Origin: Utricularia gibba
Lineage: Eukaryota > Streptophyta > Magnoliopsida > Lamiales > Lentibulariaceae
Length of the DNA stretch: 64,000 nt
Reading direction: 5' to 3'
Assembly (NCBI GenBank): GCA_002189035.1
Contig: NEEC01000015.1
Span: 682,001 to 746,000, forward strand
This document shows positions 1 through 64,000 of the stretch, in pieces. How positions within the stretch are numbered: position 1 is the first letter of the stretch; each line of letters begins with the position of its first letter. A program made the position numbers and the translations under genes. The notes below the pieces were generated by a model. It was given only the letters and a program-made list of their open reading frames with translations, did not search any database and was not told the DNA's origin.

Positions 1-1
1 T

Positions 2-3000
2 TTGGATGGTGAATCAAACTTAAAAACAAGATATGCCAAGCAAGAAACTCAAATGAAAAATCCAGAGAAAGGGGAGATGGGTGGATTGATCAAGTGTGAG
101 AAACCAAATAGAAATATTTATGGTTTTCATGCGAATATGGAGATTGATGGAAAGCAAATTTCTCTTGGGCCATCAAATATAATTCTACGTGGTTGTGAGC
201 TGAAAAACACTGACTGGGTCCTGGGAATTGCAGTATATGCTGGTAAGGAGACCAAAGCAATGCTCAATAACTCTGGCGCTCCATCCAAGAGAAGCCGCCT
301 TGAGACACGCATGAACCGGGAGATCATCTTCCTTTCTGCTTTCCTTGTTGCTCTGTGTACAGTAGTCTCCGTCTGTAATGGTGTTTGGTTGCGAGTCCAC
401 AGAAATGAGTTGGTGCTAATGCAGTTTTTCAGGAGGCATGACTATTCAATGCCTAGAGTTCGGAGTTATAATTACTACGGCTGGGGCTTGGAAGTATTCT
501 TTGTATTTCTTATGGCCGTCATTGTATTCCAAATTATGATTCCTATATCGTTGTACATATCCATGGAGCTTGTTCGTGTGGGACAGGCATTCAACATGAT
601 TCGAGATAAACATATGTTTGATGAAGTCTCGAATTCTAGATTCCAGTGTAGAGCTTTGAATATAAATGAGGATCTAGGACAGGTCAAGTATGTGTTTTCT
701 GACAAAACGGGTACTCTTACTGAGAACAAAATGGAGTTTCAGTGTGCTAGCATAGGAGGCAGGGATTACAGCAATGCAGAAGAAAGTAATGAAGACAGCC
801 GATTACTTTACACTACCCGAGGTGCATATAAACCTTCTTCCCCTTTCCATCTCCTTCCTTATTTGTTCTGTGTTCAAGGTTTTTTTTTTTTTAAATAGTT
901 TACCAAATTCAGCTGTATGTGGAGTTTTATGCGCTTTAGTTAATAGCAGGGAGCAGGAAAATTGTGAGGCCAAAGATGAGAGTAAAGATTGACCCAGATC
1001 TTTTCAATGTGTGCCAATATAGGCACACCAGTGAAGGCTGTCATGCTTATGACTTCTTCATAGCGTTGGCTGCTTGTAACACTGTTGTCCCATTGACTAA
1101 AGAAACATCAGACCCTGCAGTGAAGTTGGTAGACTATCAAGGGGAATCTCCAGATGAGCAGGCGTTGGTTTATGCTGCTGCAGCTTATGGGTTTATGCTT
1201 GTTGAGAGAACTTCAGGGCACATTGTTATTGATATCCAAGGAGAAAGATTAAGGTAGCAACTCATCTATTCTTACACTATTATGCGTATTCTGTAATACT
1301 TTCACTATGCCATGGTCTGTTATGCGTAATGCTCCGTACTTGCCCCTTCTGGTGTATCTGATAAATAAATAATCTGGATTTTTTTACCTTCATTTTGTTA
1401 CCTTTTCTAACTTGCAGGTTTGATGTACTGGGATTGCATGAGTTTGATAGTGACAGGAAGAGGATGTCAGTTGTGTTGGGATGTCCAGATAAGACTGTTA
1501 AGGTGTTCGTTAAAGGTGCTGATACATCAATGTTCAGTGCCATGGATAAATCACAGGACACGAAAATGCTAGATATCACGGCAGAGCATGTTAATGCCTA
1601 TTCCTCGAAGGGCTTAAGGACTCTTGTTGTTGGAATGCGTGAGCTCAATTCATTTGAATTTGAACAATGGCGGTCAGCTTATGAGTCAGCAAGTACTGCC
1701 TTGATTGGGAGGGGGCGTGTACTTCGCAGAGTTGCAAACAACATTGAAAATCATCTCAGAATATTAGGTGCATCTGGGATTGAGGACAAACTGCAGAAAG
1801 GTGTGCCAGAAGCAATTGAATGCTTAAGAACTGCAGGAATCAAGGTCTGGGTTTTGACGGGTGACAAGCAAGAAACAGCAATCTCAATTGGCTACTCATC
1901 TAAACTCCTGACAAGCAATATGAGCCAAATAGTGATAAATAAGAACTCTAAGGAGTCATGCAGAAAGAGTTTACAGGATGCTTTGCTTAGATTGAAGGAT
2001 CTCCCCAATTATTCTGATGATTTTCCTGGAACCTCTCAGAATCAAGTAAATCAAGTTGCTCTAATCATTGATGGAACAAGCCTTGTCTATATCCTGGACA
2101 CAGAACTTGAAAAAGAAGTAATTGCTTTGTTCTTTTCTATGAGAAAGCTCTCCTTGTGTATGTCATTTCACCATGTGATCTGTGTCTTTTGCAGCTTTTT
2201 CAACTAACCAGGATGTGCACTGTGGTATTGTGTTGTCGGGTGGCACCATTGCAGAAATCTGCAATTGTTGCCTTGATTAAGAAAAGAACTGATGATATGA
2301 CACTGGCTATTGGAGATGGTATGTATACTCGTGAATTTAAGGGAAGCAATTTATCCAAAACATGATTGTTGTTTTTGTCAACTTTTTTACACCCCGTTTG
2401 AATTTCAGGCGCCAATGATGTTTCTATGATCCAAATGGCCGATGTTGGCATAGGAATCAGCGGCCAAGAAGGCCGTCAAGCTGTAATGGCATCAGATTTT
2501 GCAATGGGTCAATTCCGATTTTTGGTTCCATTGTTATTAGTTCATGGACACTGGAACTATCAGCGGATGGGCTACATGATACTGTACAATATTTACAGAA
2601 ATGCAGTTTTCGTTCTGATCATGTTCTGGTAAGTGCAGTTTCTCTTAACAAGAACAGTGACTGTATTTATGCTGATAAAACTTTTCTCTTCCATGATTCA
2701 GGTATGTCTTGTTCACGGGCTTCACATTGACAACAGCGATCACAGATTGGAGCAGTTTACTGTATTCAGTGGTGTACACATCATTTCCTACAATATTTGT
2801 TGGAATTCTTGATAAGGATCTGACCAGAAAAACTCTGATGAAGCAACCACAACTCTATGGGGCCGGACAAAGGGAAGAAAATTACAACCCAAAATTGTTC
2901 TGGTTGACCATGTTGGATACTGTGTGGCAAAGCGCAGTTGCTTTCTTTATACCCCTTATCGCATACTGGGCCAGGACCATTGATATCTCCAGCTTAGGAG

Positions 3001-3471
3001 ATCTTTGGACCATCGCAGCAGCAATTATAGTTAACATTAATCTGGCCATGGATGTTCAGCGCTGGCACTGGGTAATACATGCTGCCATTTGGGGATCCAT
3101 AGTTGCCACATTCATTTGTGTTATGATTATTGATGCTCTCCCTTTCTTGCCTGGCTACTGGTAAGTCAGTTAATACATAAATATGATCTGTTCTTGCTGT
3201 ATGGTGCCTGAGCACTGATGGCTGCTGGTGTTTGTACATGTGCAGGGCTTTCTTTCATGTGTCTGGAACTGCAATGTTCTGGATTTGTTTGCTGATCGTT
3301 ACAGTAGCTGCACTCATTCCTCGTTTCACTGTGAAAGTGTTTGGTCAGTTGTTGAGACCGAGTGACATCCAGATTGCCAGAGAAGCAGAGAAGTTCGGTT
3401 ATAGGAGGGAGATGCCCTCATCCCAGGTAGAGATGGTGGAAGATACCACATTGTATGGAAGAATACAATGA
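2..3471 (+). CDS. ALA1: Phospholipid-transporting P4-ATPase, ALA1-like (5' end outside window)
   Basis: Partial gene, seven exons: 2-821, 950-1253, 1418-2117, 2195-2318, 2409-2628, 2702-3160, 3246-3471. Together they encode about 950 residues in one frame. The window opens at the actuator-domain DGES motif of P4-ATPases. The phosphorylation motif DKTGT lies at 701-715. A KGAD nucleotide-binding motif, a TGDK motif and the hinge GDGAND follow; an intron splits GDGAND at 2318/2409. The C-terminal half carries the last group of hydrophobic membrane segments. Family knowledge: P4-ATPases flip aminophospholipids to the cytosolic leaflet, usually with an ALIS/CDC50 beta subunit. Similarity to Arabidopsis ALA1 runs through every exon. 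The N-terminus and first membrane segments are missing only because the window starts here. No frame damage was seen. Confidence 0.95.
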
Positions 3472-4440
3472 CACGAGATGGGTTCATTTTGGTTTCGATT
3501 TCAGTTCGGTTTGAGATAGATCACATTATTTCCCGGAGACGGGTGTATTTGTATCTGTTGTGTATATGATGTGGTTAGATGCTGCTGCTGGTTCTGCTCA
3601 GAGGAGTCACAGAAGAAGCTTGTGTTTCCCTCTTGGGATGCTGCACTCAGCTGCGCATCTGATGTGTTTGTTAATTTGTTTATATGTGACAATGATATAT
3701 ATGTACATGACACGTGATACGAGCAATCGTCCAATTTGCTTATAGAGAACCTCCAATTGGTTGAAAGTCGTTCTATTTGCTGTATACGAGTTTTTTTTTT
3801 TTTTTTTTGAAACAAAAATTGTTAGTATTTAATGATAAAATTATTTTTAAAACACTTTTTAAAATTAAAAATTATATTGTAAGCCGCCCTGACTAACGGC
3901 TTGCATTTCAAATTGAGATGGTATAACGCTTCTTGTTAAGTCCGCCCAATCTCCTGATGGTCTTCGCTCGAATCGTGAGTATCTTCAATGAAACGGTGAC
4001 TAGTTTCTTCTTCTTCTTCTCTGTCTGCTGCTTTTCAAGCTCCGTTTCTTGGATATGGCGTCTTTCTATGGAGTCCAGCAGCGTTGGTGGCTGATCGGTG
4101 CATTTTTTGCATCTCTATCGGTGAACTTCGACATTAAGTTACTTTCTGGTGTGGATCCCTATTTTCTTTGCTGCGATTTGGAAATGTTCGTTGTTCGGTT
4201 CCAACCTGTTCGATGAAGTCCTGTACGGTGTTGGATCTTTCGAGGACTGAGGGTAATAGCCTTCTGGCTTTGGCTCGAATTGATTTTCATCCAGCGTCGA
4301 CGTGGTGAGCCCTAGCCCTGCACAGTCACCGTTACCCAAGAATTTGCCATCCTGTTGAGTCAACGTTATCATGGATGTCTTGATTCATGATCTGCCTTTT
4401 AGTTAAATGGACACCGTAGAGTGTCCGAGACTACTCGCGC
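3472..4440. other. 3' flank of the P4-ATPase and intergenic DNA
   Basis: No convincing protein gene. It should hold the ATPase 3' UTR. It has an 18-T run at 3791-3808 and a CT-rich stretch near 4010-4020. The part from about 3900 to 4440 is richer in G and C and could be a leader for the small frame that follows. Confidence 0.5.
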
Positions 4441-4632
4441 ATGAACAGTGGCTTGCCATTACACTCATTCGTGAAGTACATCACTGTTCAGTCGCTGACA
4501 GAACAAAGGTTGAAGAACCTTGGACCATATGTAAGTCGGATAGAGGAGCTGGATGCTCAAGAGCGAGTTGTCACCCTGAGATTGCAGGACATAGAAGCAA
4601 GCCGATCGAGCCCAAGCAACTCTCATTTGTAG
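4441..4632 (+). CDS. Small 63-residue coding frame or terminal exon, unrecognised
   Basis: An ATG-to-TAG frame of 63 codons with an in-frame stop just upstream. The predicted peptide is charged and helix-prone, with a heptad-like middle ([19 protein letters not shown]) suggesting a coiled coil. Its composition looks like real protein rather than a random frame. I do not recognise the family. It could be a small gene, the last exon of an unresolved gene with its start near 3.95 kb, or a retroposed fragment. No splice acceptor clearly fixes its start. Confidence 0.35.
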
Positions 4633-4907
4633 TTAGTCCTCAAGTGCCGGAATAAGACCACCGTTTTGTGCTCTGAGCATGCCATGGTGCTGCTGCTGTC
4701 TTTGAAGCCGGTAAAGCTTTTCAAGAATCAAAGTTGCATTTTTTTGGTTATCTGCGGTTGACAATTGCGTTTTGCTCTGAGTATCTTGTTGTGAATTTGA
4801 GAGTTCTAATCATGTAAATAGATCCTCTTCTTCATAGCATGAGTTCCTAGAAAGTAAAAGCCTTGTCAAAATTTTATTCCACCAGGGGAAGGTATGAAAC
4901 ACATTCA

Positions 4908-7173
4908 TCATTTTGAGCTTTGCTTGGAGAACTGCCATAGCTTTTTCTTGCAGACGATGATCTTCTCCTTGGAGCCACCATCCTCTCCGGTGTCCTGTTT
5001 CCGGCAGTTCCACCTCATTCCGGTGGCCAATGCCGTTATAGCGTCCACAAAGTGGCTCGATTCTCGGATCAAAGCGTACCCGTTTGGCCGGAGAATCCGA
5101 TCCATCTCTAGCATTACATGCTTCATTTCACATCTGTGATCATCCATAAACCAGTGGATCGAATTGCATTACCAACCACAGCATCTGGTGCAATGTTATC
5201 AGATCCATCCGATAAACTTACCGGTGACTCTCCGCCGTGAAAAGTCCATCAAGATGCAGAAGGTCATAAGTTCGTGGATACGTGGAGAACGCTTCACACC
5301 TGAAAGGCACAATCTAGACCATATTTTTAGTCGTCAGTGGCAGATATTTACGCAGAGCTTCGAGTTCTGGATACTGACCAATCATGATACGTCCCAATGA
5401 GTCCCCTGTCAAAAACCACCGGAAGTGAATTGGAAGCATACTCGGAAACAACATTCATGACCCACAGCGGATACTGAATCAGCGCCGCCGCGAAGCCGCC
5501 GTATAAGGTATTCATGTCCATCACGTTTCGTATCTCATTCGTGCCAATCGCCGGGAGCAACTTCTTGTACCGCTCCACACGTTTCAGCCACAACGCATCG
5601 TCAATTCGAAAGCCACCATCACTCCCGCCACGGAGCTCCGATAACCGCTCCGGTGGGCTGTGGAGCCTCACCGGCCATTTAGGTATCGATTCAAGCGCCA
5701 ATTTCCCGTACCTGGGATTAGGGTGAACGACGCAGGACCGCATGGGAACGTACCACGCGGCGTCTGGCTCCATACCGTCGTCGCACTTCGGAGGGTAGCT
5801 GTCGGGGGAAGTGATCTTCTTGTAGCAGGCGGGGTCGGAGGACTTCCTCCATACGGCGATATCATCTTTTTTGCTGTACAAATCGAAGCACAATGAGGTA
5901 AGTAGTTGTTGAAGCTTTTCATAATCTGTTCTCTGTTCTTCAATCGTAGTGTTCCATCCCCTCCACCGGTGCTCGTAGTTCACCGGCGGCCCTGACAGCG
6001 CCCAGAATCCTCCCGGGCGGAGAATCCGGTGGATCTCGAAGAGGTATATCCCCCTGTCAGCAAATGAAAACGTCTTACTTACATACCTCACTTGCTTGTT
6101 ATCAGGGGAGTCGCGTTGGTTACCGAATTCAGTCCATGGGATGAGGCATCTAGAGCAGTGAGCCAGATCAAAGGCATGAGAAGGAAAGGGAAGTCTCTGA
6201 GTGGATATAACTCCAAGCATCGCTGGAATCCCTCTCTCAAGAGCAAATTGAACTTGGGCTTCATGATTGTCTCTTGGAGCTACTGATATTGTCAGAATCC
6301 CATGATCCAGCAAATCCCCTCCCCAGCTCGCAACCTACTCCAAACACAAAGGAACAATTCTGATATAGCTTTTGATGTAGGCAGTATGTGGATTGTGCAT
6401 TGTTCTACTTACCCCGCAGCCTGTGTCAATGGCGGTCCTCACACCTCCATCCTTCATCTCTGGTATCAGGTCCTTCATCAAATTGACATACTGACTAACT
6501 CCATTGGGGAACATGGTTCCTCCACCAGGGAAAAGAAACTTGTCCCCCTGCTTTCTCAGCCAACGCTGGTTTGATTTCTGCGTATTTATCCAATCATATG
6601 GCACATTTCTGCAACACGCACACACACCACCATCATGCTAGACTCTTTTGGACACTCGAAGCAGGTGGAATAGTGGAATGAACGAGATAAGCTGCTCTAC
6701 CTGTACCAGCATTCATCTCTGCTCTTGGGCCACCTAATTGGCAACCTATACCCTTCAGGTGGAGGAATCAAGCACTCAAGCTTCTCAAAGGTTGGAGGGC
6801 AGTGCCTCTCCAGGAATGTTAGTCGGTAAAGGCTGAATTTTCTCCATCTCTGCACCCATAAGAAACCGCCGATTCATTTCTATCTAAGGATGTTGAGATC
6901 TGTTTAAGATATAACCTGAGGATCAGTGCAGGGAGTGTAGTCCTGGAAATCAAGGTTGCACTCAGGGAAACTAACGGGGAACCGAACAGGACCGGAGACG
7001 ATCAGTCGTTCTTCGACGCCCATGTCGTGTTCGTCATTGTTTCGACTGGAGCAATAGATCCCACCGAGGTAGAAAGAAACCCCGCAGAGCAGACACAGAA
7101 GTATGGCCTTGGAGATCACCGCGGGGGAGTTACGTTCCCCGGACAAGTTCAGTTTACCGTGTTTGTGCTTCAT
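4908..7173 (-). CDS. ERD3: Probable S-adenosylmethionine-dependent methyltransferase, PMT20/21 (ERD3) group
   Basis: Seven exons on the minus strand: 7173-6916, 6849-6701, 6608-6413, 6334-6124, 6053-5379, 5299-5222, 5133-4908. The product is about 597 residues. A short basic N-terminus is followed by one signal anchor (about residues 18-36, [14 protein letters not shown]), as in Golgi type II proteins. Family marks include FPGGGTMFP, the SAM-binding [24 protein letters not shown] and [13 protein letters not shown]. Such proteins are thought to methylate wall polysaccharides in the Golgi. The start was chosen at MKHKHGK because the anchor lies at the family's usual distance from it. The exons sum to 1793 nt, one base short of an open frame. 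The fault lies at the exon-5 acceptor, where the run at 6050-6054 has five C; six would restore the expected Phe-Gly-Gly-Ile-Tyr. Confidence 0.92.
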
Positions 7174-8328
7174 TTCGTGGGGATGGATGATCGATCTGGA
7201 GAATAAGGCAATGAGATCGATGATGCTCTCATTTCTGCTCCATTTTCTTCGATGAAGCAGCAATTCAAACTCAATGTGTTCGTTATTCACTTAGCCAAAT
7301 ATAGGAAACGTTGGTTGGCTTCATGTTTCCCAGACCCAGGTTTCTAGCTGGAACACAACAGAATCACATAATGCAACACACTTGCTACAGACGAAGGGTG
7401 GCAATATACGTTCCATCCAGTCTGAGTTTCACAACTGAAAGGCCATGATTAGCTAACAAATAGAAGTTGCATGCGTCTACGCATATTTGGGCCGGGCATT
7501 GTTGGCCCAGCATAGCTTATATATAATGGTCTTCCTGCCCTTTCACCTTCTAGGGTTTATTTGCAGACTGGAATGGTGCTCGAAGACAGTTTTTTTGTAG
7601 TTGTGGTTGATTTGCTGTTTTTTTTTTTTTCTTAAGTGGTGTTTCGATCTGTGAGGAAATTGCACTCTTGTCTTATGAAAGGCTTCGTCTTCTCGTTTCT
7701 GTTGAAATGAAAATAGACAAGCCTCTGAGGGAGAGTGCAGAAATCGAATGCTGATGGGAAAGTCAGCGGCGGCCAGACAACCGCTGAGATGGATCCACAG
7801 ATGATCGCCGCCTCCCCTTGGCCGATTGTCTACTAAATCCATATCACATTTTTTCTTGTTCCAGATTCGCCATTCAGAATGTTTTCTATTAGGGCTTTCC
7901 GAAACGGTTTGAAAGGGTGATGTGATTCAGGGTTGCGGTTTGTTTGGATCTTGATGATGTTCCTGTGTGTCTTTTGCAGCAAGAGACAGTCCAGCGCCAC
8001 CTTATGCTTAGCACCCCGTTGATCCTCATTGGTTTCTTTCCCCTTCCACGCCTCACTTTTGCACCCAAATCATGGTTACAGTTTTTCTGGGGTAATTAGT
8101 ATTTCCGTACAATCGTTTAGTTTCTGCGAACACTGCCTAACCAATGATCAGTGCATCATGCCATGGGGGTTGACTGGTATCAAAATGCTTGTGGAGGTTT
8201 CTTTGATTTGATATTTACATATGCATCTTGTGATGACTTCGAGGATGGGGACTCTCTGAAAGCCAGCAAGCCGAGGCCTCTTTTGCTGAACCAGGGGTTC
8301 TGACGGTCATGGTTTTAGCAGCCTCAAG
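7174..8328. other. Intergenic region with a possible plus-strand non-coding or short-ORF transcript
   Basis: Promoter-like elements near 7.5 kb imply a transcript starting near 7550. The only ATG frames beyond it are short (13-16 codons around 7700-7850), and no known protein was recognised. A T-rich run at 7618-7630 precedes them. I could not assign an RNA family. Confidence 0.35.
7484..7526. promoter_or_regulatory. GGGCC/GGCCCA elements and TATA between divergent transcripts
   Basis: TTGGGCCGGGC and TTGGCCCAGC lie within 25 bp, followed by TATATATAA at 7518-7526 and a telo-box-like TAGGGTTTA at 7551. This arrangement is common in promoters of plant housekeeping genes. It sits about 310 bp upstream of the methyltransferase ATG and faces a possible plus-strand transcript. 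Confidence 0.5.
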
Positions 8329-8696
8329 CAGCGTTTTAAATAATGGTTTGCCCGTCCAACCGGTGTAGTTTGCGGGCAGCGGTTGGACCGGCCAGACCGT
8401 GGTCAAACCGGTCATATCCGTTGCTCACTTTTTAAATATATTTTATAATAAATTTGCAATATTTCATTCTAATGCATATCTTCAAAAAATATCAACTTAC
8501 AAATAAGTGTATATTAGAATAATTTGATATCAAATTAAAGTCTCAACTCAAGATATCTAACTAAATAAATGTTCAGAAAACTAGGGTTTTATGAAAGTAA
8601 TGATATACAACTCGGGCCTCAACCCGACCGGTATGGTTACCGGGTACCGGTTGGACCGGCAACCCGCGCGATCTGACCGCAGTTTTTAAAACGCTG
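8329..8696. mobile_element. Non-autonomous hAT-type MITE, 368 bp
   Basis: It is bounded by perfect 12-bp terminal inverted repeats: CAGCGTTTTAAA at 8329-8340 and its complement at 8685-8696. Subterminal inverted GTCCAACCGGT-type motifs repeat inside both ends, and the centre is AT-rich. The flanks 8321-8328 (GCCTCAAG) and 8697-8704 (GCCTCAGG) form an 8-bp target duplication with one mismatch. A CAG-beginning repeat and 8-bp duplication are hallmarks of the hAT superfamily. There is no transposase frame, so mobility would need an enzyme supplied elsewhere. Confidence 0.85.
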
Positions 8697-10976
8697 GCCT
8701 CAGGGATGTAAAGAATGTAATAATCAGTTAATATTAAAGAATATTCATTAAAGGAAAAATAATTTTCGTGGGCCAAAGAAGCCGATTGGATGTAATGTGT
8801 TAGCTATTGGATTCACGGTCTTTAAATAGCCAGCCGTAGTATTCTTTGGCATTGTCGTCAATTTTGTTACAAAATCAATGGCGTGTCCGCGATTCTTCGA
8901 GAGCGTTTTCGAAGATCCGTTTACGTCGCATTTTCAGGCGGATTCACCATGCTCCAATTGATGCTCTTCTGGCCACCGTTGGCGATTATCTTCTGAAGGT
9001 TAGCGAATTTGATGATCCGCGAATCTGAAGAGGGCCGATCGCTCAGTTGTGTGTCAACTGACGTATTCTGCCTGGATTTTTTACTCATCCTGATTTTCCT
9101 TTCGAAATGTAGCGAATCGAGTCAAAGTAAGAAATACGGTGCGGTATGTGGACGGTCATGCATCGTTAGTGCTTCGTTACTTCACCGATCGAATTCTTCC
9201 GAGATCCTGTTTAGACATCAGTGTTATCGAACTTTATGGACTGATATTTCGGGGTAAGTTCTTTTATGTTTTGGATCCCTAGTTGATATCATAGATCTCA
9301 TTTTTGTTGAGAAATCGAGTGCGTGATGCGTGGATTCTTTCCTTAGCTGCTTCGTTTGAAATAGAGACTGAACTCTTTTTTGTGTTATTCTTGTACACGT
9401 GAGTTGTTCTTAGACGAAGGAAGCAACGTGCCTGTTTCGAAAGGGATTTACATTTCTTGACAAAACCTCGTTAATGTTCGTGAAGACTCCCGCGAGCTCC
9501 AAATGGTACTGCAGTACAGTCGCCAGGCCCTCAGTCCTTGGCCTTGCTTTTCAGTTGAACTGGTGAGCGGACATGCATGACGTTTGAATCTTCTTGTTTT
9601 TTTTTTTTTCGAATTTCCTGCTTTCCATGTTTTCTTGCTCACTGAACTGTTTTGTGCGAAGAAAATCTTTATCCTATCGAGTTCCTCTTAAAACTACCGT
9701 TCAATGCTCGTTTTCTTTAATGTGACTTCAATGAGTTCTGTTTTCGCCATTTGTTCTATAGCGTTTACGGTTACCTTGTTGATACTTTTTTTTATCAGTA
9801 AAAAACAGGAGAAAAGAAGAAAAAATCATCAAGGTAACCCTACTCATGATTTTTAGTTTACCTTGTTGATATGCATGCTCTTCCTGGGGAAAAAACTCTT
9901 ATTGTCGGCAGGTGTTTGTAAAAACAAAAAAAAAAATGAAATGCTGGAGTTTGAGACTTGAGAGCAGGCCCCGTGGATCAGCCTCAGCAGGTTGGTTCTT
10001 AGTCGTATATTTAGGTCACTTGATTTAGGTCATACGCATTAGCATCCACTCATCGTCACAAATCAGGAAAAAAATTATTTAGATAGATTTGGTTTTGCTG
10101 GAATGTGGAAAAAGGTCAATGAGAATGATCGATTCTGTGTCAGAATGCCCCGAAACTTGGTATAACTCGACCCAAATTAATTTGCATAAAAATTTACTGA
10201 AAACATTTAAGTATAGCTTTTTTATTTAAAGAAATTATCTGATATTTAAGTTTTTGTAATTTAAATTTATTTAATACAGTGTTTAAAAAACTATGATTAA
10301 ACTAGTAGAGATTGGATATAATTGTAATTAAATTTTTTCGAATATATTTAACATGTATCGTTAGTGAACTTTATTCATAGTTTTTAGTCATTTAACGTAC
10401 TTTTTTAATATATGTATTTAATTATGTTGAAATTTGACTACATTATTTTATTTAATGTAAATGCGTTTTATAAAATACGGTACTCTTTAATCCTATTTTT
10501 TTCAAACTTTTTTCTAATGAAGTTTCTTATTTAAATTTGTATACTGTTAAGTGCACTATATAATACATATATATTTATTCCAATACACATAATTTTCTAA
10601 GAATTTTATAACTTTTAAAATCATTTTATCATAATTAAACTCCTTGCAAAAGTGCCCATCCAACGGTGGTTATATAGCTTGTTTGTTACCGATGTCGATA
10701 TGCAAGAAATCAGAGAATTCATTTATCACAAAAAGCACCAAACAGCGTATTGTAATCGCGCCAAAAAACAACTAAAAAATTACATGGACTATAAAAATAT
10801 CGCCTATTTACTTGTTTATATACAATAAAGTCACTTAGGTAATAATAAATCTCTAATTTTAAGTCCCTCACTGAATTCAAATCATAAATCTAAAGCTAAG
10901 CCAAATTAAATGTTTTAATTGATAAGGACACCCGGCGGGTTGGATGGAAACGAATTTTAAATCACCCAACCACTTT
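8697..10976. other. Gene-poor AT-rich region with unresolved coding-like patches
   Basis: An ATTGG at about 8809 and TTTAAATA at 8821 could be a core promoter. They precede a 27-residue frame at 8878-8961 that begins MACPRFFESVFEDPF. Further coding-like stretches without a consistent frame occur at about 9130-9255 and 9460-9560, each followed by a plausible GT donor. I recognise none of these peptides. From about 10000 to 10980 the sequence is strongly AT-rich and shows nothing else. Confidence 0.3.
9769..9839. repeat. Small imperfect inverted repeat
   Basis: GGTTACCTTGTTGA at 9769-9782 pairs with TCATCAAGGTAACC at 9826-9839 (13 of 14 positions) around an A/T-rich loop. A further direct copy of the left arm, TTTACCTTGTTGAT, follows near 9857-9870. 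No function is implied. Confidence 0.5.
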
Positions 10977-11076
10977 CAAACTCAAGCTAACTAACCTGGT
11001 CAAGAAAAAAAATTAGTGTCAACCCAAGGCCAAGGGTTACCCTCCAATCAACATACAGGAACTGAGAAACAAGTTT

Positions 11077-11094
11077 GGGGGGGGGGGGGGGGGG
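11077..11094. repeat. 18-base poly-G tract
   Basis: Eighteen consecutive G on the plus strand. Such a tract can form G-quadruplexes and is hard to sequence, so its length should not be trusted. Confidence 0.95.
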
Positions 11095-12465
11095 AATGGT
11101 AGTTATATCATCACATGCAAATGAGGGTGACACATCTATTACCAAAAACAAAAAGAACTCCAAAGACCGGCAAATACGACAGCCAAGTTGATTACCCTTA
11201 CGATGATACGACAGATTCGGAGCTCCAAAGAGACTCATGAAGACATAATCCCTCAACATGCCATCCCACACACATGGATACGCCAACATAGAACGCTTTA
11301 GAACTCCGAAGAATGATTTTTCAAAAACTTCCCATGTGACATTGCGGCCTAGATCACAAAATATAGATTTACCTTGTATTGAAGAGAGCCTGCTGTGTAA
11401 TTCTAACCTTGGCCTTGCCAGCTTTGCAAATGCTCCCCAAATCCTCCATGAAATCACTCAATATCCGGAAAATGATCAGTTGATGGACTGGGGTTTAAGT
11501 GGAAATATCGCATCACCAAGACAAGAAGGACGCTACATGGATTAGCGATTAAAGGAACTTGAAAACTAGTTAAAGCTACATGCCTGTCAGCACAAGAAGC
11601 TCATGGAAGAATATTGATAGTTAATCGATAAACACAGCAGCTTGAATAATGGCTAGGCGGATTCCTTGATGTACCAAACTTCATAATCTGACATCAATAA
11701 TCTCTGCCAGAAGACATGCCCAAGAATGACAACGTTCTCCACCTAATAGTTTTATGTTTATTTAAATCAAATACTCAGTACTATAATGACTTGTTGGCTA
11801 ACCTTATAAGAAGAGACGCTCGAAAAGCAAAGTAGGATATTCAAAATAAAGATCAACTCCGGATGAAGCATTTATATTCAATTTCAGTCCCAGCGCCAGA
11901 ATACTTAATCCAAGAAGAAATAAACACAAACGTAATCCAAACCACAAGTAGGCAAATGGACGCTGGTGCTAGTTGGACATTAGGTAGTACGACTACCGTA
12001 ATATACGGTTGTGAAATTAAACACGAGAATACAATGTTACTGCCTAGGTTGTAAATTCAGAACGTCTAACACGAGAATTGGTACAGGCGAACCGCACACA
12101 CTTCATAAATGAAGCTCGAAGATAGCAACCAAACGTGCAAGTACGTTTACCTTTACAAAAGGCAGGAGGAATCACGATCGGGAACACGGAGCTGCAACAT
12201 GTCTGGAAGCAGGATCTATGCAATGGAGGTGCAGGATCGCCGGAAACAGTCAAAAGACATGTACCATAGGGCTTCTACCTTCCGGGAGTTCCACAAATAG
12301 ATCGGGATACTTCCTGCGAGTTGTCCACTAAAACGCTATTCAAATTAAAATGATCTGTTGCAAGCGTCATCTCCACGTATCCTAGAAATATTTTTTCGAT
12401 TGAGGAAAGTTTTAGCGCTAACCAGAGAAGTAAACATGTTTTCCAGGGTTTCTCGGTCATCACGC
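11095..12465. other. Intergenic or transcribed non-coding region, content unresolved
   Basis: Overlapping frames of 80-150 codons occur on both strands between 10987 and 11545, but none has a recognisable domain. The minus-strand frame has a Trp/Phe-rich composition and lacks flanking splice sites. The region may be the 3' portion of a minus-strand transcript beginning near 12.6 kb. That is inference only. Confidence 0.3.
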
Positions 12466-12585
12466 TTACTCTACATTCTCTTTCTTGGAATCGATCGAAG
12501 CAGCCGCGTCGGATGTCTTCATATCCACGACGTACGACAACTCCTCCGCGAAATTTCTCGCCTTCGCCGCCGCTTCGGCCTCCAT
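12466..12585 (-). CDS. Short acidic 39-residue frame or terminal exon, unrecognised
   Basis: The frame reads MEAEAAAKARNFAEELSYVV and continues to a TAA at 12466-12468. It stays open upstream for about 14 codons before an in-frame TAA. Its Ala/Glu-rich composition and GC-rich codons stand out from the AT-rich surroundings. It could be a real short gene or the last exon of a gene truncated where the AT-rich DNA begins near 12640. I do not recognise it. Confidence 0.3.
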   Translation of the reverse strand: MEAEAAAKARNFAEELSYVVDMKTSDAAASIDSKKENVE

Positions 12586-12912
12586 CTCTTCCGTATTAGG
12601 CACACCAAACGCATTTTGTCCAAAATTCAAATTTTATTCTAGCAATATATATACTATTAGTATTTTATTATTTAAGTTATACTATATAATTATGTTAGTT
12701 TTAGATGTATATATATATATTCTCTTTCGGACATGTAATGAAGATACAATATATATATACAGCTTATGTCCGACAAGTAGGACACACTTATTTTCAAAGT
12801 CGTTCTCACAGCCGTCCATGTTGGAGTTTCTTTACTTTTTAGTATTCGTTAGCACGAGTGTTTTAGTGTTGGAACAAGTATGCACTTTTGAGAGCAGAAG
12901 CATTTCTTTCCA

Positions 12913-14286
12913 ATGGCGAACTCCGAAGCCATTAACGTTGATATCATCTCCAAAGAAGTGGTTGCGATAGGGCAACCAGAAGGAGAAGAAGAAGAAGAAG
13001 AAGAAGGAGCCATTAATGGGGGCGATTCAAAGGTGATCCGTCTCTCCAATCTCGATCTTCTGTCAGGCAGATTCCCTGTTACGTATCTCTTCTTCTACAG
13101 AAGCTCCCCTTCCTCTGTAAATCACGATCATCTCCTCAAAGCTTCACTCTCCCATTGCCTAAAACTCTTCTACCCCTTCGCTGGGAGCATTTCTGAGAAC
13201 CCAGAGACGGGGGACCCTGAAATCCTCTGCGACAACAGAGGCGCTCTTCTGGTGCACTCAAAAGCAGATATTCCCCTCGAAGAGTTCGATTTCTACGACC
13301 TCAATCTATCCCTTGAGAAGCTGGTTCCAGAGGAACCCAGCTTTCTACTGATGATCCAAAGCACCAGGTTCACTTGCGGAGGCAGATCAGTTACTTTCAC
13401 GTTTGATCATGCACTGGGAGACGCATCAGCTTTCAGAAAGTTTCTTCTGACGCTTTCAGAGATTGCCCTGCAGAAACCAGTCTCCTCTTTCCCTGATCAC
13501 AGCAGAGACCTCAAGGCTCGCTCCCCTCCGAGCTACGATCCCATCTTCGATAATCTCTTCACAAACTGCACCATGGAGGAAATCCGCACCATGCCAACAA
13601 TCCCCTCACTGCTCAAGCGCGCCTACTACGTCGGCAACTCGAGCATCGAGCGGCTGCAGCTTCTCGCCAGCGCAAACGGCATCAAACGTACCAAGATCGA
13701 AGCTTTCTCAGCTTACGTCTGGAAGGTGATGGTGAATGCAATAGACCATTCCCATCAGAGCTGCAAAATGGGATGGCTGGTTGATGGAAGGACCAGAATC
13801 TGCAGTAGCGAGAAATCAATGGACAACTACATAGGCAATGTGCTCTCTGTATCTGCAGAGGAGCTAACAGTTGCTGAAATCCATCGAGGGTCGATCGCGG
13901 ATATCGCAGAAACGATCCACAAAGCGATATCAAAGGTGGCAAATGAAACCCATTTCAGAAATCTAATCGATTGGATAGAGCTTCATAGACCCGGACTGGT
14001 TCTCTCCAGAACCGTAATGGGGCTTGAAGCTCCAACCGTGGTGATATCCTCAGGAAGAAGATTCCCTGTAGCTGACATAGATTTAGGTTTGGGTCCTCCC
14101 ATTCTGGGAACTGTGTGTTCAACCATTCGGAGACTTGGAGTTGGGTACATAAACCAGAGGCCGAGCTGCAAGGGAGATGGTTCTTGGGTCGTGTCGACGA
14201 TCATTTGGGAAGAATTGGCTGCCGCTCTGGAATCAGATCCGGATCACGTCTTCCAACCCATGAATCTCAAACACCTGCAACTCTGA
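12913..14286 (+). CDS. BAHD-family acyltransferase (coniferyl-alcohol-acyltransferase-like clade, tentative)
   Basis: Single-exon frame of 457 residues, normal length for BAHD enzymes, which transfer acyl groups from CoA to alcohols or amines in the cytosol. The catalytic HxxxD motif is HALGD at 166-170, but the residue after the Asp is Ala rather than the usual Gly. The structural DFGWG motif near the C-terminus is DLGLG at 390-394. The N-terminal SNLDLLSGRFPVTY segment recalls the clade of coniferyl alcohol acyltransferases. An acidic run (EEEEEEE, about residues 25-31) near the start is unusual. Substrate cannot be predicted. The start gives the only long frame and lies 40-50 bp after a pyrimidine-rich leader. 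Confidence 0.88.
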   Translation: MANSEAINVDIISKEVVAIGQPEGEEEEEEEGAINGGDSKVIRLSNLDLLSGRFPVTYLFFYRSSPSSVNHDHLLKASLSHCLKLFYPFAGSISENPETGDPEILCDNRGALLVHSKADIPLEEFDFYDLNLSLEKLVPEEPSFLLMIQSTRFTCGGRSVTFTFDHALGDASAFRKFLLTLSEIALQKPVSSFPDHSRDLKARSPPSYDPIFDNLFTNCTMEEIRTMPTIPSLLKRAYYVGNSSIERLQLLASANGIKRTKIEAFSAYVWKVMVNAIDHSHQSCKMGWLVDGRTRICSSEKSMDNYIGNVLSVSAEELTVAEIHRGSIADIAETIHKAISKVANETHFRNLIDWIELHRPGLVLSRTVMGLEAPTVVISSGRRFPVADIDLGLGPPILGTVCSTIRRLGVGYINQRPSCKGDGSWVVSTIIWEELAAALESDPDHVFQPMNLKHLQL

Positions 14287-15432
14287 TGTATCACATAATC
14301 TGGGATCCGATGGCCCTAATGTGCGCCAAACAAATTAGGTTTATAAATCATGTGTGACTCATGTACCAGATTTGTCTCTATAGTATTACATATTTTCCGG
14401 GTGATATTAATATTATTTAAAAATCCAGTTCATCTTGCTTTTGTTTTGGTTTTTTTTTTTTCTAAAACACTGGATATTAGTACTTTATTCTAAAATATTT
14501 GTATCATTTATATTCCAAAGATTTTTTCTACCCGATACAAAATAGTTAATATATAGAAAAATGCGAAAAATTAAATAAATCAATTACAATAAACTCTATT
14601 TTGGGAAAGAATGTGCATTTGTTATAAAATAGGAATTTTTTATTCTAAAAAATAAGAAATCAATATAAAATAAATCATTTTGATACTTTTAAATTTCTTT
14701 TCGAATTTTTAATTTTGAGGAACTCAAGAAATTGAAAGCAAAATCTATTATATGAAATATCATATTATTATAAAATAATTTCTGACTGTATAACAGAAGA
14801 TATTTATTAATTTACAATATTATTGTTATTTATATAGTATGTATGTAGAACCTAGGTTAAAATTTTTCTAATTTTGATAGTGATGGATAAAGTAACTTAA
14901 TAACTCTGAAACATAAATAAGATTTCAGGGTTGACATTCAAAAATGAAAAAAGATAACGACAGTTTTCCATTCATAAAAAACATTAATTTAAAAATGCGG
15001 ACGTAATTAATTACCAGAAAAGGCAATTTTAGGGCGGGATATTAATATGGAAAATCTGGAATCTATCCCAATATATATTATTTTAATCTATTCCAAATTT
15101 CAAACACGGAGTCAAATGTGAAAGGCGGCCAGTCGCGGTTGTGTTAATCGCATTTATGGGAAGATTGTTCATGGAATCAGGATCATATGGTAATAAATCC
15201 TGATTAGTCGTAACGTTTACTGAATTCAAATGGTAATTAGTGCCGTAATCCCAGATTACATGTACCCCTCATTATGCCCCCACATCCCGACGATGAATTC
15301 AAGGAAGGCGAAAAGGGAAACCGCCGGTTATTTCCTTTCAAGGGGAAGAACCGAGTCCAAGGAGGCGAATTCTGGGCATGCATTTGTTATAAAAGGGTTT
15401 CATGTTAATCAACAGTTAACCATTGTTGAGAG
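14287..15432. other. AT-rich intergenic region with TATA box for the aspartic protease
   Basis: Mostly AT-rich spacer with no gene seen. TATAAAA at 15388-15394 lies about 40 bp before the protease ATG and is its likely TATA box. Confidence 0.6.
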
Positions 15433-16844
15433 ATGGCTTCTATTTTCCTGCTGTTCTTGTCTGCATTCTGCTTCTTCTTCTTTGTTGAAGCTGGTGGGAA
15501 TGGAGGCATCACTCTGGATCTTATTCACAGAGATTCTAAGCATTCGCCTTTGTACAACCCTTCCGTGGATAAGTTTCAACGTTTCAGAAGGGCGATAGAT
15601 CGATCTTTCTCCAGGAAGTCATCTTTCACAGCAATGGCGGCTTTGCGGAAGTCAAAGGCTGTAGCGACGGATGCCTTCGGGACGACGCTGCGAGCCGGTG
15701 GCGGGGAGTATCTGATGAAGATTGATATCGGGTCGCCGCCGAGGGAAATTCTTGCGATCGCGGACACCGGCAGTGATTTGACATGGACGCAGTGCTTACC
15801 TTGCGACCAGTGCTACGATCAGGTGGCGCCGATCTTCGACCCCAGAAAATCTACTTCTTACAGAAGGGTCCCATGCGGTTCTGCGCTCTGCCAGGCTGCG
15901 GGAAGCACTTCGTGTGGCGAGAGGAATGAGTGTACTTATACAGTTGGCTATGGCGATCAGTCTTCCACCATGGGTGATCTTGCCACTGATACATTGACCT
16001 TCACTTCCAGCGTCGGGAGGACGGTATGGCTTTTACCGGTTGTCGCATGAAATTGGCTTGTGTAAAGTGTTCATGTTTTTTTCTCTGTGGGATCTCTTCT
16101 CAGGCATCTTTCCCGGGGTTCTCGTTTGGGTGCGGCCACCAGAACCAGGGGACCTTTAGCGCTAACGCCTCCGGCATTGTTGGCCTCGGCGGCGGCGAGA
16201 TTTCGATAATCAAGCAACTGAGAGATTCAATTGACGGAAAATTCTCCTACTGCTTGACATCAATCGACTCCACCACTACAAGCAAGATCACTTTTGGCGC
16301 ATCGGCCGATGTGAAGGGAGCCGCCGTCGTATCAACGCCCCTGGTTCAAAAAGATCCTGAAACGTTTTATTTCCTTACCCTGGAGGGGATCAGCGTCGGC
16401 TCCAGAGGAAACCGGCACCATCGCCGCCACCGCCGTTCGAGATCTGCGGCGGTTGAGGCGGGCAACATCATAATCGACTCCGGCACGACGCTGACCTACC
16501 TTCCGGATGATATGTATTACGAGCTTGAGTCCTCCGTGACGCGAGCCATTAAGGGGTATCGCCGCGTCAATGATACGGACAACATTTTCGGACTGTGCTA
16601 CGAGAAGCCCAGCGTCGGGACCTTCACGCCCCCACCGATTGTCGCGCATTTCACCGGCGCCGATTTGGTTCTTAGAGACGGGACTTTCCAGGAAGTCCAA
16701 GAAGGGGTGATCTGCTTCACATTTGTGGCGTCGCAGGATTTGGCCATCTTCGGGAACTTGCACCAGATGAATTACCAGATTGGGTACGATCTCGTGAAGG
16801 GCGTTGTCAACTTTCAGCCGACTGATTGTTCCAAATCAGGCTGA
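15433..16844 (+). CDS. Secreted pepsin-type aspartic protease, CDR1/nepenthesin-like
   Basis: Two exons (15433-16023 and 16104-16844) give 443 residues. A hydrophobic signal peptide occupies about residues 1-20. A propeptide-like region includes LDLIHRDSKHSPLYNP, typical of the CDR1 group. The catalytic motifs are DTGS at 111-114 and DSGT at 322-325. The nepenthesin-type insert with paired cysteines (CLPCDQCYD) follows the first motif. Such proteases are apoplastic, and CDR1 acts in disease-resistance signalling; that role here is inference. An Arg/His-rich stretch (RGNRHHRRHRRSR, about 298-310) between the lobes is an odd insertion that might be a processing site. The 80-bp intron has standard borders. 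Confidence 0.93.
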
Positions 16845-16929
16845 AGAATTCCAAGATGCCTGGAGCAACTGGCGAAGGAAGAAGGGAACTGCTGGTCTTA
16901 ATTATGTGTTGGGGTTGTGTTTGAGAAAC

Positions 16930-17109
16930 AAATTGCAATTATCTGTTAATTAATATCTAATCATCAGTTTATGTGTTTCTTGAGCCTTTTTCATAAACCC
17001 TAAAAATCTAAAATTTGATTTGAGATTAACATTTTTTATAAGTAAAATTGCAATTATCTGTTAATTAATCTCTAATAATCTGTTTATGTGTTTCTCGAGC
17101 CTTTTTCGA
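16930..17109. repeat. Diverged direct repeat, about 64-bp unit
   Basis: The segment from about 16930 to 16994 recurs at about 17045-17109, 115 bp downstream, with few mismatches (shared cores include TTGCAATTATCTGTTAATTA and TTTATGTGTTTCT). It sits in the 3' flank of the protease gene. It looks like a local duplication that may have copied 3' UTR sequence. Confidence 0.7.
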
Positions 17110-17269
17110 GAAATATAAAATTCCGATTTTCTGTTAAACAATATTCTTTATAAATAAAACTGGACCAGAATATATGGATAGGATTTTAGAAAAAAATAAT
17201 GAAAAATATATGGTTCAAAAAAATTGTTGGAGAACATTATTTTTTTAAAAAAATTATAAATGTGATGTA

Positions 17270-18432
17270 CTAAATTCGACTTGGAACACGTGGCAAAATA
17301 TGAATGGACGGAGCTTGTAAATGTGGCGGACTTTCCACTATCCAGACCCTTCTCGCCGTCGCCGCCAGATCCACCACGGCGATGTTCATTCCGTCGCCAC
17401 ACAGCACACACACTTTCCCACACTCCGCCGCCGTGATCTGCAAAGCCCCTTTCAGAATCTCATCCTCGAAGACCTCCGTCCACTTGTCGTGGACCTCGTC
17501 GTACAATTTCAAACAGCCCCTCGATTCATCCACCACGAAAATCTGCTCCTCTGCCATCGCTGTCGCCGGACCTCTCCAACCTGAAAGCATCCCCTCTGGC
17601 ATATCCCCCACGAGTCCTTTTTCACATCGTAGATTATCCCTTCTTTCGCCCCATCGCCTTTCACGTTTACCATACACAGTTTACCCTTCCAACCAACCGC
17701 CTGGATTTCGTCGCGGCTGAATTTCCCGTTTTTTAGACTCTCCAATTTTTCCCATTTCCACGGCGGGGCGGAACCCAGATCCCACTTCTCCACCAATCTC
17801 GCTACATCGGTGTTGTAATTTGACCCGATTCCACTCGCCACATATACACCTCCCTGAGAAGCTCCGGCGGCGCACCATCGTCGTGGGGTGGAGAAATCGG
17901 GTCCTTGCGTCCACTCCATCGATAAAGGATCAAAAATCAGTGGATGGGACAGCGCTGGGAGGAAGTCATCGTTGGTGGCGGCGAGGATCACGAGTTTCCC
18001 ATTAACGGTCACCGATTGAATCGGCAGTTTCCGGGAGATGAACGACGCGTGACGGAGGAGAACTCTGATCGGAGGATGGAGGATAGGGAGCCAAGTTTGG
18101 GAGATCGGATCGAAGGAGTGCAAGTGCAAAGTCGTGGAGACGTGCCTTCGAGAATCGGCGGGATGAAAAAGGGCGTAAATGGATTTGAAGGGAGGGAAAG
18201 AAGGTGAGTAGATCAGGCGGCGCCATGAACGGGAAACGGAGTAAAGAGTCGTGGGAGGGACACGCCTGAGACATAGCTCGGCGAGATGTCCGGGGATTCC
18301 TGGAATGAGATCTTGATGGTGGCGGTGCTCGTCGCCGATATCGAGGGCCCCCTCTTCTTCTTCCCCGTCACGGCGGCGGTGAAGCTTCGGAGAGTTACGT
18401 TTTCTGGCGGAGAGGGAACCGGGACGAGACAT
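17270..18432 (-). CDS. F-box/kelch-repeat protein, SKIP25/KUF1-like (frame interrupted)
   Basis: Intronless gene. The F-box core is LIPGIPGHLAELCLRRVPP near residue 40, followed by WRRLIYSPSFPPF. Kelch-type repeats come next (PRRWCAAGASQGGVYVASG, DMPEGMLSGWRGP). Family role: substrate receptor of an SCF ubiquitin ligase; SKIP25/KUF1 relatives act in karrikin-type signalling and light responses. The N-terminal two-thirds and C-terminal third lie in different frames. They join at KKDSW/GDMPEGM, where the plus-strand run at 17605-17609 has five C. One further base would give a 387-residue product. Both sides remain well conserved, so a sequence error is more likely than decay. The start at MSRPGSL is the first ATG giving a normal-length N-terminus. 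Confidence 0.85.
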
Positions 18433-18854
18433 GTGTGGAAAAGTAGAGGGGCTCAAAAGTTCACTTTTGGTAATGAATGCATCTCGTCGGCATGCTAGTT
18501 TGTGCCTGGCAACAGGCAAAGGGTGGGGGCCCTTTGCTTTAATTGTCCATGCAGTTTTGTTTCCATCCCATACCCCGTGCACAGCTAAACAATTTGAAAG
18601 AAGGCAATGGAGCAAAGCGACAATGTACCAAGCTGTCTCAGAGAACTAAAGACAGAGTAGCAAGCATCACACATCGGCAACTGGTGCGGGAAAGGTAAAA
18701 AACAAGCTCCCCACAAATGGGGGAGAGAGATCGTCCTTCAAAAAGGAGGTTTCACCCACGTCTGAAATAGAGAAAACAAGACAGTATTTAGGAGAAAAGC
18801 ATTGCCATTCACTCTGCAATAGATGGAAGTAGATCATTGTTCAACCTTACCATA

Positions 18855-21362
18855 TCAGTGACGCGACCTTTTCTCCTCTCCATCGTCTCGGTTGTACCTT
18901 CTTCCGCCCCGAGGTATTTCCTCATGCTTGCTCCTCTTGGAACGTTCATCTCTCATTCTATCACTTCGATCATCCTCATCTTCCCTTCCGCGTTCTCGAT
19001 GTACCTTGTAATGGGAATCATCCCTGACCTCGTACTTTCTTCCATGAAGATCTTCTATATCATCACTCTCTCCTCTTCTACCACGAGGTATATCCTCTTT
19101 CCTGCTTCTCTTGGAACCGTGTTCTCTGCTTCTGTCAAGTTTTGAGCCATCCTCATCCTCGCTCCCATGGTCACGATTTCCTTTATAGCGAAGGTCATCC
19201 TCACCCTTCTCATACTTCATCCTGCGGTGATCATCTACATCATCTCTTTCTCTTCTACTATGGCGTACATCTTCTTGCTTGCTTCTCTTTGAATTGTGTT
19301 CTCGAATTTTATCACCTTCCACATCATTCTCATAATCTCTTTCATTTTCCTTGTGCCCCTTGTAGCGCTTCTCATCTTCATCATTCTCGTACCTTCTCCC
19401 ACGCTGAACTTCTGTATCACCACGAGATCCATGGTGTCGAAACTCTCTGCTCTTTTCATTTTGGAGGTCATTCTGTTTCTTGGGTCGATAATCTGTTCTA
19501 TGATTCTCACTCTCACTATCGTACTCCTGGATAGCTTTCATTGACTCCCGTCGTCTGAAGTCACCTTGGGCCTGCTCAAGCGAAATCTCATCACGACCCC
19601 TCTTCCTAGCTTTTTCCGTCCCTTCAGTCTTGCTAGATCCAACTTCCTTTGATTTGTAGAGTTGCTCTAACTTCCTGAGTGTGTCAAATTCCTCTATCTC
19701 ATCCTTATGCCTCTTCCCATCTTCGATTTTATGAGTACGCCTGTCACGACCTACCTGTGGCAAATCATCACCATGCCTGCTAGATTTAGTAGCATAGAAA
19801 TCATCATCCGAATCAGACCCTTGCCTCTTTCTGTTTTCACCCTTCCTGTTCCTTTGGGCGTGTTTTTCATCATAATTTTCTTCTGAATCAACATCGGAGT
19901 AACTCCTGGCTTTAGATCTCTTATTGGTCCGTCCTTGGTCTTCATCATCATAGTCAACCTTTTTATGTTTTGAAGATGAACCTTGCTTGTGCTTTCTCGT
20001 CCTTGTTTCTCTATCAGAGTCACCACTATCATCTGTATCATAACGCCTGCGATGTAACTTCTTCTTGCTCTGAGACTCAGTTTCTGAACCAGAATATGAT
20101 TCAGAATCAGCTTCTGATGATGAAGTATGCTTCTTAGGTCTTCTGCGTTTCTGCAGCATATCCTTTCTTCTTTTTTCCGGCTCAATATCAGAAACGTCAC
20201 TCCCAGAAGAAGACGAATTACCATGCCTTTTTTTAGAGTTTTTCCCTGATCGGTGATCCCTCTCATCTTTCCTTCCACTGTTTTTCTTTCCATGAGAATC
20301 ATCATCCACACCCTTTCTACCCTTCTCAACTTTCTTAATGTCTTTACGATGATCAGCATCAACCTTTTTGTTGATATTCTTTACTTCACCTTCCTCGTAG
20401 TTATCCCAGACATCCGGTAACTCGGCATCAAGTAGCTGCTTTTCTTTGTCTGATACGATCCCAAGAGCAGCTTTCAGTTTTTCCATCTGCCTTTCCTTTA
20501 AAGCTGCTATTTGATGAGTTTGTGTCTCCGAGACCCTGTAACCAAATAATATTAACAGGAAACACAACAATACAGAAAACTGAATATATTCCCCAAGAAC
20601 TCATATGGATGCATGATGCAAACGCAATCTTGACAGTTCAATCTTCATGACAACACTCTTCTATGACATTCAAGCTTCAAAACCAATAGTTAACTAATAC
20701 TAGGGGTACATATAAGCGTGAAAGAGAGATATATTAAATGCAATGGCACTTTCCAGACCTCAGTAAGATTGTATTCACAGACACCAATTTTTTGGGAATT
20801 GAGGGCTAAGCTAACTATTCTCATTAAGCAGAGAAAAATGATTACTACAATAACATCTGTATGCATACGTGCTCCATAGTAGTCAATCGAGGCTTATGAA
20901 CTCTGAATCCAAAGACCGCTGCCAAGTCCCATCTTTGTAGTACCGCATAGTTTTTATTTCGTAGTTTATGTGATTCAAATTACGCGAAGGAAAAGCAAGG
21001 CAAAAAGGTTTTTACTTCTCTGAGAAAACAGTCGCGTCGCTCGTGGAATCCTCCTTCTCCTTAACCTCCAACGACTTTCTAGCCTCATCAAGCTTTTCAG
21101 CGATCTCCGCGTCGGTATACCCCTGATCCATCAGCTTCTCCTCCAAAACAAGAAGTTTGAGCTCAATCTGGCGCTTCCGATCGTGCTCCAGGATCTCCTT
21201 GTTGGGCTTTCGCGTGATTCCTGCGGTTCCCTGTCCCGATTGGAAGCCTTTGCCGTCATCGTTCACGACTGGCGCCTTCGGCCGGACAAAGAACTTATTA
21301 GCTTGGATGTAGCCGTTGGTGCCGGATCCGCGAGGAGTCTGCAATCCTATCCCGTTGTACAT
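18855..21362 (-). CDS. Cwc21/SRm300-type splicing protein with charged RS-like tail
   Basis: Two exons, 21362-21016 and 20535-18855, encode 675 residues without frame damage. The N-terminus [18 protein letters not shown] is the hallmark of Cwc21/SRRM2 proteins. It is followed by the cwf21 helix region (about 50-100, [17 protein letters not shown]). The rest is extremely rich in Lys, Arg, Asp, Glu and Ser, with repeated RSRHGD/RRERDD-type blocks that look disordered. Family knowledge: Cwc21 proteins sit near Prp8 and Snu114 in the activated spliceosome, so a nuclear role in pre-mRNA splicing is expected. It is divergent from the aspartyl-tRNA synthetase gene and shares a 447-bp upstream region with it. 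Confidence 0.9.
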
Positions 21363-21615
21363 GATTGCACGATTCGCGCAATTCCTAGGGTTTGGATCTG
21401 ATTTCTCCCAACGCTACGAGTGTCCAGTTTTCACGATCCCCGAATGAGGTAAATACTGTGTGGGTATTTATTTTCTAAAAATTGAGATATCCAAAAATAT
21501 TTTATGAATATAGATATGCTTTAATAGTAGAATATTATAAAAAAAAATTGGTATTTTTATTAATTCTTATTTTTAATTCATGATAATGATGAATAAGGAT
21601 TGAGCCGTCTCTATT

Positions 21616-21655
21616 TGGGCCTCATTGTTCTTCAAAAGGTTGGCCCATGGGCCCA
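21616..21655. promoter_or_regulatory. Shared divergent promoter with GGGCC/GGCCCATGGGCC elements
   Basis: TTGGGCCTC at 21615-21623 and the palindromic GGCCCATGGGCCC at 21642-21654 lie between the Cwc21-like gene (ATG 21362, minus) and the AspRS gene (ATG 21810, plus). No TATA box is evident. These site II-like TGGGCC elements are bound by TCP factors in Arabidopsis. Co-regulation of the two genes is inference. Confidence 0.65.
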
Positions 21656-21809
21656 AACAAAAAGCCTCGGTTAGATTATGGGCACAATAAAGACGCAATC
21701 CCAAAACTACGGGGTACGCCACGTAGAAACGGTGTTCACCAGCACAATTGACTGATTCGCGTGTACTCATTACGGTTGTGCTCACCCTAATCCCATTTCC
21801 TGACTTCCG

Positions 21810-24327
21810 ATGGAAACCTCCGAAGAACAGTCGCATAATGCGGCAGGCGAGGAGGGCTCCGAGAAGAAGCTATCCAAGAAAGAACAAGCGAAGTTGGAAC
21901 GTCAGCGCAAGCGCCAAGAAGCAGCCGCGGCGGCTTCAGCAACGTCTGGCGTGTCAGCAGTTTCCATCGACGGTGAGGATCCACTGGCGGGGAATTATGG
22001 AGATGTGCCTATCAAAGATTTGCAATCGAAGGAAATCTCTGGAAAGAAGTGGACGGAGATTAAAAACTTGAAGGATGAGTTGAGAGACCAAGTCGTGTTG
22101 ATCAGGGGCCGCGCGCAGGCAATCCGTGCAGTGGGAAAGAAGATGGCGTTTGTGGTGGTTAGGGAGCGTGGGTTTACGGTGCAATGCGTTCTAGTGGTGG
22201 CCCAAGATTTAGTGAGCTCTCAGATGGTGAAATTTGCCACGAGCTTAAACAAAGAGAGCATAGTTGATGTAGTTGGGATTGTTTCGGTACCGGGGCAGCC
22301 CATCAAAGGCGCTACTCAGCAGGTATGTTTCATGGTGCATCAAAGTGTTTAACCTTAAAGTTCAAGCTTTTTCTCCTGCTTACGATGCGTTTCTTCATTT
22401 GACCCATGCAAATGCTGTTTTAGTCACGGCTTTTATGAATGCATTTAACTATCTTGGTGTAGGTTGAAGTGCAAGTGAGGAAGCTCTATTGTGTAAATAG
22501 AGCTATTCCTGTCTTACCTATTAATCTAGAGGATGCTGCAAGAAGCAAGATTGAAATTGAAAAGGCGTTAGAGGTATGAGTCGTGATGCTATCCACGCTT
22601 TTAATAAGTGTGCAGAGTATTCTCTGCTCTTGGGGGAGAGGCTGTGTACATATTCTTTATTGACTGCAGGAGGGAGAGCACTTGGTTACTGTCAATCAGG
22701 ATACCCGATTGAATTATAGAGTTCTTGACATTAGAACTCCTGCTAATCAGGGAATTTTTCGAATCCAGAGCCAAGTTGGAAATGTAAGTGTGTGTTTGAT
22801 TAGAATTAGATGTTGTTGCACATCTACTGTCGTTGTATGGAGTATGTTTTGTCCATGTTGCATTATCTCTTTGATGTTGTTCTGTTATCATGCAGGTATT
22901 TAGGCAATTCTTGTTGTCTGAAGGTTTTAATGAAATACACACCCCGAAACTGATAGCAGGTTCCAGTGAGGGTGGTGCAGCTGTTTTTAGATTGGATTAC
23001 AAGGGAACTCCTGCGTGCTTGGCACAGTCACCACAACTGCACAAACAAATGGCGATTTGTGGAGACCTTGGCCGTGTGTTTGAGATCGGTCCAGTCTTCA
23101 GAGCTGAGGACTCTTTCACACACAGGCATTTATGTGAATTTACTGGTCTTGATGTGGAGATGGAGATTAAGGAGCATTACTCAGAAGTATGCCACTTCTC
23201 TTAAAATTTGTTTGGATCTGATGACATCTATGAGATAATGACTTGGAGAAAATTGTGTGCAGGTCATGGATGTTGTTGATCATCTATTTGTCCAAATGTT
23301 TGACTACTTGAATGAGCACTGTGCACTAGAGCTTGAGGCCATTAATCGTCAATACCCTTTTGAAAAACTCAAGGTTAATTGTACTGCAGTTTTTTGTTTG
23401 GCATGCATATCATCTCATGTATTCCATGCTGTTATCGTTGCTTATTATTGACTTCAATTCAGTATCTAAGAAACACCTTGCGGCTGACTTTTGAAGAGGG
23501 TGTGCAAATGCTGAAGGTGAGAGGATACAGTTTGCCGTCATGATGTGTATTTGTATATTTTTGGGTGGATTCTGCTTTGAGAAGAGCAATTTGTCAGCGA
23601 TGCTGATGCTAATCACCCAAGTTTGCAGGAAGCTGGTGTTGAAATCGATCCACTTGGAGATCTCAACACGGAAACTGAGAGAAGGCTTGGCCAACTTGTC
23701 CTTGAGAAGTAAGTTCTCTTCCCATGGGAGATCATGCATTGAAACACAACCTTTTTATCCAGATACATTCTGTTTTTCAAGAATCAGATTCATTTTGTCC
23801 AACGCTGGGTTCATAATCTGCCAGGTACGGTACAGAGTTTTACATACTTCATCGCTACCCTCTTGCCGTTAGACCGTTCTATACGATGCCATGCCACGAT
23901 GACCCGAAGTACAGCAATTCATTTGATGTTTTCATACGAGGTATCATCCACAGATGATCTTATTCATCTCAGTCGGGCAAATAGATCATTCTCTGAAGTT
24001 TCTTGGTTGCTTGGGTAGGTGAGGAGATCATATCTGGTGCTCAGCGTGTCCATGTAGCAGAGTTCTTGACGGAGCGTGCTCAAGCGTGTGGGATTGATCT
24101 CAAAACGATATCAACCTACATTGATTCCTTCAGGTTAGTATGTATACACATATATAATCATCCCCCTCCCCTCTCATCATCCTCTGTGGTTCGTGGCAAG
24201 GTATGGCGCACCCCCACATGGTGGATTCGGAGTTGGATTAGAGCGGGTGGTGATGCTCTTCTGCGCGCTCAATAACATCCGCAAAACTTCATTGTTCCCT
24301 CGTGACCCACAGAGAATAGCACCCTGA
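21810..24327 (+). CDS. Cytosolic aspartyl-tRNA synthetase
   Basis: Ten exons: 21810-22322, 22463-22573, 22670-22783, 22896-23186, 23263-23373, 23463-23516, 23629-23708, 23825-23940, 24019-24133, 24201-24327. They give 543 residues in an unbroken frame. A Lys-rich N-terminal extension ([20 protein letters not shown]) typical of eukaryotic cytosolic enzymes precedes an OB-fold anticodon-binding region. The class II core follows. It includes [19 protein letters not shown] and motif 2 [15 protein letters not shown]. Motif 3 is [13 protein letters not shown] at the C-terminus. It charges tRNA-Asp with aspartate. The Arabidopsis relative IBI1 also perceives beta-aminobutyric acid, but whether that applies here cannot be told. 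It is convergent with the DnaJ-type gene, whose stop lies 180 bp away. Confidence 0.96.
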
Positions 24328-24506
24328 TGACGGTGATCTTACATGCATTTTCTCTTTGCATCTTTTTGAAAGTTCAATTCTAAACAGTGTGAATCATGGC
24401 CACTCTTGTTCCAAGATTGAAGGAAATGTTGATTCCCCTTTGGTAATCCATAGCTGATGTTCCAAGTTATAATCAAACCTTGACAAAGAGCACATAGACA
24501 CTCTGT

Positions 24507-24996
24507 TCACATCTCATCATCGAAGCCTGGGAATGTGACGCATCTGTAAACTTTGCAGCTTGAGCACATAACCCATCCAATCTGCAGCAACACCATTCAA
24601 TTCTTCCTCCCATTAGCTCAGCTGCTGAGCAGATAAATGGAAGATTGATTGATAGTTTTTCTGTGGAAGACTTACAGCTCTGCAATCTGGGCAGCGCCTG
24701 TAGATCCTGTTGCTGTCTCCTCTTACGTTCATCTTCTGCCCTTGGCACAAGGTGCAAACGACCCACCCTCTCCCATCACAGCAGCAATCAACCGCCTGCT
24801 GCCACCACACATTTGAGGTTCAGTGTAAAAGGGAGTGATCCAATGTAGCTGGCTTGGCACTTACCTTGCTTTGATCGACTTGAGTAATATTATTGATGCA
24901 CCTTGCAGGGTTGAGGCGACCCTGGGGTGCTGTCGATGACGATGGTTTGTAATTCGCGACTTGCCAACAGGGAAATCTTATGCCCAATGCTAACAT
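24507..24996 (-). CDS. Small DnaJ-type cysteine-rich zinc-finger protein, probably plastid
   Basis: Three exons: 24996-24865, 24795-24676, 24581-24507, total 108 residues. The N-terminal 40 residues are Ser/Arg/Pro-containing with few acids, compatible with a plastid or mitochondrial transit peptide. The rest carries CxxC-type pairs (CCDGRGW, CTLCQGQ, CPDCRA, CSSCKVYRC) of the DnaJ/Hsp40 Cys-rich fold, but no J domain. Such J-less proteins (BSD2 and relatives) act as chaperones in chloroplast assembly. The exon-3 frame was chosen because it extends the Cys pairs and ends VTFPGFDDEM. An upstream in-frame ATG at 25122 would add 42 residues. Confidence 0.75.
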
Positions 24997-25111
24997 ATCT
25001 GCAACACTTGTTCTTCTGCAACTCGTTTCCCTGCTCGATCTTCCGCTATGTATCCGATCGGTAAGCAACCGCCACCACTCATTTGTGTGTTCCGGAGTGT
25101 GAATACGTTTT

Positions 25112-25146
25112 TCATAGCCCAAAGTAGCCGAACAATTTGGGCCTAC
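25112..25146. promoter_or_regulatory. GCCCAA/TTGGGCC elements in a short divergent promoter
   Basis: AGCCCAAAG and TTTGGGCCT occur within the 254 bp between the start of the DnaJ-type gene (minus) and the start of the small membrane-protein gene (plus). No TATA box is obvious. The arrangement matches the AspRS/Cwc21 spacer. Confidence 0.5.
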
Positions 25147-25250
25147 AAAAGTTAGCCCTCTTTAATTGATTGAATCCTGAAGGCCCTTTTTCCGGAATTG
25201 GACGCGCAGCACAATAATTCTAACCGTCTGTGGTGACGGCTGCAGCGGAG

Positions 25251-25515
25251 ATGAATCGGAAATTCGGCGGCGGGAAGCAGCCGACGGGGACTCCGTCACT
25301 GGCATGGTCATGCGTTGTAGTAGTAGCGTCACTTCTAGGCGGCGCTTCGCTTGTGCACAACATCTACAAGCCCGATCTGGTAACGTGTTTTCCCCTTCCA
25401 AATGTTCGACGAAATGCCCAGCACACCCGAAAAATAACAATGCCTTCATACTGCAGACAATCCCCCAGCTGGAAAAATCAATGAACCGGCCGAGGAGCAA
25501 AATGAGAAACTATAG
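25251..25515 (+). CDS. Small single-pass membrane protein of unknown function (frame interrupted)
   Basis: Two exons, 25251-25379 and 25457-25515. The N-terminus MNRKFGGGKQPTGTPSLAW leads into a hydrophobic segment (about residues 20-38, SCVVVVASLLGGASLVH) and then NIYKPDL. In exon 2 the run at 25462-25466 has five C. One more base gives TIPPAGKINEPAEEQNEKL and a stop, a 62-residue protein with an acidic tail. As written, the frame runs into unrelated sequence. I infer the corrected frame because its tail is compact, polar and ends quickly. Topology suggests a mitochondrial or endomembrane protein with a short basic head. I recall similar plant proteins only as uncharacterised. Confidence 0.65.
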
Positions 25516-26394
25516 TTCCTGCGCTGCGATCGGGACTATAAGCATCGGATCGTGGTTCGCCGTGATCTGCGCAGACTAGCAGCATGCCGATAATCTCTGA
25601 ACTGCTTCCTTGTTATGTATTTGCAGTTTGACCTCCCAGCGACCTCCTTTTTTTTAATAAAAAATTCAAAATATATAATATTAAAAATTATTAAAGTCGA
25701 TTGGTCTTCCTATTTTCATAAGTATATAAATCATAATATAAAATTAAGTTTATATCTAATCAAGAATTGATGAAGATAAGACTGACAGAATAAAAATAAA
25801 CGGGTTTGGAATAAAGGCTATGTGAAAAGACGAAAAGGTCCTCCTCCGTCAGCTACATGAAATCTTGAACTTTGTTGTTTGCCCATGGGAAGAGTTCTTT
25901 GAGTTCCTTCTGCAGATGTCGATTTGGGATGTTCGACGTTCAGGTGGCCGCTGCATTCATTTTTCTTTATTTTGATTTGCATTTATTCATGGGGATTGGA
26001 ACACCGCTAGTCTAATCATTCGCTTCGCTATCGCTGTTTTTTTCATACCTAGATCGGTTGACTTATCGTGTGAAAGAGAATCGGATCTCTGTCGTTTCTC
26101 ACCATTTTTTTGTTTTAAAAAAAGGGATTTCTTGGGGACGATATTTTTCGGTGAATCCGTTCCAGCGATACGTTTTAGCGGTGCTGTTGATGCTATTCTG
26201 TGGAAATGAGAAACCTTTAATTTGTGTTGGATGCTATTCAGGGCGTTTTTAGTGAAGAATTTGAATTTGGATATGGGTAGGAATGGGATTTTTGTGTGTG
26301 TGTGTGATTAAACTGTCTCTCGTTTGCTGATAATGAAAGATGTTTTATTTGAAATTTCGTGTTCATTGATTTCGTATTGGTTTCTATGTTCTAG
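25516..26394. other. Spacer, promoter and 5' UTR intron of the DUF1644 gene
   Basis: 25620-25830 is AT-rich. CGACGTTCAG ending near 25944 and followed by GTGGCC could end a leader exon. CTAG at 26391-26394 would be the matching acceptor, placing an intron of about 450 bp in the 5' UTR. A GT-rich microsatellite-like stretch occurs near 26290-26308. Confidence 0.4.
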
Positions 26395-26439
26395 ATGTCT
26401 GGAGATAAGGGTATACGTGGTTGGTTCACAGAGTCCTGA
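26395..26439 (+). promoter_or_regulatory. Upstream ORF of 14 codons before the DUF1644 start
   Basis: An ATG immediately after the putative leader-intron acceptor opens a 14-residue frame (MSGDKGIRGWFTES). It ends 12 bp before the main ATG at 26452. This spacing could limit re-initiation and so damp translation. The effect is inference. Confidence 0.4.
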
Positions 26440-26451
26440 AACTTGGAAAGT

Positions 26452-27537
26452 ATGCTTGTGCTGGCAGATGGACACCCTCCAGAAAGTAAATTGATGGAGG
26501 ATATGGCGGCGTGTGTTAGCTGGAATGACGTTTTGTGTCCTATATGCTTAGATGTTCCACACAACTGCGTTCTCCTCCAGTGCTCATCATACGAACGGGA
26601 TGCCGGCCTTTTATATGTGGTACGGACCATTTGCATTCCAATTGTTTGGAACGCCTTAAGGAAGCAAATGGCAAGTCCTCTGGCTCTCAGTCACCTAGCT
26701 CTGTTGAAAGTGCTCAATTTGCTGATCCCGCACCTGAAGGGTTGCTATTCTGTCCCTTGTGCCGTGGAGAAGTTACTGGGTGGGTGGTGATTGATAAAGC
26801 TCGATTGCATTTGGATGTCATGAATCGTAATTGTGAAGAGGATAACTGCCGGTTTTCAGGAAACTACTTTGAGCTTCAAAAGCATGCTCAGCTAGAACAT
26901 CCTCATGCTTGTCCGGCGAAAATTGATCCAGCTCGGAAACTGGATTGGGATAATTTTCAGCAGTCTTCAGAGATTATTGATGTTTTGGGGACCATTCACG
27001 CAGAAGTTCCCAATGGGGTTGTTCTTGGTGATTATGTGATTGATTATGGGGGTTACAACTCTGGAGATGATTTTGATTTTCGTGATCGAGTAGGAAAATG
27101 GTGGACCTCTTGCATATTTTGTAAGGCACTTGGGAATTTTAGGAAATCAAGGAACAGAAGAAGATCAAGGGTCAGAAATTCTGCAGCAAAGAACTATCAT
27201 TTTGGAGATCTCGAGTTCACTGAACATGGAAGGTGAGCCAGTGTTGAAGCACTCAACTGAAAATTCAAAATTGATCTAAGACTTATGCTGATCATTTATT
27301 TCCTACTCGAAATTAACTGAAGTTATTGTCTCACAGCATCCCACCGCGTCACTCTACTATGCTTCGTATTGATGAGGTAAGTATATTCCTCTGTCATATG
27401 CATTATTCTGTTACACCTGATTCTCTCTTCCACTAACGTGGATAAAAATACATTTTTTGTGAATCGGTGTGCTTGATCGATGTTGGTTTTTCCCATTGCA
27501 CCAGCTAACATTGTGTATTTGTTTAATCTAGGTATAG
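26452..27537 (+). CDS. DUF1644 zinc-finger protein (frame interrupted)
   Basis: Three coding exons, 26452-27232, 27337-27376 and 27532-27537, for about 275 residues. The conserved DUF1644 head is DVLCPICLDVPHN with LLQCSSYERGCRPFICGT, resembling a RING/U-box-like Cys pattern. CPLCRGEVTGW and a C2H2-like CRFSGNYFELQKHAQLEH follow. The frame changes after SSYER: the run at 26597-26599 has three G, and a fourth restores Gly-Cys-Arg-Pro. The exons sum to 827 nt, one short of a multiple of three. DUF1644 proteins are plant-specific nuclear proteins, some reported in stress responses in rice. The tail (RIDEV) is made by a 2-codon third exon. Confidence 0.82.
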
Positions 27538-28223
27538 AATGCAACAATTTTCTGGTTGCTTTGCCTTCGGAATCCATCCCGAATAAATGATTGAGAAGCT
27601 CTCTCATATTTCTGTCATTGCTAGCTGGTTCTATGGTTACTGCTTTAGGATGTCATGGCCATTTGGGGCGGTCTGGTTCTTGTTAGAAGTTGAATATTTT
27701 GCTTGCTTTGTGAATATGCTGCCAAGGCCTTGTCTTTTGCAATCAGACTTCTTTTGAACCGATATGATAGTTTGTAAACGTCTTCATTTTCTGTCACTCC
27801 CATAAAGTTTTGATCCGATCAAAGGCTCTTTTTTTTTAGTTTATCTGTTTTTTAATATGGTTCCATGTTGTCTACTGCTAATAAAATCCGAAATGGACTG
27901 CCAACACATTAGCTCTGAACTGATATAATAGTCTTAGGCTGTTTTTAAGTGCTCTGGAGAATGCGAAATTCTAAGACGTGCATACCTTTTACAGTATCTG
28001 TTCACTGCTTATGGACAGTAAACTTCATTCGTTCCCAAAGAATACAACCAATGATGATAATACGGGGAGGTAGAAAGTCCTCTCTAAACGTTATTGGAGA
28101 TCACATCATTTTCTTCAAAGGGCATGATTGCTATCATGTACAAATCAGGGTATTTGGATATCCTCACACTCTATTCTATCACCCCTTTCTCCCAAAATCT
28201 TCAGTCCCATGTCCGAATCAGTA
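27538..28223. other. 3' UTR and intergenic DNA
   Basis: No gene seen on either strand. It should contain the 3' UTRs of the DUF1644 gene and, at its right end, of the convergent EXO70 gene. Confidence 0.5.
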
Positions 28224-30246
28224 TCATGAACCACCTACACCCCCCTTGTGTTTCTCACCAGGTTGGTGCTGATTATCTACTGTAACCACCTTGTTCATCT
28301 TGAAGCTTCCCTGTTTCATGGGCTTGGGATGGAAAAGGGACATGAAGATTTTCTCTATTGATTGAGCTGTGTACTTGATATACTTGCCTTCACCTTGATC
28401 TTGCTCCACCAATGGACCGTAATTCTGCATGTAGCTACGGTAGATGGGTACTACTGTCTGAATCATGTCCTTGCAGATTCTATCCCTGAGGTCTTCCTCA
28501 GGTATAATCCAGATGGATTGCTTTTGATACATTTTGTCAAAAGCTTCATTGAAAGACTTCAAGCGCTGCTTCACCAGAGTGCGGGCGGTTTCGCGCCCGC
28601 CGGAGAACAGGATCAGTCCTTCCCGGCTTAGAAGTGCAGGCAGCTTCCCCAGCTCTCTCGCACGAATGCAGCAGCGTAATACTCCTTGAACTCTTCCTGC
28701 TCGCTTAACCATGAATCTCCAAGAATCATGCCGAGCTTCGTTCCTTTGAGATGCTTGAACAAATGCCAGTGATTGTTCATCAAGAACACGCAGGAAGTAA
28801 CAGCATCATGGTAGCCCTTGGCCCATGTTTCCAGATTCAACTCAATGGCTCTGACCAGGCTCACAATCTCTTTGATGAGACTTCTTTCATGGAACTTCAC
28901 TTGCTTCCAGCTTTTCTCAATTTCAAGAACTTGTACTAGAATTGGCTTATAGTCATCTCCCAGAAGCTTACTACAGTAATCTGTAATAAAACTCACTGCT
29001 CTTGGAACACTACAATCCGACGGTGGGGTGTCTTTCTCTGCAGCTCAACTTGAACCAGCAGTTCCCAGAAAATCTCGCAGGCCCCTTGGATCACCCCCTT
29101 GATCAGGTCCCTGGTTAGGTTTTTTATCTCTGCACACTCGGGACCGCCGAAGAGCCTGTTGAAATCCAACCTCAGTCTGTTCAATGATGCAAACATGTCC
29201 AGTAGATTCAGTAGCTTGATGGGAACCTTTTTACTTTCAGCCACTGTTTTCCCAAACTGCAGAAAAGAAACAATTCCTGAAGAGGCAGCTATTTTGGCAA
29301 AGCAACTCTTCCACACATCCAATCCCATCCTCTCAAACATATCACTACAAAGCTTATACTCCCTTTCAAACAAATGCTTAATAGAAAACTCCAAATGCCT
29401 GCCCCATTTCTCTACATAAATCTCCTTATCAGCTGCGGCATTGAACTCAGAAATCGACAATTCGAGATAGTGCAGATCAAGTGCCTGCAAACTCTCCCTC
29501 ACAGTTGAACTTCGGGTTTCGACATAAATGGAGATGCACTTGTCAACTCTCTTGCGCATATTCAGCCAACCTAAAGTTGCTTGCAACTTATGAATTATGG
29601 GTTCAGGCATTGGAGATGCAGAGATTGAAGGTTCTTCATTCATTGAATATGATGCAGAGGACATCAGATATGGAGCACTGTTCTCTTTTAGAAGGCGATG
29701 AAACTCATTCTCTAGTCTATCCAAGCCTGCATCAAAAAGACCTCCATCAAGACGACCCTTTTGATCACCTTTATCAAGCTCCTGCAAATCAATAAGTGCC
29801 TTCTTTAATCCAGAAGTAAAGCGTGTATCAGCCACCTTATGATCCTCCAAATACTCGACGATACCGGCTAGCCATTGGATTGCCATCACACAATTCTCTC
29901 CTAAGAACGCCAAAGCCTCCTCAAGACGTTTGAGTACACCGAGATAACCTGGAAGATCAGTTTGAGGATCAAAGAAGGATTTTTCCAGGACATGAATAGC
30001 ATCAAAAACCTTGAGAACTGCAGTTGCTGGTACAATAGCTCTGCTAATATGTTCTGCAACAGCACTGAGTGCGTCACGCTGGGCCCAAATCGGCCGAATC
30101 GCGACTTCAAGCGACGGCAATCGATGGTTAATCCCATCGAATCTGCACCCAACTCTATCCAAAGACGACCCAAGAGCTTTGGATTGCTCCAAACAAGCTT
30201 TCACTGCCTTCGTAGCAGACACCACGTGCTCAATGCCTGCATCCAT
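28224..30246 (-). CDS. EXO70: Exocyst complex subunit EXO70 (frame interrupted twice)
   Basis: Intronless minus-strand gene of about 674 codons, normal EXO70 length. EXO70 tethers secretory vesicles to the plasma membrane by binding phosphoinositides and is important for wall deposition. Conserved stretches include FERMGLDVWKSCFAKIAA, FGKTVAESKKVPIKLL, EIFWELLVQVELQ, VSFITDYCSKLLGDDYKP, MNNHWHLFKHLKGTKLG and SYMQNYGPLVEQDQ. The open frame breaks at 29025-29028 (four G on the plus strand) and at 28647-28650 (four C). One extra base at each point rejoins VELQRKTP to PSDCSVPRAVSF and RESWG to KLPALLSREGL. Adding two bases gives 2025 nt, an exact frame. The subfamily is uncertain. The start MDAGIEHVV gives the usual N-terminal coiled-coil rod. 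Confidence 0.9.
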
Positions 30247-31019
30247 TGTTCCCCGCACAAACAAACAACTTTCCACTTGTTCCCCCTCAATATAAAAACC
30301 AAAACATTTCACAGAAATCAATCTGGGTTATCGCAAAAGAAATCAACTTCCATTCCTTTTCTGTTCTCTACCCTTCCACAAATGCGCTTCACCTATCAAA
30401 AAGCACACGTCTCGAGACAGGGGGGAAATCTTCCAGAAGTTTCAACTACCCGCAACTAAATTAAATCGGCAATTTACTCCGTGTATGGACATTTACAGCC
30501 TGCCTGGAGTATAACCACCGGCCCAAATAACAATCAGAGCAACCCAGTCAAAGAAAAGCAGGCCTTGTGTGGTTGCAAAGAAGATATCATTTCCGCTTCG
30601 CGAACCCTAAGTTTGCAGAACAAACACACTGAAAGAAAGCGCTCGGTGCACCAGTTCAATGTAGTTGCGGATGGTGTCGACATTCACTTGTCATTTTCTC
30701 TTCGCCAGAATCGCCAACCCCAAAGTCAAAAATCCGGTCGCCTGATAAAAATTGCACAATCTGCTGACGAAGATTTTCAGCAATGGCGGAATATCGTGGG
30801 GCCCATGGGGCTGCTACCTACCCACGACCCCACTTCCCCACGACACGTCTTGCACAACCGCTAAATTTAATCTTAAAATAATTTGATAAAATAAAAAAAG
30901 ATGTCCTCGGAAATATTATATTAGAAATAATATTAAATAATAGAAGATAAATATTTGATGATTATAAAAGTAATATCCAAAAGAGTCTTCGCAAAGGCAA
31001 GTGAACATAAGAAGATCTC
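30247..31019. other. EXO70 promoter region and spacer
   Basis: A CGGCCCAAAT element occurs at about 30519-30528. The rest contains short frames only, and 30870-30970 is AT-rich. The right end is the 3' flank of the convergently oriented transporter gene. Confidence 0.5.
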
Positions 31020-32335
31020 TCACTTGCTGTGTTCTGCTGCCTCAGAAGTCACCTTCGGCAGCTTTGATCTCTTCTGCTTATACTTTGCAACTGAGTACCA
31101 AATCCCACCGGAAGTGTTGATTATCAGCCCTGTGACGTTTAATGCATGAACCTGAACTCCGCCGAGCACAAAAAAGCCGAGAACCTGTTCGTAAATGGAG
31201 GAGTCACTGGCAAGAAGAAGAAGAGCAAACAAACCAAATTGGGGGGGTCTGTGTTCAAGCTTCAGCAGGTCTTACTGTGGAGCCAACTCCCTTGAGTACC
31301 CCAACTATGGTTGTGGTTAACGCTGAGTTCACGATCGTGCATAGGAACATTGTGTAGTTCAGAACGATTCCCATCACCAGTGACAGAAGGAGAATCACGA
31401 TGAAGTAAAATGAGCCACTCTGGTGAAAGAAGAACCCATCGATCATCAATACACAGAGGATATGGTGGTTCTTGAAATGCTCAACTTACCTTTTCGTATA
31501 GCAATGACATGGATCCTGGGAATTCTCCAGTGGCTATGATGAGGAACATTAGGAATGGTAGAGACAGGATGCTGTTGTAGAACATGATTTCGACTGAAGA
31601 GAGCCCGTCTTCTGCGCCGGATTTCTCCACTAACAAGAGATACATCGACTGCAAACTGCTCTGTCAGTAGATCAATTGAGTTCAATATTATGGTAATCAG
31701 AAGCTCACTCGCCTGGAAGAAGACAGAGGTAAATGCCATGGTGTAGCCAACAAGATCAAAAGAGAAGTCTCCAAGTGCAGCTACCAGGCATCCAGCAGCA
31801 GTCAGTAGCACAGACAAAGTAACCTGAAGATATTGAGAACAAGGCACCATATTTTTGAGAAGCATCATTCAAATTTAAACAGTGGCAGCAAAGATAACCT
31901 GCACTGTGGGCTTCCGTTTTCCGGTAAAGAGACCAGCCATAAGAACAGCGAGCGGAGTGAGCCTCTTGATGGCTATGTACATAGGAATATTAACTCCCTT
32001 CAAACTTGCTAACGCAAAAGCCACATTTGCATTGTAGAATAAGGAGACTACCAAAAGTTTTTTGGCAGTATCTATGTTGAAGTCCCTAGATTTTGTGTAT
32101 CCCATAACTTTGGAAAAGCGTATAAGCAAAGTCGTCATCAATTGCTGGAAGCAACTCGAGGAATGTAAAGAAGAAATTCCAGTCAAAGAAGTAGACAGCA
32201 AAATATGAAGTACGAACTGTGTGATTTACCTGGAGGGTGAGCAGAGTCATTGAGTGAGAAAACTGCATCAACACAGCTTTATTGATGAAAACCATTGCCA
32301 TCGAGGTAACTCCATATGCCGAAGCGGCAAATATA
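31020..32335 (-). CDS. UGNT1: Golgi UDP-N-acetylhexosamine transporter, UGNT1-like (N-terminus unresolved)
   Basis: Exons on the minus strand: 32335-32230, 32144-31899, 31823-31713, 31648-31490, 31419-31276, 31184-31020. The product is a ten-helix nucleotide-sugar/triose-phosphate translocator. Recognisable stretches are SMAMVFINKAVLMQF, FYNANVAFALASLKGVNIP, AIKRLTPLAVLMAG, LVEKSGAEDGLSSVEI, NYTMFLCTIVNSALTT and VHALNVTGLIINTSGG, nearly as in Arabidopsis UGNT1, which moves UDP-GlcNAc/UDP-GalNAc into the Golgi. A Lys/Arg-rich C-terminus follows the last helix. The intron after FFQ starts with GC at 31712-31711, so it is a GC-AG intron. The first exon shown begins mid-codon; upstream sequence gives no clean ATG exon and may itself contain missing bases. 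Confidence 0.88.
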
Positions 32336-33592
32336 CTGCAGTAACACGCAGAATATTCAATAGCACATATTCGAAGGTCTGAAAGATGCAAATTACGCAA
32401 CGAAATATGCAGGACACGTAAAAGAAATAAACTTTTTGTCAGAACCGTCGAAGACGAACTTCCCATATAAGAGTTGCATACCCTTAGGATTGATATCCAT
32501 CCAAAGCACAAACTCCAGACTATTATATGAAGATGAAGCTCCAGATACAGCAGCCCTCTTCTCACTTCATCAGATCCAGATGTCCCAAGTAGATAAATCA
32601 GCAATCAAGCATCAACATCTTCTCTTGAGTCAACGCACTTCGAAAGAGGCTTATTAGTACAATCATGCATTATCCTTCGAAAATAACCAGAACAAAATCA
32701 CACCCTGAAATTCAAAACAGAAAACAAGAATGCGTTGGAAATCGCTTTAGATCAAAGATGACACACGGGCGAGTTCTTTATCATGGAACACAAACTTCTT
32801 GGAAATTTTCTTGATTGGGGGTACGCAGCCTATCAATAGAAAGCCTGCTTTCGTACAATTCTACATTAATTCGACGTGATTACGCCGCAGATTCCCTAAA
32901 CCGCAAGGCGCAGGTTGAATCTGTGCAACATTTTTAAAAAAAAGGAAAAGCTTTTTTAATTTAGTTAATTTTTTATAATTCCCAATTTATCTACAATTTT
33001 CATAAAAAATTCCAAAAAATTAAATTCTAGTTGATTTTGTCTTTCGAAAAAAAAAATTTTAAATTTTTTTTGATAATAAAATTGTTTATACACTATTTTT
33101 CTAAAAGCATAAATTATTTAATATAGATATTTAGTATTTCAATTATTAAATATCTTTCAAAAGATCTTTTTTTTCACAGAGATATTTGTATTCTAAAAAT
33201 AAACACTTTGGTTTGTTACCTCAAATTAGGCATATTTCAATTTAATATTAAAATAATTATTTTAAGTAATTCTCATTTCCATAGTTATGTAATATAATCA
33301 TGGCCGCATGATTATAATTATTTAAAATAATTGTTAAATAAAAAAGAAAGATTCATTACCAATAGAGAGAAGGCCATGCTCATTAAATGCCATAGCCTGC
33401 ACAAATAAACCCAACGATATAACCAGAATTTCCCTAACTGCTTCGGTCAACGTCATTAACAGATAATCAGATTTCGTCAACTTTCCAGTAATATTTCTAA
33501 TTACTGTAAATATTTGCATGTCATTTACTGTATATAAAGGCATTACGGCGCGATGAATTCCAGTAAATTCTTTTTTTTTTAGTTTTCATGCA
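32336..33592. other. 5' region of the transporter, AT-rich spacer, and XTH promoter
   Basis: The part up to about 32950 probably holds the unresolved transporter first exon(s). A TTTCAG acceptor near 32709 on the minus strand suggests a leader intron. From 32940 to 33330 it is very AT-rich. TATATAAAGG at 33531-33540 is the likely TATA box of the first XTH gene, about 60 bp before its ATG. Confidence 0.5.
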
Positions 33593-34621
33593 ATGGCTTT
33601 TCCCACACTGCTTCTCCTTCCCCTCGTGCTCGCTTCTTCCATCCGTTCTCTTGCAGATAACTTCTACGATCACTGCAGACCTCTGTGGGGTTTTAATCAC
33701 ATCTCCGTTAATCCACAGGCCACTGAAGTTCAGCTGTTGATGGACCAGTCGTCTGGTAAACACAGAGAATAACCATTCAAGCCGTGATTTTTCTGCTTTT
33801 GTGAGAGTGTTTGACATGAAATGCAGGTGCTGGGTTTCGCTCGAAAGCAGAGTTTGGGTCTGGTGTGTTCCGCATAGACATGAAAATACCCGAAAAAAAG
33901 ACTGCGGGGCTCGTACCCAACTTCTACGTAATTGAATTACGATCATGTTTTCAATGCTCCATATGCGAATATCTTCTGTGATGGGTGAATCTTGTTTACA
34001 GCTTACTTCTGCGCCGGACTATCAAGACCCTGGGAACCATTTCGAGATAGACTTCGAGTTCTTGGGCACAACTGGTGTGCTCCAAACCAACGTATATGAT
34101 AACGATCAGGGTCACAGAGAGCAGTCCTTCAAGCTTCCATTCGATCCCTCTCAGGAGTTCCACACTTACGAGATCATGTGGAATCCGCACCTCATACTGT
34201 ACGTATTCGTCTTCTCTTTAGAGTTTCCTTCCCAGAACTCCATCTTCTACTTTGCATGCACAGGTTTCGAGTCGATGGAGTTGCGATAAGAGCGTTCCAT
34301 AACCTCGCGAACAGGGGAATACCCTACCCGAGGTTGAAGATGCACGTGGAAGCGAGTTTGTGGGCCGCATATTGGGCTGGCCCAGTAGATTGGTCCTTGG
34401 CCCCATTCACTTCACACTACTCGAACTTTCAGTTATGGGCCTGCGAGGCCCGAGGTGAAGATATCCAGGAGTGTGGGTCCCAAGGGTACCCCTGGAATCG
34501 ACAGAAGTCTCTCACCCAGAGAGAGAGACAACAAATTGCGGCGTACAGAAGGAGTTTCATAGTTTACGACTACTGTGGGGGTCCCACCACACGGAAGGCC
34601 GAATGCCACTTTAATTACTGA
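33593..34621 (+). CDS. Xyloglucan endotransglucosylase/hydrolase, first of a tandem pair
   Basis: Four exons (33593-33755, 33827-33927, 34002-34198, 34264-34621) give 272 residues. A signal peptide (about 1-20) precedes DNFYDHCRPLWG. The GH16 active site reads HFEIDFEFLGTT. The nucleophile and acid/base Glu and the middle Asp are kept, but the Asp that usually precedes this motif is Phe, and the N-glycosylation site usually found just after it is missing. The C-terminal XET_C part has paired Cys and ends YDYCGGPTTRKAECHFNY. These secreted enzymes cut and rejoin xyloglucan in the wall. The divergent sequence means substrate preference is uncertain. A paralogue with identical intron positions follows. 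Confidence 0.9.
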
Positions 34622-35009
34622 ATAGAATTTAATCGAATAATATGTATTAGTTAGTGGTTGATATTGATTATTCGTTTAATTTCGAATTTTTTTTATTCAT
34701 CGTTGACTTAAACGTGAAAAGCGAAAAAATATATATATTTTTACTAAATGAGAGTTATTCTATATTGGGTAATAAGATTTAAAAAATATTCTCTCCTTTT
34801 AATTTATGATGCAAATGGCGACAAGTGTTTAACAAGTACGGTCTTTATTGACCAATCAAATCCTTAGGGTTGGAACCCTTGTTATCAAGTGAAGTAAATG
34901 CCGTAATTTACCACTGTAAAATTGGGAGTTTTGGATGTAATAATGTGTTCGAAGTAAAGTTATTGCAATTTACGGCTATAAAAATGGGGCCCATGCGTCA
35001 TTTTTCACC
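34622..35009. other. Short spacer between XTH paralogues with TATA-like box
   Basis: AT-rich DNA. TATAAAAA at 34977-34984 is TATA-like but lies only about 33 bp upstream of the next ATG. The leader would then be a few bases long, or another start site is used. Confidence 0.5.
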
Positions 35010-36119
35010 ATGGCTTCCTCTGCCTTCTCCTCAGCCCTCTTAGTCTTGGCCTTTGCTCTTGCCTTGTCAACCCAACATGCCTTTGCTGACAATTTTTTCA
35101 CCTACTACAAGCCTCTGTGGGGGTTAAATCACATTACGATTAACCCAGCGGGCACCCAGGTGGATCTCTTGATGGATCGATCCTCAGGTTAGGACAGCTT
35201 TTCGTTAAAATACGTTCTTGGAACTGAACGGTTCAGTCTGTTGTATTGTTTGGTGAATGTTTTCATTGTCAAATGCTCTAACACGCTGAGAAATGAATGC
35301 AGGCGCCGGGTTTAGATCGGTTGCGGCTTTCGGGTCGGGTGTGTTTCGTGTGAGCATGAAGATCCCACAGCAGAAGACGGGAGGACTCGTGCCGAACTTC
35401 TATGTAATTCCATAGTTGATTTGAAACTGTGAATTGGTTTTTTGACGTCTGTGATTTGGATTGCCCTCCATTCCATGCATGCAGCTTATCTCGTCGCCTC
35501 CTGATCCCGATTATGGGAACCATTTTGAGCTTGACTTCGAATTCCTGGGCACCACCGGCGTACTGCAAACCAATGTCTACGACAACGATCAAGGCCATCG
35601 CGAACAGAAATTCAAACTTCCCTTCGATCCGTCTGCAGATTTCCACACCTACGAGATATCCTGGAACCCCTTTCTCATAGTGTACGTCCTTCACTCCCTC
35701 GATCCGTCTCATAGTTTGTAACATGAAGTCAGTAGAACTTCACGGTGTCTGCGTACTGGCAGGTTCCGGGTGGATGGAGTGCCGATTAGGGTTTTCAGGA
35801 ACAACGTGCATCGTGGGATTCCATTCCCATCGCATGCAATGTACGCGGAAGGAGCTTATGGGACGCGGACTGGGCTGGACAGGTCGACTGGTCCAAGGCC
35901 CCATTCGTGACCCACTATAAGGATTTCGTGGTAGAGGCCTGCAGGGCGCAGAGTAGCACCAACATACAAGAATGCGCCTCTTTGAGGCACCCTTGGAATA
36001 AGAAAACGGATCTCACCCCACAAGAGAAGGCACAGATGCAAGCTTACAGGCGTTTCATTACTTATGACTACTGCGCCAGTCCCAAAACCAGGAAGCCTGA
36101 GTGCAGTTTCAATAACTGA
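35010..36119 (+). CDS. Xyloglucan endotransglucosylase/hydrolase, second of the pair (frame interrupted)
   Basis: Four exons: 35010-35187, 35303-35403, 35485-35681, 35763-36119. The intron phases match the upstream paralogue. The signal peptide is MASSAFSSALLVLAFALALS. The active site is HFELDFEFLGTT, with Ile replaced by Leu relative to its neighbour. Exon 4 is 357 nt against 358 in the paralogue. The frame changes near 35852, where GAAGGAGC would need GAAGGGAGC to read Glu-Gly-Ser-Leu-Trp-Asp as in the family. With that base the product is 277 residues and ends KPECSFNN. The sequence on both sides is intact, so I treat the gene as functional with a sequence error. Role as for the first copy. 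Confidence 0.87.
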
Positions 36120-37573
36120 TCTGTTCTTTCAGTGCACAGTGCACTGCTGCTACTGATAAAATCTACAAATAAAAGATACCTCATTCTTGAAAACTAAAAG
36201 GTGAAGAGGGTTTACTTAGCATTAACTGTTTAACTATTTGCTTTGGATTGAAATAAGGAAATACAAGGAGAATGCAAAAAAAAGGAGAGAGAGATGAAGT
36301 AGTGGGGATGTGAATTATTGAAATTTGATACTAAAAAGGGAGGTGTCGGATGCCACTTTTGTTGGGTGGCGTGATGATGCCTCCCTCGATCAAGATGCAC
36401 GACACGCGAAAGTGTCCCCTCGACTCGCGCCGTATCCCCTCTTGCTTTTCAAATGAATTCTCGTGGAGAGTTTTACCCTTCCCCGACACACGCACTTCCT
36501 ATCTGACTGATGTCTGAAACCCAACCGCTGCTCATCCGAGACGAGCCCCGTTTACAGGCGTTACTTACTGCTGATCGTTTAGTGATCAGCAAGTCGAATC
36601 GAACTGTCGGCAGTGCCAACCCATTTCAGTAGTTTCAAAACTGCTAAATATCTGAGATATTTTCTACCCTTGGTTTACGATGCAAAAGTGGCGCCATGAA
36701 TGTGACAAAAACATAAGATATTAGAGAAATTATTGATGGGAAGTTTGCATGTGATTCTCAGCATTGAAAGTCGAGTGGTTGATCAGTTCATGAATTAGGA
36801 TTCTTACAAGGTGTTTAGGGCACCCTTTTGTTGTAATTCTTTATCAATAATGAAAAAGGTGCCGCCGGAAAGCTGTCCGAGTCGACGGCCACCGGCGACC
36901 AGTGGAAAACGTGGCGGATACAAACGGTGGGCAGAGATACTACTGGCCAAAGCTCTTTTTCGCATACAGACGTGAATAAGACGATGATGGTGATATTTTT
37001 ATTTGTAGTGTCCAATCCTGCTTTATTCAGGGTAGCCAAGATAATATTCATCCAAATTCCAACACCTTTTTTTAATATTATTATTTTAAATATCACATGA
37101 ATATTATAACTCCCAAGTGAAGTTGTTAATGGTGGGGCCATTGTTATCCTTTTTTGGAGATGACGTGTACTACACTGTGTATATGCCGGAGAATTAAATA
37201 AAATATTTTAATTTTTATTAAAATTCAAATAATTTAAGCCCATCTACTAACTCTACCCTAAATCAAAAGCATACCATATATCATGATTTTATTTGGTATA
37301 AAAATAAAATTTTTTCTATATTTTAATTTTTTGAAATATAAATTATTTGTATTTAATAAAAATTGATTAAAATGCAAAATTTTAGAATTTAAATTATAAA
37401 TTAATTAAAAATAAAAAATGCCAAATAATGAAGTGGGAGGTGGTGAGCAAAGCAATGAGTCGGTCTGCTTTCGAGGTCATCTATAAATGCGTCTGGGTCC
37501 TCACAAACAGCTTTTGAACAACTGAACATCGTGAAATTCATTTGACGCATCACTCGCCCACGGAACTGCGAAA
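36120..37573. other. Intergenic region, GDU promoter
   Basis: No gene seen. TATAAAT at 37492-37498 lies about 75 bp upstream of the GDU ATG. 37070-37430 is AT-rich. Confidence 0.55.
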
Positions 37574-37975
37574 ATGACGATGCCGGAACCCGCGACGGAG
37601 ACCTTCGCGCCGCCGTCGCTCGCCTTTCAGGCCTCCCCCTGGCACTCCCCGGTGCCTTATCTGTTTGGGGGCCTAGCCGCCATGCTTGGGCTGATAGCCT
37701 TCGCCCTCCTCATCCTCGCCTGCTCCTACTGGAAGCTATCCGGGCAACCTGACGACGTGGAAGTCGTCGAACACCAAGGCGGTGCCGAGGGGAAGGAGGT
37801 GTCGATGACGTCGATCAACGGCGACAGGGTGCTGGTGATCATGGCCGGAGAAGTGAAACCAACCTTTCTGGCGATGCCGACGTGGGTCGAGAGGGAAGAT
37901 GAGAATCATGTATCATTGGATCTCGGGGAAAACCGATCAGTACATGAAGAATCTGCCGGAGGAAGTTCTACCTGA
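37574..37975 (+). CDS. GDU: GLUTAMINE DUMPER-like protein
   Basis: Intronless 133-residue protein. One membrane segment at about 27-52 (PYLFGGLAAMLGLIAF, then LLILACSYW) is followed by a cytosolic region with the diagnostic VIMAG motif at 88-92 (RVLVIMAGEVKPTFLAMP). GDU proteins are plant-specific. When overproduced they raise amino-acid export, and they interact with LOG2-type ubiquitin ligases through VIMAG. The acidic, Ser-rich tail is variable in the family. High GC and short length are normal for it. Confidence 0.92.
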   Translation: MTMPEPATETFAPPSLAFQASPWHSPVPYLFGGLAAMLGLIAFALLILACSYWKLSGQPDDVEVVEHQGGAEGKEVSMTSINGDRVLVIMAGEVKPTFLAMPTWVEREDENHVSLDLGENRSVHEESAGGSST

Positions 37976-38491
37976 AACCAGAAAATGAAAAATAAAAAGA
38001 AAAAGGCAAAATTGTGCTCCTCTTCATCTTCCTCATTTCCCTCTCCTTCGATCTTCTCCCTTGTGATTAGTTAGCAGCAAGTGGACAGTAGAATCATGGC
38101 ATGGATACTCTCCTTATGCACCATTAGATTCCGGATTCTATGGGAATTTTTTAAAGTAGAGATTGAGCATGTTTTTCAAATAGATGCGGCCGGAATATTC
38201 GCCGGCGGGCGGAGACGGCTCACATCACGCATCACGAGAGACTTGTGGCTTCTTAGCTGGAAAGTGTTTATTTACCTTTAAATGATCCCTTTTTGGATAT
38301 TCCGATTCGATTTTATTTCTTCCAGTTTTAGTTTAATTTTAGATTTATTTAAAAAAAGAATGTGGAAAATGAAACCAATAATGGGCAGTTAAATGATGCT
38401 TTGCAACAAAACAAATATCACTTATCAAGTTTTGGGCCCACGAATTAGTCGGCCTTTTCAGCCCATTACTATAGGGCCCAAATTTCAAAGA
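37976..38491. other. Spacer and GGCCCA-type promoter of the next small gene
   Basis: TTGGGCCCACG at about 38429-38439, CAGCCCATT at about 38459-38467 and AGGGCCCAAA at about 38473-38482 cluster just before an ATG at 38492. They mark a likely housekeeping promoter. Upstream is the GDU 3' flank with A/T runs. Confidence 0.55.
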
Positions 38492-38789
38492 ATGGCGTCC
38501 AACAAACTCGTTCAGATGGCGCCGGTAATTCATATTGCAGCTTGTCCACAATTTCTAGCTTCCCATGTTCCCGTGGAAGTTGACCCCGCCGTTGCTGGTC
38601 GCCGCTTTCTGCCGTCGGTTACTCCAATAGATGAAGTCGGTGAGTATGGGATCCCGGTTTCTCTGCTGCATATAGATTGCGGTATTTCATAGTGCATTTT
38701 CGGTAATCGTTGTGTGAATTTCAGTTTCCTATTCCTATCCAAGGGACATGGAAGTTTTCCCACGGCTTATTTCGATATCTATTTCTTGA
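38492..38789 (+). CDS. Predicted small two-exon gene, 70 residues, unknown
   Basis: Exon 1 is 38492-38639 and exon 2 is 38725-38789, with a standard GT-AG intron of 85 bp. The joined frame reads MASNKLVQMAPVIHIAACP through SVTPIDEV and VSYSYPRDMEVFPR to a TGA. The peptide has no membrane segment and a hydrophobic first half. The GGCCCA elements directly upstream support transcription. I do not recognise the family. Alternatively exon 1 belongs to a longer gene whose later exons I could not trace. Confidence 0.5.
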
Positions 38790-40564
38790 TAATTGTACTA
38801 GATTATTCATGTTCATGTGGTTTCAACCTGGAAATTTTCTTCCCCGTGCTACCTATAATCTACTATATATGGTTATATTTCCATTAACAGTTAGAGCGGC
38901 AGAACTTGTTCACCTTTAGTCCTATCATTCTCTGTTCATATGCTATCGCAGGTAAACAAAAAAAGTAAAGTGTAGCATAGAAAGAGGTGGTTTCTGAACT
39001 TATCTGCGATGTGAATTTGGTCACTTTGAATGTATTTACAAATTTGCAAATGCTAACGACGTTTTGTTTTGGCTTACGCTTGCTGCAAACATCAGGAATA
39101 TAAGTTACTTGAGGAGCAAAGGTGACCGGCATTAAGAAGTGCGCTCTCAAGAAAGCAAGTTCTTTACCGGATTAACACATAAACTCAGATGCTGTCCAAA
39201 TTGCTCTGCGATCACAGCCTCTATAAACGGCGCTTACGTTATATTTGGCTCATGATGCCTGCAACCTTTCTTGGGGATAAGGTATTAATGTGATCTCCTG
39301 ACTTCTGTTTGTCACATTATCTCCCTCTCTAAGGGGGGTATTTGCAATACAACTTATGGAAAGATTAATGGGATAAGAGATGGATGACTTCCGCCAACAA
39401 ACTTGTGTCCTTTTGCACAGGTTTCATGAACTTGCTATTAATGTTTTTTAACTCTCTATTTTTAAGGGGTAAAGAAATACTTTTTTTGGGTAAATAAAGT
39501 GTGTTTGGTAACTTAAGCATTGTCTGCAGTCATTGTTTAGATTATACTGCAGGTCCATCTTTGCTGATCTGTAAGGTAGTTGTATACTTTTCCTCAGGGA
39601 ATACCGTTCGGCGTAGGCTAATGTGAATGTAGGCGATGGTGAGATGGATAGCCGCTGCCTCCAACCCTTACCATTTTTCCACCTGCCTTTTGAACAAGCC
39701 TTTGGCCAATGATTCTCTCATCAGCACAACAACTACATCAGGTTAGATTCACTTTGCATGCTCCATATTCTATAGCAGGCGTGTTCTTGGTTATTTTGGG
39801 TCGAAATGGTTTTCTCAAAACACATGGAAGAACCCACTTCCCTTTTGCTAATAAAGGTATAGGTAGATTCCTAGTTCTCTTTCACTTGATCTAAGGCCTT
39901 CTTCATTGGGATGTGCCTTGCTGGAGATCGGATCCGGCGCTACTACTACAAATGGCCATGTTGGCGTAGGGGTATTGTTCTTCATTATTTTTGTTTCTTT
40001 TATATGTCAAACAAGGATAGAATAATTGGAACAGCCTACTTCCCACCCAGCCAGCTTAGCTTTGTTCCTGCTTCTACTGCTCTGGCCCCACCCCTTGATG
40101 ATCGAGGGGTTGTTCTGTCTTTTCTCCCTGTAAATTGTCCTTCTCCCACTCACATGCTCAAGCACCTTTTACCGATTGCCCTTTTTTAATAAGGTGTCTT
40201 TTTTTTACCCAGGAGCTATTATTTTCGTGATCCTGCGGTATTATGAATTATGATGACATATTTGTGCGTTTGCAGGTGTTTTGTTTGGCTCCGGAGAGGG
40301 TGAATTTTATTTGGCTAAGAGTTGGCCAACTGTCGAGTTTTGATTGGGTAGGCTTAACTCGGCTAGGCTGTATCGTCGTGTCCTGGCGATAAGCCTGATG
40401 CTTTTGCACCCACTGTGCCTCGAGTCAATTCATTGATTGTTATAAGGAAAGTAGAAGACGGAGCATATCTGTTTCTCAGCCCCACTTCACTGCCATACCG
40501 AAAACCACTCTGGGTTTCGTTCTACAGGGGACTAATTCTCTCTGAGCAATCATCGCCACCATCC
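38790..40564. other. Spacer upstream of the CONSTANS-like gene
   Basis: Only short frames. No domain was recognised and no TATA box is obvious close to 40565. It may include the 3' UTR of the small gene and a long 5' regulatory region. Confidence 0.4.
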
Positions 40565-41675
40565 ATGGGAGGCTGGAGCCTTACTGCGAAGCTTTGCTAC
40601 TTCTGCAAGGCGGTGCCGGCGAGCGTCTTCTGCCGCGCCGACTCCGCCTTCCTCTGCGTCCCCTGTGACGGCAGAGTGCACGCCGCCAACAAGCTCGCGT
40701 CCCGGCACGCGCGTGTCTGGGTCTGCGAGGTGTGCGAGCAGGCACCTGCGGCCTTCACCTGCAAGGCCGACGCGGCAGCACTCTGCCCTACCTGCGACCG
40801 CGACATCCACTCCGCCAACGCCCTTGCTCGCCGACACGAGCGGATCCCGGTTGTCCCTTTCTATGATGCAGCGTCGGCGACGAAATCCACCGACCCGCCC
40901 TCCGCACAGGAGGATTTCTCGGAGGAGGAGGCGGAGGCCGCCTCGTGGCTCCTCCCTGATCCCGACTGCAAGACCGCCGCCGCGGCTGAAGATCCGGGCT
41001 CCCCCGAGTACAAGTCTGCGGAGTATCTGTTCAATGAGATGGATAACCCTTACTTGGATCTGGATTTGATTGCCGGAGATCAGAAGCCCGGCCACCACGG
41101 CGATGCTGCTGATGAAAAACAGATCTACTCCTCTGACGGCGTCGTCCCTGTTCAACACAAAAGTGAATTCGACTCCGCCGTTCAGTACCCCGGCCCCGTC
41201 GTGGATGGCTACCCTTCCTACGATGTGGAGTACCCGAGTACCAAGCCTCTGATGTACAGCTTCTCCTCTCAGGGCGTCAGCCACAGCGTAAATTTTTCCT
41301 CCTCCCGTAGAATTGAAGTGTGAAATCTAGAGATGAGTGAAGTCCTGACGTTAAGAATTGATTTTACAGTTATCATCATCGTCGGTTGACGTCGGCGTGG
41401 TGCCGGATCAAGCCGATGTGTCCAACACGTACGGCAAGAATGACGGCGGCGTCCCGGTGCCAGTTTCCGGCGTCGATCGGGAGGCGAGGGTTCTGAGATA
41501 CAGGGAGAAGAGGAAGAATCGGAAGTTTGAGAAAACGATAAGATACGCATCCCGGAAAGCCTACGCAGAGACCCGGCCGAGAATCAAAGGAAGGTTCGCC
41601 AAACGAACCGAGCTGGAAGCCGATTCGCTCATCGGCCAAGACGCGTCGTCATACGGCGTCGTTCCGTCGTTTTAG
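40565..41675 (+). CDS. CONSTANS-like transcription factor with two B-boxes and CCT domain
   Basis: Two exons (40565-41287, 41370-41675) encode 342 residues. B-box 1 spans about residues 8-50 ([21 protein letters not shown]) and B-box 2 about 51-97 ([21 protein letters not shown]), both with full zinc ligands. The CCT domain spans about 278-320 ([20 protein letters not shown]). The last residues, YGVVPSF, contain the VP pair that COP1 binds in group I COL proteins. Such factors act in the nucleus in photoperiod and light signalling through NF-Y complexes. The two-exon layout with an intron before CCT is typical. Similarity is closest to the COL3-COL5 type, as I recall it. No frame damage. Confidence 0.95.
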
Positions 41676-42652
41676 CTAGTTCTCTGAAATATTAGTGTTA
41701 ATTAATCATGTATATATATTATCTATATATATGTATTTTGCATCTCTCTGTACGTGTGACTTCTCCCCTTTGTACTGCCGTGCCCCGTTTTCTAGTCAAC
41801 CGTTTCTATTTCCCCATCCAATCACAACCTCGAGTGCCTCACTTCATCTACCACAATGTACTTCATAAGGTTGCATCCTCCTAAAGTTGTCGGTTCAACT
41901 TTCCAATAATCCAGCCGCCGGTTCATAAAAAAATTTACAAACCGAAACTTACTCCGTGAACCGGGTTCCAATCGATCAATCCTCGTGTTTATTCCACTAA
42001 TCCAGTTTAGATCCAGGCTCCTTTCTTTTTGGGGTACGCTTGTGCTCAAGAAATATCTTCGATGTATTCAAAAGAACCTAAGCTTTTTCGGTGACGTCAT
42101 CCGGGGAACCCCATGACGAGATCAATAAAGCTATTTTTGAAAAAAATCAAATTACAAGGTGGAGGGACGAGAAATTAGATAAGCCGCTACTTATTGGCAT
42201 TTTGCGTGCGCTACTTGAATGCAAATATTTGTTTCTTTGTGAAATGAGAAAAATCTAATAAAAAAAGAAAGGGATCGTGGGCCCATGGAGTACTAATTTC
42301 TGTAACGTGATTGGCTGAGAGGATTTCCATTTATCTCTTCAGCCAGACGAAGGGACACCGTGTCCGGTGCCCTCTGGAACGTTCTGGCATTTTATTTATT
42401 GCCACATCATATAGATTATCCATCCATGGCCATCTGATATTTGTGCTATTTTTTTTTGGCAGGGGTATGGTGGGAAATTGTGATTTATTATGAGATAAAG
42501 ATGTTGTGGGCCTAATGACCGTTAAGCCCATTAAGCAAGGAATAAGAATCGCGTAGCTTTGGCGCTGGATCAGCAATAAGAATTGTTCGCCAATCGGCTC
42601 TCTTATCTGGGCCGTGTTGGGCATCGATCACTCTTTGAAAAAAGAAGACGAT
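41676..42652. other. Spacer and promoter remnant of the ubiquitin-RUB pseudogene
   Basis: The COL 3' UTR is at left (with TATATATAT-type repeats near 41710-41735). GTGGGCCTAAT and TAAGCCCATT near 42507-42534 and CTGGGCCGTG near 42608 precede the ubiquitin ATG, so a housekeeping-type promoter seems to remain. Confidence 0.5.
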
Positions 42653-43542
42653 ATGCAGATTTTTGTGAAGGCCCTCATTGGGGGAGCACGATCACGCTCG
42701 AGATCGAGAGCAGTGATACAATCGAGGATATCAAGGGTAAGATTCAGATTTTTTTTTTGAATTGCTGTAATTGTGTTCAGCGATTGTTGATAGCTTTAGT
42801 TCCTAGTCACGGTTTTCTGCTCTGATATCGATTTTTGTATCAGTAGGAGAGAGTTTTGGTTGTAACTAGGGTTTTTGGAGCTAAACAGTTCGTGAAATTT
42901 GACCTATATTTGTAACTCCGTTCTTTGATTATGGATTTGGATTGCTGGGATCTGAATGTATTCATGATTTGGTTAAAAAGAAAAGAAAACGTTGTAGGTG
43001 TTGTCTTAAAATTTCGGCTTAGATCGTTTATGGGTGTGGCAGGAGAAGGAAGGCATCCCTCCTGATCATCAAAGACTAATATTTGCTGGCAAGCTGTTGG
43101 AAGATGGCAGGACTTTGGCTGATTACAACATTCAGAAAGAATCTACCCTCCACCTTGTTTTGAGGCTGAGTGGAGGAACCATGATAAAAGTCAAGACCCT
43201 TACAGGAAAATAAATAGAGATTGATATTAAGCCAACGGGCACAATGGAAAAAGGATGAAGGAACGGGTTGAGGAGAAAGAGGGCATTCCCGCAGTCCAGC
43301 AAAGGTTTGTTAAAGATGCCTCCCATGGTTTCCTTAACTCAGCAGCATTGCTCGATATGCCTTGCGCTTATGTCTAGGCATCATTTCATTCGCAATGTGA
43401 TCACTTATCGTGTTTTATTGGCGTCGTTGGCAGGATGAATTATGCTGGGAGGCAGCTCGCTGATGACAACACCGCCAAGGACTACAGCGTTGATGGTGGC
43501 TCTGTTCTTCATCCGTTTCTGGCCCTCGGGGTAGGTGTTTAG
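42653..43542 (+). pseudogene. Decayed ubiquitin-RUB (NEDD8-like) fusion gene
   Basis: Three exon-like blocks match a ubiquitin-RUB fusion. 42653-42747 is the ubiquitin head, 43043-43304 the rest of ubiquitin plus the RUB start, and 43434-43542 the RUB end. Damage is of several kinds. A two-base excess near 42679-42686 shifts the frame. The first intron has AT instead of a GT donor after KIQ. LRLRGG reads LRLSGG, and ubiquitin, nearly invariant in eukaryotes, has several other changes. The RUB part has TAA where GAA is expected after VKTLTGK. A further frameshift follows, and the C-terminus reads LALGVGV instead of LALRGG. The substitutions show this is true decay, not only missing bases. An intact copy presumably exists elsewhere. 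Confidence 0.88.
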
Positions 43543-43881
43543 GCCTTATGGGGCTACCATTTGAATTTATCTGTCCATTGATGTACCATTTTGACAGCAA
43601 ACTTGATTTTTCTACTCCCACGGGTTCCCTAAACGTCTGCATTTTGCCCTTATTGGGGTATTGCTGTTGCGTAAGTCGATACTACTGATGACAGAAATGT
43701 CTTGCGCATTCGATGCAACACCTGACTTTAGAAGGATTTTTGTAGTTAAGTTTTCTAAGTTACGTGCTTTGAAGTTCGATATAGAAATTGGGTTTGTGCG
43801 TATTCGAACTACTCTAATGCATATTCCCTAATAGAACAGGGACGAGCAGCTTGCCGCCGGAACGGCGTTAAAAAGAATCTC

Positions 43882-44110
43882 GTGCTATGACGCTTTTCTG
43901 CCTTGTCTGGCCGTTTACTTGCACTGTTCTTCAAGGACGAGTGAGTCCAGTCGGCCCTGAGAGTGCTATGACGCTTTTGTCCCTAGTTGGCCTTTTGGTG
44001 ATCACACGCCGTTTAGCTATTGTTCTTCAAGGGCAAATAAGACTATTCTTTAAGTGCTCTGACGCTTTTACCCTTGAATGGCGACTACATGATCTCACGC
44101 AGTTTTCTCT
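43882..44110. repeat. Three diverged tandem copies, 81-91 bp apart
   Basis: GTGCTATGACGCTTTT starts at 43882 and again at 43963, and GTGCTCTGACGCTTTT at 44054. Copies one and two also share a GTTCTTCAAGG block, near 43926 and 44022. This is a small decayed tandem array between the pseudogene and NAA50. Function is unknown. Confidence 0.65.
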
Positions 44111-44320
44111 GAAAATCCTTGTGCCCATTGTTTTCCTATTGACTTCACATATAGCGTCTACGCCGCCGTAAAAAAAAAGGAAAGAAAGATAGAAGAAACC
44201 TAATTGCGGCCGAACGCAGCGGTAATCAATCCGTGTTTATTGCGTAGTTTTCACTGCGTTAATTGGGTCTGATTCTGGGTTGTTCTCATCAGGTAGGTTT
44301 CTTTGAATCGGATCAACAGG

Positions 44321-45288
44321 ATGGGAGCAGGAGGCAGAGAAATGTCGATATCCCTAGATGGCGTGAGGGATAAGAATGTGATGCAGCTAAAGAAGCTCAA
44401 TACTGCTCTCTTTCCTGTTCGATATAATGACAAATACTACGCCGATGCTCTGGCTTCTGGAGAGTTCACCAAATTAGGTTTGTTTGGTTTCTGGGTCCCT
44501 TTTTCCACCTCAAGATTTCTAATTTATTTCTTTTATTTCATTTATCCAAGGAGGATCCGGAATGATGCAATATGGAGTAGTTTTCAAATCTTGAAGCTTG
44601 TCAATGAAAATTGTGATTGTAGCAGTCTTTGTTGTTCGCTCTTTGCTAGTGCAAAATAATGCATTTTGATTTGGAATTTTGTGTTCTGACTAGCCTTATG
44701 CTGCGGGGCTTTTGTGCTTCTCCATTTTTATGCATTTTCTCCAACGACCATAGGTATCTGAAGTGTAGTATTTTCTGTTTTACAGCTTATTATTGTGACA
44801 TTTGCGTGGGGGCTATTGCTTGTCGCCTTGAGAAGAAGGAGAGTGGTGCCATATGCGTATACATCATGACATTAGGCGTTTTGGCACCATACCGCGGGCT
44901 TGGTATTGGTGAGCTATTCTCTCGCTCCTGCATAGGAATATAACCAATGTGGTTCCTTTCAGATTTTGCATACTACCCTGTTAGCCTGTGATTTTTGATA
45001 TACCACTCAGCGTCTTCAGCGTATCTTTGAGGATTATGGCATCAAACTGAAGCTGTTTTCCTTGCAGGCTCTAAGCTGTTGAATCATGTCCTCGACATGT
45101 GCTCGAAACAAGGCATTGGGGAGGTGTACTTACATGTGCAGACAAACAACGACGATGCCATCAAGTTCTACAAGAAATTTGAGTTTGAAATCACGGAGAC
45201 AATTCACAATTACTACACAAACATCACCCCTCCGGACTGCTACGTTGTCACCAAGATGATTCCACAGCCCCAACCCAAGAAACAGTAA
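44321..45288 (+). CDS. NAA50: N-alpha-acetyltransferase 50 (NatE catalytic subunit)
   Basis: Three exons (44321-44477, 44786-44908, 45068-45288) give 166 residues. The GNAT fold is shown by the acetyl-CoA loop in LGVLAPYRGLGIG and by VYLHVQTNNDDAIKFYKKF. The N-terminal substrate loop LKKLNTALFPVRYNDKYY is characteristic of NAA50. It acetylates protein N-termini co-translationally with NatA at the ribosome, and in Arabidopsis it is needed for growth and ER-stress control. The start is the last ATG before the conserved region; an in-frame ATG 18 bp upstream is also possible. No frame damage. Confidence 0.95.
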
Positions 45289-45797
45289 GGGAAACCTTCT
45301 TTCTCAATGAATGATCTTTCTGAGGCAATCATTTTCACCGTCCCGAAGCTCTTGGTTCATCATATTCGGTTATTCCTTCCAAGGTGATCAATGCATATTC
45401 ATGATATCAAATTTTGTTGTCGGAACAATGTTTGCTCTATTGACTGTGAAGGATTTTTGCTGCTGGTGTTGAGAAGTTTGGGAATTGATTGGACTTGGGT
45501 TTGATAAATATACCATTGGGCCGGCCCACTTATGTGCCCTATGGCCCATTAGATTTCAATTAAAAAAAATCATGGACACGCGTAAGGCACGTGATTCTAG
45601 ATCCAACGGTGGGGATCAACGCGTCGGATTAAAGCCACCGAAGTCGGCAAAAATTTGAAAATCAATCACGCACCCCCCGTACTTAATGCTTCTTTTAGGG
45701 CTGGCTCGATAACGCTGCCTTAGTCCTTATATATGCGTTGCGATTCGCAGAGCGGGCAGCTTCGTCGTTTGCTCTCGTCTGGTGGCTTGCTCGATCT
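45289..45797. promoter_or_regulatory. Ran promoter: GGCCCA elements, G-box and TATA
   Basis: TTGGGCCGGCCCACT at about 45519-45533 and ATGGCCCATT near 45542 are followed by GCACGTGA (G-box core) at about 45588-45595 and TATATAT at 45728-45734. The Ran ATG is at 45798. NAA50's 3' UTR occupies the left part. Confidence 0.6.
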
Positions 45798-47120
45798 ATG
45801 GTGAGCCCTGGTTTTATTTTGGATTCGCTGTTTGCTCGATTTAGACGAATTGCGTGTGTGTTTCCAGGCGTTGCCTACTCAACAGGCTGTGGATTACCCG
45901 AGTTTCAAGCTTGTAATTGTTGGCGATGGTGGAACAGGTGACTTTTTTTTGGTTGAAAGGGAGTGTATGTGATTTGTGGCTTTGTTTGTTAATCGGCGCA
46001 GTTTTTGAGGAGTTGTTTAATTTTTGTGAGATTATGCGTGAGAAGGGTTCGTTTTTTGTATCTGAATTCAGGATTTGGTGATATTCGTCTTGGTAACTGG
46101 TGCAGGGAAAACCACTTTTGTGAAAAGGCATATTACTGGGGAGTTCGAGAAGAAATATGAACGTGAGTTTGCCTTCTTTTCATTTAGGATACAAGATTTA
46201 ATTTTTTGGGTGCCTTTTATTTAAAAGATACATTATTTTATTTCTCTGTTGAAACAGCTACCATCGGTGTTGAAGTTTCCCCATTGGATTTCTTCACCAA
46301 TTGTGGAAAGATCCGGTTTTACTGCTGGGACACTGCTGGGCAGGAGAAGTTCGGTGGCCTCAGGGATGGTTATTAGTAAGTGCTTTCACTCTTGTATGCC
46401 TTAGCAGTAAGCTAAAGTTGCATGATACTGCTTGTTCAACCATTGCAGCATCCATGGACAATGTGCAATCATCATGTTCGATGTTACCGCACGATTGACT
46501 TACAAGAACGTCCCTACATGGCATCGTGATCTCTGCCGGTAGTTCTCCATACCTAATTTTCAAGAACGTTCCCATCATTCTCTACATTCGGCTGAAAACC
46601 TTGCTTTTAATATTAGGGTTTGCGAGAATATTCCCATTGTTCTTTGTGGGAACAAGGTTGATGTCAAGAACAGGCAGGTGAAGGCCAAGGCAGTCACTTT
46701 CCACAGGAAAAAGAATCTCCAATACTATGAAATATCTGCTAAAAGTAACTACAACTTCGAGAAGCCCTTCTTGTACCTTGCCAGGAAACTAGCTGGGTAT
46801 GCATCCTTGTTGCTGAAGCATTGAGTCTTCCAATTTCTCGGTGAAATAGTGTAACCTTTATTAACTGGATGCAGTGACCCTAACTTGCACTTTGTCGAGT
46901 CCCCTGCTCTTGCTCCACCTGAAGTGCAAATCGATCTTGCAGCACAGCAACAGTAAGTCCCTAGTGTACCTATTTTTCACGTTGCAACACACCCATGTGA
47001 TAAGGTCTTTACTGACATTGATGTGTTGTTTGCCCCTACTCGTTGCCCAGGCATGAAGCTGAGCTTCGTGATGCTGCTAATCAGCCACTACCCGACGACG
47101 ACGATGATGCATTCGATTAA
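45798..47120 (+). CDS. RAN: Ran small GTPase
   Basis: Eight coding exons: 45798-45800, 45868-45937, 46106-46162, 46258-46375, 46449-46538, 46617-46796, 46875-46952, 47051-47120. They give 221 residues, the canonical Ran length. The first coding exon is the ATG alone. G motifs are GDGGTGKTT, the effector loop [29 protein letters not shown] and [14 protein letters not shown]. The acidic end [12 protein letters not shown] is the RanBP/RCC1-regulated tail. Ran drives nucleo-cytoplasmic transport and spindle assembly. Two positions differ from the usual plant sequence as I recall it: VEVHPLD is VEVSPLD and KAKQVTF is KAKAVTF. No frame damage. Confidence 0.97.
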
Positions 47121-48203
47121 AACATATGGTTTATGATGGACTCCCCCAGTCCTTTTGGTTCGTTTTTTCCGTTCAGGTTTCGTTAGGGGGGAGGGGAGCC
47201 TCTGTTCTTTGTGCGAGGTGTGTGCGTTTGTTATCGGACGGTGGATCGTTCTGTTTCGCTCCTTGCTGTTTTAAATCCTAAGTATTTCTACTTTCCATCA
47301 CTTTTATGCGGCCTTCATATATTTTCATTCTTGTAATAAATTTTTTAAAAAAACCACAACGTTCAATAAGAAAAGAATCAGTAGGCAAGCAAGGGGAAGC
47401 ATTATCGGTTCAGTTTTGATTTTTTAAAAATAAAACATTTTTCTTAAATTTTAATTACTTATTTCTTGGAGCTTCATTTTTCGGGTTTAATTCGAATAAG
47501 CCAGATGTCTGGAGCCCTGTTCTGCAGAAATAATACGACAACACCCTGAAATGTGCAGGAAATAATAAGCAAAAAGTGCGTAGAAATAAAACCACAACAT
47601 GAAGCTTCTACCATCACATTTCATCAAATTAGAACCATGTTGTGAATAGGGTGTGATACCAGGATCAGCCAATATCAGATGAAGCATCTGCTAGATGCTG
47701 GCTGATCGAATCAACCAATCGAATACAAGAGAAATGAGAGGCAGTTAATCCTGCTATGATCTGCAAAGCAGTGGAAGATGATGGGGGGATGCCTCCTGTT
47801 GTACCCCTGGAAAATGAAGTACATGGGTTCAAGAAGAAACAAGTATGGCCTTACAAAATTCACTTGCTCCTCACAGGACATAAACGAGAACAGCCAAACC
47901 AGCTTTAGGCAAAACATCATACTGGCTTTCGTAACCTGTCCAATGCCATTTAAACATGATTCCGCATCTTAGAGTTTCAGGAAGAGTTAAAAGCATTACA
48001 ACAACAGGGTAACATATGAATTAAAATGAGCCAAGCATTTCTTCAAGGAACTGCAGCATTTTACTAATGAATATACATTTGATACAGAATGCCTCATAGT
48101 CCTCAAGGTGTCAACTTTTTGCACAAATTAAAGACATTCATGAAAATAAAATGAGACGACAACATTTCCATCTTCTAAAGGAAAAGAAGGATGAGAGAAT
48201 ATA
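47121..48203. other. Convergent 3' flanks of Ran and the Agenet/ENT gene
   Basis: No coding gene seen. AT-rich DNA at 47330-47480 probably ends the Ran 3' UTR. The rest may be a long 3' UTR of the minus-strand gene. Confidence 0.5.
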
Positions 48204-49558
48204 TTATACTGTTAATGATGAGTTTTTGGTGGAAATTAGGAGCCTCAGCTCCTCCAAATGTTCATCATTTGAAATGTGAAGCACCACTCGAAGATTCGTC
48301 AACAGTGTCTCCTGCTCCCATGTTAAAGGACCAGAAACAAATAAAGCCTGTAGAGTGCATCGATAAGCATGCAACTCTAACCAGTGTATACTCACCTCCA
48401 ACTCTTGGCGGTTGGGAGGTGAAGGAGAAGCATCCCTATCTGACTCTGAACCACAACACGACTCTGCATCACTACAAGTTGAGTCTGCCTCTGCGCATGT
48501 TGCGATCACAGGAAATGTGTAACAGCAGTTCACGCCACCCTGGCTAGTAATACTGCAACTTCCAACAGAACAAGCATCCTTGTCATCAATCCTTAACTCC
48601 GTGTTCCTGGACTCAGCGAGGCCAATATGATTATCATGCCTTGCCCTCTCCATTTGATTATATCTGATAGATATAATGTTATTGGAAGCATGCATGTTCT
48701 GTTCACCCAAAATTGGGTAAGCAACAGCATGTACCTTTTCAGGAATCACGTCAGCAGCCATTTTATTCTTCTTTCCTTTTTTCTCACTATTCTAAATTTT
48801 TGTATATGTCTAGAAGAGTTGCGATTTGCAGTTGACGAATCAAAGGGCGACATCCGCTTTCTGGATGGCAAAGATATCTCAGTAGGCTCCCTAATTGAAG
48901 TATCATCGTCGTTGTAAACATTGGTTGCTGCCAAATAACCAGCTGCTCGAAAATTCTACATAAAGCAGAAAGTTAGGTGTCACCATTGTAATGATTTTCC
49001 AGCAAATGCTTGAAAGATGCAAAAAAATAAATAAATAAAGATGTCATGGTTAAAAAATGTTCACAGGAAAAAGTATTTTTAGAGGAAACAAAGGCATACC
49101 TTCTCCATTAGAATCCATGTGTCATCATCCCAGGTTCTTCTCATCCTGATATTTGATATGTCAACAACTAGTTGGCATGAGCGTCCCAGTAACCTGACTA
49201 AGTATCGAGATCCAGACAAAGCAGCTTTCTTATAGGCCGTGCTCCTTCTACCAGCATGCTGAACTCGCAGAACCTTTAGAATAGCAGCAGCCTTCCACGA
49301 ATAATCATGAAAAACCTCCACAACATCTCCAGCATCAAAATTCTCAGTTCCATGCTCCACCATCACCTTAGAAGGGGATGGTCTAAGACAATCTACTGGA
49401 ATGTCTTCAACAATTCCATCAGTAGCCATACCGGGATATAAGTCATACTGCACAGTGCAGGTGTGAACATGAGACGACAATATCACAGCAGGTCGCCAAG
49501 AAATTGGCATCTCCTCGTCATTCATAACCTCCACTCTGTCGCCTTTTTTTAATCTCAT
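48204..49558 (-). CDS. Agenet (Tudor-like) and ENT domain protein
   Basis: Coding blocks 49558-49100 and 48955-48204. The N-terminal exon carries two Agenet-type Tudor modules (MRLKKGDRVEVMNDEE, then GDVVEVFHDYSWKAA). The C-terminal block ends with an ENT (EMSY N-terminal) domain, ELEVSIHWLELHAYRC through LTWEQETLLTNLRVVL. Such plant Tudor-like proteins are thought to bind modified histones or RNA in the nucleus. The middle frame changes near 48796-48800. Either one base is missing (FRNSEKKGKKNK would then join the halves, giving about 403 residues) or a short intron ending in TTTAG is removed. A leader exon ends at 50039, with a 5' UTR intron 50038-49592. Confidence 0.8.
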
Positions 49559-50039
49559 CTTGATCGTATCCCTTGAAGAAGCATTAATACCCTGCAGATG
49601 TTTAAGAGAAAAGTTCAGATAAATAAGTAAGCAAATCAAGGATCATGTACAACACAATGAATATTCAATTCAGATTCGTTGTTTCTCTTGCTGGTAATGA
49701 AAATCAGCCACCATTTCATACAAAATGCATTATCTGTAAACAGATCTTCCCAACAACTATATACATTTAATTTTCAGAACTTCATATATGCTTCTATTTT
49801 TAAAAATAAACTAAAAAAAGGATTCACAATTTTCAAAACCACAGCAACCAATATCATCACCACAAGTAAAGAATCGACTTCTCAGCACTACCTAACCAGA
49901 ACGTCAAGGGAAAAAATACATAATCCTCAATATAAAAACACCGGATACCAAAACCTCAACATCCACGGAAACATATCGATAATCCAAACATCGAATCCTG
50001 GATCAAAATCAGATTAAAATTATTGAGATTTTACTCACC

Positions 50040-51120
50040 GAAACACCAACAATCCAACGTTTTCTTCAAAATTCAAAGGAAATTCGGAGTCAGCGCTGTC
50101 GCAATTATGTGGCTTCAATCTCCGGATGCAGATTATCAACAGATTCAGATTCGCCCTTTTTGAAAGGCCTAGGGTTTGTATTCTGCGTTTGCCTTGGTGA
50201 AAGGGAAAAATATTAAAAAGAAAGAAGGAATGACATGACGCAGGTGTGGAACGGATTCCCCAATACATAGAACATACGTGTCATTTTAGAAATTCCTGCT
50301 TTATTGATTATTCGTTTTTCTGGTAGAATTAAAATAAATAAATAATAGGTTCATGATGCACGCATTTTCTGTTACCCCACGACACGCGCTTCTTCTCTTT
50401 GTCCTCTTTTTCCGGGATAAAATAATATATATTTTTTAAACTAATTTAGGTTTAAAAAAAACGCTTACAAGTCCGGGCTCATGTTATTGGGCCTTATCGA
50501 GAAGACATTTCTTAGAAAGGCCCATTGGATAGCCCATTTCAGACCCATAAACTACATTAAAAATAAGACTTTTATTTGTTACTTTTATCACCTATGGATA
50601 TATATGCCGAAACCTGTGGGGAGTGGTTTCACTGAGGTAGGTTTTGGTCATCGTCGTGCGTGTCTGGGGAGGAGCAGCTTCGCCGGCTGCGTCTTTCTCT
50701 ACGGTGCGGAAGATTCTCAGGTTTGGAGGACAGCACTGTTTTAACTGTGATCTCTGTAGATGCTTTTTTCTGCTAAGTTGTTGCTACTCTATCCTGTTAC
50801 TGTGTTGGGTTGCTTGGGCATGCTGGTCGCCGCCGCTGGTGGCTGATACTGCGGCGGAAATTATCTTTCGGGGTTTACGGTTTTTCACTGTTTTCTTTCA
50901 TAAATTATTTAGTAAGATGTTTGAATTGCGAAAATGTTCGCACTCCAAGGACTTGCCATGCGGATCCGTCTTTGTCCACTTGGGTAGATCTATTTAGCCA
51001 CACCCTGTTTTGCCCTTTTACATTTGGCCAAAATGGAGATTAATTGATTTTTTAACCACGCGGGTTCACAGAGAAGGGTTTTTTTATGTATGCGCTCTGT
51101 TGGCTTAGTCAAGTGGGACA
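50040..51120. promoter_or_regulatory. Divergent promoter region, Agenet/ENT gene versus SR-cyclophilin
   Basis: ATTGGGCCTT near 50488, AAGGCCCATT near 50517 and AGACCCATAA near 50541 lie between the two divergently transcribed genes. The cyclophilin leader probably starts near 50.6 kb and may contain an intron, since coding begins only at 51121. No TATA box is clear. Confidence 0.5.
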
Positions 51121-54100
51121 ATGGAAAAAATGAACAAGAAGAAGATATTGGTTTTTCTGGATGTCTCAGTTGATGGTGATCCTTGTGAGAAGATGATTTT
51201 TGAGGTACTTTGTTTTTCTTACGTGTAGTGAGCCATGGTGTGCTTGTGCTTGAATCTGCTGACGTTTTTTGAATTCTACCGCGCAGCTTTTCACTGATGT
51301 GGCTCCCAAGACTGCTGATAATTTCCGTGCACTCTGTACTGGTAAGTGTTTTTCCATTAATCAGCTGTGCGCCTCTGCTGTGCATTTGCTGACCCTTTCA
51401 GGATTGATGATTTCATTGAGTTTATGTGATCAGGAGATAAAGATAGCTGCTCAAACTTCCATTCGTTTCGAAACATAGATCTATTAAGATTTGCTTGGAC
51501 CTTATACATGTTTTCTGTTTTGCTACTAGTAATCATATTTGAGGTGTTCAGAATTGTTTTTCTTTTCTGAAAGATGTGCTTCCGTTATTAAATATTCAGG
51601 AGAAAAAGGCATTAGCCTTACAACTGGGAAGCCTCTGCATTATAAGGGGACCTTTTTCCACCGCATCATTAAAGGATCTATGGTTCAGGTATTTTTTCTT
51701 CTATGAACTGAATACATAAAAGTGTGAGTTCTGAATGTTATCTTTGAAGCTACTCGATGATTGACCAGGAGTGATAGCCGCTTTTATTTCTGTCAGCTGT
51801 TGTTGTTAGTCCTAGTACAAGGCTGGTGGATATGTCTGCTTTTGTTGTGATATTATTTCGAGGTTCTGCTCACTGGGCTGTGCATTTTTTTTTAATTTTT
51901 ACTCAGGTCTGGTAGATAGCACATTGTCTTTTTTTTTTTCCAAGTTAATGATTGAAAGCGTTTTATTATTTTTAGGGAGGGGACCTTCTTCGTCGAGATG
52001 GTATGTCTTCCTAGTGTGAGAATAATTTGTGGCTGGTAGGTTATCTGACAGGAAATTGAATTTATTCATATACCGACAGGAAACTACGGGGAAAGCATAT
52101 ACGGTAGAAAATTTCCAGGTAATGACTTTTTTCTGTTTCTTAATGATTCGCTTGCCTGTTGTTGTGCTTAGAAGTGTAAAAATATTTGGAAGTATCATTA
52201 GCATGAGACCATAGAAGCTAGATTGGAGTCTCTGTTTTGTATGATTCTTTATCCTCAGCCTTTCCTATAATTTGTGTCTTGAGAACATGTGGATTTTCTG
52301 TCTATTGCCTGTGAAGGTTGTGGCTGATTTTGATCTTATACTCGCTGCATTGGAGCTTCAATGATATTGGAACAATTGTTTTCGGTTAATATGGTAGGGA
52401 AATCCAAATGTTACGGCTGTCTTGTTTGAACTAGTGTTGTGAACTTGGTAGCTGTAGTTTTTTTTTTTTTTTTGTTGGTACATTTCTGCTCAAACAGTTC
52501 TCCGTAGTTTTCCAAGATAATCCCTCACATGATGCCTCTTGTAGTCACCCCAGACTACACGATATATATTGGCATAAGATAGATACTGTTATTCTAGGAT
52601 TTTGAAATTTCTTTCGGGTTACTGATTACAGTTCTCTGTATTTAACATGGGTAGCCACTAATATATACTGAGAATTTCCAGATGAGACTCCGAAGCTAAA
52701 GCATGATGGCCCTGGGTTACTATCAATGGCAATTGCCGATAGAGATGAGAGGGGCTCAGTCTTCGGGATCATGTTGCAGGCAGATCATCACCTTGATAGG
52801 TCTATATTTCCTTTTTTTTTTTTTTCAAAAGACCTCTGTGAATTTCTAAAAAGTGAATGTTTTCAGCAACTTTCGTGTATTTGTCTATTCATATAGAGAG
52901 TATTTCCTATTCAGATACTTTTGATGCCAATGGCCCCTCAAGGCACGCCTATCTATGATTTAGGCTTTTGTGGAAGGGTAGGGAGGGATATGAATCTTTA
53001 TATGTACTGCTTTTGTTGATGATCGTCTTGCCTTTTCTACAGGAAAAATGTTGTCTTTGGGAAGCTCGTTGATGGTTATGATGTTTTGAAGAAAATAGAA
53101 AACTCCGGAGATGCTGAAGGAAGACCAGAAGTCACTGTGAAAATAATCAACTGTGGAGAACTACACGGGGGTAGAAAATTATTCTGCTGACATCTGTGCC
53201 TGCGCCAGTGTCTTAAATTTCAGATGTTTTGACCTTATACTTTAGCCAAAATGTTGTCTTTGCAGATAGTAAGAAGGGAAGTAAGTCAAAGATTGGGAAG
53301 CAAGCCAATTCGAAAATAATCAACTATGGAGAACTACACGAGGGTAGAAAATCATTATGCTGCACCTTTACCTGCGCCAGCGTCTTAAGTTTCAGACGTT
53401 TTGACCTTATACTTTAACCAAAGTGTTGTCTTTGCAGATGGTAAGAAGGGAAGTACGTTGAAAATTGTGAAGCACGCTGCTGAGGAAAGTAGTGATGAGG
53501 TAGAACATAAGAAAAAACACAGAAAGTCATCCTCGAGGAAGAGGAAAAGAAGAAGAAGATATTATTCATCTGAGTCAGACAGTTCAACAGACACTGATTC
53601 TGACACGTCTGAGTCTGAAAGCGACTCTGAATCAGATGAATCATCATTGAGCGAAACTAGCTCATCAGATGACGATAGACGTAACAAAAGAAAGAAATAT
53701 AAGAAGGACAAGCGTAAGCGAAGGAGAAAGAAAGATAGGCGTCATGAGAAACGGCGCAAGAGGCGGGATAAAAAGTCAAAACGTAAATTAAGAAGGTAAT
53801 GCATGTTCTGAAAGTCAAAACTGATGCAGGTTTATTTTATTGATTCAGTTGTCAACTCTTGGAATGCAGGGACAGTGACTCTGACAGTGAGGCTGGCAGT
53901 AAAAAAAGTAACAGCTCTGAAAAGGATGATGTAGTGTTGCCTAAAATGAATGGTAAGGCAGAGTTGAATGAATGAATCTCTGATTACCTTTGTGCACTTT
54001 CTAATTCTTGAATTTTTCATTATGTTAAGAAAATCAATCTCCTGAAGTTGGCAAAGACAAGGCTGATGTGAGTCGAGGGAACGGAGAGGCTGCTAGGTTT

Positions 54101-55554
54101 CCCGAACAAGTAGAGGCTGTGTTCCCACAAGATAATGGAGGTTATCAAGGTAATGGAGTTGAAGTAGGAAGGGGAACAGACAGAAATGGAGAGAAACATC
54201 CTGATGAAGTTGACGATCGCCCAAGCAAATCTGGGTATATGCACTGTGTTGTCTTCATCTTTCCTGTTTATTGCTCACAGACACTGCTACTAACTGGATA
54301 AGTGACACAGGAGTAGAAGCATAAGTCCTAGAAGAGCCGAGAGTAAGAGTATGAGCATCAGTCCAGGAAATGGTGCAGCCGTTACTAAAAAACGGAGCCG
54401 AAGTTCTACTGTAAGCAGAAGTCCACATCGGGTTTCCGGGAGAAGCAGGAGTAAGAGTCCAGTAAGGAGTGCCAGTAAAAACCCAGTGAGGGTCATTGAG
54501 GGAAGAAGCGATCGGCAGAGTTCTCTTCAAAGGTCTCCTCCCAGAAGAATATCAGCAAAATCAGTCAGTCGCAGCCCCGTGAGGTCTCCCAGACCCAGCT
54601 TGAGCGGGAGCTCCGGCAAGTCTTCTCAAAGAAGCCCGAGTAGAAGCCCTGTTAGATCATCTCGTAGAAGTGCTAGCAGAAGCCCCGGAAGAAGGCCAAG
54701 TAGAAAAAGCCGCAGCCGAAGTCCCGTGAGACCACCTAGAAGAATCTCAAGGAGCGGTGCAAATTCTGGCCGTTGGGCAAGATCACCTCCATCTGATCGC
54801 GGTAGGAGCCTATCAAGGAGTCCTGAAGATGGATCACCAAAACGAGTCAGAAGAGGGAGGGGATTTAGTGACCGTTACTCTTATGTCCAGCGTTACAGAA
54901 GCCGTTCTCCTGATCATTCTCCTGTAAGGTCTTATCGTTATGGAGATAGAGCTGACCGTGGCCGGTAATAAATCATTGCCTCTTTTCTCTTAGGACTTTC
55001 AGAGGCCTGGTATTCGTAACATTCTGCATTTATAATTCTTGCCAGATACCCTGGCTACAGAAGGTCACCCAGGCCTTACAGGAGCCCACCTCGAGGAAGA
55101 ACACCCCCAAGGTCTGTGTTTGCGTCATGTCCTTCATACTGCTATCAAAGTTTGGTGACAATTGTGCTGCAATTTTGGCAGATACAGGGGGAAGAGAAGC
55201 CGTACACGTAGTCCCAGCAGGTCTCGCAGCCCAATCCGATACCGGAACCGCCGTTACAGTCGTAGCAGAAGCCCGGGCCGAAGCCGCTCCCCAGCTGACA
55301 GACGTCGCGGAGGTTCGCCACGCATAAAGAAGCAGAGGTCACCCTCCCGCAGCCGGAGTGCTTCTGGGTCGCCACGTGTAAAAAAGCGTAGGTCACCCTC
55401 CGGCAGTCGAAGCGCCTCTGGATCACCGTCGCCCCGTGTCTCCGCGTCCCCCCCAAAATCACGTTCCGCTCCCGGGGATGCTGCCAAAGGTAAAGCAGGG
55501 TCGTCGTCCTCTGATAGCTCGCCAAAGAAAGGCCTGGTCTCGTATGGCGATTGA
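51121..55554 (+). CDS. CYP63: SR-cyclophilin: peptidyl-prolyl isomerase with RS tail, CYP63/CYP95 type
   Basis: Fourteen exons: 51121-51204, 51287-51341, 51600-51688, 51976-52000, 52080-52118, 52682-52799, 53043-53170, 53266-53343, 53438-53795, 53870-53952, 54030-54234, 54311-54964, 55046-55111, 55182-55554. They give 784 residues in frame. The first ~180 are a cyclophilin domain ([34 protein letters not shown]). The usual active-site Trp region is altered and reads [15 protein letters not shown] Lys/Ser/Asp linker and a long RS/SP-repeat tail follow. Such proteins localise to nuclear speckles and bind SR splicing factors. Exon 8 is a 26-residue extra exon created by a local duplication. No frame damage despite its repeats and C runs. 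Confidence 0.94.
53141..53486 (+). repeat. Tandem duplication of about 172 bp that adds an exon to the SR-cyclophilin
   Basis: The block from the end of exon 7 through the intron and into the linker exon occurs twice, offset 172-173 bp. Both copies include AAATAATCAACT, GAACTACAC, TTGACCTTATACTTTA and TTTGCAGAT plus GTAAGAAGGGAAGTA. The middle exon (53266-53343) therefore begins like the linker exon and ends like the cyclophilin exon. It is 78 nt long and keeps the frame. Confidence 0.9.
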
Positions 55555-55957
55555 GGCATTTAAGGTCAGTGACGAAGAAATATGCGGAGAATCTGTGACG
55601 CAGTGCGTTATGTATTCTGGACCATGAAGTTTTTCACCGTTTTCGGGGGCGTTTAAACTGTCCGGAGTTCCGTTTTTTTGCTTATGATGCTGCTGTTAAG
55701 TGCATTGAACCTCGACATGAATTCGAATGCATGTTCATCTCCTCATGTTCCACTCAGTTTGATGCAGGGTAACTAGCAATAGAATGTACACGCAAATTTG
55801 GGTGGACTGAAAATGAATGTGGAAACCTTTCGTTTTATGTATGAGAAGAGCAACTGAACAGGGAAGAAGAAAGACGGTGACTTTGCGAAGTGACTGACAG
55901 ACCCAACAGACATGAAGCAAGGAAGGCCATTGAATCCCGAGCGTCTGCTCTGGATAA
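55555..55957. other. Convergent 3' flanks of the cyclophilin and a small minus-strand gene
   Basis: No further gene seen. Probably 3' UTRs of both neighbours. Confidence 0.5.
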
Positions 55958-56161
55958 TCACTTGCGGCGGTTGTCCTGGGAGTCGACGACGCCCGGAGAA
56001 CGCGTCAGCTCGCGGCGGCGCATACCGACCATGTACCAAACGCCACCAACGGCGGCCACTCCAGCCGCCGCAAGGACGTAAGGGTTGTTGAACATCGCCC
56101 ACCGCCGCGAGTTCACGGCCTTGTGGGCGTCCGCCGCCGCCTTCTTCCAGTCATCAGCCAT
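55958..56161 (-). CDS. Small single-pass membrane protein, 67 residues, unknown
   Basis: Intronless frame. The N-terminus MADDWKKAAADAHKAVNSRR is amphipathic. A membrane segment follows (about residues 29-46, VLAAAGVAAVGGVWYMVG) and then a basic tail (MRRRELTRSPG). The layout suggests a mitochondrial or ER tail-type protein. It has good codon quality and GGGCC/GCCCATGGGC promoter elements at about 56417-56442 on its upstream side. I recall plant homologues only as uncharacterised. The start is the only ATG before the conserved-looking head. Confidence 0.7.
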   Translation of the reverse strand: MADDWKKAAADAHKAVNSRRWAMFNNPYVLAAAGVAAVGGVWYMVGMRRRELTRSPGVVDSQDNRRK

Positions 56162-57856
56162 GTCGGTTGGAAAGGAAACTCGGAGGAAGGCGCCCTCGTG
56201 TAGGCATAAAGCTTCGCAAACTGCATGAGGAGATTACGTGGCGCTGGCGGAGGTGTCAAACGTGTACCTCAACGTCCAGTGGGCTGTCGTTAGTCATTCT
56301 CCCAAAATAATACATACTATTTTTATCGCGTATTAACTTGACCAAACAGCCCCTAATAATAGCAAGTAGTTCAATGCGCCGTACACTGTCGGGCTTGTTC
56401 GAATAGACATGGATATGGGCCTGGTCCGTAAAGCCCATGGGCTACATGGCGCTTAAATCGTGCTCTTCATATTAGCACAAATAAAAATATTCAAATATCT
56501 AACAATAATAATAATAAAACCATGGGTCAAGGTTTGGAGTTAAACGCCATTGACTTTGGATCATATTAAATGTTATTTCCATTGTCCATAGTTTGATTTA
56601 AAATAGTTTCTGAAAAAACTATTTTAAAAAGAATTATGTTTCTAAACACGAATGGTTTTTGCATAAATAATAATAGAATTTTAGATATATAAAAATATAT
56701 ATAAATCCAATTTTTCATTTTCTTTTTATAAAACCAACAACCATTTCTCTTAACATCCACAAACAAATAAATACCTTTAAAAAATTTATTTTCGAGAGCA
56801 TCATGTCATCCCATGTTACACCATCATACCTTCATCCTCAGCAGTCAACGCATTTGGAAGCTTGCAGCAGTCAACTTGGTGCAAGAATGAACCATGGCAA
56901 ATAACAACGCCCTGAGGCAATACTACTCTACGAAGGGGTGTGATAATCGGGGCAGATGCATGCATCCTGCGGACACACATCCTTTCTTTACTGGTCTACC
57001 TCACTCGTGTCTGCGATGATGTCAGCACGTGTGGAGTTGAATCTTGAAAGTTAGTTAACTCTTGGTATATGAAAGGTCGTTACTCGTGTCGCCGCAACAG
57101 AAGAAGCTGCAGAGTCCCTGCAAATGGTCAAATACACGAGTGAAGAACGAGAGAAACGCTGTTTAAGAAGTGTACTCGTCAAAAGATTTTGCACGTATCA
57201 CGGCACAAAAAAACGACATATGGAAATATAGAGATTAAAGCTCTCAAAATTTTTTTGTGGGTTATGTTTTTACTTTTATTTTTATTAAAAATAATTTTGA
57301 ACAAAATAATGCTTATTTTTATTTTTTTTAACAAAAATATTTTTTAATATAATTAAAAATAAAATTAGAAATACAAATACAAAATAGTTATTATATTTCT
57401 TATTTCTATTTTTGAAGTTAAATTTTCAAAAATATTTCTATTTCTGTAATTTTTTCACGATACTACATTTTTGTTTCTATTTATTCAAAAAAATTCTATT
57501 TTTACTTTTTACTTTTGAAAAAAAATAAAGAACATTCAAAAAAATTTTAATAACACTCCGCTATTGTTCTCAGCTTTTCAAATCTAAGTTGTAAATATTT
57601 TCTCAAAACAGGACAAGCTTCCGAATAAGAACAATTGCAGAGTAGAATCAAATGTTCCTGAACAAAGCCGGGAACCAGATAGCCTGCACTGTATGCTCCC
57701 CGTGAAATACCCCAGATGCATTATGGTTTCAACATCATTTGCATCGGCTCAGAAAAACTTTGACCTTTGGCATCATTTGCTCGGCAGTCGGCTCTATATA
57801 TTATTTCCTTGTCCTTTGGCATTCGTCACCACCATTCTTCTCTATTTCGGTCTCCC
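56162..57856. other. Intergenic region and expansin 1 promoter
   Basis: Housekeeping-type elements near 56420 serve the minus-strand gene. 57240-57560 is A/T-rich with homopolymer runs. CTATATATTA at about 57793-57802 is the likely TATA box for the expansin whose ATG is 57857. Confidence 0.55.
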
Positions 57857-58859
57857 ATGGCCTCTGTAGCCGTCGCCCTTCTTCTACTTTCGCTCTTCGC
57901 AGCTGGTTCTTGTCAAACGGGGTCATGGCAGAACGCTTACGCCACCTTCTATGGCGGCAGTGATGCCTCAGGGACCATGGGTTAGTTGTTTACAATGTCC
58001 TCATCCGCTTGATAAGATCTGTCATTGTAATCTGAACTTTCGAACACTAACATGTCGTTATATTCTGTTCACTCTGTCGAATCCAGTCATCTTTTTTTTT
58101 TTTTGATGGGGGAAATGCATGGGTGCAGGGGGAGCATGTGGCTATGGTGACTTGTACAGCCAAGGATACGGGACAAACACGGCGGCGCTGAGTACCGCTC
58201 TGTTCAATGACGGTCTAACGTGCGGTGCTTGTTATCAACTCCGATGCATCAACTCCTCAGGCAACTGCCTTCCGGGAACAATCAGGGTCACTGCCACCAA
58301 CTTCTGCCCCCCGAACTACAACCTCCCCAACGACAATGGTGGCTGGTGCAACCCGCCCCGAGTCCACTTCGACTTGGCCCAGCCCGCTTTCACCAGGATC
58401 GCCCAGTACCGTGCCGGAATCGTCCCCGTTTCCTACCGAAGGTGATCATGGGAACAGCAATAATAAATCTAACTCATCTTGCCCATCACATGCTCCATTT
58501 CAGCATCTTTTATATGTTTGTTCTTAGACATGTCATACTGAACGGCATGCCCACAGGGTCCCGTGCGTGAAGAACGGTGGGATCCGGTTCACGATCAACG
58601 GCAACTCTTACTTCAACCTGGTTCTCATCAGCAACGTCGCCGGCGCCGGCGACGTTCAGGCAGTTTCGATCAAGGGATCGAAGACCGAGTGGCAAGCCAT
58701 GAAGCGAAACTGGGGGCAGAATTGGCAAAGCAACGCGCTACTCGTTGGCCAGAGCCTCTCGTTTCAGGTGACCACCACGATGGGAAGACGGTCACGAGCT
58801 ACGATGTCGTCCCCGATTACTGGCAATTCGGACAGACATTCGAGGGCGATCAGGTCTAG
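57857..58859 (+). CDS. Alpha-expansin, first of a tandem pair (frame interrupted near the C-terminus)
   Basis: Exons 57857-57980, 58129-58441 and 58557-58859. The signal peptide is [19 protein letters not shown]. The double-psi barrel has [19 protein letters not shown], the Cys ladder and the HFDL motif; the CBM63-like C-terminal domain follows. Expansins loosen walls non-hydrolytically in the apoplast. After SLSFQVTT the frame shifts at about 58777: ACCACCACGATGGG lacks one base relative to the neighbour's ACC-ACT-AGC-GAT. With it the protein continues [20 protein letters not shown] and ends after EGDQV, 246 residues. The last residue is Val where family members end in Phe. Confidence 0.9.
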
Positions 58860-60776
58860 CAGCTCACACAGCAATTGTGCGTGCACATTAACATGAAAAA
58901 TAATCAACATATCGCCGTAGGGCGACGAAGCCGCGGCGGCCGGAACGCCCGCTTCTTCTTACTGCTGGTGTTTGATTACCGTTAGTTAATCTGTTTACTT
59001 GTCTTGAAACCAACTATCAATAAACTGCATTCCCACCAAAACTAATTATCAGAAATCGAAAAAAAAACCCTTTGGATTCGGTTTAATTCAATAACGCACG
59101 TGCTCAATCCAATATTTTACCACGTGGGGCATATTCCTGGAGCTGAAGTTTTCGCTGCGAATGACACTATCAAATCTGCGTGACGACTTACGGGTCATCA
59201 AAACGACGCCGGATTCTAAAAGACAGTGGACCTCTAGCCCTAATATTGCATTTTCTATTGGAATTATTTAAATAAATGTATATTCCAAGCGTGGATCTCC
59301 CGCTTCGCTCACGGGGCTTAAACTTCATTGACTAGAGTGACGTGGAATGTTCGCTTTTTTATATTAATTCTGAATTTACAAAAGAAAATGGGAACACTTG
59401 TTTCACTTTCATTTCCTTTGCTTCACGTTTCAGATACTAAACGAAATTAATTTACATACAATAAAAAATTAAATATATTTCGTAAAAAGTATTAATTATG
59501 ATGAGTTTGACATAACATTTTATAATTTTATCAATATGTAATATTTATGAACATTTTATGAGATATTGAAAATATGTAACATTACATGGAATATTATCAA
59601 AATACTCAATTTTATGAGATAAAGATAAAAATTACAAAGTAATAACGTTATGTAATATTTTGAAACCTCATAATGTTTCACGATTTAATTGTATCCTAAA
59701 ATTTAGACGATGATTTGATCATCATAAAGAATTTTCTGATGATAAAATTGATTAAGCTGTTACTCGTGCATGTGCCACGTAAAAAATGTATTTATTGGGT
59801 TGAAAATCAACCAAAAATAAATTCATAAAATATTTTCTTCAGGTACCATCCGTAGTTTACGTTAGTTTTCTGCCGACTTCTATTTTTAATGGCATTTCGG
59901 TCACTTGCACGAAACACGGGAAGTGAATTTGATTGTATAGTTGGCCAGAGTTGGAGTTTGTGACATTGCATTTGCTTGTTTAATTAAAGCAACGCGTGCC
60001 TCCGGTGCCTATTGACTTTTGGGCACGTTAAAATGTTACTTCCCTAGGCCATAGTTTTAGGGCTCTACATTAGAAATAGCGATAGGGTTACCAATTCCAA
60101 ATACCCCTACCCCCTACCAGGAGCATCATGACATGTCCGTAATTGCATTTTACGGAATACCTTGTAGTGATTTGTTATAGAAAAAAAAGAAGAAGAAGAA
60201 GTAGCTGCATGACTTTTGATATCAACTTTTCTATTAGAACGAACAATATCACATTTAGAATTTAAAGTGAATTAGTTAAATGTATTAAAAATTATAAATT
60301 ACTATTAATTGATTTGATTTAATTTTTTAATATGATTCATATTTTTTATATACTTGTGTTTCATTTTTCATGACTCATGTGTGATTGTTCGATTTATCGA
60401 ATCCTTAATTTCAATATTTTCTAAACATAGATGATGTTTTGAGTCTCCATTCAAAAATGTCTCACATGGAAGTAGTATTCCATTGTCTGTTCTCTGGAAC
60501 CTCAGGCGTATGCACCAAATTCATTGTCTTTTGTCGCTTTTTAGAGCAGTGGGCGTGATCGTAGGGCGGAGGGTTGGATTCACTCCCATGGGGTAGACTT
60601 TGGGAAATGGGGCAAGTGCATGTGCTCTCAGACGACTTCATTTTCTTTTTATTTCTCCCCTCGTCAGCTCCATTCCCTAACCGCTTTCTGTCCTCTCCAG
60701 GTGTATAAATATGTTATCTTCCGCTTCAGCATTCATCGATGCCATTCTCCTGCGCTCTTCTTCATTTCCCTCTTCA
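58860..60776. other. AT-rich intergenic region, expansin 2 promoter
   Basis: No gene seen. 59400-59800 and 60230-60420 are strongly AT-rich. TATAAAT at 60704-60710 fits a start site near 60735. That makes the ATG at 60777 the likely translation start and excludes the in-frame ATG at 60711. Confidence 0.55.
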
Positions 60777-61802
60777 ATGGCAGGAGTAATCGTCGCCCTC
60801 ATGCTCCTTTTCCTCTCCGCCGGTGGGTCGGCGCAGAACGGAGATTGGCACAACGCTTACGCCACTTTTTACGGCGGCAGCGATGCTTCCGGAACCATGG
60901 GTGAGTGTTTATATAAATTTCTTTCGTAGCTTTCAATACGAAACACAACGCTGTGAGGAAAATAGAGGCTATGGATTAAATTTGATAACCTTAGTTTATT
61001 AGGGTTTTTTTTTTTTGCTTTTTTTCTAATAAAAATATATCATGAAGGATATGTCCATGAGCATAGGTATGCTTCCTATGATGTCACATTAAGGTCTAAA
61101 TTCAATGTTGCGTATTGCAGGGGAGCCTGTGGTTACGGTGACTTGTACAGCCAAGGATACGGTACAAACACGGCAGCGTTAAGTACTGCCCTTTTCAACA
61201 ACGGCCAAACATGCGGCGCTTGTTACGAACTCCAGTGTGTCAACTCGCCGGGAAACTGCCTCGGGGGAGCATCATCGTCACCGCCACCAACTTCTGCCCG
61301 CCGAACAATAACCTCCCCAACGACAACGGCGGCTGGTGCACCGCCGCGGGAGCACTTCGACCTCTCCCAGCCCGCCTTCACGCAGATCGCACAGTACCGT
61401 GCCGGGATCGTCCCCGTTTCTTACCGAAGGTGACGCTGATGCCTGACGAATCGTCTATGCTTTGAAACAGCAACTTCGCTAAACTTTTGATGTACCAGGG
61501 TTCCGTGCGTGAAGAAGGGTGGGATCCGGTTCACCATCAACGGCCACTCGTACTTCAACCTGGTCCTCGTCACCAACGTCGCCGGCGCCGGCGATGTCCA
61601 AGCGGTTTCGATCAAGGGATCGAATACCGGATGGCAGGCCATGGCGCGAAATTGGGGGCAGAATTGGCAGAGCAACTCGTTTCTCGACGGACAGAGCCTC
61701 TCGTTCCAGGTCACCACTAGCGATGGCCAGACTGTCACGAGCTACAACGTCGCTCCGGCAAACTGGCAATTCGGACAGACATTTGACGGCGGCCAGTTCT
61801 AG
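60777..61802 (+). CDS. Alpha-expansin, second of the pair (frame interrupted several times)
   Basis: Exons 60777-60900, 61121-61429 and 61499-61802. Signal peptide [19 protein letters not shown]. Domain content and intron phases match the first copy, and the C-terminus is the normal FDGGQF. Exon 2 is 309 nt against 313 in the paralogue. One base is missing at its first G run (61121-61123), one in the five-G run at 61263-61267, and two near 61337-61345. Between the breaks the residues ([19 protein letters not shown]) are perfectly conserved. That is hard to reconcile with a pseudogene and fits uncorrected base losses. Restoring four bases gives 246 residues, as in the paralogue. Confidence 0.85.
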
Positions 61803-62203
61803 GTGTACCGTTCTTTCATCGTAGGGTACCGAAGCTGTGGTGGCTTGTACACCCGCTTCTTCTTCTTCTTCAATGTAACATGCACGTGCGTCAGGATGTA
61901 GGGGTTCTAACATGAGCCATATAATCCGTGTAATAAGGAGTATTCTCAAACAAAGTGTAGAATGCTTCGGAATATTGGGCTTTAATTAACGGGCCGAGCC
62001 CAAAACATATCTTACAAATAGATTGCGCTTTGTTTTCTAGGTATATTTTCCATAAAAAATCATTTATTGGCTGCGCTGGCATCACGGAATTTTTTTATTA
62101 AGAATATTTTAAAGGACTTCATTTTATGACATTTTTCTTGTTTTCTAAGGAAATTATTTTGCCAAAAACAAAGGAGAAGTGAAGCTTCAAGTCAACCGAA
62201 CAG
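61803..62203. other. Spacer and promoter of the macro-domain gene
   Basis: ATTGGGCTTTAATTAACGGGCCGAGCCCAAAA spans 61975-62006 as a cluster of TGGGC/GGGCC/GCCCA elements about 200 bp before the next ATG. The left part is the expansin 3' UTR. Confidence 0.5.
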
Positions 62204-63871
62204 ATGAGCTCGGCCGCTTCAATGTCCCAGCGACTTCAACGGCTCTCCCCTGTATGGAATTACCAAAAAGCCCTTGTCACTCCCCGTAGGTTTCCCCGTA
62301 TCTTACCCATCGACGGCGTCCTCGGCCTAGGGTTTCTCGCCGCCTCGTCGCCCCCGCCTCAGCGGTCTACGTGTTCGAGAAAGGTTTGTGGCGGAAAGCC
62401 GTTTCAGTTTTCGATGATGTCGAGCAGCAGGAGCAATGAAAGGCCGGTGGTGGAGTTTCGAATTTCAGATTCGAGTGTTTTAAAGATTCAGAAGGGGGAC
62501 ATAACCCGGTGGTCCGTCGATGGTTCCTCCGACGCCATTGTAATACTCTTTGCGCTATTTCATCCTTGTTGCTGTTTTAAAATATGTAGAGAAGAAATAT
62601 GGGAATTCTCGGATGCGTCGGTGTTGTTTCGGTTATTCGTGCTCCTTTTGATCGCATAATCTAGATTGAGGTCTTAAGCGAATCAAAATTAGATTTTTCA
62701 GGTGTTGGCAAAGTTGATTGTTTCCTTATCATTCTTATCAATTGAATTTAAGGTAGGATATCATGTGTGACTGGTATCACTCCACCGTATTTTTCTGAAG
62801 GAATTAATGCCTGGAAAATGATTTTTATCGTGTTTTCCCCATGAACATACACCCTTTACAATGGCGTCTAAATATGTTTCATTTGAGACATGCATAGGTG
62901 AATCCAGCTAATAACCGGATGCTTGGTGGTGGTGGTGCTGATGGAGGTAGACCTAACTGCTGTGATAGTTTTTACTTCGGATTTTGCATCATCTTTTGTA
63001 AGATTTTAGAATGTTATGTATGCATCCTGCTGATTTCATTCTTTTTTCCGATTTATCGTGTGAAGCTATACATGATGCTGCTGGACCAGAACTAAAGGCT
63101 GCTTGCTTTGAGATCCCAGAAGTTAAGATTGGAGTTCGCTGCCCCACCGGAGAAGCAAGAATTACACCGTATGCACATTCTATGTTGATCATGGGATTCA
63201 ATTCTGTTCCTTTTTTTTAATCTAATGATCAAATCTGTAAGTTTATAGAGGCTTTGGATTGCCGGCTTCTCATGTTATTCATACTGTTGGGCCCATCTAC
63301 GACAGTGATAAGAACCCTGAAGCCTCTTTGAGGAATGCATACAGGTAACCATCTGCATCCACTGTATGTTTTTAAGGACTGTTGTTGGTGAAGATGCTGA
63401 TGTTATCTTCTTTTTCTTTCGTGGTATATATTACAGGAACAGCTTACTCGTTGCTAAAGACAATGGTATCCAGTACATTGCATTTACTGCCATATCATGC
63501 GGAGCATTTGGGTATGCTGATTGCCTACAGCTTATGGAATGATCATTTTCCATTTTCGAGGGTGCTTTGTTAGCGTAACACCCTGAATGCAGATATCCGT
63601 GCGACGAAGCTGCATCTGTGGCAATCTCAACAGTGCTGGAATTTTCGGCTGAAATATCTGAGGTACATTCTACAATCATATTCATACCTGGAACTACCTT
63701 TTGTGTATCATAAAGGTTGTGTTTCTTCGCCTTACTGGGACTTGTGCTATTTTAAACTCAGATTAGGCCCTGAAAGCTTCTTGTGATGTGCTGCAGGTTC
63801 ACTTTGTTTTGTTTAGTGATGCCATTTACGATGCGTGGGTGGAGAAAGCCAGTGAGCTCCTGCAAAATTGA
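62204..63871 (+). CDS. Macro-domain (ADP-ribose-binding) protein, probably organelle-targeted
   Basis: Seven exons: 62204-62539, 62898-62946, 63066-63168, 63249-63344, 63437-63511, 63593-63662, 63797-63871; 267 residues. The first about 70 residues are Ser/Arg/Pro-rich without acids, as in transit peptides. The macro domain follows, with the ADP-ribose loops NPANNRMLGGGGADGAIHDAAG, GEARITPGFGLPA, HVIHTVGPIYDSDK and AFTAISCGAFGYP. MACROD-type enzymes remove ADP-ribose from proteins or hydrolyse O-acetyl-ADP-ribose. Catalytic activity is inferred from the loops. It ends in SELLQN. No frame damage. Confidence 0.93.
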
Positions 63872-64000
63872 TGCATCTTCCTATGCTGAACCTGCCACTG
63901 TCCTAACTTCAAGGGAAGCAGTACGTAGCTTGACAAGCATACTATCAATAATGTGTGGGATCTTCTACTGTTGTGTTTGAAACAGGTGCAAGTGGCTTCA
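63872..64000. other. 3' flank of the macro-domain gene
   Basis: Too short to assign; probably the 3' UTR. Confidence 0.4.

What the first reader, a model, noticed from the sequence alone, without database searches (positions are those of the whole stretch)
4908..61802. Recurrent single-base losses in G/C runs break at least eight otherwise intact genes
The methyltransferase, F-box-kelch, small membrane protein, DUF1644, EXO70 (twice), second XTH and both expansins each show a frame break. Adding one base, usually to a G or C run, restores a full-length, conserved protein of exact codon length. The Agenet/ENT gene may be another case. Breaks are always losses and the flanking protein is undamaged. 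This pattern fits residual long-read assembly error. If it were real, eight neighbouring genes would have been disabled recently and simultaneously. Automatic annotation of this window will therefore fragment these genes.
Basis: partly seen in the sequence, partly recalled or inferred. Interest (0 to 1): 0.75.

Follow-up and report, generated by a model that had tools for sequence, protein, structure and literature searches.

The report
Frame breaks from long-read consensus errors
Eight genes in this plant window look broken because the assembled sequence is one letter short in places, mostly inside runs of G or C; the same fault recurs across the whole genome assembly, so these are almost certainly sequencing errors and not dead genes.

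Summary
The frame breaks are real features of the assembled sequence. Frame-aware alignment to relatives in the same genome confirms single-base losses in the methyltransferase, DUF1644, EXO70 (twice), second XTH, both expansins and, newly, the Agenet/ENT gene. The F-box-kelch break is supported less directly. The small membrane protein is undecided, because an unbroken reading also exists. The second event in expansin 2 is net -2.

The pattern is not local. Outside the window the same kind of -1 break appears in 9 of 21 other expansins, another EXO70, a paralogous methyltransferase, two KCS genes, two BAHD genes and a K+ transporter just beyond the window. In about 55 kb of aligned coding sequence I found 20 net -1 events, one net -2, no credible gains and no stop codons. 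G/C runs of four or more lie within 7 bases of 67% of breaks (10% of background); A/T runs show no excess. Purifying selection holds on both sides of breaks.

This fits residual homopolymer deletion error in a PacBio/HGAP/Quiver-type assembly (contig sizes match Utricularia gibba). The window is worse than average, and several of its breaks lie outside G/C runs, suggesting an extra local quality dip. Accurate reads, the decisive test, were not available.

The parts
5402..7173 (-). Methyltransf_29 gene (plant putative SAM-dependent methyltransferase); frame break net -1 at about 6047-6054, just after a 70-bp intron, in a G/C run
   Evidence: 261/352 aligned positions identical to the reference taken from the C412:2.226 Mb copy, no stops; related copy L002 has no break
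17270..18645 (-). F-box-kelch gene; frame break net -1 at about 17604-17609, in a run of five
   Evidence: Kelch hit in the first frame; distant C3 paralog aligns on both sides of the break in two frames
25251..25579 (+). Small membrane protein; claimed break at 25462-25466 is undecided
   Evidence: intron ending just before the run; both an in-frame and a shifted reading are open; ohnolog lacks a recognisable second exon
26452..27236 (+). DUF1644 gene; frame break net -1 at about 26590-26594, not in a G/C run of four or more
   Evidence: 216/266 identical to intact C1 ohnolog; Ka/Ks 0.17 upstream and 0.20 downstream of the break
28251..30258 (-). EXO70 gene; two net -1 breaks at 29025-29028 and 28644-28650, both in runs of four
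   Evidence: the only gaps not a multiple of three between 28277 and 30258 against the intact C1 ohnolog; Ka/Ks 0.12-0.19 in all three segments
33626..34621 (+). First XTH gene (GH16); intact, local control
   Evidence: three introns, no frame break
35010..36119 (+). Second XTH gene (GH16); frame break net -1 at about 35846-35852, not in a G/C run of four or more
48204..49557 (-). Agenet/ENT gene; frame break net -1 at about 48786-48790, not in a G/C run
   Evidence: intact at this place in the C3:2.7066-2.7084 Mb paralog
57893..58859 (+). Expansin 1; frame break net -1 at about 58774-58778
   Evidence: 163/235 identical to a reference built from other expansin loci, no stops
60804..61802 (+). 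Expansin 2; net -1 at 61263-61267 (run of five) and net -2 at about 61338-61341; together they restore the frame
   Evidence: 168/237 identical to the reference, no stops

Best explanation
The breaks are errors in the consensus sequence, not mutations in the plant. The long-read assembly undercounts short homopolymer runs, above all G/C runs of five to seven bases, by one base, so a coding frame is lost wherever such a run lies in an exon. Shown: the direction, context, genome-wide spread, and intact selection around the breaks. Inferred: the platform (PacBio continuous reads with HGAP and Quiver, species probably Utricularia gibba) and that accurate reads would show the longer runs. In this window an additional local quality dip probably adds random single-base losses outside runs.
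For: (1) In about 55 kb of aligned coding sequence there are 20 net -1 events, one net -2, no stop codons, and one apparent gain that sits at an exon junction and is an alignment effect (sign test P about 2e-6). (2) G/C runs of at least 4 lie within 7 bases of 67% of breaks against 9.9% of coding positions; A/T runs 4.8% against 10.9%. Of about 300 G/C runs of four or more, 14 are next to a break; of about 340 A/T runs, none is the site of one (Fisher P 2e-5). (3) Assuming the lost base came from the adjacent run, the affected share rises with original length: 4, 2%; 5, 14%; 6, 29%; 7, 2 of 3. (4) Five other expansin copies (L007, L009, L017, L019, L021) and expansin 2 break at the same Asn-Pro-Pro codons. 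(5) Single -1 breaks at G/C runs also occur in EXO70 L036, methyltransferase L003, KCS L078 and L079, BAHD L075 and L077, and a K+ transporter 7.4 kb past the window end. (6) Ka/Ks 0.07-0.20 on both sides of breaks. (7) Two contigs that represent one locus (C430, C414) differ over 9 kb by 5 substitutions, 9 single-base indels and one 4-base indel, indel-rich for true allelic variation. (8) A PacBio HGAP_3 plus three-round Quiver bacterial assembly of about 3.2 Mb had 561 single-base homopolymer deletions against Illumina reads (PMC4888979), about 0.18 per kb. (9) Genome size, contig N50 near 3.42 Mb and a 6.8-Mb contig fit the published U. gibba PacBio/HGAP assembly.
Against: No reads, RNA or second assembly of this plant could be checked. 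Several window breaks are not in G/C runs of four or more, so one mechanism does not cover all. Differences between the redundant contigs were mostly in A/T runs, unlike the coding breaks. I found no paper stating that this pipeline loses G/C more than A/T. Base rates vary: other EXO70 genes have 0.035 breaks per kb, the non-expansin window genes tested 0.96 against 0.06 elsewhere (P about 7e-4), although those window genes were chosen because they looked broken.
Confidence: 0.93

Rival explanations
1. The genes are real, recent pseudogenes in this plant, inactivated one by one.
For: Small plant genomes lose genes, and paralogs exist for most of the affected families. One BAHD-like fragment at C412:526.4-527.4 kb does look like a genuine decayed copy with several lesions.
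Against: No stop codons and no credible +1 events accompany the breaks. Selection is intact on both sides. 11 of 23 tested expansins and one KCS copy with 358/387 positions identical to its intact paralog would all have died very recently by the same lesion type.
Confidence: 0.03
2. A real mutational process: the sequenced clonal stock has a slippage or repair defect that shortens G/C runs.
For: Length-dependent loss in runs is also what polymerase slippage gives.
Against: A repair defect should hit A/T runs at least as much and give gains too; A/T runs of four or more were untouched. Nearly half the expansins would be disabled in a living plant.
Confidence: 0.02
3. The frames are restored in the cell by programmed frameshifting or transcript slippage.
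For: A conserved codon site is hit repeatedly in expansins.
Against: Breaks are at unrelated places in unrelated families, and many expansins are unbroken at the same codons.
Confidence: 0.01

Closest known systems
Residual homopolymer deletions in PacBio HGAP/Quiver consensus (e.g. Enterococcus faecium ATCC 700221, PMC4888979)
   Same: [quoted passage not shown] breaks of the same kind here at 0.04-0.7 per kb by family outside the window
   Different: Here seen through coding frames in a plant; a strong G/C bias that the paper does not discuss; not confirmed with short reads
Errors in long-read assemblies that affect protein prediction (Watson and Warr 2019, cited in PMC7006217)
   Same: Consensus indels split genes and mimic gene loss
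   Different: A general warning; this is one measured case inferred from sequence alone
Ordinary unitary or duplicate pseudogenes
   Same: Reading frames are interrupted
   Different: No mixed lesions, no stops, no relaxed selection

Membership tests
Long-read homopolymer consensus error | Events are single-base losses, not gains or substitutions | tested here: met
   20 net -1, one net -2, no credible gain, no stops
Long-read homopolymer consensus error | Events lie in homopolymer runs, risk rising with run length | tested here: met
   67% against 9.9% near G/C runs of four or more; share affected 2%, 14%, 29%, 67% for lengths 4-7. Not met for several of the window events
Long-read homopolymer consensus error | Found across the assembly in unrelated genes | tested here: met
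Long-read homopolymer consensus error | Independent consensus of the same locus disagrees mainly by indels | tested here: inconclusive
   C430 against C414: 9 single-base indels and one 4-base indel against 5 substitutions in 9 kb, but mostly A/T
Long-read homopolymer consensus error | Accurate reads show the longer run | not testable with these tools
   No reads held
Pseudogene | Mixed disabling lesions (stops, gains, losses, larger gaps) | tested here: not met
Pseudogene | Relaxed selection | tested here: not met
   Ka/Ks 0.07-0.20 either side of breaks; pairwise values cannot detect a very recent loss

The most novel reading that the evidence does not exclude
The plant really carries shortened G/C runs throughout its genes, from a recent strand-slippage or repair defect specific to G/C runs, and tolerates it.
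Probability: 0.02. Interest if true: 0.85.

Novelty: not a real feature. Interest (0 to 1): 0.22.

Why it matters
If this is the Utricularia gibba PacBio reference, gene counts and gene-loss claims built on it need care: 11 of 23 expansins tested carry such a break, and families written with long C and G runs are hit most. The run-length dependence gives a simple rule for telling such false losses from true ones. One published loss, the N-terminal truncation of DCL3, was checked by its authors with 5' RACE (PMC8333044) and is not called into question here.

Tried and rejected
No redundant contig was found over 17-37 kb of the window, so that part has no second consensus; the search over 45-64 kb scored too few candidates to decide. 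For the small membrane protein no relative with the second exon was found in the genome, so the claimed break stays open. The F-box-kelch gene has only a distant paralog; the extra frame shifts that alignment proposed elsewhere in the gene are alignment noise, because the frame is open there. I suspected that the published DCL3 truncation might be another such error; the authors had confirmed it by 5' RACE. The chaperonin family was searched to find a single-copy essential gene with a break; the table was too fragmented by introns to decide. The flank to the left of the window has almost no long open frames. Paper searches did not find a source on G/C against A/T bias in Quiver consensus.

Full report
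WHAT WAS CHECKED. The window is G000:C412:682001-746000 in a plant assembly of 100.09 Mb in 516 contigs. I wrote a protein-to-DNA aligner that allows frame shifts and GT-AG introns and used relatives from the same genome as references (onward). This tests the frame without altering the sequence.

THE WINDOW BREAKS. A syntenic duplicate block on C1 (6.616-6.639 Mb, 64-81% DNA identity over the aligned pieces) holds intact ohnologs of EXO70 and DUF1644. Against these, EXO70 shows two net -1 breaks, the only gaps not a multiple of three between 28277 and 30258. DUF1644 shows one. The methyltransferase breaks right after an intron; a related copy on C4 is intact. The second XTH is broken, the first is intact. 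Expansin 1 has one break; expansin 2 has a net -1 followed by a net -2, which returns it to frame. The F-box-kelch break agrees with a distant paralog. The small membrane protein is undecided: an intron ends just before the run, and an unbroken reading is also open.

IT IS GENOME-WIDE. The same treatment of other copies gives net -1 breaks in 9 of 21 other expansins (10 breaks in 14.7 kb), in 1 of 15 other EXO70 genes (28.9 kb), and in one of two other methyltransferases. KCS copies on C4 and C402 and BAHD copies on C412 and C375 each show one, and a K+ transporter just beyond the window changes frame between its two domains. In the family tables most EXO70 and many KCS and BAHD matches lie in single open frames, so broken genes are a minority outside expansins.

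THE PATTERN. In the 55-kb coding set there are 20 net -1 events, one net -2 and no stop codons; the only apparent gain (XTH L065) sits at an exon junction and is an alignment effect. G/C runs of four or more lie near 14 of 21 breaks against 9.9% of positions (P about 5e-10), while A/T runs show no excess although they are as common. If one base was lost from the adjacent run, the share of runs affected rises from 2% at length four to 29% at six. Expansins are hit most, probably because conserved Asn-Pro-Pro and Gly-Gly stretches are written with long C and G runs; expansin 2 and five other copies break at the same Asn-Pro-Pro place.

SELECTION. Ka/Ks in every EXO70, DUF1644 and KCS segment, before and after the breaks, is 0.07-0.20. 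A gene dead for any length of time would show decay. Pairwise values cannot exclude very recent death, but that many deaths, all recent and all by the same lesion, is implausible.

THE SOURCE. Contig sizes (a 6.82-Mb contig; N50 about 3.42 Mb from the lengths seen; and later locus tables) fit the Utricularia gibba PacBio/HGAP assembly (88x, N50 3.4 Mb, PMC5793159; 6.8-Mb unitig, PMC8333044). The species name is inference. A bacterial assembly made with HGAP and Quiver contained 561 single-base homopolymer deletions in about 3.2 Mb (PMC4888979), similar in kind and density.

WHAT DOES NOT FIT NEATLY. The window is worse than average: the non-expansin window genes tested have 0.96 breaks per kb against 0.06 elsewhere (P about 7e-4), though they were chosen because they looked broken. 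Several window breaks are outside G/C runs of four or more, while those elsewhere are all near runs of three or more. I read this as a local quality dip on top of the general run error. Two redundant contigs differ mainly by single-base indels, but mostly in A/T. No reads were available, so the verdict rests on pattern.

VERDICT.

Noticed in passing
window 18.9-32.7 kb and G000:C1:6615797-6639078: A syntenic duplicate block (64-81% DNA identity, inverted) that carries intact ohnologs of EXO70 and DUF1644; a good reference for annotating the window.
   Followed up: partly
L072 (G000:C3:2706600-2708400): The Agenet/ENT paralog itself appears one base short in a run of three near its start, another possible case of the same error.
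   Followed up: partly
L074 (G000:C412:526400-527450): A BAHD-like fragment with several frame shifts and low identity looks like a genuine decayed copy, in contrast to the single-lesion genes.
   Followed up: partly
L085:7410-7430 (G000:C412:753410-753430): A K+ transporter just right of the window changes frame between its membrane and C-terminal domains at a run of three.
   Followed up: partly
L070 and L071 (C430 against C414): A 19.8-kb contig is a near-identical second copy of part of C414, differing mainly by single-base indels; with C187 against C4 it suggests leftover redundant contigs.
   Followed up: partly
G000 contigs C1, C2, C409: Lengths are exactly 8,500,000, 6,192,500 and 2,492,500 bases, multiples of 2,500, which hints at trimming in fixed windows.
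   Followed up: no
window 15430-16844: An aspartyl protease (TAXi domains) is split over two frames that overlap; it looks like an intron and not a break, but this was not tested.
   Followed up: no
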